A stretch of 64,000 nt of DNA. Origin: Chrysoperla carnea (taxonomy: Eukaryota > Arthropoda > Insecta > Neuroptera > Chrysopidae). A program made the translations under genes and the position numbers. A model generated the notes under the pieces. That model worked only from the letters and a program-made list of their open reading frames with translations. It was not told the DNA's origin and did not search any database. Location: positions 64,706,181 through 64,770,180 of the forward strand of contig NC_058340.1 in assembly GCF_905475395.1 (NCBI RefSeq), given 5' to 3'. Positions 1-64,000 of this stretch are shown here, one piece after another (the stretch's first letter is position 1; each line of letters begins with the position of its first letter).

Positions 1-553
1 CCGTTTTTCATAAGTGCTGCCATTTTCGTGATATAGCGGTTCAAAGAATTGAACAAATTATTTTTTTCGTAATACATTTTTGAACTGTTATATGAGGACT
101 TATTTTTGATGAACCAACTTCTTATTCTTGGCGCTGTCTTTTCACAGCATCATACTCTTTCGAGTATTATTTTTTCAACACTGCACATGAATTTTTACAG
201 ATGTCTGGTCTTTCAGATACTCCGAAAATTCACCACCTCTTTCAATACTTACGACTAACAATATTTTATGGAGTATGAGACGAGGCAGGTATACGAGCAT
301 CACCACGCTGACAATTGAATGAAAGACAGATGTTACTCAGACCATGCTACTAAATAAAAATAGGGACGGAGTTCTTGACGTTGATTTATATTCTAAAAAT
401 TTTTAAATTTGTATGTATAAGATATAGGGACTAATATTTTTACTCGTATAACGGTTCAAAAATGTATATAAACGTGTATATTATGAATAAAATAATTTTT
501 TCAATTCTTTGAACCGCTATATGACGAAAATGGCAGCACTTATGAAAAAAGGT
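1..553. mobile_element. MITE-like element with long terminal inverted repeats
   Basis: The first ~95 bases and the reverse complement of ~450-553 are closely alike: both run from TTTTTCATAAGTGCTGCC through a TCAAAGAATTGAA motif to a conserved 'acatttttgaac' stretch. The right copy carries a few extra bases. The left end lies within a few bases of the window edge, so the outer border and target duplication cannot be checked. The middle has no coding potential. It is a non-autonomous DNA transposon of unassigned superfamily. Confidence 0.6.
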
Positions 554-597
554 GCAGGGGTACATTTTGTAGCAAATTTAATGATCTACAATTTGTC

Positions 598-800
598 TGA
601 ACTATTTTTGCTGTTAAACTCACCGTTTTGCTGAAAAACGCGAAAAAACTATAAAACTTCCCCCCTCAATAAAATTTTTTGCACAAGGGGAATTGATGGG
701 GACTTTTCACAATTTATTTATAATAGTATTCTGAACATTCATACCAATTTTTAGCTCTATGGGAATTTTTGTAACCTTCAAAGTGTAATTTGACTGGATA
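598..800 (+). repeat. Dispersed repeat R1, copy 1 of 2
   Basis: A ~200 bp segment that recurs in the same orientation at 12718-12903. The two copies are nearly identical from the 'cttcccccctcaataaaa' stretch to the shared end 'gtaatttgactggata'. They have no inverted ends and no reading frame, so this is probably the terminal part of a longer interspersed element. Confidence 0.7.
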
Positions 801-1080
801 ATTATTTGTTTTTTTAATGTTTATTATCTTTTTTTTTTTATTTTATTGTTATTAATTATTGCAAATATAATGTATTTTTTAAAAGGAATTTGTACAATTT
901 TTTTTCGTATATAATATAATATATTATTTATAAATATTATTTAATTTTAAATTATGCAAATTTTAAAAAATCCAAATATATTATTATTTTTTATCACGAT
1001 TTGTTTTTAATATTCAACTAAGATTTAAAAAAAAAAACAAGTGAAAACAAATAATTGACTGCAAAGCAGCAGGTTGAAGA

Positions 1081-1360
1081 CATCTTGCTTCGGATAACAG
1101 GTTGTTTTCAAAGAGGGCACAGAGGAACCCTTGGTCTATAGGGTTTTTCATTTACAAAATGATTCTTTTTTGTTTCGGACTATTTTCAATCAAGTAAAGA
1201 CATATCTTATATCTTCTATCCTTGTCAAAAAGCGCTGCTTGAGAAAGATAAAATATATTTAACTTCCTTAGGTTGAATAGTTTTTTGACAACTGTCCGAA
1301 ACAAAAGCAAATCGATGAAAAGGTCTATTTGCTAGGGACCCATTTGCGGTATCCCTCGAA
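1081..1360 (+). mobile_element. 3' end of RNase H-type LINE, split by a MITE
   Basis: Two pieces (1100-1139 and 1322-1358) together match the 3' end of the LINE family seen at 13745-14575 and, inverted, at 38640-39010. The second piece shares 'acccatttgcggtatccc' with the 38645 copy. They are separated by the MITE at 1140-1321. Only the 3' untranslated end is left. Confidence 0.55.
1140..1321. mobile_element. Short MITE nested in a LINE end
   Basis: A 182 bp insert flanked on both sides by GGTCTAT (1133-1139 and 1322-1328). Its ends are imperfect inverted repeats sharing TTTTCAT and, further in, TTTTGTTTCGGAC. A 7-8 bp target duplication and a start near AGGGTTTTTC would suit a hAT-type MITE; the superfamily is an inference. 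Confidence 0.55.
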
Positions 1361-2864
1361 ACAATTTTTTTTAAACAAAATTATCTCATCAAATAACCAC
1401 TATAATAATGATAAATAAAATTTAGTAATGGAACGCGAGTTGATGTTTTTCACATTCAATTCAAATATTATCCTCATTACTAAAATATTCACATTTTTCA
1501 TTAATAAAATTGTTCTAAACTAAATATAATATTAAAATAAAAATAATAATACGAACAATGAACTGGAGGTTACTGGAAATAGTTTTTCTCTCTCTAGAAT
1601 CGAGTAGATTAAGCAAGACTACAGCAAAAATTAGTTAAAAAGCACGCCTGAATTCCACCTTCTTGTTGACCTGATTCAAGTTCATTCGTAGAAGTGCGGC
1701 AATGATTTAATATAAATCGAACGAAAATAGCTGGGGCACACGTTGGTAGAAACATTTTCAAACGCACAACTAGTACCGGATTAACCCTTGTCGGAGCCTC
1801 TGGACAATGGTTTTTGCCAGTTAACTTGGCCCCCATCTCGATCAAATTGGTCTTTTTCTTCTTTTTTTATCTTTTCCGGAGCCCCTAGGCAGTATCCTAA
1901 TCCAGTTGGAAATACTATTCTAAACAATTTTTGCAATAAACATGCAGTAAGTTATTGACTTAATCCCTATTATTCTATTTGATGAGCTGCTCTTATCAAA
2001 TTCGATTCAACGTAAACCCCATCCTTTTTTTACAAAGATATTATTATATTACACCCACTTTGAATGCCAGCATCGTATACTTAATTAAGAGTAAAACAGA
2101 AAAATAAGAATCTTTTTCAAATTTATTTTATTCAATTACGCATTTAATTGAAAACATAAGTTCATTTTTGTATTTTAAATACAAAATTATTTTCTCAAAG
2201 AACTGTACATCATAATACAATAAAATATATATGTTTTGGGAGAGAGAAGAAAAACAAAAAATAATTTGCATCAAAATTCACATTGTTTTGAGTAAAAAAA
2301 GAAATTTTATTATTATTAAAATATTGAATGTTCATAAAATAGTAATTCAGCACTGGTTTTATTATTTTAACATATTGGGTAGGTCAATTATAAAGTATTT
2401 AATTAAATGAATAAAAACACTTCATATGTATTTCATTTGCGTCCATTTTTTTTATTTATTTAAATAAATTGTACTAAAAATATTATTAGTTATACTAAAA
2501 GAAAAAAACTCTTTGATGTAGGTTTATTATTTATATATATACTCAGTATGATCAATATATCAATATTTTATTATTAACATTACCCAAAAAAATATATAAC
2601 TTGAATTTGATTTCAACTAATTTTTTTAGACTTCATGTTACTAAATAATAAAAAAAAAAAAAATCTATTAAGAAATTTCTAAAAAATTTATATACAATTG
2701 GTTTTTTATTTATTTTTTTATTTTATATAAACATCTTTTTATGTTTAAATTTCGTAACAGTTATACGAAAAATTCAAATAATTTAAATCTGTCGTAAGAA
2801 TTTAACTTACAAATGCAATCACCGTGACCCGGGCACCCATAAACAGTAAAATTTCTTGTTTCAT
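1361..2864. other. AT-rich intergenic DNA, no feature recognised
   Basis: I see no gene-like open frame, splice pattern or clear repeat here. The minus-strand frame at 1609-1845 has no recognisable domain. Long A/T runs dominate from about 2100 to 2760. Confidence 0.5.
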
Positions 2865-3142
2865 AATTAGCCTTTTTCCTGGGAAGATTAAAAATAAATC
2901 CTCTAGATGGCAGGATTATTTGTACCCCCCTAAGTGTTGGCATCTAGCGGATCTTTTTTTAATCTTCAGAGAAAAAAGGCCTGGAATTATTAATTGTTGT
3001 ATGTCCGGATTTAATGATAATGGAAAGGGAAGATTAAAAAAAGATCCACTAGATGGCAACACTAGGGGGGGTGGGGGGGTGTACAAATATATTCTGCCAT
3101 CTAGAGGAGCTTTTTTTAATCCTCCCAGGAAAAAGGCTAATT
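2865..3142. mobile_element. Fold-back element built of four alternating units
   Basis: A 278 bp imperfect palindrome: both ends read AATTAGCCTTTTTCCTGGGA inward, arms are about 100 bases and the loop lies near 2970-3030. Each arm is itself an inverted pair, because the motif 'GATTAAAAA ... CTAGATGGCA' occurs four times in alternating orientation, near 2885, 2945, 3033 and 3100. A G-run/C-run pair near 3065 and 2926 is part of the arms. The several overlapping minus-strand frames here are by-products of the repeat. Confidence 0.7.
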
Positions 3143-3317
3143 GACGCCGCATACAAATTCTTTTGCAAAATAATAAAAAGATACTTTTTCGATATATAAT
3201 ATTGATATAAATCGAATAATTTCGAGATAATATTGACACATATCGATTGCGCATCTTCGAAAATACAAAAGTGCGTTGTCAAAATTCCAATTCTATTAAT
3301 ATTATCAAGAGTCAAGT

Positions 3318-3660
3318 GAATGATAATTTTGTAAAAAGTTTTGGAACGCGGCCAACACGTGCTATAATTTTATTTCTAAAACAATACAATTTTATAATTG
3401 ACGGACTAAGATGATAGCTTAATCATCTCACGATACACGCGCAACCTCGTTTTTATTAATTTCTTCGTTGATATTGATATCAACAATATTTTTACTATCC
3501 ACTTTAGTATATTTGAAAACACGCCGTGTTTCAGCACCTAACACATTATTAATTTTTTATTGATAATGAACACGCAATAATTCTGTAAAAACTTTTGGAA
3601 CGCGACCAACACGCGCAATTTTTTTACGTATTAAACCATACATTTTATTGTAATCGGGTG
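3318..3660 (+). repeat. Pair of direct repeats about 80 bp long
   Basis: Segments near 3318-3400 and 3576-3660 are similar in the same orientation, both containing GTTTTGGAACGCG or CTTTTGGAACGCG followed by CCAACACG and a run ending in 'acatttta' or 'acaatttta'. The spacing is about 257 bases. Family unknown. Confidence 0.5.
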
Positions 3661-4237
3661 CCAGGATAAAGAGGATCAAATTCATTAGAGTAATAACGGA
3701 TTTTTGTTAGAAATGTGCATTTTAAAGCAGAATAAATCAGAAGAACTATTCCGGAAGATCACGATTATGCACTGGCCTCACAATAAAAAGAGAAACCATC
3801 GAAAAATCTTAGCGATCTCCTAGAAAATCTTTTCGGCAAGTGCCTTTTTTTTGTGGAGGCATGTCAAGTACAATTTGTATAGCATAAGATCTGCTTAAAT
3901 TTGTGATTTGAAAGCAATGATTAGATACTTTTGAATTCCATCACAATGCTGTTTGAGTTTGTTTTTAATGCGAATAGTTTTTTTTAAATCCAAAACATAA
4001 AAAGATGTATAAATAAAATAAAAATTAATCACATATACAAGAAAAAATTAATAATTACTAAATAAATCCAAAAAACAAAGCACAATATATTAAATTTTTA
4101 TAAAATTTTTACCAGAAAATAAACAAAACAAAAATTGAAATTGTATTCGAAATATGTGTGCAGAAAATTTAATATATAAATTAAAAAATTTTTATTATGC
4201 GTCGATCTTAAAAAAAAAAAATAATTGAATAATCAAT

Positions 4238-7200
4238 TTACACTGATTGTTGAATCCTGATCTGATTTTTATCGCCTTCTTCATCGTTGTTACTACTGTT
4301 AGTTGATGAGGTTGGTGTCGTCGAATCAGTCGATTTTTTATATACATATACTGGCTGTTTCGTAACACCTTTTACATAATCTTCTGTAATATGTACGGAA
4401 GCCACATTTGTACCAGGTATTTCAAACATTGGCTCTAATAATAAGGATTCCTAAAAATTAAATAATAAAATTTTTTAAGAAGTGAAGTTAAAAGATTGAA
4501 GATAAGGGGGGTGTCATATCCCTAGCTGTCTAAACCTTTGAGTCCTCTTTAAGAACCTGTAGGATGGAATCGACACCAATAACATCGCAGAATGAACCCA
4601 TCTCATGATAATGAATAATCCTAGGGTTCTGAACTCGGAAATATTTTGTCCTTATCTCCCTAAAGGCTTCATGGTCTTTCAATCTTTAATTTGAAACGTC
4701 ATCGATCATCTTGGTAAGGAAATTAGGTTACAGAAGAGAAGAAAAGAGTTTTCCTCTTCACGTCGGCATGATTTCGATACCCAAAATTTCTTCTGGTACT
4801 ATTTTGAAAAAGCCTCGAAAAATAAATCAATTTCTTACATACCATAATTGCACGTAAACCACGAGCCCCAGTTTTTCGTTCCATTGCCAAACAAGCAATT
4901 GCCTTATATGCCTCAGGTGTAAACGTTAATTCACAATGATCCATAGATAAAAGTCGTTGATATTGAGGAACAACCGCATTTTGTGGTTCTGTTAATATTC
5001 TCACTAATAAATTCACATCTAAACTATGGAATGGAACTAACACTGGAAATCTTCCAACAAATTCCTAAAAACATTACTTATATTACAATCTATCAACAAA
5101 AAAATCTCTACACAAGGAGATAAGCTATCAAGGGCCGAATTTTATCTAGATATTCGACAATTTCATTGATCAAATCCGAATAGAGAAAAGAATAGAAAAA
5201 AAAAAACATAAACAAAAAACAATCAAAGATTTGTTTGTATCTCTTTCTAGCAAATCAGAATTTAGCATAGAGTAGCTGTGGTAGCATATGGTCGTGGTAT
5301 GCTTTTGACGTCACAGTATCTATCGGATCTCTCTGTCTATTCGTATTTCTCGACCAATTTTAATTTCCCTTTTATCATATTTTCTTTTACGGTATTTTCT
5401 TTATTAACCAAGAACCGTAAATAAGTCTTCATAACCACAATTATTGTTCGATGGAAACGGAAAATGAAAACAAGACTTTCTTGAATTTTAAGTTGAGATT
5501 TGGAAGAGATTGAATTTTTCGTATATGGCTAGCTATTGAGTAAAAAAGCTACATAAACTTACAGGAATCATTCCAAAGTCAATTAAATCACGAGCCTGAA
5601 CTTGTTTTAAAGCTGCATCACGTTCTTTAATCTCATGTTCAAGATTTAATGGAGATCCAGATTCTTGTGCTGTTTGCATCACCGCACGTCGTCCAAGTCC
5701 TTGTGATGGTGATCCAAATCCTAAATACTATTTTATATACAGTTACAAGTTGATGAATTTAATTGATATGGTAATTAAAAAATAATAATAAATACCTTTT
5801 CGTTATTCCTACGTAGAATTAATCGATCTAAACCATTGTATGCACCACTTGCCACAAATAATATATTTGTTGTGTCAACTTGTACCGTTTCACCACGAAG
5901 TTTTCTTGGTGAATTTCGTTCAGGCACATTTACAACAGTTCCTTCTAACATTTTTAACATACCTTGTTGGACACCTTCACCTATAATTAGAAACAATAAA
6001 AATGATTTATTTCATACAGAGGCAGTTATCCACAAGGCAAAGTAGGCGAGGTTACAAAGGGGTGCACAACGATTATTTAATAACGAGATCTCAAGCCGAT
6101 CAACTGCCCCGAACAACCAATCCGATTTTACAGAATCTAAGAAATAAAGAACCTAAACGTAAAGAACTAAAAATTGTCTTTATTGATAAGTTTTTATTAC
6201 GGGAGGCGCTGATTTTTGAAACTACCCACGGGTGCAAAATTTCTTAATCCGACTCTGTATAGAGTTGCTTCATCTACATTCAATGACTATGTTTACTTGC
6301 TATCTCTTAATACCGGAGTTACTAAACCGGTTTAATAACAACGGTTTAAGAAATACCATGTATGCAATTATTAAGGCAAGTGTTAAAATATTTTTACCTC
6401 CGACATCTCTTAATTGATGTATACCAGGAACAGCTCCAATTTTATCAACTTCATCAAGGAACACAATACCAGTTTGAGCACGTTCAACACTATGTCCAGC
6501 ATCTTGTAATAATTTACCAATAACACTTTCAATATCTTCACCAACGTAGCCAGCTTGTGTTAGCGTTGTACAATCGCATATTGCAAATGGAACATCTAAA
6601 CACTGTGCTATTGTTTGAGCTAATAATGTTTTACCGGATCCGGTTGGACCAAGCAATAAAATATTACTCTTTTCTAATTTTAATTCATGCGATGTACTAT
6701 CTAATACTTTCGAACCATGTTGTTGATGTCCTGGACGGTTTGGATTTGATGATGTTGTTGATTCATTTCCTTGATGAAATGTACTTCCTGTTACTCCCGA
6801 TAGATGTAATAAATCTGTTTAAAAATAATTATAATTTAGTAAATTTTGAGTTAAAAAGCCAACTTGGCTGAAGTTGTATATTTACTACGGCGGTCACGCT
6901 TTAAGCGGAAATTCGATGTGTAAAGATATGTTAAACATTCGTAATTGGAGCATTCTGGAAGCATCCTCGTCTCCAGGAAAGGAATCGTACTCGAAATGCA
7001 TAGTCAGTTTGTAAGAATTGTTTTGAAACTGTAAAATAAAAATATGTAAACTTACCTCGATGAGTAAATGCATGATGTGGACCATGCTCAATAATTGCTG
7101 ATTCAGATTTTTGATTATTATTCTGGGCAGTTGGGATGTTATTATAAATTCGTTTATAGTGATTGTAAACAGCTACTGAAAGAACCTAAATAAAAACCTT

Positions 7201-10200
7201 ACATAAGTAAATATTTCGAGCCTTATAACGATGTAACTTTGAGAGTTTAAGGTATTTCGATCACTCTAAAAGTTAAACCTGAGTACGAAGATATTAGATT
7301 ATTACGTTTGATTGAAAAATTGATGTTACCGAAAATTTCTATTGTTTTATAGTTTATTAATCTATTAAAAATTTTTTACCTTCTTGGCATGTTCTTGTCC
7401 AACAACATGTTTTTCTAAATATTCATAAATTTTTTTTGGTGGTGGTGGAGGTTTTTTATACTGTCCAGTTTTATCAGCAGCTTTCTTTTTACTATCTGCT
7501 TCACTTAGTACAACAAAAAAATGATGACACTTATCGCATTTCACAAAGCGCGTAGAACTCACAAAAGTTTCAACTTGAGTACATGGATCACCACACTTTG
7601 GACATATTAAAGTATTTTTATTTTTACCCGAACCACCTGATGTTGTATTTGTTGGTGGCGGTGTAGTTGTCGGTGGTGGATCTTTATTTGGTGGTTCGGT
7701 AGTTGCTTTCCAAAATGGTGATGTTGTACTTATCGATCGTTCATTGTAATTGGGTTCATTATTAGCTGCTCGTGGAGCTCGAATTATGTATACTAAGCCT
7801 AAAAATAAATATTATTATCACACAAATGTATTTAAATTTAATTCTGTTAAACTTTGAATGTTAAGGACTAATTTTAATTATGACAAATCAGTAGATTTAC
7901 GCTACGGAATATTCTAAAGGCTCCAATATTTTATACTGATCAATCTAAGATAGATATTCGGATATCTGGATCACTGACCCTTAACGATATACAGACCGTA
8001 TTCAAAAGCATTGCTAATAGAGCATCAATGTTAATTAAATATGTTGGCGCAGAATTGTATTATTTTCAGGAAAAAGAGAAAATAATTATTGATACATACG
8101 TAATATTATTTATTCTCTTTGTGTGTAAGGTCCAACATAAATTGAGATAGTTCTATAGTAAATATTTTATTTATTTAACATTGATTCTCTATTGGCAATG
8201 CTTTTGTACACGGTCTGTATATGAAATGATATGACGTGTGGCAATATTATCCCAATCGATAGTCAAGCAGCAGTGCAATCCCTAAACACGGCGTGCATTA
8301 ATTTGACGAGCTTGCCAGGTATGATACACAAAATTCATCTAATAAATTGGTGCAAAAATCAATACTTATTTTGAAAAATACTCGAGTTCTCATTTATTAT
8401 CTTTGATAACACTTATACAACTCCAGGCCAACATGCTTTTTGACATAATGAAATTTGTGGTCATAGAAAATTCCACCTTAGTCTAGTCCCACACCTAGCC
8501 TCGAGTAATTAAATTACAGATTTCGTATGAAGTAATCTCAATTAAAACGAAAATAAACTAGGAATTGATTTAGAAACATTACGATTTCTGTAACAACAAA
8601 TACTTTTCGATAGACAATGAAAAGGTAGAACAATCAATAGTGGGTTTAGGTTTAGGCTATTCGAACACTATCGTGTGTTTAGCATGTGTCTCACGTTAGG
8701 AAACTTTGGAGAAGATGATTAGCGTGAACAGAATATTATCTAAATTTTTTGATATTTTCTCAGATTTAATTTTGCGTGAATGAAAGCTTTTATCTTTCAT
8801 AGATCTGCTAATAACAATTTTTATACCATGCATATATGTAATATGCAAGGTATACTAAGTTTAGTCCCAATTTTGTAACGCTTAAAAATATTGATGCTAC
8901 GAACAAAATTTTGGTATAGGTGTTCATAAAATCACCTAATTAGTCCATTTCCGATTTCTGTCCGTCTGTCTGCCAACACGATAACTCAAAAACGAGAAGA
9001 GATATCAAACAAAACAACCTTTGGTTGAAACATTTTTTCGTAAACATCACTGTTTACCCGTGAGGGCGTAAATTTTATAGTATGTGTTATATGGGAATAT
9101 CAGTTATGTATGTGTAATGTGATAGAGTAATCAACACTGTCTACGCATGGTATTTCAACAATTAATTCCGTCAATTGTTTGTTTCCACTTGTTTCACTTG
9201 AAATGCATTAATAAATTCGTGGGTCACAGGGTGGACGTAAAGTCGCAAGAAATAGCATTAACGTTAGATACACAATAGTGTTAAAATATCCATACCGATT
9301 TTAAAAAACTACAAAAATTGTAATAAAATTTAAACTTTTTCTAAATTATCTTTAATAAAAGGTAGGTATTATTTAATGTTATGATAAACAAGTGAAAACA
9401 AACAATTGACTGAGTTAATTGTTGAAATATCATGTATAAATAGTGTTGATTACTGTATCACATTGCACATACAATTTATATAAGACATACTATACAATTT
9501 ACGCCTAATTTGCGCCCTCACGGGTAAACAGTGATGTTTAAGAAAAAATGTTTCAAACATAAGTTGTTTATTTTTTGATAAGGAACATTTTTTACATGTA
9601 ATTTTTATTTCTATCGCTAACGGTTTACAAGATGGGCCCTACGGACCCATAGGTCGAGACTCAATTGACCTATGTTGCTCATTTACGAACTCGACCTCAC
9701 TTTTTACGTCCAGAGTACGCTGTAAAAATTTCATCTTGATATCTTTTTTCGTTTTTGAGCTATCGTGCCCACAGACGGATGGACGGACGGACGGACAGCC
9801 GGAAATGGACTAATTAGGTGATTTTATAACACCTATACCAAAATTTTGTTTATAGCATCCATATTTTTAAGCGTTACAAACTTGGGACTAAACTTAGTAT
9901 ACCTTGCATATTACATATATGCATGGTATAATAAACCATGATTCATGTTCATGGTTTATTTATCATATTTCCTATCAAAAATTTCCACACTTAAAATCCA
10001 AGTTTCTGAAAAATAACTAATCACTCAAAAACTATACTTCAGAGTATTGATTATTATATTAAAAATTCAGGCTTTTATCTCTACGTTCTTCTAAAGAACA
10101 TACAACCTAAAAATTTAGATTAAATTATTGTTTTTAAAAAGAATATATCATTAAGAATGAAACTTTATGAAAAATAGAATATTTTCTTTGTTTATTTGAA

Positions 10201-10378
10201 ATATAAGTAACCGAATTATTATTTTTAGTGTCTCAGAAATCGTAATCTCGTCATGCTACTTTAATTATATAAATATTAATATAAAAAAAAAGTAATATTT
10301 ACCATTTTGATTTGTAAATAATCTCGATATTGTTTTCAACTTGCTTGCAGTGGCTAATCGACATCTTACACCATTCAT
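4238..10378 (-). CDS. ClpX: ATP-dependent Clp protease ATP-binding subunit ClpX, mitochondrial
   Basis: An AAA+ unfoldase of the mitochondrial matrix that unfolds proteins and feeds them to ClpP. Exons, 5' to 3' on the minus strand: 10378-10303, 7798-7380, 7185-7056, 6814-6398, 5980-5796, 5727-5563, 5064-4843, 4450-4238; phases agree throughout and give 608 residues, close to animal ClpX. The N-terminus is rich in R, K, S and T with no acidic residue, as in mitochondrial targeting peptides. A zinc-binding domain follows with C91, C94, C113 and C116. The AAA+ core has Walker A GPTGSGKT (264-271), the substrate-gripping pore loop GYVGED (297-302), Walker [10 protein letters not shown] (326-334), the ClpP-docking LGF (411-413) and the sensor-2 GARGLR (530-535). 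A poly-proline stretch (142-146) precedes the core. Intron 1 (7799-10302) carries a MITE and two copies of the ~550 bp repeat. A polyadenylation signal AATAAA lies at 4196-4191. No critical residue is missing. Confidence 0.96.
7987..8223. mobile_element. MITE in ClpX intron 1
   Basis: A 237 bp element whose ends are inverted repeats of about 50 bases, starting ATACAGACCGT and sharing CAAAAGCATTG and ATCAATGTTAA. TATA occurs on both flanks of CAGACCGT...ACGGTCTG, so a TA or TATA target duplication is possible. Non-coding. Confidence 0.7.
8821..9194 (+). mobile_element. Helentron-like non-autonomous element, copy 1 (internally deleted)
   Basis: Begins TTATACCATGCATATATG and ends in TTGTTTGTTTCCACTTG. 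Compared with the copy at 20032-20590, the middle, from after 'gatatcaa' to 'ttgaaacattttttcg', is missing. It keeps the 3' hairpin and the inner copy of the 5' inverted repeat. It lies in ClpX intron 1, 190 bases from an inverted second copy. Confidence 0.75.
9387..9932 (-). mobile_element. Helentron-like non-autonomous element, copy 2
   Basis: Near full-length copy in minus orientation. On the minus strand it starts TTATACCATGCATATATG, has a GTCC/GTCT simple-repeat tract near 9780-9800, and ends with the hairpin around 9400-9425 followed by GTTTTCACTTGTTT. With copy 1 it forms a large inverted pair within the intron. Confidence 0.75.
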
Positions 10379-11242
10379 ATTCTAAATGATAATTTTTTTG
10401 ATGTTAAAATTAATTTTACTTACAAATTGATCTAAAGTTGTTAAAATAAAAAAAACTTGGAATTAAACAGTTTCATTTATGTGGATGTTATTTTTTTTAC
10501 GGATTTTCTAGAAATTTTTTTTGTTTTTCTTTATTTTATAACATGATGTCTAAAATAAATAATACAATCCCACAGATTTATTTTACACTTTTCATCAATA
10601 ATTTGGTTTTTCAAAATAATATTTTATGTAAATTTTCGTGATCTAAATAACTAATAAAGACATCTGTCACTCGGTGGCCATGTTTTTTTACTTTGATCAA
10701 CACTGCGTAGTTTCGTGATATACAAATTTTTCCCAAATAAAAAAAAAAATCTCCTGTATACGTATTTTAATTTCGTCACACACAAAAAAGATTATTTTAT
10801 TTTTATTCAATGTTTATAAATTAGTTAATTTTAATTTAAATCATAAACATTATTATTATCAATATATTGATAAATTAATTTTGAATGAAGATGTTATAGC
10901 TTAAAATTTGTTCGCGTAAATACGATAATTTCAATTTTTGAAATTCAAAGAGAACAAGGTTCTTGATAACCCCATACCTTGCCCCAAAATTAAATGCGAG
11001 GTCATTAGAAATATTGCAATTTTTTTGAATATACACATGGTTAATGCTTTGCATATCTAATTTAAAATAAATTGCAAACATGTTTTAAAAATTTATTCAT
11101 ATGATAACTTCGGTTTTTTGACTCAAGACAGAAAACCGTAAATTAACTTAATTAGATTTCAATTTATATGGCATTGACACTTAAATTAAATAATTTATTC
11201 AATATTGCCTTAATTATCATAATTAAAGTTAATTGGTTTTGA
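10379..11242. other. 5' flank of ClpX; AT-rich
   Basis: The 864 bases upstream of the ClpX start contain no gene or clear repeat. They should hold the ClpX promoter, but no core promoter motif could be assigned with confidence. Confidence 0.4.
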
Positions 11243-12120
11243 AATTGAACGAGATTAATAATTCTAAAAATAAAATTTCATTGTTGTGGTTCCGTTTACA
11301 AAAATTTTAAACACAGTCTATCGACTGATGATCTGAGAAATATTGCTACTATCGCATTTTTAAAGGAAATCTGTATAAAAACAAAACTTAATCTTGGAAG
11401 ATACTTTAAGGTCACACTCAAGGTTAAAAACATGTTGACCTTTAAATTTTCCACTTAAAATAACTTTCATATGTAACAAATTGCTACATCTTATCTGAAA
11501 TAAGCTCATATAAATCGAATTGCGCCCTGAGCAACTTTTAATTTACCGCTATTTCACCGAAGAGGGGCAAACAATTTAGTTACATTAATAGCCATAAAAC
11601 TTATAAACTCAGCCTCGGCCTTTTTCATACTTAATTTAAAGTTAAACCTCTAAAAAATCACGAAAAAAAATACCTAACTCGCAATTCGATCTATATGAGC
11701 TTATTTCAGAAGAGATGTAGCAATTGGTTACATATGAAAGTTAATTTTAAGTGGTAAATTCGAAGGTCAACATGTTATTAACCTTGAGTGTGACCTTAAA
11801 GCGTCTTTCAAGATTAAGTTGTCTTATATGCCGGTTTTCCACTAATCGGACAGTAATAAACTGTAATGGCCATTACATTGCTAGTCTTCAAAAAGTTTGT
11901 AAAAAGTTGCAGTTATGTTTTTTTCGACTCGTGTTTCTGTTTTGATTTTTTATTTCCGGGTTTAGTGGAAAACCGGCATTACCTATACAGATTTCCCTTA
12001 ACAATGCGATAGTATCATGATTTTTCAGATCCTCAGTCGAAAGACTATAAAATTTTTAGAAAAGGAACCTCAACAATGAAATTTTAGTTTTAGAATTATT
12101 AATCCCGTTTAATTTCAAAT
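11243..12120. mobile_element. Fold-back MITE with ~270 bp arms, carrying a second MITE
   Basis: The left arm (11243-11524) and right arm (11680-12120) are inverted copies sharing, for example, GATTAATAATTCTA, AAGGTCACACTCAAGGTTAA and AATTGCTACATCT. The central spacer is 11525-11679. The right arm is longer only because a 152 bp MITE sits in it at 11828-11979. Arm identity is high but not perfect. Non-coding. Confidence 0.75.
11828..11979. mobile_element. 152 bp MITE nested in the right arm of a larger fold-back
   Basis: Perfect 18 bp terminal inverted repeats, ATGCCGGTTTTCCACTAA at the left and its complement at the right. The matching position in the left arm of the host element (near 11375-11385) has no such insert, which proves the order of insertion. 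The target duplication is unclear. Confidence 0.8.
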
Positions 12121-13117
12121 CGATTTTTATGGAATTGCTGTCATTATAATAAAATTTTTCGAGTTTGAGCTGCACCCACGAGTGCGTACTGGACCCTTTT
12201 TATTAAAAGAATTAGTAGTAAATACAATTTTATTGTACTCTAATATTTAATTTAAAATTTACACAATACAAATCCAGGTGAATATGGCCTGTGGAGCTCA
12301 GACCAATGCATTTCTAATTAAGAAAATTATGATATTTCAATTAAATTGTAAAAGAACTACACACAAATTAGATTTTGGGTGTGCAAAAATTTCATAGAGG
12401 AAAAAATTGTTAGGTACGACACTCTGAAATGACTGTCAAATACTATAGACTCCAGGCCAGAGATGGCGAACCAATGACACGCGTCACAATATTTTGGGCA
12501 AGCCACCGATCAAGGAATTAATTACAAGTACAATGAAAGACTGAAATAAACAATCGACGTCTATGATTAAATATGATGGCAAAAATTGCCATACGAAAGC
12601 CGCAAGTTTCTCGGCTGCAAACCTTTTCCTCGGCATAGTAAACCTTTTCAAGAGGGGGAGTATTTGAAGGAAGCCTGGTTAGCAAGCGAGCCCTCACTTT
12701 TTGATTTCGAACTATTTGAACTATTTTTGCTGAAAAACGCGAAAAACCTATTTTTGCAAACTTCCCCCCTCAATAAAATTTTTGCATAAGGGGGATTGAT
12801 GGGGACTTTTCACAGTTCATTTATAATAGTATCCTGAACATTCATACCAATTTTTAGCTCTATGGGAATTTTTGTAACCTTCAAAGTGTAATTTGACTGG
12901 ATAAAAAGTAAATAGTTTTTGATAATAATATTTGTATTTAAATTTTTAAATATCTTATAAAATAGAAACAACATAATTTTAAATAAAAAATTACAATTTA
13001 GCTATAAATGAACTATAATATTATAATAAAAATAAAAGCAGATGATAATTTGTTTTAAGAATATAATTATAATTTTCTTTTGAATAATTAAAAATAAGAT
13101 TAATGAAAAAAAACAAT
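12121..13117. other. Intergenic region between ClpX and PGGT1B
   Basis: No gene is recognised. It holds copy 2 of repeat R1 at 12718-12903. The plus-strand frame at 12586-12789 overlaps this repeat and has no recognisable domain. Confidence 0.45.
12718..12903 (+). repeat. Dispersed repeat R1, copy 2 of 2
   Basis: Same orientation as, and nearly identical to, 598-800 from the C-run 'cttcccccctcaataaaa' to 'gtaatttgactggata'. A short part between 'ctatttttgctg' and 'aaaacgcg' differs by a deletion relative to copy 1. Confidence 0.7.
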
Positions 13118-15780
13118 CTATTGTGCTCGCCAATGCTCATGAATACTTTTTAAACGTTCAGCGGTTTGTAATGAAATTGCTAAACTAGGCATAATTTTCT
13201 TTAAACCTTTCTCATTCATTAAACTTAAACCACATAATCCAAAATATGTGTGTAAAGCATCCGATGAGTTATCCACTTGTTTGGCAAAACCACCGGTAAT
13301 TAAATTTTGTGTAGTCATTATATATTCACGATTTTTTTCGATATTAATAAATTCAAATGCATTCAATATTTTTAGGGCGGCCACCACCCAAAATGAGTAG
13401 CATGTATCGTCTGGTTTATTCGGTCGACCATGAAAACCTTGGCCTTGTTTCATTAACAACCATCGAATGAGTCCATCACGTTGGTTTTGTGATAAACTAT
13501 CTAAACGATTTGCAAGTGCTAATGTTGCTACAGCACAAAATGTTGATCCACCATGTGATTCTGTTTCTGGGCACTGTCCAATTGCAAAATCATAAGACTG
13601 AAAAAAAATTTGATGAAATTAAAACTTAGTCTTCCAAAGTTTTAAAAGTGAAAATACAGGCGATCTCTAAATGGTCGAATACATTTCTATGATCAAATAG
13701 ATAGTTCTAAATGTTAATGGTAACATACCCTACTATACCCTCTCTCAGACCGTATCTTTATATGGATGGGTCAAGGGTCGAAGATCTATCTGATACGTGG
13801 ACCTAGAATAAAAAACTCGATTCTTTTTGGTCAATATGCGACGGTTTTTCAATCAGAAATCTTCGTCATGCTGAGACGTGTCCAGATGTGCAACACGATA
13901 GGTTACAGTGGGGCACATATCCAAAAGGTTTCGGGCCCTTTAGGTATCCAGATTCCATTCGAAGGATAGTGCTTCGAGTAACTGAATCATCTTTCACTGA
14001 ATAACGTCAGTCTGATCTGGGAACCAGGTAAGTCTGGCGTTAAATGGAATGAAGCAGCGGATTCGTTAGCGCGAGAGGGATCGTCTCAGACGTCCGATTC
14101 AACTGAGTCTGCCATTCTTATAGAAAAATGTTTCGTAATTTATCGAATCAAGGAATGGCTATTACAAACTCATCTAACTGTGGAGTACATAGTTGAGAAG
14201 GGTAGTGGGATTCTCACTAGGACACTCGATTGAATTACTACCTTCATAACATGGGGATCTCTGATGTTTCTACTTTTAGGATCAATATGGAGGACGATAG
14301 AACCTCCATATATGTTACTTCTACAGAGCATCAGGTTTACAATGTTTGGGTACGACACCTTGGATCTATCAATCCTGGGAGAAATCCCGACGGAGAATCT
14401 GTGGGCTTTCATGCGTGGCGCCTGGCCTCGACATAATCCTATTGTTTTATCTGCTTAAAATAGCATCTCTACATCTCTTTCCCGGAGACGTCTCGCCTTC
14501 GGTTTGTTGTTCTCAACTTAGGTTGTTCTCAAGGAGGGAACGGTTCCTCTGTCCCTAGTCTAGGTGCTATATATGTATTCAAATATTCAGGATCCTTTTT
14601 TTATTGTACTAGCCACAGAAAGTGGGTAAAAAAACTGTTTACTTACAATAGAATTTAAAATGAATTCTACAGTTTTATCAATATCCATTCCAGACCAATC
14701 ATCTAGAATGTAAGATATGCATGCCGCACAATATACAAATCGCATATCACTTTCACTACCAACTAACGATGCCGTGAAATTTCCATCAGGTCGTTGTAAT
14801 TTACGTAAACCTATAAATTTTCACATGATAATTATTTCTCATTTTCATTATGGACCAAATTTTATTAAATTAATCTTACTTCTAACAATTGACTGTCTAT
14901 GGACTCGTGATAAATCGTCCCCTAATATTAAAAGCGTTGATAAAGCAGTGTAAGTGTGCGCTATAGCTCCACATTTGTACGTACTACGTTCTTTTAAGTA
15001 ATTAAATGCTGTTGAACCTTGAAAACCAGCTAATTCTCCTAGAACAAATTCGAAATAATATACGTTAAAAACTTTCACAAAGATCATGAGAGCAAATAAG
15101 GCACAGCACATTAAAATGAAAAAGGTATCTTTTGTCCTTTCACATTCTTTGTACTCGTGGCGCTGACATCTTAACGTTAAAATCTTTTAAGGCGTTTTAA
15201 AATCGCTTTGGTGCACCGCTTTGATAAGATTTCAAGCGGTATCTCAGAAAATATTCGTCTAATCATCAAATATACCCAATTGTTGTATTTTGAGTTCGGA
15301 AACAAAAATCATTACTCAATGTTTTTTAATGAGTATCCCAAAACTGTTTATAGGGTAAGTTTAAACAATTTTCTTCGAAAATACTGCCCGAAGAAATTAT
15401 CTGCAAATTAACAACGAAAAACTTCTCAAAAAAAATTCTTACCTTCATCATCGTAAACTTGTAAACTATATATCCAATTTATAATACTTTTCGCTTGATT
15501 TTCATTGAAAATATCTAAACTATTTAATACATCAAGACCTGATATGGAGAAAAAAGCTATAGTCATTCTGAAAAATAATATGAATTCATTTGACATTATT
15601 CAAAATATTAAATAAATCAAATATTTATTAAAATTTATTAATAAAATACCTTTGTGAATCTAATAACGAATAATGTTGTGGAACTAATTTTAAACATCTT
15701 TCAAAAAATCGAACATGTTCCCGTTTTCTTAATTTTTCTTGAGGGTAATTAATAATGTGCGCTTTATTATTTCGTTTCAT
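13118..15780 (-). CDS. PGGT1B: Geranylgeranyltransferase type I, beta subunit
   Basis: The catalytic subunit of cytosolic GGTase-I, which with the alpha subunit shared with farnesyltransferase attaches C20 prenyl groups to CaaX proteins such as Rho and Rac. Exons on the minus strand: 15780-15650, 15567-15443, 15038-14880, 14810-14647, 13597-13118; phases agree and give 352 residues, slightly shorter than the vertebrate protein. Family hallmarks are FQGS, HTYTALSTLLILGDDLSRV, DMRFVYCAACISYILDDWSGMD, ESHGGSTFCA, GFHGRPNKPDDTCYSFW and GGFAK...DALHTYFG. The three zinc ligands of the family are present as D257, C259 and H309. Intron 4 (13598-14646) contains a plus-strand LINE fragment. The start codon at 15780 is the only upstream methionine in frame in that exon. 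Divergently arranged with the proteasome alpha-2 gene. Confidence 0.95.
13745..14575 (+). mobile_element. LINE fragment: RNase H domain and 3' end
   Basis: Sits in PGGT1B intron 4, antisense to it. Conceptual plus-strand pieces resemble the RNase H region of insect LINEs of the I/LOA/R1 group: an SILFGQYATVFQSEIF stretch near 13815-13863 and WEPGKSGVKWNEAADSLARE near 14018-14077 (the latter is the usual PGHSGVxGNExAD motif). Several frame breaks show that it is dead. The 3' part (14190-14575) recurs at 28440-28780 and, inverted, at 38640-39010. The first half of the element, including reverse transcriptase, is absent. Confidence 0.75.
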
Positions 15781-16319
15781 ATTTATTTTTCTAGTCTAAA
15801 TACATAAATTAAAAATTTTGTAAAATTTATATTAAAAATAAAAATTATTTCAAAAATATTTTGACAACTTATGTCATTTTTATGGGAGAAATCTCTCTTT
15901 TGAAATAGGAAAAAACCGCAAAGAGGGAACGTTCAACTTGATAAGATTGATAACAATTTGATAGTAGCACTCAGTAATACGCAGTAATTTGCTCTGTGTA
16001 GAAAAGTTTATGCTTGATGTAGGAATTCTGAGTTTAATTCTTTTGGATTTAAAGTGATTCAAATAGGGTTGGAAAGATTTGTTTATGGCTGTGCAAGAGT
16101 TATTCACTTTCAATAAATGCCTGTTGTACAGGCAGAAGGCCGTGTTTCAACCTATTTTGGATCAGTCAATTGTAGGCTGTGTTCGACGGCAAATCTATTG
16201 ACGAATTGGTTGTCGTTTCCCGATATTTGTTAACACAAATGAATTCGATTTGTAAAGTTACACAAATCTATTAAACCGTACGTAAAATCAAAAGTAAATG
16301 TAAGGTTTTACTTTTAAGG

Positions 16320-16524
16320 CACGGATCTAGTAATTATAGTAGGGATGTAGTATAAAGTCCTACTTTAGACGAGCGGGGTGTATCACTCATACTTTCAGCA
16401 TGCGCCTAGTTAACAGCCAATAGAAAGTAGGCAATGATACCCTGCCTCTTCACCCTGAGTGAGACTCAGGGGGGACCCCACTCGATTATACTCCATTCCT
16501 TTTAAAATATTCCTATATCCATGA
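16320..16524. mobile_element. MITE family B, complete copy
   Basis: 205 bp with imperfect terminal inverted repeats of about 36 bases: one end starts CACGGATCTAGTAATTATAG, the other (on the minus strand) CATGGATATAGGAATATTTT, and both reach a shared ATGkAGTATAA. Related copies lie at 44144-44280 and 45017-45198. The interior has a GC-richer segment (near 16440-16490) than its surroundings. Confidence 0.7.
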
Positions 16525-16530
16525 TTAAAC

Positions 16531-16942
16531 CATGGAGGTTATAAAGAAGGAGAACGATCACTACGCGCTAAAGCATTAGCGCACTTGTCCCTGAAAATTT
16601 GTAGAATTTATAGTTCATTTTTCAGCCACCAGCCGCGCTGTCGTCGGTAATTAGTATCTACGAAGTTAGCTGTTTATGAGTACAAGTAGATGAAGTTAGT
16701 ACCATTAAAATTTATAAAGTAGTATAGATAAATTTATAAGGTAGAATATATAATTTATAATTTATTCATTAGTAAATAATAATAATAATTTCATTATTTC
16801 CTTTTTTCCTTTGAATGATATTATATACACGTATATTAAACGTTGATAGATCATTTGAAATTAGAAAAATGACTTATTTTGTCCATATTTTGGGGACAAT
16901 ATTTTCTATTGCGATCGTTCTCCTTCTTTATAACCTCCATGG
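16531..16942. mobile_element. 412 bp MITE with perfect 30 bp terminal inverted repeats
   Basis: The ends start CCATGGAGGTTATAAAGAAG and are exact complements over 30 bases. ATTAAA flanks both ends (16525-16530 and 16943-16948), suggesting a 6 bp target duplication, or 8 bp if the end is drawn two bases in. No coding potential. The perfect ends suggest recent movement. Confidence 0.85.
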
Positions 16943-17156
16943 ATTAAACCATACGTAAAATCAAAAGAAAAAGTAAAATTTTGAGGTGACATTCATTCTA
17001 ATATATACAAGGTGTGATTTAAGAACGTACACTATATTTATATATACAATATATCGGAATTATTCTTCGTGTCATTTAATGAATGTTTGGCAGATGAGGT
17101 TAGATTTTGTGTTTGAATAAAGTAGAAGTAAATTTGCACTGTAATCATTTGTGATC

Positions 17157-19241
<2,085 letters not shown>

Positions 19242-21429
19242 AAAAGTTTTTTTTTTAACATCAACAATTTTACTTGTATCAATTTTTTTTCTAAATAAAA
19301 TTAAATATTCTTAACAAATTATTTTGTGCTTAATATTTATTCCTCGCATTAATTTAAAAAAAATTTTTGATGTGGACTTAATTATGAATCGAAAAAACTA
19401 AAGGATGGAGTGTTACAGAATGATTGTTGCAATAAATCATGCGTTAGTAGTGTGTCGTGACTATGGTAACTACATGAATAAAACTCATGAACGGGGCGAA
19501 TAGGCAAAGGACAAATCGAGGCAGACGTAGACTCTTTTAAGAAAACGGGGTAATTGCAAAAAGATTTGATTGTATGTAAGTTACAAATGAAGTTAATAAA
19601 AGCGTGTTAAAAATAAAATAATTTTTTATTTTTGTAGTTTATTTTCCTGGAAGTTAGGTTTTTAGATTTTAGGTAAGTTAAAGGGTAAACTTAGGTGTGC
19701 AATTTTGCTATTCGTCACTAGATTATGGGTGGTTCACGATTTGGATCAGCTTCACAATATTCCCCGTCATTTATTAAGCGTTCGCCATACAAACAACCAC
19801 ATTTTAAAGTGAGGTGGGTTTTTGATAACCTTTAGAAGTACCTACGCAAAATATGAACATTTAAAACTCCTAATTAAACAAAGAGGAAGGAAGATATCTT
19901 AAAAATTACGTCATTTTTGAGTATTGCCTCTTAGATATTACATAAAAAACTTTGTTTTGCAAAAAAAGACATGCAACAATCTTTCAAAAAATTTTCAAAT
20001 TTTGTTAGGGTATCAAGTCTAATTTTACATTTTTATACCATGCATATATGTAATATGCAAAGTATACTAAGTTTAGTCCCAAGTTTGTAACGCTTAAAAA
20101 TATTGATGCTATGAACAAAATTTTGGTATAGATGTTTATAAAATCACCTAATTAGTCCATTTTCGGTTGTCTGTCTGCCAACATGATAACTCAAAAACGA
20201 AAAGACATATCAAGCTGAAATTTGTACAGTGTATCCAGGACGAAAAAAGTGAGGTCGAGTTCGTAAATGAGCAACATAGGTCAATGGGGTCTTGACCTAT
20301 GGGTCCGTAGGATCCATCTTGTAAACCGTTAGAGATAAAACACTTAAATTTTTATGTAAAAAATCTTCCTTATCAAAAAGTAAACAACTTTTGTTTGAAA
20401 CATTTTTTCGTAAACATCACTGTTTACCCGTCAGGGCGCAAATTTGGCTTAAATTGTATATATGTATTATATGGGGATATCAGCTATGTATGTGTGGCAT
20501 GTATGTATATGTAATGTGATAGAGTAATCAACACTGTCTTTTCATGGTATTTCAACAATTAACTTAGTCAATTGTTTGTTTTCACTTGTTATGGGTAACA
20601 TGTGAACATGACAATTTCGATTTCAGTTATCAGTCCAAAAATTTTTAATTTACTTAAGAATTAAAATAAACTTTAATTATCTTAAAATCACAGTCTGCTA
20701 TCTTAATTATGGCGCATTAAAAATATTTAATTGAATAAAAACAATTACAAATTTATCTCTTTATCAAAAAAAAAAAATCGTTTAAATGATTTTTCTCGAA
20801 TTTCATACAGATATTTTAAAATAAAATTTAAAATTTTCGTATTTTGAAATATCATCCGATGTCTAATATACAATTTTTAAAGCAAAATTTTCAAATTTTA
20901 ATATTTTCCTTATCAATGAAAAACATTTCCCGAAATATTTATTATTCGCAACCAATAAAAATTTAAAATGTGTCCCTATTCTGATTGAATACATTACTGG
21001 AAATAATTCTCTTATCAATTGTGTTCAATTGTTATTGGTTCAAGTAAAAAAAATTCAAAGTAATTTCTAAATTTCAAAAAAAAAGTTGTCAAACTGAATA
21101 TTTTTATAAAAATAAAATTCACCAAAATTTTCGATTTGAATAATAAAAAGAAATGATTAAATAATTAAAAATTTGTAATTTTTTATTTAAAAAAGAATGT
21201 AAAATTAAAATTATTACATTTGAAAAGATAACATTATCTCTCATTATTATTATTATTATTATTTATACAGAACGAACGGGTGACCATGCATATCTATAAA
21301 ACAAAGTGGACTCGTCAATACCAACTCAACTGATTCAAAGCACAATATTGGTGCTGGTGCCTATTCGTAATATGATAATTTATCAGATTTGTATGTTTTT
21401 ATGGTTTTGACAGATGTGTCAAACGAATT
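19242..21429. other. Intergenic region between PSMA2 and Hrd1
   Basis: Holds the PSMA2 3' end, one Helentron-like copy (20032-20590), a short (ATT)n microsatellite near 21240-21265 and the Hrd1 promoter region. No further gene is recognised. Confidence 0.5.
20032..20590 (+). mobile_element. Helentron-like non-autonomous element, copy 4
   Basis: Full-length, plus orientation, between PSMA2 and Hrd1. It shows the 5' TTATACCATGCATATATG, the central GTCTGTCTG tract near 20170, the inner CATGGTATTTC at about 20543, the hairpin and the terminal TTTTCACTTG. A good reference copy for the family. Confidence 0.8.
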
Positions 21430-24400
21430 ATGAAAATGAGGTCTATTGGAATTACTTTTGTTAGTTTTATATTAACATTTATTGTTGTTGGAAATGCATA
21501 TTATCAAAAGAAACAGTTTTATCCATCCGTGGTATATATCACGAAATCGAATCCATCTATGGCTGTAAGTTTTTCGCAAACAAAAAAAAAATTTTCTACG
21601 TTTTTATCCAAATAATTTTTATATTTCGTGTTCGATTTAGGTATTGTATATACAAGCCTTTATTGTGGTTTTACTGATTGGAAAATTAATGAGAAGGGTG
21701 TTCTTTGGACAGTTACGTGCCGCAGAATTTGAAGTATGTTCAAAGCTAAATAATAAATTTTTTTAACGATGACTTATTTTGCTTGATTTGATGTGTTTTA
21801 GCATTTGATGGAAAGATCTTGGTATGCTGTGACGGAAACATGTTTAGCGTTTACAGTATTTCGAGATGATTTCAATCCAAAATTCGTGGCATTGTTTACT
21901 GTGCTGTTATTTTTAAAATCATTCCATTGGTTAGCAGAAGATAGAGTAGATTATGTACGTATTAAAATTTTCTTAATTTTATATTTGGGTACAAAGTTTT
22001 TTTTTTTTGTTTAGTCTGCTTATAAAATTTTCGTTATTCGGGTAAACTTTGATAATATTACCGTTTTAAGAAAACTTTCCAACAATATGTTTAGTTAATT
22101 ATGTGGACTTTCTTAATATTTTTAACCGACTTCAAACCAAAAAGGAGGAGGTTATCAATTCGACTGTATTTTTTTTTTTATATTTGTTACCTTAGAACTT
22201 TTGACTGGGTAAAACGATTTTGATGAATTTTTTTTTATTTGAAAGCTGGTGCTTCCCGTATGATCCCATTTCAGTTTGGTCCAGTTCTGACAATGGCATC
22301 CATGAGAAAACCATATAAGTCTTAAATTTGCATTAAGTATGTGCGCGACAAATGGACGAATAACTCAATATCACGCCAACCAATTTCGATGATTCTTTTT
22401 TTAGTGACAAATTAGTTAGTGTACTTCAGATTCACTAAAAATCATAAAATAAAAAAACTTTTAAGAAAAAGAAAACCGACTTCAAAAAGTAAAATAATAA
22501 AAATGCACTAAAAAATAAAAAAATAACGACAATATAATGTAGTTATAATTATTGTTATTTTTGGAGTCGGTGTCAGCCAAGTTAATGTAGCAAACTGTTC
22601 TGTCACATTTGTTTCCTTGGCTGACACCGACTCCAAAAATAACAATAATTTTAACTACATTATATTGTCGTTATTTTTTTATTTTTTAGTGCATTTTTAT
22701 TATTTTACTTTTTGAAGTCGGTTTTCTTTTTCTTAAAAGTTTTTTTATTTTATGATTTTTAGTGAATCTGAAGTACACTAACCATACTTTGAATAGATAA
22801 ACTATAGTAATCAAGTAAAAAACATTTTTTTTTGACGGTTCCCATGTTTTGAAGTCTCTTGAATCCGTTTTTCCTATCGTTTGAAGAACATGATTTTTTG
22901 AAGAATTGGACAGAAATCTGACACCTTGTGCAAATTTCCGAAGTACTACTGAAGTTCAAAACATCTCCCTGATTATTGACCATTACTATTAGTTCAGATA
23001 ACACGCTATATTGCATATATTGTCCATAAATATTAGAACTTTTACACTTTAGCAGTTAAAGTGTGGTGGCGGCCATTTTGTTGTAACGTTGAACCATAAT
23101 TTGTGTACATTTAATTTTAATAAAAAACAAGTGAAAACAAACAATTGATTGAGTTAATTGTTGAAATACCATGCAAAGACAGTGTTGATTACTCTATCAC
23201 ATTACACATACACGTATATGATGTATGTCTCACATACATAACTGATATCCCTAAAAAATACATACTATACAATTTACGCCTAATTTGCGCCCTCACGGAT
23301 AAACAGTGATGTTTACGAAAAAATGTTTCAAACAAAAGTTGTTTATTTTTTTATAAGGAAGATTTTTTACATTTAAACTTTTGTTCTATCTCTAACGGTT
23401 TACAAGATTGGTCCTACGGACCCATAGGTCAAGACCCACTTGACCTATGTTGCTCATTTACGAACTCGACGTCACTTTTTACGTCCTGAATAAATTTCAG
23501 CTTGATATCTTTTTTCGATTTTGAGTTATCGTGTTGGAAGACAGACAGACAGACAGACGGACAGAAACCGAAAATGGACTAATTAGGTGATTTTATAAAC
23601 ACCTATACCAAAATTTTTTTCATAGCATCAATATTTTTAGGCGTTACAAAATTGGGACTAAACTTAATATACTATGTATATTTCATATATACATGGTATA
23701 ATAAATGTTCCGTTCTTAATAGAACAACCTGTATACTAGATATTGTATGGTACCCAACTTCAAAAAACTACTCATACAAAGTGATTTTGACCTAAAAAAA
23801 TTGGGTTCATTCAACAGTTTTTCATACACCCGAGCCAAGTTACAAATTTCGATAATTAAAAGATTTTTTATTTTAAATTCTAGATGGAACGAAGTCCAGT
23901 AATTGGTTGGATATTTCATTTAAGAGTATTAAGTTTATTACACGTACTTGGATTATGCGATATGTACTTCGTAGCACACGCATATCAATCAACTATCACT
24001 AAAGGGGCATCTGTGCAACTAGTATTTGGATTCGAATACGCGATATTAATGACAATGGTCATAAATGTGACCATTAAGTATGCGTTGCATTCAGTTGACT
24101 TGCATAGTGATAATCCATGGGAAAATAAGGCTGTTTTACTATTGTACACAGAATTAATAATGGGCTTCATAAAAGTCATACTATACATTTCATTCGTAGC
24201 AATTATGGTTCGTATTTACACGCTACCATTATTTGCGTTCCGACCGATGTACTATACGATGCGAAACTTTAAGAAAGCATTCAACGATGTCATACTATCG
24301 CGGCGTGCAATACGAAATATGAACACGTTGTATCCGGATGCAACGCCAGAAGAGTTACAGGCAGCGGACAATGTGTGTATTATATGCCGAGAAGAAATGG

Positions 24401-25571
24401 TTACTGCATCAAAGAAATTACCATGTAATCATATCTTCCATACGGCTTGTTTACGATCATGGTTTCAGAGACAACAGACTTGTCCTACATGCCGATTAAA
24501 TATTTTACGTCCTATTTCACAAACTAGAAATGTAGCTGGTGCTCAACAACAACAAAGAAATGCTCAACCTCCACAACCTGCTGGTAAGTAGAAATAATTT
24601 TTGTCATTTGACAATATAGGTCTAAAATCAGGTGTGTTATTTAACAGTCACTTCAAAACGGCTCTAAATTTGAGACGTTGTTGTTAAAAAAACTTCATAA
24701 TAACAATTGAAAACGAAACACAACTTTTTTAGAGACATTTGCTCATATTTGTCAAAGGAAGTACTGACTGTGTACTGTTTACAAGGAGACAAAGAGTTGC
24801 TCAACGAATGATTAGCATATCTGACATTCAATTTACACAAACCAGAACGGTTATGCATCTGGGAGCCATCTTAAATTCAAAACTGAGGTGTTAAGAATTT
24901 GAATATGGCATTCTTAACTTTTTTTATTATTATTAATTGCAGGTGAGGGAGCTGAAGCAGCTGCAAATCCATTTCAAATGTTTGCGGGTGTCAATCCATT
25001 CCATATACCACCAATGTGGGGAGCACCACCAGCGCCACCTGCACGTGACGCAAACAATGCACGAAACGGTGCATCATCATCAACAACAACGCCACCACCA
25101 ATTCCACCACAATTTTTACCGCCATTACCACCTTTTGCGTTTATTCCATTTACTGTACCACCGCCACTACCAAAGTTATCAACATTATCGACTGAAGAGT
25201 TAAAACGACTTGAGGGTAATGAACGTGAAGCAGTTGAAGCACGAATACAACTATTACGAAACATACAACTAATGTTAGATTCATCGGTTGCAATGATGCA
25301 ACAATACACTTTTGTGGCGGGTACGTCACAAACAACTACTAGGGATCCTAAAGATACTAAAGATAAGGATAGTTCTAGTGAAGAACAAGGGTCATCAACA
25401 ACAGCTACATCATCTTCAGATAGTAACACAACTTCTCAGCCAGATGTTGTATCCACTTCTAATAGCAACGCGACACAAGCAAATCTAGCACAATCAACCG
25501 AACATAATGAGATACGTATGCGTCGTTTACAAAGGTTTCAAGCTGAACAAACCGCAAATCAACAACAATAA
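21430..25571 (+). CDS. Hrd1: E3 ubiquitin-protein ligase HRD1 (synoviolin)
   Basis: The ER-membrane RING ligase at the core of ER-associated degradation. Exons 21430-21564, 21641-21733, 21802-21954, 23884-24583 and 24943-25571 join in phase to give 569 residues. A multi-span N-terminal half carries conserved blocks (AYYQKKQFYPSVVY, VFFGQLRAAE, ERSWYAVTETCLAFTVFRDDF, GASVQLVFGFEYAILM, DNPWENKAVLLLYTE), then MSRRAIRNMNTLYPDATPEE in the form LSRRAIRNMN. The RING-H2 spans C292 to C330 with pattern C-x2-C, C-x-H-x2-H-x2-C, C-x2-C intact. The C-terminus is a proline-rich then Q/N/S/T-rich tail. A second in-frame ATG at 21436 is an alternative start. Intron 3 (21955-23883) carries a long perfect-looking hairpin and a Helentron-like copy. 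A possible AATAAA lies at 25938-25943. Confidence 0.96.
22128..22782. mobile_element. CCGACTTC-family element ending in a 167 bp palindrome
   Basis: Starts near AACCGACTTCAAACCAAAAA and contains the GGAGGAGGTTATCAATTCG segment typical of a widespread insect interspersed repeat (from memory, not verified). Its last part is an inverted repeat: arms 22415-22581 and 22616-22782, each 167 bases, nearly identical (at least one mismatch, near 22548), with a 34-base loop. The element lies in Hrd1 intron 3, so the hairpin is transcribed in the pre-mRNA. No coding frame. Confidence 0.8.
23126..23702 (-). mobile_element. Helentron-like non-autonomous element, copy 5
   Basis: Full-length, minus orientation, in Hrd1 intron 3, 344 bases beyond the palindrome. 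The simple tract here is (GACA)n-like near 23545-23565. Ends as in the other copies. Confidence 0.8.
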
Positions 25572-26369
25572 ATGAACTTTACGCGCTCGCCCGCCGAATC
25601 ATCGTTAATTGATTCATTTGTTTTTTGTGTACTGACGAAGAGACTCTTGTTGTGTGGCTTAGTGTGATATGAATGGCATTGCGTGTACAAACTGTTGCTA
25701 AAATTTAAAAAAAAAACTTGTACTTGTAACTGCTATTATAATACTTTATATATAAAAACAAAAATATATCCTGTAAATTATGACATTAAAAACAAATTCT
25801 CCTACAAAAAAAACAAACTTAAGTATTTAAAATTACATAATGTATTTTATAAAAGGATCCGGGACAAATTAAATGCATGAGATTTTTCAGTTAAAAATTG
25901 TCTGAATTGTTTGATAAAAGATCCTTTTTAACATGCAAATAAAATGTGTCAATGGACCCAAGGTTCTTAAATGAACAGGTTTTGAGATATTTGGGATCAA
26001 AGCATGTTAAGAAGGACGTTCTATCAAATTTTCAGGCATTCCAAAAAATTTTATATTTAATTTGTTTGGGGTCTTTTAATTTGCATTTTTTTTTTTTTTT
26101 GTTTATTTAAAAACTCTAGCTCACGTAAATATTCGTTAGTGTTTTTTTTTTTTATTATTTAAGGTAAAATTTAAAAAATAATATGTAAATATTATAAAAA
26201 CAAAATGTCTTATGAGAAAATTCGTTGTTAGATTGTTATTTTAGATTTAAAACAAAAACGTTTTTCTTTTTATTTATGAATATAATTTTAAAAGGAATTT
26301 AAGGTTTTATATTCCTAAATTAACACTTAATACTCCCATAAAATTAGGTTAAATTTACTGAAGTTTTGC

Positions 26370-26625
26370 AGGCAGCAATGCCATCTATGTCAAGTTTTAG
26401 CTTTTTACCAAATGCGGTTGTTTCCTTCTAGCCCTCTCCAAACTGAACCGATTTTGAATATCAGCATTTCTTTTTTTCGGGTACGGGACCCTAACCATTA
26501 ACTTTCAAACAAATCAAAGTCGGTTCATTCGATTAGGAGCTACGATGCCACAGACAGGCAGAAACACACACATAGCGGACAAACTTACGACACCTCTCTT
26601 TTTGGTTCGGGGGTTAAAATATTTT
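26370..26625 (+). repeat. Fragment of an interspersed repeat, 3' end type
   Basis: Contains a string of motifs (AAACTGAACCGATTTTGA, a CAGACAGGCAGAAACACACA tract, then CCTCTCTTTTTGGTTCGG) that I associate with 3' ends of widespread insect retroposons. No second copy exists in this window, so this rests on recall and composition. Confidence 0.35.
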
Positions 26626-27617
26626 TCAAATAAATTGTGGAAAGTTGATTTTTCTGAAATTACCCTTTTTTTACGAAAATTTTTATTCTACAGGTAAAAT
26701 GCTAAAACATGACACTGGTGGGTAATTTGATGGGAGTATAAAATTTAACCTGAAGTGAGCTACGTGAAAATATAACGACTGAATTTGGCTTAATTTATAG
26801 CATAAAATAATTTTAATTTATTTTTATAAATCCTATTCAAGAAACACATCCCGTAAATTAGTTTATTGGCCTGATAGTAGGGATAGTTTTTTCGTTAAAA
26901 AGGGTGTATTTGAAATAACGATAGATTTATTCATCCTAATAAAGAAGTTCATTTAACGGAAGTTTATTGGTGAAAACAGACTTAATTTTTAATCTGCTAC
27001 AGTCGCGTGCGCAGGAATCATCCAAGGGAAGGTTCAAACTTTTCTTCATCATGTTAGGTCAAAAAGTACATAAAAACAAGAAACTCTTTTTTTTGAGTTA
27101 GGAAACTTCTTATTCTGATTCAGTCACTATTTTTCTCTAAGCTAATTCTACAAGGTACAGAAAAAAGCCGATTTTCAGACATTGTCGATTTAAGGTATGT
27201 TTTGAGACGACGCAAAGTTGAAAAGGAGTGATTATTCGTCATTGTTGTCACAGGTAAAACTGCCAGAACGGAAAGCATTTAGACGACATTTGGAAAGGCA
27301 TCTTCATTGTAAATATCAAGAGTCTAAATTTAATAAAATATTGCGATGATTCAAAAATCGATCTTATAAATGTGTCAAGAACAATTGGATGTATTATATG
27401 TAGATTGTGATCCGGATTGTAAATCGTACATTCGAGCGTTGAGTCTGTTTACCCTACTCCAGCGTTTTCTCTTCTTTCAATCAAAATCTGTTTCGCACAG
27501 CATCAGCCAAATCTTGATTTTCTGTTTGAAGTACTCGACACAGTCTCAAGATCAAAATTCAATAAATGTCAACAAATGTCGAAGCAGGTAACTATTCAAT
27601 GGAAATGCGTTTCATAA

Positions 27618-27692
27618 AAGGCTGCTTTTACAGGGCTATATTATTAGTTCTAATTTATGTGGAGAGATTCTCAATCAAGAGGAGGGGATTTG
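27618..27692 (+). repeat. Dispersed repeat R2, copy 1
   Basis: Same orientation and clear similarity with 51625-51697; both contain TTTACAGG, CTATATT, GATTCTCAAT and GGAGGGG. No coding frame. Confidence 0.5.
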
Positions 27693-28052
27693 AACACTCA
27701 TCTTAAAATAGTGCCCTGAAACTTTGAAGCACCCTGTATATTTCGCTTTGCGTGTATCGTATAAAGTTTGCAATTCGTTTTTTTTACTTAATAAATACTG
27801 CAATAAAAATTACTAAATAATACACTATTTCATTCCTATTTGAAAATCATTTATTTACCTAAAAATTAACAATAAATTAGCAAAAATATAGTAATAAAAA
27901 ATCAATTTTCGTTAAATTAATTATTCTATGCCTTGCATTTTATAAATTATACAAAAGAAAAAAATATTTACATTTATAATAAATTATATAGTTTAAACAA
28001 TATGAAATATTACAAAATTTCACTAACAAAAAAATTTGACTAGAATTGTTTA

Positions 28053-31000
28053 TTAATTTGAATTATCAGCAGCTTCCTGATTACGTGGTGTTCGTTGATT
28101 ACGTGGACCACTTCGACGTATTTCATTTAAACAGGCTAACATGCGTATCATAAAGGCAGCCGGTACTGTTATTGTATCACGTGTTTCCTCCAACATTACT
28201 TCGTTGCGATCAGTTAGCTGTAAAATATATTAAAATTCAATTGAAATACCCGAATCGGATATGAAAAATACAAAATACAGTCAATTCACGGATGGAATTA
28301 CCAAGAAAACAAAAACTTATCTTCTTAAAAGTAATTGTTTATAAAAATCCCTGCTTTTCGAGAAAATTTCATAAATGTTTGATCAGACTTTCGTGTATTT
28401 TATTTAACGAGATTTGTTTCGTTTGAAATTCCGTAATTTACCGACTCACGAAATAGCTACAACAGGCCCATATTGATTACCGGGACTCTGTGCAGTGCAT
28501 GCAAAATGCCAAACTGGTTATAACCACAGCTAGGCCATTCGACTGTGATCGCTTGAAACTCAATAGAGCATAGTGGAGAACGGTGGTAGGACTCTTGACA
28601 GAACACTGTCGATTGAACTACTACCTTCATAACAGGCAAACTCTGATGATTCAACTTGTAGGGCCTGTATGGAGGACGATGAAATATACATACATGTTAT
28701 TTGCACCTGCAGAAACCTGCAGAGTGTCAAGTTTATAATTTTTGGATCCAAAACCTTGGATCAATTCCGGCCCAATTTACCCAATAAGTTTTAAACAATA
28801 TCTAAATATTAATTGACGTACCTCTTTCACTAAATCCAAATTAAAATCGGTTTCTTCTCCATTTGGAGACCAAATTTTTACATCGTAATCAATACCGGAT
28901 GTTGCAAGAATTGGATAGATTGGATGTGGTTGAATACAATTGACAACGTGTTGATCACCTTGTAATAACATCACTATTTCTCCAGTAAATCTATCCCACA
29001 CAAATATATGCCCACAATCTGAACCGGACATCACATATTGGTTTCCATAAAAACTGACCTCTTTTATCATGGTTCTGTAATAAATTATTAATTTAAGTTT
29101 ATTAAAACCACACTTTATGAGACTATCCAGAATTCTGGAAACAAACTTTTCAAATTTCAATTTCAATCAGATCTGCTCTTCATTGGAACTCAAAGAGATC
29201 AAGACGAAGAAGACCTTAAACTTGCTGATACCCAATTAACGATAAAGTGACTCTTTTTGGAAAAAACTGAAGGTTGTGTAAATTAGTAACCCGTAATAAA
29301 AATTCATCAAGAAAGACCTTCTTTTAGTTCTTTAGTTTCAAGTTTTTTATTTCTTAGAACCTGTAAAATCGCGTTGGTTGTTCTGGACAGTTCTTCGGCC
29401 CTTTATAGCTTCGCCCCGGCAAGTAGGCACTTGCCTACTTTGTCTTATGGATAATTTGCCTCTTGTGACTTGAAGCAAAGCTAGATGGCGTCATATAGTT
29501 GCGACGCTGAGCTTGAAGAATAAAAAAAGATATTTTAGAACGAGTTCATTTATCAATTACTTTTCAATCGCATTTCCGATTTCGTCTTGCTATCACTATT
29601 ATAATTCTAGAAAATAAATAAATTTAAAAAAATTATTACCTAGCATTTCTATGGCCTGTATATTTTCGTTTAACTTTTGGCATAATCGTGTCTTGTTCAT
29701 CTAAAAATGTTTCGTTCTCGATTGTATTTCGACTAGATTGATTTGCAAAACCACTAATTTCATCAAAATTGTACACAACAGGCTCACTTTCTGCCATATC
29801 ATTAAAATCAGACGCTTCTTCCCCTTCTTCAAATGTATCCACACTCACATCATGACGATTAGCTGTTACGGGCACTTCGGGTTCGCCACCAATTGATAGA
29901 GTAGATAATCGATTTGCGGTACCGCTAGTAGATGGCACAGTCTCGTCATTAGGAACAGATTGAGCTGTTGAATTTTCCTGTATTGGAGAACTTTCAACTG
30001 TTTGAGTATCACCTGATTCGGTGGGATTATTATTAGTTGCTTGAGCTGTGGCATTTTGCCGTCGAGCATTTGTTGAGCGTCCATTAAGTGCTGCTCGTGT
30101 ATGAGGATCATTTAGCATACGTGTTAAAACATCAGTCATTCGTTGCATTAAAGTTGCTTGAAGCTGAGGTCGAGCTTGACCAATACCATTATTTACATTA
30201 ATTGCTTCTCGTTCAGGGCGAGCATCTGGTCCGGTATCAGACCAATCACCACGTAAACGAAGTTTTCTGACTCGTCTTTCACCTCCATTTCCATTATCTT
30301 TGTTTGAATTTGAATTTTTATTGTCTAATGTGCATAATTTCTTCGCAGATGGATCCTTTACACCGAAAAGGTAAATATAATCCGACGAATAACTAACTAA
30401 AAGATCTTCACCATCAGGACTGTAACAAACACTCGTAATTCGATAATATTGTTGATCTAAGCACGGTGCCATAAAACAAGCAATTGGTTTTAATAAACCT
30501 TGATTTTCCATATTGCTTTTCGATGTACTTAAAGTACGTCGATCGAACGTTCGAACTTTACCATCCGAGCATCCAATCGCTAATTCATACGATACGTTTT
30601 CATTGATACATAGTGCTGTAACCGCACGTCGATATGTCATTAATACATCGTCGGTACAACGTAGTTTATTACATTGTCGTTTAACACGTAAATCAAAAAA
30701 ACGTACTGTTCCATCTTCGCCACAACTAATAAAACTATTCGGATCGTTTGGAATCGTGACTATATCGTATGTAGTACCATTATGGCATAAAAATTTATTA
30801 TATAGCGTTTCATCCGGTTTATTTAAATCTGTGTACAGTATAACACCATCTCCGGAACATGATACTATTTGGGAATCACAACAATTTGGCATAAATTTTG
30901 CACTAAATATATTAGCTCGATGACTTGTACGATATGAAGTTTGTAGTTTACCATAAAATGGATCTGATATGACTAAATGTTGATCGTCTGAACCGGATAG

Positions 31001-32162
31001 TAGTAAATTACCGCGTTCATTCCAACATAACGAATTAACACAACCACGATGTACGTTTAAACTTTTTTGTAAACGAAAACGTTGAACTAAATCCAAACTA
31101 TCTGGAATTTAAATAGTGCGGATTAAGAGAGGAGCAATTTTCTTCTATTACAAGTAATTATAGCAAATATATAGTTCGGAGCTTCATTTCGTATCTCGGA
31201 AACTTATCGTTCTATCGTAAAATCAATCAAATTTTCATTCCGTTGATTTATTATAGATAATGAGGACCCAAAAAGATAAAAATTCAGATCGTTTGATTAT
31301 TAGATGAATATTTGTTGGAATATCTCCAAAATAGTTTCGAAATAAAAGCTTTTCGCACTGGATACTCACTCAATTGTTAAATGAACCCGATTTTTTAATT
31401 TTTTGGGTTAAAATTACCCCCTAAATCAAGATTCATTAAATCCTATAAGACTTTTTTTCTAGCCCTAAGGATACCCCTCAGAAAAATTTTAAAAAAATCG
31501 AGAAAATCATTTTCTAGAACAAATTTGATCCAAAAAGTACAAAAATGGGGTAAATTTGATTATTAAACAAAGTATAGTTTCTGAGATATCGATTAAAATT
31601 GTACCCGAGGGATGATTTCTTGGAGCAATTTCTTCATTTCGTATCTCGAAAACTTAATAGTTCAATCGAAAGATTAAATTTCATTTATTATCGAAATACT
31701 AAATGGTAACAATAAAATTGCTACTATTGCAATTTGTTGACGAAAAAAGGACATTTTATAAACATTGATTTTCCATTTATTTTTTTCTCAGAGTCGTTAA
31801 GAAAAATGATTCAAAAATTTTGAAAAATTGAAGAAATAATTGTTAATGACAAAAAAAAAAAAACAAAAAATTTCAAAATAAAATCCATGTTTTTTTTTTA
31901 ATGTTCCAATCACAACAATTAAAATTTTTTCAAAACCTGAAATTTGGAAGGTGGGCTAACATCGCATGCATAATAATAAAACATTGAGCATTGACCTAGC
32001 AGCATCCAATATACATAATTTCTAATCAAAAAAACTTAAAACGTAATTAAAAATCATTAAAAACTAACCTTTCGCAGCCGTATATAAATTGATACAATTA
32101 TTTAGATCATAACTTTTATAATAAATACTATGAAATATATCATATTTACGACGAAATTCCAT
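28053..32162 (-). CDS. DCAF6: DDB1- and CUL4-associated factor 6-like WD-repeat protein
   Basis: A likely substrate receptor of CUL4-DDB1 ubiquitin ligase (vertebrate DCAF6/NRIP also acts as a nuclear-receptor cofactor). Exons on the minus strand: 32162-32069, 31101-29640, 29074-28822, 28217-28053, in phase, 655 residues. WD repeats begin at [25 protein letters not shown] in the form [12 protein letters not shown] (residues ~47-80) and continue to [10 protein letters not shown] (~268-277); two more follow near the C-terminus ([29 protein letters not shown]). DDB1-contact motifs FDLR (~167) and FDRR (~217) are present. [12 protein letters not shown] (~311-322) and the end block [19 protein letters not shown] are strongly conserved in DCAF6. 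The middle (~350-500) is low-complexity S/T/N and acidic. Intron 3 (28218-28821) holds a LINE relic. Head-to-head with TRAM1 at 2.5 kb. Confidence 0.94.
28440..28780 (+). mobile_element. Relic of RNase H-type LINE, 3' portion
   Basis: In DCAF6 intron 3, antisense to the gene. Similar in order to 14180-14380: a GTGGGATTCTCACTAG-like stretch, GATTGAACTACTACCTTCAT, then GGAGGACGAT and a block ending at the repeated 'accttggatc'. Heavily decayed. Confidence 0.6.
31140..31700. repeat. AT-rich repeat with recurrent 'stress-like' motifs
   Basis: In DCAF6 intron 1. Repeats of TTTCGTATCTCGAAAACTTA, TTTTTGGGT(T/C)AAAAT and GTTTCTGAGATATCGA occur twice or more here, and also at 42930-43390; 60160-60470 is a weaker relative. 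The family is unknown and the boundaries are approximate. Confidence 0.4.
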
Positions 32163-33116
32163 TTTAATAATTATATTATAAAAAGAAAATGCTCAACAAT
32201 AAAAATGTTTTACGAATTATTTTAAATCTACTTTTCCATCATAATATTTATCAAAATTATTTGACACATTTTTTGAGACATTATTGTTCTATTTGCTTTT
32301 AGCATTGACATATATTTTAGAAATAACTTTTTGCACTATTTCAAACATATCCTATGTAATAAATTTTTCATAAAACATGTATATATATTTTTAATATTAG
32401 ATATACTTAGATATGTCTTACGAAATCAGATAGAAATTTATTTTTTTTACGGTGCTCATAAATAAATTTTATATGACAATTTTCAATACAAGGAAAAATT
32501 CTTATGTAATTATACTTTTGTACTTGACTTTCATATTAATAATTTTCGTCTAAATATCAGGGCTATATATAAATATAAATTTAAATTGGAATGTATTATT
32601 ATGACAAATTTTAGTAATTAATTTAGAAATAAATAATCTAGAAAATCTTTGTGTTATATTTATTTAAACTTAATAATAGATAATAAAAAGTTGTGCAAAA
32701 AAAAGTTAATTGCAAGATCGTTAATCACGAATTTTTGATTTATCACATTGCTTATTATATTACCGATTTCTAATTTAGAAAAAAAGCGGTATGTGCAGAA
32801 AGCCAAAAATGGCATCCTAGCTACTAAAGTACCGCAAAGTTCCCAGGAAAAAAATTGGCCATACTATTATCGTCATATTGGCAGTTTGTTTTTTTGTTTT
32901 CATGAAATTTTGGGTTCTGTAACAGCCATTATTTACATTTAGGGACCTTAGCACCACCTTCTGAAAAAATTTATACAAATATTAAAAATAGACACTGATG
33001 ATGGATCATACATACTTTGGATCTTACCAGCCTAGACAAAAATTTATTGGATCCAGAGCCGGACTTAGCCATCTATAGGCGACTCGAGTGATTTGATTAT
33101 AATTTAAAAATCCTAT

Positions 33117-34273
33117 TATACCATGTATATGAAATATACATAGTATATTAAGTTTAGTCCCAAGTTTGTAACGCTTAAAAATATTGATACTACGAAAAAC
33201 AAGTGAAAACAAACAATTGACTGAGTTAATTGTTGAAATAACATGTATGGACAGTGTTGATGCACAATAGTTTGTTTTTTTAACGTCACGTAAATAACAA
33301 AAGATATTCACTTTTAAATAGACACACACACAACTGATATTCCTATATTAATACATACTATAAAATTTGCACCTAATTAACGCCCTCGTGGGTAAACAGT
33401 GATGTTTACAAAAAAATGTTTCAAACAAAAGTTTTTTATTTTTTTATAAGGACCATTTTTTATATTTAAACTTTTGTTCTATCTCTAACGGTTTACAAGA
33501 CCCAATTGACCTATGATGCTCATTTACGAACTTGACCTCACTTTTTACGTCCTGAGTACGCTGTAAAAATTTCAACTCGATATCTTTTTTCGTTTTTGAG
33601 TTATCGTGTCCACAGACGGACGGACAACCGGAATTGGACTAATTAGGTGATTTTATGAACACCTATGACAAAATTTTTTTCCTAGCATCATTATTTTTAA
33701 GCGTTAAAAACTTGGGACTAAACTTAATATACTATGTATATTTCATATATACATGGTATAAAAATTTGGTTTAGGTGTTCATAGAATCACCTAATTAGTC
33801 CATTTCCATATGTCTGTCTGTCTGTCCGTCTGTCATCACGATAACTCAAAAACGAAAAGAGATATCAAGCTGAAATTTTTATAGTATGCTTAAGACGTAA
33901 AAAGTGAGGTCGAGTTCGTAAATGAGCAACATAGGTCAATTGGGTCTTGGGTCCGTAGGACCCATCTTGTAAATCGTTAGAGATAGAATAAATGTTTAAA
34001 TGTAAAAAATTTTCCTTATAAAAAAATAAACAACTTTTGTTTGAAACATTTTCTTGTAAACATCACTGTTCACCCACGAGGACGCTAAATTAGGTGAAAA
34101 TTTTGTAGTATGTATTAATATGGGAATATCAGTTATGTGTGTGTGTGGCTATTTAACAGTAGAAATCTTTCTTTATTTACGTGACGTCAAAAAAAAAACG
34201 ATTGCGTCATTAAAACTGTCTATACATGGTATTTCAACAATTAACTCAGTCAATTGTTTGTTTTCACTTGTTT
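33117..34273 (+). mobile_element. Helentron-like element, copy 6, interrupted by copy 7
   Basis: Plus-orientation element whose first 80 bases (33117-33196, ending '...gatactacga') and remainder (33761-34273, starting '...aaatttggtttaggtg') join at exactly the point where uninterrupted copies read 'gatgctacgaacaaaattttggtata'. The gap is filled by a full minus-orientation copy of the same family. Confidence 0.85.
33197..33760 (-). mobile_element. Helentron-like element, copy 7, nested in copy 6
   Basis: Full-length minus-orientation copy with 3' end GTTTTCACTTG at the left and the 5' end TATACCATGTATATATG at the right, inserted into an A-rich point of copy 6. It must be younger than its host copy. 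Confidence 0.85.
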
Positions 34274-34653
34274 CTTATTTAGTTTCCGTCTAAATCGATA
34301 GAAATAGGTATTCAAATTAAGTGGTTAAGTTGAGCTGGCGTACGTGGCGCCTTGTAGATCTGGGACCCCGACCGTCCCCTTCTAAAGCCGGCACTGATTA
34401 GGTGCTTTTAGTGAACGAGATGTATATTTGTGGCACTTTAACATGATTAAATTACCGCTTGTGGGATTATAAATACTCTTTCAAAAAGAAATTTGTATAT
34501 GCGTGCGTCGATATAATAACAAATTTGACGTGTAGCCGTGTAACTTGCGTGGCATTATTTTGTATCATATGTACATATTCCAGTCTGGGGATAGTTTCAT
34601 ATGTTCATCACAAATCATAACTCTGTAATAGAAAATTAAATAAAAATCCATAA

Positions 34654-38325
<3,672 letters not shown>

Positions 38326-39356
38326 ACGAGATTTGGTACGAAATAACTAAAGAAGAAAAAGATCCTCTTTGTACTGTGTACAAAAACATTACGATTATTA
38401 AGAGCAATTTTCGTTATAACGTCATCAATTCAATATTTTGTATGTTTACAAATTTTTTACTAAAAAAAAAAACAAAAACAAATAATTTTCAGATTTATTT
38501 ATTTTTTAACATCGTAACAGGTTGCATTTTAATAAAGCAATAGAATTTTTAATCTGATTTTGATGTTTCATTTTTTGTTTCAAATTCCTTTATTCCAGTT
38601 TGGAAGTGTTTAAGAGCAAAGCTAATAATAATAATAATACATAAAAGGGATACCGCAAATGGGTCCCCAGCACCTAGACCAGGCGGGCCTCTGTCCTCTT
38701 GGAAATACCCGAAGGCGAGACGTCTCCGGGTAAGAAATGTTATTTTAAGCACATGTAGTTACAGAATTCTGTCGAGGCTAAACGTCACGAGAATGCCCAC
38801 AGCTTTTCTGCCGAGATTTGTCCCAAGATTGATGAATCCAAGGTTTCGGACTCAAAGTTCTAAACCTAACGCCTGTAGGTGATAATAAAATGTATATAGG
38901 TTTCATCGTCCTCTATACAGGTTCTACAAGTTGGATCATCAGAGATCTATTTATTCTGGAGGTGATAGTTCAATCAAAGTACCCTGTCAAGAGTCCCACC
39001 ACCCTTCTCAATTGTGCTTTAGTGAAAAAAAGCGTGGAAAGCTACCAATATCTGTCAATCAAAAATTTACAATAATTGAAATCATATGATTTTTTTCCGA
39101 AATACTGAATTTTTTTTTGAATTTATTCTTTTTTTCAATTCAGTTTAATTGTGTTGATCACAGTTAACAGAAATTTAAAAAATTCAAATCAAGTTCATAT
39201 GAACGTAAAATCAAATTTTCGCGGTAAATCCATAAAACGCATGTCTCATGTAATCGTTTCCATAACAACCGTTGTAAATAAATACATTTAAACCATGGTT
39301 TAACAGGTTTAACCTAAAAAATGACAAGTATTTAAAATTAAAAAAAATAAACAAAA
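38326..39356. other. Intergenic region between TRAM1 and DYNLT2B
   Basis: 1.0 kb holding the TRAM1 3' end, a LINE end (38640-39010, minus) and the DYNLT2B upstream region (39011-39356). No separate gene is seen. Confidence 0.5.
38640..39010 (-). mobile_element. RNase H-type LINE, 3' end
   Basis: Reverse complement matches 14190-14575: a GGACTCTTGACAGGGTACTTTGA-like run, 'ctcatgatccaact' block, GGAGACGTCTCGCCTTCGG (shared almost exactly with 14486-14504), GGTCTAGGTGCTGGGGACC and an end with a (TAA/TTA)n tail near 38622-38640. The simple (AAT)n tail is as expected for a LINE 3' terminus. Confidence 0.75.
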
Positions 39357-41397
39357 ATGTCTGTACAATCAAGTATAACTGGTGAACAGATTTCAACTTT
39401 AGATGAAGAGGTCGAGAGTACTTATGAAGCAAAAGCTTTACCAAGTTCTCAAGAAGTTGCACCCAGCACGTACTTAATTAAACCGCCCTTATCTCAGAAG
39501 TAAGTGAATGTCAATTAACAAACTACCTTCATTATTTATTTAAAATTTTTGATTATTATTTCGTGCAGATTTCGTGCACAGCCCGTTCAATTAATTATAA
39601 AAACAATTTTGAGAGATATGTTAACTGGTGTAGAATATTCACAGGAAGGGGCCAAAGAATTGACTAAAAAAATAGCGAATGAAATACGGGATAAAGTTCG
39701 AGGTATTAGTTATTAATAATACTTAAAAATTTGTCTGTATAATAAATACTTTTAATAAATTTTTAGAATTAAATTTTCGGAGATATAAAATTATTGTACA
39801 AGTGCATATAGGCGAACAAAAAGGAGCTGGTGTTAAAAGTGGAATTCGATGTCTTTGGGATTCAGAATGTGATAATTACACGTCAGACGTTTTTATGAAT
39901 GTAAGTTTTCTAAATTTTTCAATTTGGATCAATGAGTAGACGGACTGATAAACAAAATTCTATTTCGATCAGACTCATGCTTTATTCGAATAGGGAATAA
40001 TATTCATGAAATTTAAATTTGGTTCAAATATTTTTCGTCCGTAACTTTAATGACTGGACATTTCAACTAAAACATTATTTCAGTAATTAATATCTTTTTA
40101 ATTACTTAAAATTAATTAATAAAAGTACAAATTCAGTGAGGGCATTTAAAAATTTCTAAAACGAAAATTCAAATTTCTATACGGACGTGACATCAAAGTA
40201 CGGGCTTGTTAAATTTGTTGACATACTGTATGATATTAATTACTTACATTTTATATGGTATTTCATTAAATTATATTATTCTACGGCTTTTTATTAGAAA
40301 ACTTAATAATAACGAGTGTAAATTCTGTGTTGTAAATGCATTGTTTTAAAGTGTAAATTATACATTGAACTGTCAAAAATTTACAGATCACGTACTTATA
40401 CGTCATCAACAGAGAGCGCTACAAAACCGCGTTTAAATATCTCAAAATTATAATGTATTTTAAATATTTTTTTTACACTTAAATACAGCATTTTTAAGCA
40501 GTATTTATATTTTTTACTTTGTTATAACGGTGTAAACAATGAATTAAAAATATAAAAAAATACATGAATATTCCCTATTAGGCGCGGATCTAGCCTTTAA
40601 AAAAGGCTGTGGTCACAACCACCCTAAAATCCAGAGTCAGAGAATAAATTCATGAGGGAGCTAACTCGATCCTTATCGATATAGTTCATTTCTAATAAAG
40701 GAGGAGTTATAAAATATTTGACGCCCTGATTAAGATTTTGTACAGTGTATAGTTCAACGTGTTTTTTTTTTGCACATCATAGTGTCAAACATTTAAACTC
40801 TAAACTATTGAACCGATTTTGATGAAATTTTTACAACTTCAAAGGATATTTTAGTTTTTAAACGTTAGTGTATACATTTTACATTAAATCATTTTATTTA
40901 GGTGCTTAATTAAATTGCAAATTCAAGCTTACGTTTCTTTTTCGCAAAAACCTTGATAATTTCATCGATATCCAGGTTCACACCTTTGTGTATATTTTGG
41001 AGAGATATCCCGGAGAATCTATCCTGTACCATTGATACACTCCACAAAGACTTTACTCTGTGGAGAATAGAAAACGATCTCTTTGCGGTAGCTACGTTGA
41101 CCGGGAAAGCTGCCAGTATTTGTAAGAAAATTGTTAAATTAGGGTGAAAAATCTTGGTTGTTATAATATCATCAGCCTATCGACCTCAATAGCGACCGTG
41201 ACAGTGTGACATCACAAGTCTTATTAGAATTATGGACATGCCCATCGTGCCCAAAACGATAGATCCGTGCTTGTTTTGAATTTTGTTACTTACGCGTTTT
41301 TGGCGAAGTATTAAAAAGAATAATTTTAAGAAAGAACTAATTTTTTTAGGATACATTATTTTGTATGGCAGTGGTGTATGCAGTATATTTTTACTAA
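39357..41397 (+). CDS. DYNLT2B: Dynein light chain Tctex-type 2B (TCTEX1 domain protein 2)
   Basis: A light chain of ciliary dyneins (IFT dynein-2 in vertebrates; the algal Tctex2b relative belongs to inner-arm dynein). Exons 39357-39499, 39569-39702, 39767-39900 and 41350-41397 join in phase to give 152 residues, the normal length. A ~45-residue leader is followed by the Tctex1 domain: YLIKPPLSQKFRAQPVQLII, EYSQEGAKELTKKIANEIRD, RYKIIVQVHIGEQKGAGV, CLWDSECDNYTSDVFMN and the end DTLFCMAVVYAVYFY. The last exon is only 48 bases and is separated by a 1.45 kb intron full of transposon sequence. A polyadenylation signal AATAAA is at 41555-41560. Tail-to-tail with PACRG. Confidence 0.93.
39991..40580 (-). 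mobile_element. MITE family C, copy 2, inverted
   Basis: Reverse-complement copy of 35765-36342 over its whole length, with the same ends (TAGGGAAT...ATTCCCTA) and flanking TA. It has a few small insertions, for instance beside the ATTCATG at its left end. Lies in intron 3 of DYNLT2B. Confidence 0.8.
40581..41272. mobile_element. Possible DNA-transposon remnant
   Basis: Directly abuts the previous MITE. Left end GGCGCGGATCTAGCC and right end, on the minus strand, AGCACGGATCTATCG form a short inverted pair, recalling the CACGGATCTAG ends of family B. The frame at 40953-41147 has no recognised domain. Borders tentative. Confidence 0.35.
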
Positions 41398-41623
41398 TTT
41401 ATGGTATGTCAATTTGGTTTTCTAATTTATGGTATGACAATGGAACTAAGTTTAAAATTTAGTGTAAATAATTTGTTCCAATCCGTGTATAATTTTTGTT
41501 TTGTTGAATTATAAAAACGGCTTTTTAAAACAAGAAAACATATTGATTTTGTTGAATAAAATTGTTTATTTTTGAAGAATACAGTATTTAATTTTGCTAA
41601 CTACAATTTATGATTGTACTATT

Positions 41624-43765
41624 TTAATTTAAAATACAAGATTCATATGTTGGAATCATATACTTTATGTTTATAAAAGCATCCTCACCACCAGTTCTTT
41701 CTAGCAGTTCCAGAGTTTCATTTATCAGGTCACCGACGTTTTGTTTTCTACGTTGTGTATAATCTATTTTATCACCACAGTTAACTGAAATAATACAAAA
41801 AAAAAAAAAAAAAAACACAAAAAATTGGTTTAGGTTTTTACAGCATCATTCTTAATTTCTACAACATAAAATATTCACGAGAAAAGGTTATAGAAGGTAT
41901 ATTGGTATACAGGGAAATGTATAAAAAACAATTTTTTTTACCGGATGATATTAAAATAGTTATTATTTAAGAAACGAGTGGATTAACAGCATTATTAACG
42001 TACGCCTGCGAAATTTTCACAGTGAGTGCATAGCACGAGTTGGACAATTGCAGAAGTCCGTTAATAATGCGTTATCACCACGTATATCGTACAAAACTAT
42101 CTACACCTCTAAACTGTGAAAATAACGATAATTATTGTTTAAAATTTGTCATAGCTTATTGAGAAAAATAGAAAATTAAAAAAGTTACTGTTGATAAATG
42201 GGAGTTGCAATCCGCCAAGTAGCGATAATAATTCGTACTAATATTAAAACAGGAAGGAATATCAAAAAGGAATCACGTTCTTTATCTTGGATAAACAAAT
42301 AAAACACCAGCATGGCTGCTAAAAGAATTTAATTCAAATGACTTACTATTTTTTTCTTTAAACAAGTTAAACACAGGTAATATTTGTCTATAATAAGGTA
42401 CTAGTGCTTCGCCAATCATTTCATCACATTTAACTAATTCTTGTAATACTCGTAAAGTTTTACATATCACTTCAATATTTCGTGTATTTAATGCTCCTAA
42501 AAAATTATTAACAATTAAATGTATTGTCGAGATCATTTGTGCTCGAAAAAATTTTTCGCACATACTTTTAATTGGAATAATTAATTGTGGTAACACTGGA
42601 AATACTTTGTGTGCACCATTTGCTAACATATCACGAATTCCTTGATGTGCAAAAAAATTATATGGAACTTCTGTCTCAACTAATCCATCAAAAAACATTG
42701 GTAAATAGTAATGAAAATCCAATTTATCAATTTCAACCTGGAGCAAAATTTATTTTTATATAAATCTCATGTTTTTTTTTGGTTGTGTTAAATCTAGCGA
42801 TGGTATGTAAGATAATCGAGCGGGAGGAAGGGGAACTAGAGCGGATAAAACAAACAGGGTTTGCTCATCGAATTTCCCATATTCTTCCTAAAACCACTAT
42901 TCCTTGATAATTCTCCCATAAAAGTAATGAGTTGAAATAAACCATTCTCCAAATAGTTATTTGACGGAATTGAAATCTTTTCGTAAAACATTTTAGACGA
43001 TATCTCAAAAATTAAACACCCTATAGAATAATGAAGCCGAATTTCGTATTTTTTGGGTCCAAATTATCCCATATTAAAAGAAAATTAAAAAAATAACGAA
43101 AAATTAGATCATTTTTTTAATCTTAGATTTGGGTAGAAATCAATAAGTAAGTTTGATCCAAAAAAAAAATCGTTTGAATATTAGATGAGTAGTTTTTGAG
43201 ATATCGAATAAAATGCGAGAGGTGAAATCCCAGTATATTTTCTTCCGTCAATACTTCAGAAACATGCTTCTCAGTCACAAAATCAACTAAATTTTCATCT
43301 CAATGAATGATTAACCGTTCAACAATTGTGGACTTGTAGTTTCTGAGATGTTGGAGCTAGTAAACAAAAGACAAATCAAACTCAAAATTGCTAATAAAGA
43401 GTTGATTGTCTCCTCCAAAAAATTTGATGAATTCACAATTGATTTACAAATTTATAAATCTTGTTAAAACTAAAACTTACCCTCCATCCGATTTTATTAC
43501 CAAATGTATCAAATTCTAAATTAATTGGAAAATCACCCCTTAAATAATGTTTACGAAATAATGATGGCTTTACGTGACGCTCATCCATATTATTTAATCG
43601 TGGCGGTGGCTCAACTTTCGTATTCTTTTGTAAACTTTGTATTGTGAATGCTGGTACCACACGTATTGGTATATTCTGTTGTTCAGGTGGTATTTTTCGG
43701 TGTCCATTTGGTAAATGGGGCATAGGTTTTCTAAGACCCGCCCGAAATGCTTTTCCACTAACCAT
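41624..43765 (-). CDS. PACRG: Parkin co-regulated gene protein (PACRG)
   Basis: A microtubule inner-junction protein of ciliary doublets, working with FAP20/CFAP20. Exons on the minus strand: 43765-43481, 42737-42347, 41784-41624, in phase, 278 residues. Conserved blocks: [31 protein letters not shown] in the form [82 protein letters not shown], then [20 protein letters not shown] and [16 protein letters not shown]. The ATG at 43765 is chosen; only a TTG lies upstream in frame. The vertebrate partner gene parkin is not next to it here. AATAAA (minus) at 41570-41565. Confidence 0.95.
42212..42260 (+). repeat. Dispersed repeat R3, copy 1
   Basis: In PACRG intron 2. Shares CCGCCAA, AATAATTCGTACTA and ATTAAAACAGGAAG with two adjacent copies at 61846-61888 and 61926-61970; the homology extends upstream to a TTGATAA...TTGCAA segment. 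Confidence 0.5.
42930..43390. repeat. AT-rich repeat related to 31140-31700
   Basis: In PACRG intron 1. Contains GAGATATCGAATAAAAT, TTGATCCAAAAA, ATTAGATGAGTAG, AAATTTTCAT and GTTTCTGAGAT in a similar order to the DCAF6 intron 1 repeat. Borders approximate. Confidence 0.4.
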
Positions 43766-44143
43766 TTTCAAACAATAACATCAAACATATGTTTTTAATA
43801 TTGTAAATTCCATTACAGATTTAATACAGTCAAATGCCACTTATAAAATTGCATTAGATATAATATAATAGTCACTTAGCGACGTGTTAGATCAATAAAA
43901 ATAAATAATAAATGTGAATGATTTGTTAAAATTTTCACAGTTTTTCCACCTTCTATTGTTTTAAGGAAGTTCGAGCGAATCTATACAAAATCTTATGTAA
44001 AATAATTGTGCCAAAGTTTAGGTTTTGAAACTCCGTATACATATAATAGCCTAATCAAATAAAAAATTTTCGAAGAATAAATTTCCAGCAAGCTTGTAAC
44101 CGTTTTAATATCTTCATTTGGTCAATCCCAGGAGAGGGGTGTG

Positions 44144-44280
44144 CATGGATATAGGAATATTTTAAAAGGGATGGAGTATAACCGAGTGGGGTGAGTCTCA
44201 CTCAGGGGGAAGAGGCAGGGTATCATTGTGCCTACTTTCTATTGACTGTTAACTAGGCACATGCTGAAAGTATGCTCAAA
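44144..44280 (-). mobile_element. MITE family B, truncated copy
   Basis: Matches the reverse complement of 16524 down to about 16385: CATGGATATAGGAATATTTT, GTCTCACTCAGG, GAAGAGGCAGGGTATCATTG, CTTTCTATTG and ATGCTGAAAGTATG. The other end is missing. Confidence 0.65.
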
Positions 44281-45016
44281 GCCTTCTTTAAGTGTTTTTG
44301 ATTCGTTTGTAAGCATGGAAACATGTTTGACATATGGTTGACGTGTGTGGACAACATAAATAAATAATCTTATATTCAAAAGAAAAGTAAAATTTGTATA
44401 GAAAAATAAATACGTGAAGTATTTATGCTTGTTTTAAAACAATTTTTTCAACGATATAAGTCACCTAAACGCAACAATATTTTATTCAATTTAGTGAATA
44501 TTCAATCTTCAATCCTAGTGTAACAACTATTATAAGTTAACTAATGAAATTCATAAGAAAGCTTAAGAATGTCTCGAAAATACGTCGATTAATTTTCAAT
44601 ACAATTTCAACGAATTATAGAATTTTTTAAATATGAAATTAATGTAAAAATTTATTTGCTGAAATTATTACTTATTTATGTATTTAATTATGTACCCGTG
44701 AACCTAATCTTAATTTAAATAAATGAAGTTTTATTTTTATTATTTTACGAATTATTTACGATATATTCTTCAGGTAATTAGTCGGTCATAGGAATATTAA
44801 AGGTATATTCCTTCATCCATTAGTTAAAAATATTATATTTGTAATTAATTTCTAAATTGTATTTAAAAAAAATACATTTTTTTTTAAATAGAAAGATTTT
44901 TTGCTCGGAGCAATCTACAACACGAGCAGAATTCGCGATCCCTTTAAATTTTCCCGCAATTAATAGTGCGAACAACCGCAGCCAATCAAAAGCAGGCATT
45001 GCTTCAGGCAATCTAA

Positions 45017-45198
45017 AACCATGGATATAGAAATATTAAAATCTAAAACACAAAGTTTTATCGTTCTATTTGAATTTCCCCGCAAATGAGAGCCGCAGCC
45101 AATCAAAAGTAGGCACATTGCTTCCCCCTGAGTAATACACCCCCCTCGTCTAAAGCAGGACTTTATACTACATCCCTACTATAGTTACTAGATCCGTG
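45017..45198 (-). mobile_element. MITE family B, divergent copy
   Basis: Starts CCATGGATATAGAAATATTA and ends TAGTTACTAGATCCGTG, the two termini of the family, with AAAGCAGGACTTTATACTAC at the right end. A GC-richer unit with CCGCAGCCAATCAAAAG is shared with 44975-45003, so a partial duplicate lies just to the left. Confidence 0.65.
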
Positions 45199-45424
45199 GT
45201 TACTACCATTGATATCTCTATGACTTTTGAAATCAAACGGTCTATATGTATATAATATGTCTGTGATTAATTTTGTGATACCTTGTATGTATAACTGACA
45301 GCTACAACTGTCAAAAATCAAAAACGCGTTTCAAACAAATCAGTAAATAGTAAATGCAAACGTATTTACTGATGAAAATCGTATAATCACTGTTTTGTTA
45401 GTCCAACAAGATTCTGAAATTTGA

Positions 45425-46159
45425 AATGGATGGTAAGAATTTTTCCATTCATAAATATTAAAAAAATTGTAATTATTTCGAAATTAAAATTTTTATTTGT
45501 GCGGTGAAATTACAGATGAAAAAATTATAAGTGATGAAGGTCAGTTAATTCCTGGAGCTATTGAAAATGAAGAAGACGACGATGAAGAAACTTATTCGTC
45601 GGATATTTGTGATGAAATACTCATTCCACAAATTGAATTACTTGAACAGAAACCGCTATATACATGTGATCTTTGTGACAAAACATTTATAAAAAAATCC
45701 TATTTGGATCGACATAAACGAGTGCATACCAAAGAAAAACTATTTTCATGTGATTTTTGTGATAAAACATTTAATCAGCCAAGTACTTTAACTCAACATA
45801 AAAGAACTCATACTGACGTAAGACCGTATGTGTGCCATTTTTGTAATAAAACATTTAATCGAAAAATTAATTTAGATATACATATACGAACTCATACAGG
45901 TGAAAAACCGTTTTTATGTGATGTTTGTGATCAGGCATTTATTAAAAAATATCATTTAACACGGCATCAACTAATACATACCGGTGAAAGGCCTTACGGA
46001 TGTGATGTTTGTGAGAAGAGATTTATACGACGAGATCAATTAGTTTTACATATACGAACACATACTGGTGAAAAACCATATTCATGTGATGTTTGTGAGA
46101 AAAAATTTGCACGACGGGATAAATTAATTCTACACCAACGAATACATAACAGAAACTAA
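45425..46159 (+). CDS. C2H2 zinc-finger protein with six fingers
   Basis: Probably a sequence-specific DNA-binding nuclear protein; target and orthologue unknown. Exon 1 (45425-45431) encodes only M-D and one base, exon 2 (45516-46159) the rest; 216 residues. An acidic N-terminus (ENEEDDDEE) precedes six tandem fingers of pattern C-x2-C-x12-H-x3-H: CDLCDKTF...HKRVH, CDFCDKTF...HKRTH, CHFCNKTF...HIRTH, CDVCDQAF...HQLIH, CDVCEKRF...HIRTH and CDVCEKKF...HQRIH. Linkers of the T-G-E-K/R-P type occur before fingers 4 to 6. No ZAD, BTB or KRAB domain is present. AATAAA at 46282-46287. The tiny first exon is inferred from the splice signal and its position; the frame itself is certain. Confidence 0.85.
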
Positions 46160-46387
46160 CGTATTTCAATCGGAAACGTGGAAACTATATTAGATTGGAC
46201 ATGATTTCTGCAAAAATGGTGGAATATGTATAAAAAAGGACAATTATATAATTATTATAAACTTGAATATGTTGTTATTTTAATAAAGAATCAGGGTCAG
46301 TGTAGACAACCTTTTTTATTCTGTTGGATAACTGAAATTTTACCGAATCTAATCTTATTTTATAATTATTAGCTCGACCCATGCGTT

Positions 46388-46779
46388 ATAGACCTTTTTC
46401 ACATTTATTTTTTTTTTTTTTGAAAACAGACAATGAAAGTCATTAAAATTCAAATTGGCGAAAACGATCCGGAAACACACGATGTTACACGAAGGTTGGT
46501 TTGACGTCATTTAAAGTTGATAATAATGATATATTAATACAACTGTTGACACTGTTTTATTGTCATTGCTTGTCGGATTGACATCACGGATCACGTGTGC
46601 GGTGGAGTCAAAAAAAATCGTTTTAAAATATTTCAAATATTGTGATTTTTTTACAATTTTTTTTCATAGTGTTTTTATTGTTAAAAATGCGTAATTTTTC
46701 AGTTACAGGCTCTACTCGACCTATATTTTCATAAAAAATTATCAAATAGCATTTCTGCTTTTCATGAAAAAGGTCTATG
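46388..46779. mobile_element. MITE with ATAGACCTTTTTCA ends
   Basis: About 390 bp with a 13-14 bp terminal inverted repeat, TATAGACCTTTTTCA at left and the complement of CATAGACCTTTTTCA at right. TA-like flank. AT-rich, non-coding, with a GC-richer patch near 46580-46600. Confidence 0.55.
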
Positions 46780-46834
46780 CTGTAGTACGGAGCCCGTGAC
46801 TAAAAACAAGCTTGAAAAGTTTCCTTTCTTGAGA

Positions 46835-46960
46835 TAGACGACTGAGCTCTCCCATTCCCAGCCACACGATGAACCATTTATAGCCAGCTGTTTAAGAACT
46901 GTAAGAGTGCTTTGATGTCAACGGATTTCAGATCGGAGAGAACTGAGATAGGTAAGTAAC
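46835..46960 (-). mobile_element. Relic of the second LINE family
   Basis: Resembles 17940-18040 in the same orientation: CCATTCCCAGCCAC versus CCATCCCCGGCCAC, then GAACCATTT and CAGCTGTTTAA versus GAGCTGTTTAA, a TTTGATGTCAACGGATTTCAG block versus TTCGACGTCGACTGACTTTAG (first 20 bases each), and CGGAGAG. Short and decayed. Confidence 0.5.
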
Positions 46961-48289
46961 GAATAATGTTTTTTTACTAAGAATCGAAAAATCTATCTGG
47001 AGATTTTTCTGATAAAGCTGTAGAAACTTTAAGTTTTTGAGTCTCCAAATTAAAACTGGAGGATTGGTAATTCTACTACTTGTTTTCTATTTCGGAAATA
47101 CAAGTTTTAAAGCAAATTTCTTAAATGCAATAATTCCTGAAAAGAAAAGAATTTATTTTTACTGAACAAATAAAAAAAATTAAAATTTTAGGAATGTTTT
47201 ATTATAAATTTTAACGATTAGATATCTCTAATAACATGGTAATAATATTTTTTTTTATAATTTTTGATGAATGATAATTAAGTACAAAAATAATAGTTTG
47301 ATTTTTATCTAATATTTCAAAGTTCTAAACACCAAAAAAATTATACTTTCAAATTAATCCGATAGATACTAACGAGTTTGAATGTATAGTAAATCAATTC
47401 TAAATAGACAAAAGCTATAAAATTTAGTACAATATCGATAATACTTAATACCGAATGACCGGAAATCCCATTGCTAGTGCAGACTCGAGTGTAATTCGTA
47501 CACCGAAGGAGAAGATTCACTTTTTTATTTGCGAATATTCCGTTCATTTCAGTGTAATTGATGCTATGTGGCGATTTTTGTATCAAAGTTAAAAGCTAAG
47601 CTAGTCTATATACGCATGATCAACTAAACTGAACCTTAAGCAGTAGGATTTTCTTTTAAAAAGTTTTGAACTTCATCGATTTTGGACTTTTTTTCACCAC
47701 ACAGTTTTGCGTCCTTTTTCCGGAGCGATCTATACGTTAATACCGGCCGCACATAAATGAAGCCGGGCTGCACATTGCTTATGTAACATTTATCGATTTT
47801 TTTTGGCACGTATGGAAGTTTAAAATAACAGGTTTTATTCATCTAATGTCTTCGGCGTGTACATACTACTAGTTCGGTTCATATGGAACGTCTACACTCG
47901 TTATCGCGATTTTTTATCTTTCAAAGCGTCAAGTTTAACACTCAAAACATGACTTAAAAGAGTGTAAAATTCAAAGACGAATGTATCTATAAATTATTCA
48001 ATTTTTCGAAGAATTTATGCAATAGTTATTTTACTAGAAATACTACTAAATTTCTCGAAATAACTCTATCGGATTAAAAATGAACTTCTTGTATTCCCTT
48101 TTTCTCTTTATTGATTTCCTTAAAAAATATTATGATAAAAATATAAAAGAAAATTTATAATTATTATATAAATCTTGTATAAAAACTAAATCATTTTGCG
48201 GGACGCGGATAATCTAAGATAAAATCGATAATCTTAAATACTGGTAATCATATAAAAAAAAGCAAAAAAAAATTCATAATTTATATGTG

Positions 48290-51200
48290 TCATTTTGTAC
48301 ATGGCGGATGGTTAAGTTCGAGGAACTGGAATGGCACGTGGAGAGTACAATGTTTATGTTGAACAACTAAATGACCGCGTCGATGTGAAGCACCCACAAC
48401 TAAAACTGTTTCACCTTTCATTAACACTGCCGGTTCATCTTCGGGGAACGACATTTTCATTACACGAGTTTGTGGATATCCTAATTTAGTGTTGCCAGCC
48501 ACTGTGTACGATCTACTTGGTGGAACTGGTGGAGGTCGTTCTAAATCTAAACCAAATAGATTACAAGTTTGTTCGACAACTTGTTCAGGAGGTGGTGTGC
48601 CAGCTATAGGTTGGGGCCGAGGACGGCGTCCACCTTGAATTTCACGTTCCCGTCGTAACGCTGCAGCCCAACGTCGTTTCACTTTCCAACCACGCCATGT
48701 TGCTTGAATTAAAATCGCAGCGGATTGACGTGTATTAGTACGCATCATTTCCAATTGTTGACGTATACTCTCGCTTAGGAATATGTGTCGTTTTCCTAGT
48801 GCCCAATTTGCCACCGCAACTACACATTCTTGTTTCAATCCTGTACCGCCAAATTGATCGCATGCATATCGTAATATTGTTTGACAGTCTTCAATAACTT
48901 TATCTTCCGGACGTTTACCGCATCCAAAAGGTGCTAATAATTTATAACGACCATAGAATGCCTTAAATCGCATGCGATGTGGAAAACCTCCAGCCATTAA
49001 ATTTACAGTCTCTAATACTTGAAGTGCACGAATTTGTTTCATTGCAGTCATTCGATCGAAACGTCCTGGTAATTCTGTGGGATTACTTCGAATACATCTT
49101 ACAAAATGAGGTCGAGCATGAACTAATGTGCGCAATAAATTATCTAATCTTGTATGGAAATCTTGCGTTAGCGTAGAAACAGGTTCATCACCATTTAATA
49201 AATCCGTATGTGATGTTGGCGAAATTCGAAAACTTATCCCACGTGGTACATTTTGCGATGAATATAAAGCTTTTAATTCACTTCCAAATAAATGAGTTGC
49301 AAATCCAAAATTACATGAATGCTTATAAAAAACGGAAACCAAATCATCAGGTATAACATCTTTATTAGTGTCCAAAAAATCCGAGGCATCGTATACTACA
49401 CGGCCAGCAAAATGTTGTATACCAAATGTTCGTGGCTCGGGTGGTCGAGGCTCAAATAGACGTGGATTTTGACGATGTTGAACCCTTACTTTCGAAACGA
49501 ACGATTCAGCTGTACCACGTACAGAGCACTCGGCATCTAACATACTTAGAAGACCGGTACGAAGTGATGAAATTAAATCTATACATGGCACGTTATCAAT
49601 GTAATCGACTTCAAGTTCGCAATCAATGCCTTCGTCACGACACGACTCAATACTTGACTTAAATATGTGTGTGTTGTAGAAATGTTGCATGGTTTCTGCG
49701 CATAAATTGATACATAAATGTTCTAATTGCGATGGTCGATGATCCTCAAATCCAAACATGTCTAAAATACCGATAAAACCGTCGGTAGCATGTCGTACTG
49801 CATTATTAAGTGCAGCCATTGATTTTGCACCAGCTGTCCCAGCACCTCCACCACTTGTGACTGTAGAAGTTGCATGTTGGGATGCAACATCCGCATTTTG
49901 TATATGTTGATTATGAACTGATTCATTCGAGTCAGAACTTAGCGTTCCTAATGTGGAACCAAGACGTTTTAAACTGTTTGCCCGACGCACGATTGTGGCA
50001 ACAGTTCGGCAATATAAGGCTTTGGCAAGACAGTCCCTTGTCATATTTGAAATATTTGCATCACAAACAGCACGTACCAATTGACCACGTGCATTATGGG
50101 TACGTGAAGTTAAACCTCTAAATAGAGCAGGTCCAGCAACACCCAGCAATCCAGCAGCTGCATTCAGTTCTTGACCACCACCTTTAACTTCAACTTCTAA
50201 ACTTTTCCCATCGGCAAATTGCACATTTCCAAGAAGTAAAACGGCGGCTAATACGCGTACAACATCTAAAAATGGTATGCCCAAAACACCAAGGCATGCT
50301 TTCCATGCTTGAAATCGTGCGGCATCTTCTCCAGTATCTTGACGGGTATCACCACGTTGTAAAAATCGTAAATTCCGTGGCCCATAACCTTCTAAACACA
50401 ATTTCGTTCGTTCTTCATTGGATAATCCAGCTAACATTTGGTAAAATATGTGATAATTCTTTTCGCCAGATAATGGTCGTATCACTCTTGTTTGATCCAA
50501 GAAGTAACAATGAATTTTCGTTCGATATAAAGCACCATCTGTTACTTGGACTTCAATAAATTGACCCTACAAAAAATCATAAAGTTAAATTTTGGCCTGT
50601 TTCAAATAAGTCACAAGAATACTTACAATACGACTCGATTCAGAATTATATGAAGTTTTCGCCGATCCAAGTGATCGTAATACTGTAAAAGCTGCAGCTA
50701 AGTGTTTAAAAGCATCAGTTTCAGGTCCACCTCCAGCAACGGCAAATAATTGCCGTAATAGTAGCATAGATGCATGAGTTTTACCCGATCCACTTGTGCC
50801 TGATAAGATGATTGCTTGTGGATATCCAGTTTCGGATTGTTGTCGAACAGCTTCTTGCACAACTTTGTTTAATTGTGGACTGGCTGAAAGACATCGTGTA
50901 CTGCTTAATGTTAACGGATTTCCAACATCGTTGTATGGATTTACACACAAGAGAATTGGACCAACATTCGTCTGAAAAATAAAAAAATTACAAATATTAT
51001 CAAGTAAGATAATTTTGAATATGGATATTTTGGACCTTTTTTTAAGCTTTTACGAGTAGATTTGTGTAATACTTGTGTTTTTTATGAAATAATACGAATA
51101 ATATTGTTCTAAAACATTTTAAAAGGGGAGCAAGCGAGCAAAATGTGTGTTACGAGTGTATGGCAATCTTCAAATATCTCGAAAAAACGGCAGTGTATAA

Positions 51201-54200
51201 AAAAACGAGAAAATATGGTTTTTGAAAGCTATTTAATGGAAAGAAAAAAACATTTATTTTGCGGATAAGGGTCAATAATACGAATAGAGTATTTGCCCCG
51301 AAACATTTTTTAAGGTAAAATTTATCGATCTATAATCTTCAATTTAGTAAGTCTTTTTATTCGAGCATGAGCCTGTTATGACGCAAATTTTGGCTTCCGC
51401 AATTCTATTTCGTCTTCATGGCGGTATCACTCACGGTTTTGATAATTTTTCTAAACTCTTCTCCAGCTTATCCTCTTCTTTCATTCTAAACCTGTTTCGA
51501 AGCCCAGTATGATAGTCTCGCCTAGATCCAGGTTTCATATTTGAAGTATTCGATTCAAAGACAAAGTCAAAGAATGTTCCGAGCTCAAAATATGCATGGA
51601 TATCTGATTAGTCAGTGGATATAAATGTGTGCATTTACAGGACTATATTGTTAATTCAAATTTACGTGGATAGATTCTCAATGGGAGGGGTTTTGACCCC
51701 CCAAAACCTCTCTCGTGCGCACAGGCCTGAAGACCGATCTTGTATTTTGTCCTTGATAATTCGAGGGAATATGCTCTGACTTTTGATTTTGAGTAGTTCG
51801 CTTTGAAACGATTAAAATTGCTTGCAAATAAGAATAGATATAATTTTGAAAGTGAAAATAGAATTTTGTAGATTGAAGACACACTGGACAAAAACTTAAT
51901 TCATGATTCGACCTACGAAAAGGTTATTGCGTAACGATGTTGCTATTGAACTTGCCTACTGTTTGTGGCAGAAGTTATGACAATAATAATGACATAATAT
52001 TATGTCATTTCCAATTAATTTTTAGATAATGATAATGTTGTTTAAACATGTAAACCAAATGAAATAAGTTTGCATGCATGCATACTCTTTTTTTTATTTC
52101 AATTGTGTAGCATTATAATTTATGATTTCCTTTTAAAAATTCTTACATACATTATCTAATATTTATTACGATTTAACTGTTTGTATAATTATGTAATAAT
52201 TATACTTTTTAAACATCGAATAAAGATTGATAAAAATAAGTAAAAATTATCTGATTATAAAAATTATCTAACTCAATTATTCGAAAACAAAAAGTAAATG
52301 TTAAAAACATTTGACAATCGTAATTATTTTCAATTTTCTCATTATGCAAATGAGAAATTATTCAAATTGTTTTTACCTTTAAAATTCATTTCGTGTGAAC
52401 TTTTTGTTTTCTTTGCTATATAATTGTCAAATTATTAATATCCTCAATTATTGTTAATTAATATTTATGCATATATTATATTTCTATTTATCTATCTATG
52501 AGTTATTATTATTTATTTTAATTAGTCTTTACAGAAATGCAATTGAAAATAATTACTTTATAAATGAACTTGTAAGATGTGTTTTGTAAATATAATTATC
52601 ATTTATTAATGTTTTCTCATAATTATTTTTATGAGAAATATTAATTTTATTTCATTGATTATGTAAAAAGCTTTTTGATGGGTGCATGAATAACCTTTGA
52701 GTACTGGGGATAATCAATTTGTAAGATTGATAAATAAATTAAAAAAATATTGTTATTTGTCCATGATTTTCACAGTTAGGTCGCATTTCTTCAGGTTTCA
52801 AAATTCCAATAGAAGATTGTTAGATGAATTATTGCTTCAAAGAACTGAACCGAGACAACCGGCTATTTGGCAATAGAGGACTTATCATAAATCATCCTTT
52901 GGCCTGGGTGTGTCATTCGTACAGCAGGCTACTCCGTAATTTGCCGAATCAAAGAGTAGTTACAGAATAAACGAGTAGTTAAGATTCACGGGACAGTCTG
53001 TTTCGTCAGTGGCCTCGAAATAATCTTTTAATTTCATTTCATCTGACCTAGATACCAAGGCAATCTGCTGTAAAGGAACACGAGACAACGGACCGTTTGG
53101 CACTGGAGGAGTAGTCCCAAATAGTAATTCCCAAGTGTTTTAGTGGTTTTCTAACGTCTGTTTAGTGGGCTTGAAAGTTGGCAACACTGACTAAAAGTAT
53201 GGTCAATGTATCAGGTCTCATTAGCAAGATCTTTACAAAAGATAACAATGAGTATACCAAATTCGAGCACCTAGATATTCGAGAAGACAATTCGAAATAA
53301 GTAAAATTTAAAAAATTGCCATACTCACATAATATTGTTTCGTACAAAATCTTGCATGCAAACATTTAATAACAGCATCCTCAGTTAATGGACCAGGTAA
53401 ATGTATTAAATCTTCTGTTTCGAATCCCGTGATTGGTAATTTATTACAACTGTTATTATTATTATTCTGCAAAATTACATTATTCCCATTTTGTTGTTGT
53501 TGCTGTTGCTGCTGTTGTTGCGTTGCTATAACTGTTTGTAATGCCGTTGCTGTGGTCGTTGATGATGTAATTCCTGCATATTGTCCATTAACAAAACTAT
53601 TATTAATCCCACAATTAGGATTATGAGGTTGTTGTGTTGTTGGAGAAGTAATTGTTGTTCCGTTTGTATTATTAATTGTTAAATTTGTTTGTGATGTACC
53701 AGTACTTAAATTTGTACCAGTACATGTACTAATATTGTTATTGTTATTACTATTATTATTATTATTATTGCTATGTTGTATTGGTAATGTGCGTGTGACG
53801 GCGCGTGATATATCTGTTAGATTTGTTGTTGTATTGGTTTGAACACGTGGCGGTACAATTGGTTGTGATAATGGTGTGTTATTGTTATTATTTCCTGGTA
53901 TACCTGTTATTGATAATAATACAAGAAATTACAGAAATTTTCTTTTTTGTGGAATAAATAATATTTGTTTGTTTTTGTTAAAATTACATTTCTGTAATTT
54001 GCAATTTTCATTTTAATTCTATCGTCAGTTTATTTAAGTTTATTTCAGTAAAATTGCATTTATTTTTTTTTCATGGAGTTTTTTTAATTTATGTCAGTTA
54101 AATTACATTTCTGTAATTTATCTGTTATGTATAAATTACATAAATGTAATTTTCTTATTTTATAGTTTTTATGAATATTATTTAAATAATAACGCTTTTT

Positions 54201-55181
54201 AAAAAACGAGGCTTTTGAGACGCTTTTTAAAAACACAGGCAAATTTAATCCGATCTTTTTGGAGTTTTTTTTTGAAACCCACTAATTTTGGGTCATTCTT
54301 TTCAGCTGTGATGTCAATTTTTTGCTAGCTATCACTTATGTGCCTAATTCCGGAACCAGGACTGCACATTCTTAAAACCTAGTAGAGCAAGGTTAATTTT
54401 GATCACAAATTTGAAAAGTATGATCCAAATTTAGTAGGATTACATACTTGGTTTGTCAAAATTGGATAAAATTTGGATGTGATAGAGCAAAATTAAATTT
54501 TTTGGATTTTGATGACGTCATAAAGTTAAAAATTCGATTTTTTTGATAACACCGGCAAATTTGATTCGATCTTTTTGGAACTCTTTCCTTTTTGCTTTTA
54601 CTTTTATGTTGAATACTATCAGTATACGAATTTTTACCAAAATCGTTAGAGCAGATTCCGATATATATATAAGGCGCAATCTAAATACTTGCTACCGGCA
54701 CTATGTAGCCTCGTTACGGTCTTGTTTTTCTGTAATTTACTCACGAATAATTAATTACAGAAATACAATTCGATTTTTGGTTATAATAAAGTAATTATGT
54801 AAAAACAATAGGTATACATACCTGTAATTGGTAATTGAGATGTAATAACATTATTATTATTTGTAATTGTTTGACTGATATTTAATTTATTTGTAATTGC
54901 TGCTTGTGTTGCTACAGATGGTGCTGTAATTGTTGATGTTGTTGTATTATAAATATTCGTTGTAATATTATTGTTATTACATTTATTATTATTTAAATTT
55001 TTATTATTATTATTATTATTACTATTTGGTGATGATGGTGATGAATTATTATTGTTATTGTTATTATTGACTGTAGGAGATTGTCCACCAACGTGTAAAC
55101 GATTACGTAACGTTACTAATTCCGTGCTTAAACTTCGTAAACGTTGTTGTAAATGTACGGCTTCATTTGATGATGATGCAT
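48290..55181 (-). CDS. dachs: Unconventional myosin Dachs (partial, N-terminal exon not found)
   Basis: A membrane-cortex myosin of the Fat/Dachsous planar polarity and Hippo growth pathway in insects. Exons found on the minus strand: 55181-54822, 53903-53329, 50971-50627, 50566-48290, in phase, about 1184 residues; at least one upstream exon is missing. The first two exons encode an N/Q/T-rich low-complexity leader with a short coiled coil (LRSLSTELVTLRNRL) and the motor entry LIHLPGPLTEDAVIKCLHARF. Then TNVGPILLCVNPYNDV, P-loop GTSGSGKT (50800-50777), switch I NSESSRI, GQFIEVQV, switch II DMFGFE (near 49760), PHFVRCIRSN and one IQ motif (IQATWRGWKVKRRW, near 48710-48670), with a proline-rich tail. 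Deviations from active myosins: GTSGSGKT for GESGAGKT and GQ for the GK after switch I. The gene was recognised from motor sequence and overall plan; another atypical class is possible but less likely. AATAAA at 48112-48107. Confidence 0.85.
51625..51697 (+). repeat. Dispersed repeat R2, copy 2
   Basis: In a dachs intron (50972-53328). Matches 27618-27692 in the same orientation through TTTACAGG, CTATATT, GATTCTCAAT and GGAGGGG. Confidence 0.5.
52840..53050 (+). mobile_element. Very decayed RNase H-type LINE relic
   Basis: In the long dachs intron. CGTAATTTGCCGAATCAAAG resembles CGTAATTTATCGAATCAAGG of the LINE at 14134, and TGGCCTCGAAATAATC resembles TGGCCTCGACATAATC at 14426. Between them the sequence is shortened. 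Confidence 0.4.
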
Positions 55182-55380
55182 CTGTAATTTTACAAGAAAA
55201 AGAATGTTATTAATTAAATTGTTGTTTAATTTGTAATTTTCTAAAGAAATTACTGATAATTTTTAATATTTAGAATTTTAATGTAATTACTAAAGTTTTT
55301 TTTCAAGTATTCTTAAGAAATCACATGTTTTATATGAAAATTACAGAAATTTATTTCTGCTGTAATTTTTTTGAAAAACA
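53930..55380. repeat. Scattered ATTACAGAAATGTAAT-like palindromes in dachs introns
   Basis: The near-palindrome 'aaattacatttctgtaattt' or parts of it occur at 53985-54002, 54103-54122, 54147-54160, 54732-54762, 55185-55195 and 55343-55370. The one at 55182-55192 forms the splice acceptor of the first known dachs exon. They cluster here and are not evident elsewhere in the window. Confidence 0.5.
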
Positions 55381-56078
55381 TTATTTTGCTTATTTGTACT
55401 TTTACAAAAATATACATTCAAATAAAAGTTTAGTGTAATATTCTGATTGTGGTGGGGTTGTCTTGCTCAAAAACAAATTCGTATTGATATATTTTGCCGG
55501 AATTACTGCTGGAGACATTACTATTATTTCTTGTTATCTGTCGATAATCTTGGACGATATTGCGTATTGGGAAAATCTTGTATAATAATTAAAGTCTTAA
55601 TGTTTACTTTAATCCAATCATTTTTTTACTGTGCGCATTTCTGGAAAATTTTTGGATATTATGACCGTCTTTTAAAATAATCTCACTAATTTTTTTTTTT
55701 TGAGGACACTTGTAGTCTAAAAATGAAAAAAATTAATTGAAAAATAAGACTTATTTGAAATGTGGTTTTACCTCGTTAATTTATTCGAATAAAATGGTAA
55801 TACAATGTTGAATTATAACGTTTAAATTTTACGTCTACTTTTCCTAATAATTTGATTCAATAAGTAATTTTAGAGAACTCACTGTTTGAATGTTTATTAA
55901 ACATATGTACCGACGTCATAATATTTTAATGGGGTAAAGTTTTGTACCTTGGTGGCAAGGTATCTTGCTCTTTTCAGTATCTTGAAAGATATTACTACCA
56001 AAGTCAATTCGTGTCCTTATTAATACAATATTATAAATTTATTCATAGGAAAGTGGGCAAAGTCGTGTATATTGGCTA
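55182..56078. other. Non-coding DNA upstream of the first known dachs exon
   Basis: AT-rich with no supported exon. It must be dachs intron, because the acceptor at 55182-55183 needs an upstream donor. Confidence 0.5.
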
Positions 56079-56080
56079 TA

Positions 56081-58287
56081 CAGGGTGTTCTGTTATTGAC
56101 TGCAGATCGTCGGCCTACAGAATAAGCTCATAAAGACGAATGAAAAAGTCATTTACCAATTTTGGATTTGAGCCCTAGTTTGGGCGATACAGGTGTGGCA
56201 AAAATTGATATATTTGTTCATTGCCAGACTATCATTCGATAATCAGTAGCCAATGATAATAAGTAGATATAAGTTTATTTTATTTTATTACTTTGAACTG
56301 AGGAAGGGATTTTTTTTAAAGTATAAATGATTTCATTGGACTTGATCAAAAACGCCCACTTTTTATATTTTAACTATGATGGTATTGTGTTAATACTTAA
56401 GCTAAATAGGACGTCTTACAATCCATTTAACATACATCAAAAAAAACTATTTTGTATATTCCAAGAAATAATAACAAAACAAGTTGAAATTTGTTTGTTG
56501 ATTCAATTACAAAAACAACTGAATAGAGCAGGAGACGGTCGTTTCATCAATACGTATGTTTTGTATAAATTTATTATTATTCAAAATAGCTTATAAATTA
56601 TTTACATTCTTCTATAATAAATGCTCAATGTGACCTCCATTGGTTTCAAAAACCAACGTTGACCTTTAATATCTAGAAGAAAACTGCGTAGGATTGTCGA
56701 GCTGGAATTTACCAATTTTTCATTTTCTAAAAATTATTAGTTCTCCTACAAACTCAAGAAAAGCTTTTTTCGGAAACTTTCAAAAATAAATGAAGTATGT
56801 TAACCGTGGTATCCAAATTTTAAGCTATTATCAAGCTACAAACGGTCAATGAAATGAGGAATTATGAATTATTTGTACTTTAATCACAGCATAGATTACA
56901 ATATTCACAACAAATTACAACTAATACTAAATAATAATAAAAATAAACCCATCGATCACAATAATCAAAATCAGTAATCTTAATCCACTTTTTCATTTTT
57001 CATTTTCTAAAAATCGTAAGTTCTCCTACAAACTCAAGAAAAGTGTTTTTCGGAAATGTTGAAAATTAAAAGTATAATAAGTATGCTATGCGTGGTACCC
57101 AAATGAAATTTGGATTCTATTTTCAAGCTACAAACTACAATGAATTGTTTATACATTAATCACAGCACAGCTTACATTATTCACAGTCTTCTGATATTCC
57201 TGGTTAATAATTACTATTACTGATATTCCTAGATAATAATTCATTTCATTGGCCGCCTGTAGCCTGATAATAGCTTGAAATTTAGATACCACGCTTACCA
57301 TACGTCATATATTTTTGAAAAATTCCGAAAAACGCTTTCCTTGAATTTGAAGGAGAACTAATGATTTTTAAAACTGAAAAAGTGAAATAAGATTACTGAT
57401 TTTGAAAACTGTGATAAGATGGGTTTATTTTTATTATTATTTAGTATTAATTGTAATTTCCTGCGATAAATGTAATCTGTGCTGTGATTAATGTACAAAT
57501 ATTTCATAATTCATTCATTTGCCATTGGCCGTTTGTGGCTTGAAAATATCTTGAAATTTGGATACCACGCTTAACATACTTCATTTACTTTTGAAAATTT
57601 CCATAAAACGCTCTTCTTGAATTTGTGGGAAAACTAATTTGAGAAAATGCAAAATTTGGTAAATTCCTACATAATTTTTTTTGTTGGTATTGAAGGTCTA
57701 CGTTCGTTATTGAAACCAATGGAATGACCTTTTGTTATAGAGAAATGTAAATAATCTATAAGCTATTTTGAATAATAATAAATTTACACAAAACATACGT
57801 ATTGATGAAACGACCGTCTCCTGCTCTATTCAGTTGTTTTTATTATAAAATTATTTGAAAAGAATCAACATGTTATTTATTATTTAGTTTATTGCGTATG
57901 TAAAGTATGCAAAGACAGCCCATTTTTTTTATGTAATAAGACAATTCCAGCCTATAGCTAAGTGAACTGTAGTGGCAAATAAATACTAATAGAAAAACAA
58001 GCGAGACAAGTAAATAATTAAATGCGAAAAATAAAGATAGCAATTGCTAATGTATTAAATTTTTATTGTCCAATTAAATTTGATAGTTTTTAACTGTCCC
58101 TTCCAAATAAGATAGTGTATGCCTACCAGGTTTTCAAACACTGTGAATGGTTAAATTTTTTGATTTGTACCATAGCCATATCTCGCAAATTAGGGCTCAG
58201 ATCCAAAATTAGTAAATAACTTTTTCCTTCGTCTTTATGAGCTTATTCTGTAGGCCAACGATCTGCAGTCAATAACAGAACACCCTG
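56081..58287. mobile_element. 2.2 kb fold-back element with duplicated arms
   Basis: Terminal inverted repeats begin CAGGGTGTTCTGTTATTGAC and extend about 80 bases; TA flanks both ends (56079-56080 and 58288-58289). Inner arms (56506-57195 and 57200-57865) are inverted copies meeting near 57195. Each arm holds a ~280 bp direct duplication (the CATTTTCTAAAAAT motif at 56721 and 57001). The segments at 56240-56500 and 57870-58130 differ between the two sides. No transposase was recognised; the frame at 56327-56596 has no known domain. Confidence 0.8.
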
Positions 58288-61014
58288 TATATGAAGTAGG
58301 AAAAGGCCGAGTAATCGAGATATTGGTTGCCAATGTGCTTTCGTTCTCAAGTAAAATGGAAATATAAATTGTAAGTGTGAAAAGAAAAAATTTGGTTTTA
58401 TTTGTTTAATTTTTTTGTTTGTTTTAAATTTAAATCTTCTTAGAGAACTTCTTATTAGTTGCTTCTTAAACATAGCATAAAATGTTGAGGAGGTAAAGTT
58501 TGAAAAGAAGTGTTGTCTTATACCTTAGATCAAAATAGACACAAAATATAATTTTAGCTGTTACTAGACGCTCTAAGAAGAGAATTTCTATCAGAAAAAC
58601 TTGTAGGTTTTACAACGTTTCAATCATATCCGTTTTATGAAGCTGTTCGTTAGAGAAAAACCCAAAGAATTATTTTCTAGAGAGATCTAAGACAAAATAA
58701 TTAATTTTTTGATTTTGCCATTTACAATAATGTGATCATAATAAGTCTATGAAAGGTTATAACTCTCATGTTACCATGGGTAGCAAACCAATTTCGTTTA
58801 TAATGGCATTGAACCACTCTACAATTGGTGGTAGTGAACCAAGGTACATTAGAGTGTAATTCATAGTATATTATAGTCTTGTATAATGGATCACAAATAT
58901 AATAATAAAGTTTTTATCGATAACTTTTTAATATTTAAATTTTCCAAAACAAGGCATAATGTGTAGAAACAATGAACTTTAAAAAACGTATAAATATAAA
59001 CTGTGATTCTAGAGGTACGACACTTTTCCATATTGATGAGAACGCGATCAAACGGACCACGATAATCTAATGTTGATATAATTTACATAATTTTTTTTTC
59101 CTACTAGATCAATTTTTATTCAGCCGTAAGCGAAGATTCGTGGGCTAGCTTGTTCTGTTTTAATTTTTTTTTTTTGATATAATTATTTTGTCCGTCAAAT
59201 TATTATCATTATAAATTCTGGTTAGGAACTACTGTCTGGAGAATCTAACGATGATATTTTTAATAGATATGGTAGACAATTTTTTGATATAATATAGGGT
59301 AATAAAGTTTTTAATTTAGGCCATTATGATTTTTTAGGCTCATTAGTCCTAATTAAAAAAATAAATTTTAATGTAGTACCCAAGGGTGGACTTGAACTTT
59401 TAATGATTTGGTATTTAATGCCTAATTTTTTATTTTTTATTTGGAAAATAAATTCCCAAAAAAAATACTGTCCATTAAATATCTAAAATGATGTACAGAA
59501 ATGTTGATTATTCCTAAAATTACCTACTTATAAATCGGTTATGTATGTTTAATAGTAGTTGCCCCAGGATTAAAATATCTTCAGATTGTGAGAATGGAAA
59601 TTTGAAAAAAATATCTTGCAGATTTTATCAAAAAATTTCATTTTTGGCTTATATGAAACAGAATTTCTAATTTTCAAGATAATCGATGAGAAATCTTTAA
59701 AATAACCAAAAAAAATCTTTTTTTTCGATCAACAAACAACATTTTTTTTGCATATATTCAGATAGAGAAATTTTGCGCAATATTTTTGCAATAGTTTCAC
59801 AATAAATCGTGAATTGACCTTTTTAACGGAACCTTTAATGACATCATTTTTACAATTTATTACCACACTTGACAATTATTATTAATAATAATAATAATGA
59901 TTTTTTTGAATTAAAAAAAAAGTTAATAATAATTTTTAATAATAATAAGTACAACAACGCAGTAGTTTTTACCTGATTAAGTTTTTATACGTACAAGGTG
60001 ACACGGAAAGAGTGTGACATTGTTTATTTTCAAATTAACGCGAGAAATCCAAAGTGGATCCACGAGAGAAGTTTTTGGAGGACCAAATTTTTAATTTTCA
60101 TGAATATTTTTTGAGTGATTCATAATTTTATATGGTTTATCTTGCAATTAAACAAGTTTTTAAGGTAACAGTTGAAGAAATTGCTCCAGGATACCAGCCC
60201 TAGTATAAGATTTTGGGGCGATACTCTTATGCGGCTTTAGTCGATATCGCAAATATTTTTCGTTCAATCGTCAAAAGAACCTCATATTTGTATTTTCTGA
60301 GTCAGATTAACTCTAGGAAATGATTTTTATTCAAATCAAAGACAAAAAAATTTTGTAATTTTCTTAAAATTTTCTAAAAAATCAAGGAATTCTCAAGAAA
60401 AATTTTATTCAGATTTTGTTTAAACTTGAGTAATTTTAACCCAAAAATCGATTTTTTTTAACCGTAAAGCCAGTATTTTTGGAAATGTGCTAGATTTATA
60501 TGTTTTGTGGGTCTGGATTGTGTTTTTGATCCGAACTACGATGGTGTTGGCGCAGGGTAGCATATAAATAAAGCTTTTAAAATTAATTTTCTATTTTATC
60601 ATGTTGAAACATAGGTCGTTTTTGGGGCATAGGAAATTTTTGATTTTGCTAACAAATTATTACTTATTTGTGTGTTTTGCATAATAATATGCCTGTTCCA
60701 CACTGTATATTAAAATAACATATAAATTACTTACTGCTGTACGTAGAAGTAATTAAACCCTAAATGTATATGCCTTGCAGTTGTATATAGGTATTATACT
60801 TATTGTATGAAGGCACCTAACATTTTAAAGTATAAAATAAAATAGTTAATTTTATTTAATTTAGGTACAGAGAAAATACAAAACTATCAAAACATTGTAT
60901 TAAAAAACTACTTGCTTATACACTTTCATTAAAAAATAATGAAGAAACTTGTGTAAGATAACATGTCCGCTAACCCACTTTTTATACTTATCCGATCAAA
61001 TTAAAAATTCGCAT

Positions 61015-61282
61015 CCAGCTCAAAGTTGGCAGGATTGTTCAAAACACCATCATAAATGGAATCTAAAAAGTCCTCCTCGATCTGATACCTGGAAAAAACT
61101 TTACTCGGGGGCAAAGATCAACATTTTTTTGTGATTTTCAGCAAAACGGTAAGTTTTATCATAAAATAAGTGCTGATAAAAATTGTTGACCAGATAATTA
61201 AATACATATCTGATTTACAATTTTCGTCTGAACTAATTTTATGATAAAACTTACCGTTTTTTACCCATGAACTTTGAGCTGG
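61015..61282. repeat. Nested inverted repeats, inner arms 25 bp perfect
   Basis: The inner pair 61143-61167 and 61236-61260 is perfectly complementary over 25 bases (core ACGGTAAGTTTTATCAT), loop 68 bases. The outer pair CCAGCTCAAAGTT at 61015-61027 and its complement at 61270-61282 is perfect over 13 bases. The asymmetric arrangement (116 versus 9 bases between outer and inner arms) suggests a decayed mobile element or a structured transcript. Confidence 0.6.
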
Positions 61283-61845
61283 GTGTGAACTTTTGTAGCA
61301 ACGTGTTTTTGTGTACTTGAATATAACGTTAATTATTCTTTAAAAATAATCTTGGTATGATTATCATATCAGCTGATAAATGATAAAGTTTTATGACCAC
61401 CATGTAACATTTGCATTTAGGTTGGTTTATTCTTTTTGAATTACAGTGTACTTTTTATATATATATAAATATTATTATCTAAAATATTATTATTGCTTGT
61501 ATATGTGTGTAAAAGGTATACTCATATAATTTTTGTTAGGTATATAAAAATAATATGAGAAACTTAGGCCACAGAGTCAGGCTAGCCAAAGTGCCTCTTT
61601 CTCTTGTATTGGATGGTGATTCAATTCAAATATATCTACCAACAAACACACATATATGGTAATATGTTGTACCTAGGATCATTTGTATCTTGGATCATGG
61701 CTTGCATCAATCTTAATGTTTTGAAAATAATTTCATCCGAGAAAATAATTGACCATGTGCTTATGTGCTTCAAGGATGTTGCTTTACTGCAATATTGTAA
61801 AAAAGTTTTTAATTTGTTGATAACTGGAGGTTGTAGTTGCAACCC

Positions 61846-61970
61846 CGCCAACTGACGAAAATATTCCGTACTAATTAAAACAGTGAGCTCGTTTTCAGTA
61901 AACCCGATAAAATCAGTTAAACTCCACCAACTGGCAATAATAATTCGTACTATAATTAAAACAGGAAGTG
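61846..61970 (+). repeat. Dispersed repeat R3, two tandem copies
   Basis: Copies at 61846-61888 and 61926-61970 share CCAACTG, TTCCGTACTA or TTCGTACTA, and ATTAAAACAG. A third copy is at 42212-42260. Confidence 0.5.
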
Positions 61971-63102
61971 AACCTGTCTTCAGTAGTTCCACTTAAGACT
62001 ACCAAGTTACATACCATTTATCAATATGCATGGTAAGATTATATGAGCTTGTAATGAAATGAGGTATAATTTTTGTACTAATACTGTACCAGCGGAGGCT
62101 TCACGCAAACAATAATCAGTGTGTGATCCGTTGTTAACAATATTTCTACTTTAGTTGTTTCTGTTACAACCACAATATTCTATTATAGTTGTCTTGCCCA
62201 GACAACTGTTTTCGTATCCCCTTCACTCAAATTATTGTCTAAACGTGTAAAAATTTTTCGTTGAGTTTCGAAACTACGTGGTGAATAATTTTCAATTTTT
62301 TTAGACTTATTTTAAACATTTAATTCCAGTAGATATCAGTTTTTCATAAAGATGGTGTTACTTCTACAAAGCAAAAAAGAAACTATAACTTTTCCGTATT
62401 TTCCCACTCTGTACGTGTAAAATATGGCAATTTTAATCGCAAGTATCTCATAAAACATATGGTAATTTGTTTTTAAGTTTTGTAAATTTCTTAATATATG
62501 GCAATCGCGGAGCAACTGCTTTAAGAAATTATATTTTTTTAATGTTTTAAAGTAAATAAAGTAAAGTGAATATTTCATTTCCTGTTCATAAAATGTGGAG
62601 GAGGAAAAGTTTTAAAAGATGCACTCATGACTGAAATCTTCAAATTACATGCTGTCAGTGGATGTGATACATTATTGTGCTGTATTGAAAAAATGATAAG
62701 ATACATCCAAATGTAAATTTTGATTCCAGGTAATGCACTCTCCCCTATTATATATCTTATACAGAGAGAACTGAACACAGAACTTAAAAGAACAAGAATT
62801 AATGTTGTGTCTTGTTGTCAAGAATGCCCTTGCGGCTGTAACCGACGGACGGTACACAACGACGGTAATACCAAATGTAAAGGTGTATTAGTTTGTGTAA
62901 TCGTATACATATATTGTGTTTATGTGTCTACGTGTATGTGTAAAAGTCTTTCGTATCACTCCTATTTAGCCCCCTAATTCTAAGCTATAAAATAAACAAT
63001 CATTCAAAAGAGTTCGTTCACTTTTGAATGTGGAAAGTTGAAGAAATCAAATTCATTCGAAAAATTGACTATGACTTGACAATCCAGATGGTCAAACCAA
63101 TT

Positions 63103-63341
63103 ATAGTACAGTCTCGATAATCGGGTGTGTTCTGGATACTTGAAAAATATTGGAATGTATGTATTTTAGTAAGACTGTACAGACAGTAATAAACACATGT
63201 ATTGTGACGTTTCTGTGTTTTTAGAATCATAACAATGAATCATATTAGATGTATATACAAACAAACAATAGCATATTGAGTGATTGGAAGAGAGCGGTGT
63301 GAAAAGTGAGTGACTGGATTAACGAGGCTTATCTGTAACGT
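63103..63341. mobile_element. Possible pogo/mariner-type MITE
   Basis: Left end TACAGTCTCGATAATCGGG and right end, on the minus strand, TTACAGATAAGCCTCGTTAAT share ACAG and CTCGwTAATC with a small offset. The CTCG-TAATC style is seen in pogo-like elements. The match is short and the borders are uncertain. Confidence 0.3.
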
Positions 63342-64000
63342 GATTCCTTCAAATGACAATTCTATCCTAACTCGTTCACTTGAAAGTTGATAATCCCGCA
63401 GATCAATTTATAAATGGAAAAAACTGGTTTTCTTCGAAAATAACGATTTAGATTAATTGTTTGAATCTATAGTAGTATAGATTCGATTCTTGACCCGTTT
63501 TTTACGCAAGATATCGTTAACTGTATAGCCCTTCTTCCTTTTTGTCACCCATTCTCCAGATACCTTGGAATTAATAGGCTTTGATATTCCCGCATATGCT
63601 TTTCAGCCTTCTTATAGTTTATTATTATTTTATCCAGAATTTTGAAGTTTAGTTAACATGGTATTATAAGTGTCGCTAAATTTTAGAAAAGTATTAGCTC
63701 AACCCAACACAATTCAACTTTTTATTCAGAAGTATCTTTACGAATTTTTCCCCAATGATTCATTCCCACGATTGAAGTCTGATGGAGCTACTCCACCGAT
63801 CAAAATTTCGAGTTAATTATGGGCAAGTTTTAAATACTTGAAGATGTAAAAGGTAGTCAGTTTTTCCATGGTTTCAGTTGAATTATGAATGGATATTGGT
63901 CTATGTAGTAATAATTCCATAATCAATATTTAACAAACTCTTTGTTGATCATGATTTTTATAGTAGCTATAATATTATAGCTAAGCGCTCGGTTGTCCAT

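What the first reader, a model, noticed from the sequence alone, without database searches (positions are those of the whole stretch)
8821..34273. A repeat family with Helentron-associated (HINE/DINE-1-like) architecture
Copies 8821-9194, 9387-9932, 18491-19048, 20032-20590, 23126-23702, 33117-34273 (split) and 33197-33760 share one plan: a 5' end with ATACCATGyATA, a central tract of GTCC/GTCT units that varies in length, an inner reverse copy of the 5' motif (CATGGTAT) about 50 bases from the 3' end, a hairpin AACAATTAACT-AGTCAATTGTT, then GTTTTCACTTG. A 5' motif repeated inverted just before a 3' hairpin, plus a microsatellite core, is the plan described for non-autonomous Helentrons. No terminal inverted repeat and no clear target duplication is seen, which also fits.
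Basis: partly seen in the sequence, partly recalled or inferred. Interest (0 to 1): 0.7.

Follow-up and report, generated by a model that had tools for sequence, protein, structure and literature searches.

The report
DINE-1-like jumping DNA with its Helentron
Seven copies in this window belong to a short, non-coding rolling-circle jumping element of a well-known type, and the same genome also holds a long relative that encodes the enzyme likely to move it, so the find is real but of a familiar kind.

Summary
The window holds seven copies of one element: 8821-9194, 9387-9932, 18491-19048, 20032-20590, 23126-23702, and an outer copy 33117-34273 split by a nested one, 33197-33762. A 3'-end scrap lies at 1035-1061. 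The plan is that published for DINE-1/HINE elements: 5' subTIR ATACCATGyATA with a partial inverted copy beside it, GTCY microsatellite, central unit, 3' subTIR about 40 bases from the end, short hairpin, CACTTG. In 56 copies measured the 5' flank is WTT in 55; no longer target duplication is general. At the one clean paralogous empty site, two extra T are present, the known DINE-1 ambiguity. Its 3' 66 bp match the element at 92%; its 5' ~580 bp match an intermediate ~975 bp subfamily at 90-92%. The window element is most likely a Helentron deletion derivative. C192 differs by one subTIR base, so a sister Helentron may be the real mover. Other transposase classes were not searched. New member of a known kind.

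The parts
8821..9194 (+). copy with an internal deletion (369 bp between subTIR start and CACTTG)
9387..9932 (-). full-length copy
18491..19048 (+). full-length copy, subfamily A; 94-97% identical to the 39 other best-scored genome copies
18494..18505 (+). 5' subTIR ATACCATGTATA of that copy
   Evidence: sequence
18513..18524 (+). inverted repeat (IR) TATACATAGTAT pairing with the 5' subTIR
   Evidence: hairpin -6.1 kcal/mol, z -3.8
18628..18643 (+). GTCC/GTCT microsatellite (4 units in this copy)
   Evidence: sequence
18637..18902 (+). central unit, present once here, twice in subfamily B, and in two places in the Helentron's 5' region (one of them partial)
18996..19007 (+). 3' subTIR TATGCATGGTAT (inverted copy of the 5' subTIR)
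19011..19033 (+). 3' hairpin AACAATTAACTCAGTCAATTGTT
19040..19045 (+). 3' terminus CACTTG, followed by target T's
20032..20590 (+). full-length copy, another subfamily (best other genome copies 87-91%)
23126..23702 (-). full-length copy, just upstream of a synoviolin/HRD1-like exon
33117..34273 (+). outer copy, interrupted by the nested copy
33197..33762 (-). nested copy inserted in a T-tract (A-tract on +) of the outer copy
1035..1061 (-). 3'-end fragment (27 bp, 96%)

Best explanation
The repeat is a non-autonomous Helentron-associated element (HINE) of the DINE-1 type. Shown: it has no frame of note, shares end sequence, subTIR/IR plan, GTCY tract, central unit and 3' hairpin with an 11.4 kb Helentron on contig C192 of the same genome, and sits in T-tracts with about two extra T and no general longer duplication. 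Inferred: the Rep/helicase/endonuclease of this Helentron or a close sister nicks T-rich targets and copies the element from its 5' T-subTIR end to the 3' hairpin-CACTTG end by rolling-circle transposition. Also inferred: a ~975 bp subfamily (B) arose by internal deletion of a Helentron, and the ~555 bp form (A) from B or directly, by loss of one central repeat unit.
For: Anatomy in 44 A-type copies (37 of 39 fetched genome loci plus 7 in the window; L056 and L073 missed by the motif scan, three spurious motif pairings dropped) and in 11 of 11 fetched B-type copies (two further rows with wrong 3' ends dropped). C192:9034-20460 minus: 5' TTATACCCTGTATA..., IR AAGGGTATA, (GTCC)n, ORF, 3' CAGGGTATT-hairpin-CACTTG; ORF of 2,144 codons with PF14214 (2.7e-21), PIF1 PF05970 (2.6e-28) and PF14529 endonuclease (4.2e-5 on the domain alone). 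Rep motif RIEFQQRGSAHVH with S after RG, the Helentron signature given in PMC4067079 section 7. Four B copies compared: first 540-570 bp 90-92% identical to the Helentron's 5' end, last 65-73 bp 85-94% to its 3' end. Flanks of 56 copies: position -1 T 56/56, -2 T 55/56, -3 A or T 56/56; right +1 T 55/56, +2 T 51/56. Empty sites: 8 of 8 fetched paralogues of the L042 site read GATTTTG against GATT + TTTTG when occupied. No frame of 130 codons among the nine listed in the window lies in a copy.
Against: The C192 Helentron differs from HINE A and B at subTIR position 6 (CCC against CCA), so by the published rule of 11 identical subTIR bases it is not strictly the same family, although the 3' 60-bp rule (80%) is met at 92%. 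Identity to A is 88-92%, below the 96% among the A copies. The endonuclease match is under Pfam's curated cut-off (23.8 against 27.4 bits). No second ORF of 80 aa was seen 3' of the gene where an RPA gene might lie; the 5' part was listed only in part. A's segment 412-493 has no match in the Helentron. Direct repeats near the ends are somewhat commoner than in mismatched flank pairs: 7 or more in 5 of 56 against 1.2 expected, 8 or more in 3 against 0.7; in an earlier form of the test 39 of 500 shuffles reached the observed mean, with one spurious pairing still among its 45 rows. I put this down to AT-rich flanks resembling themselves, untested. The 3' hairpin shows no compensatory change, and other empty sites give +3 T or are unclear.
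Confidence: 0.95

Rival explanations
1. It is a MITE of a cut-and-paste DNA transposon, with a TT target duplication and subterminal inverted repeats.
For: The clean occupied site carries two extra T over its empty sites, as a TT duplication would give; inverted repeats exist near both ends.
Against: The 3' inverted repeat lies about 38 bases inside the end; the one coding element found with these ends encodes Rep/helicase/endonuclease. Cut-and-paste transposases were not searched for, so their absence at such ends is not shown.
Confidence: 0.03
2. It is a HINE, but moved by another Helentron of this genome, past or present, with C192 only a cousin.
For: The C192 subTIR differs at one base from HINE A and B; other Rep hits exist (64 matches), and for most of those fetched only 1.5 kb of flank was held, so their ends were not seen.
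Against: Among the coding loci searched (L009-L038, L078-L081) only C192 had a significant match to the element; the endonuclease search (7 matches) found one other close relative, broken, at C4:76.28 Mb, 90-97% in two pieces, the rest at 32-33% or a short piece.
Confidence: 0.3
3. It is a non-autonomous canonical Helitron (5' TC, 3' CTRR, A-T insertion).
For: Many Helitron-type Rep genes exist in this genome.
Against: Ends are ATACC...CACTTG, insertion is in T-tracts rather than A-T, and the coding relative carries an endonuclease and the RGS Rep signature.
Confidence: 0.01

Closest known systems
DINE-1 / INE-1 of Drosophila (Yang and Barbash, PMC2374699; passages read)
   Same: subTIRs beginning ATACC, partial IR beside the 5' subTIR, GTCY microsatellite, central repeat, 3' stem-loop, insertion in WTT with a TT gain that can be read two ways
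   Different: different subTIR sequence (D. melanogaster ATACCCGTTACTC); the ~90-bp Drosophila core was not compared; host here unidentified
HINE / Helentron of Metaseiulus, Culex and Drosophila (Thomas et al., PMC4067079; passages and section 7 read)
   Same: HINE as internal deletion derivative of a Helentron with Rep, PIF1 helicase and endonuclease in one ORF; T-rich targets, no longer duplication; identity to the Helentron (88-92% here) lies within the 84-99.9% reported for the mite
   Different: mite HINEs have palindromic subTIRs and no IR; the mite Helentron also has an RPA ORF, not seen here 3' of the gene; Drosophila DINE-1s were 98% identical to their partners, here 88-92%
Helitron2_Cv of Calliphora vicina (PMC3630058; passages read)
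   Same: DINE1-like, 11-bp subTIRs, IR, GTCY tract, hairpin with 9-bp stems
   Different: 750-bp consensus; sequence not compared because it is in a supplement
Cg_HINE elements of Crassostrea gigas (PMC7492417; passages read)
   Same: subTIR, IR, GTCY-like microsatellite, central tandem repeats, 3' palindrome, TT preference
   Different: arrays of satellite-like repeats in the centre; here one or two central units

Membership tests
HINE / DINE-1-like (non-autonomous Helentron) | subterminal inverted repeats of 11-15 bp, the 3' one 38-60 bp inside the end | tested here: met
   12-bp subTIR with few mismatches; the 3' copy ends 38 bases before the end of CACTTG in 18491-19048
HINE / DINE-1-like (non-autonomous Helentron) | IR partly complementary to the 5' subTIR (DINE-1 form) | tested here: met
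   IR found by motif in 41 of 44 A copies; hairpin z -3.8 in the one copy folded
HINE / DINE-1-like (non-autonomous Helentron) | GTCY microsatellite | tested here: met
   44 of 44 copies, longest run 2-6 units
HINE / DINE-1-like (non-autonomous Helentron) | 3' palindrome/stem-loop | tested here: met
   present in A, B and C192 with small variants; energy no better than shuffles
HINE / DINE-1-like (non-autonomous Helentron) | insertion in T-rich TT sites with no longer target duplication | tested here: met
   56 copies, with a small excess of chance-like repeats; clean empty site; TT gain ambiguous
HINE / DINE-1-like (non-autonomous Helentron) | autonomous partner with shared ends | tested here: met
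   C192:9034-20460, one subTIR base different; activity not testable here
Helentron (C192 element) | Rep and PIF1 helicase with C-terminal endonuclease in one ORF | tested here: met
   endonuclease below Pfam's curated cut-off
Helentron (C192 element) | Rep signature with S in RG(S)xHxH and (F/Y)xR before it | tested here: met
   YYYRIEFQQRGSAHVH (signature)
Helentron (C192 element) | RPA ORF (reported for the mite Helentron) | tested here: inconclusive
   no other ORF of 80 aa in the 2.3 kb 3' of the gene; 5' part only partly listed
Helentron (C192 element) | same family as the HINE by 11 identical subTIR bases | tested here: not met
   ATACCCTGTATA against ATACCATGTATA
canonical Helitron | 5' TC, 3' CTRR, insertion between A and T | tested here: not met

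The most novel reading that the evidence does not exclude
The 5' subTIR, its IR and the distant 3' subTIR change together: A to C at position 6 in the C192 5' subTIR is matched by T to G in both its IR and its 3' subTIR. This would mean that the two ends are recognised as one paired or symmetric unit and that Helentron lineages shift end specificity as a set, stranding older HINEs. It rests on one element.
Probability: 0.2. Interest if true: 0.45.

Novelty: new member of a known kind. Interest (0 to 1): 0.25.

Why it matters
It gives one host genome in which the whole series is present: an 11.4 kb Helentron with an open frame, a ~975 bp derivative close to its 5' ~580 bp, and the ~555 bp form, with paralogous empty sites. 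That makes the derivation of HINEs and the TT ambiguity directly readable, but it repeats what was shown for mites, mosquitoes and Drosophila.

Tried and rejected
Rejected: MITE and canonical Helitron readings (see rivals); other transposase classes were not searched for. Loci L009-L038, L078, L080 and L081 had no significant match to the element, but L009-L038 hold only 1.5 kb on each side of the Rep match, so their ends may lie outside. L078 and L080 come from OTU-Rep-helicase elements; L078 has the Helitron-type RGL motif. The broken endonuclease relative at C4:76.28 Mb showed no HINE end in the two stretches fetched. Covariation of the Y/R position between 5' and 3' subTIR within A was looked for and not seen: the 3' copy is mostly GCATGGTAT whatever the 5' base. 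Empty sites: L066 was uninformative because the flank varies in length. L039 gives a six-base tract in 3 of 3 (one with a C in it) against T5 + T3, but its flank also differs by 6 further bases just downstream, so it supports +2 only loosely. The nested copy and the L067/L075 pair gave about +2 to +3 T without a certain ancestor. No telomere array was seen in eight chromosome-end stretches, one of them N where shown, so the host was not identified. The endonuclease domain had no PDB match at 0.01. The first alignment of empty sites failed by letter case and was repeated. Papers: passages only, plus section 7 of PMC4067079; others were seen only in search listings. I do not claim that this family is absent from print (searches; no Repbase or Dfam at hand).
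Full report
Observation. The named copies are present. With the full-length copy 18491-19048 as query the host genome (559 Mb, 337 contigs) gave 2,696 first-look candidates, of which 40 were scored; the 39 other than itself are 94-97% identical over nearly the whole length. Copy 20032-20590 gave 11,777 candidates; of the 40 scored, the 39 others are 87-91%. Six window copies (the split one left out) are 84-92% identical to one another, so at least two subfamilies lie here. Only 18491-19048 is close (mean 96.5%) to the fetched genome copies, which were picked for likeness to it. Those 37 copies are 94-98% alike (mean 96.3%), so their identity is not an unbiased age.

Ends. The scan took L039-L077 (39 loci, the best-scored copies other than the window's own) and found 37 copies, missing L056 and L073. 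To these were added seven in the window, after dropping three spurious motif pairings (L055 internal, window 33729 and 25883). Eleven copies of a longer subfamily came (two rows with wrong 3' ends dropped), and the Helentron itself made 56. The base before ATACC is T in 56 of 56, the second T in 55, the third A or T in 56; the first after CACTTG is T in 55 and the second in 51. This agrees with the rule published for ten D. yakuba DINE-1 insertions, WTT (PMC2374699, passages).

Target duplication. No direct repeat of fixed length stands out (k 2-10). Near the ends, repeats of 7 or more occur in 5 of 56 against 1.2 expected from mismatched flank pairs, and of 3 or more in 14 against 14.8. I attribute the small excess of long ones to AT-rich flanks that resemble themselves; one, L050, is a TAT microsatellite. 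In the earlier form of the test 39 of 500 shuffles reached the observed mean (45 rows, one spurious). Joined flanks of L042, L066 and L039 were searched in the genome (75, 41 and 50 matches). I fetched 8, 3 and 3 of them. All 8 for L042 read GATTTTG where the occupied site has GATT + TTTTG, a gain of two T. The 3 for L039 have a six-base tract (one with a C) where the occupied site has T5 + T3, but a further 6-base difference lies just downstream, so this is weaker. L066 was uninformative. The two T are either part of the element or a TT duplication, the same ambiguity reported for DINE-1.

Partner. A search for the Helitron Rep domain (PF14214) gave 64 matches in the genome and none in 14 control genomes. 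Among the coding loci held (L009-L038, L078-L081) only that of contig C192 had a significant match to the element. Its element runs from C192:20460 to 9034 on the minus strand. It begins TTATACCCTGTATATATT...AAGGGTATA and has a GTCY tract of 15 units. Sequence like the central unit lies at 731-997 and 1867-2072 of the 12.5 kb strand read, in which the element is 540-11966. The element carries a 2,144-codon open frame and ends CAGGGTATTTCAACAATTAACTCAGTCAATTG...CACTTG. The protein matches Rep, PIF1 and, under the curated cut-off, an endonuclease, with the Helentron form of the Rep motif. The endonuclease search gave 7 matches: C192, two pieces of one broken relative at C4:76.28 Mb (97% and 90%), and four distant or short ones. 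Other transposase classes were not searched for.

Derivation. The Helentron's first 461 bp recur widely (4,945 first-look candidates, 40 scored). The 11 fetched besides C192 are 955-1008 bp elements with ends close to ATACCATGTATA and TATACATGGTAT. In the four compared, the first 540-570 bp match the Helentron's 5' end at 90-92%, then follows a second central unit, and the last 65-73 bp match its 3' end at 85-94%. The window's A form matches these at 93-94% at its start and 93-95% from 147 to the end. The simplest course is Helentron, internal deletion to B, loss of one central unit to A. The order is inferred.

Mechanism. In the model of PMC4067079 (passages) the endonuclease may nick a T-tract; that Rep acts at the 5' end, the helicase unwinds and copying stops past the 3' hairpin is recalled from the general rolling-circle model. 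Here only the sequence features are shown; every enzymatic step is inferred. That the subTIR base change in C192 appears at all three sites (5', IR, 3') is a single case in favour of joint recognition.

Setting. The copies lie among ordinary animal-type genes: proteasome subunit, synoviolin-like, WD40, PACRG-like and myosin exons. The host was not identified.

Verdict. The system is a new member of a known kind.

Noticed in passing
G000:C3:3767553-3809834 (L080): Seven Rep hits on one strand, six of them about 5.81 kb apart and the seventh 12.7 kb further, apparently a tandem array of OTU-Rep-helicase units; in L080 the frame is broken and the OTU-bearing start of the next unit follows.
   Followed up: partly
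G000:C6:1.6-12.8 Mb: 35 of the 64 Helitron Rep matches (pieces counted apart) lie on contig C6, 34 of them between 4.3 and 12.8 Mb, many with stops.
   Followed up: no
L013-L023: Eleven Rep matches on several chromosomes share one score (197.5 bits); six of the eleven have frames of 1,462 codons, which looks like recent amplification of another Helitron.
   Followed up: no
L079:2380-8814, N-terminal part: The Helentron protein carries about 12 near-identical 21-residue repeats (KLRREDEIYKRAEQAENSLAH type) before its Rep domain.
   Followed up: partly
C192 element, positions 9221-9516 of the element: A ~300 bp imperfect palindrome (76%) lies between the Helentron gene and its 3' end.
   Followed up: no
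window 23126-23702 and 23884-24588: A HINE copy ends about 180 bp upstream of a synoviolin/HRD1-like exon.
   Followed up: no
L105-L112 (both ends of C1, C2, C3, C5, 500 bases each): No TTAGG or TCAGG array was seen; the start of C2 reads N where shown, and several ends show long repeat-like sequence shared between chromosomes.
   Followed up: partly
G000:C4:684431-684688 and the matches: The L042 insertion lies in another abundant repeat whose copies often come as inverted pairs with ~140 bp arms.
   Followed up: partly
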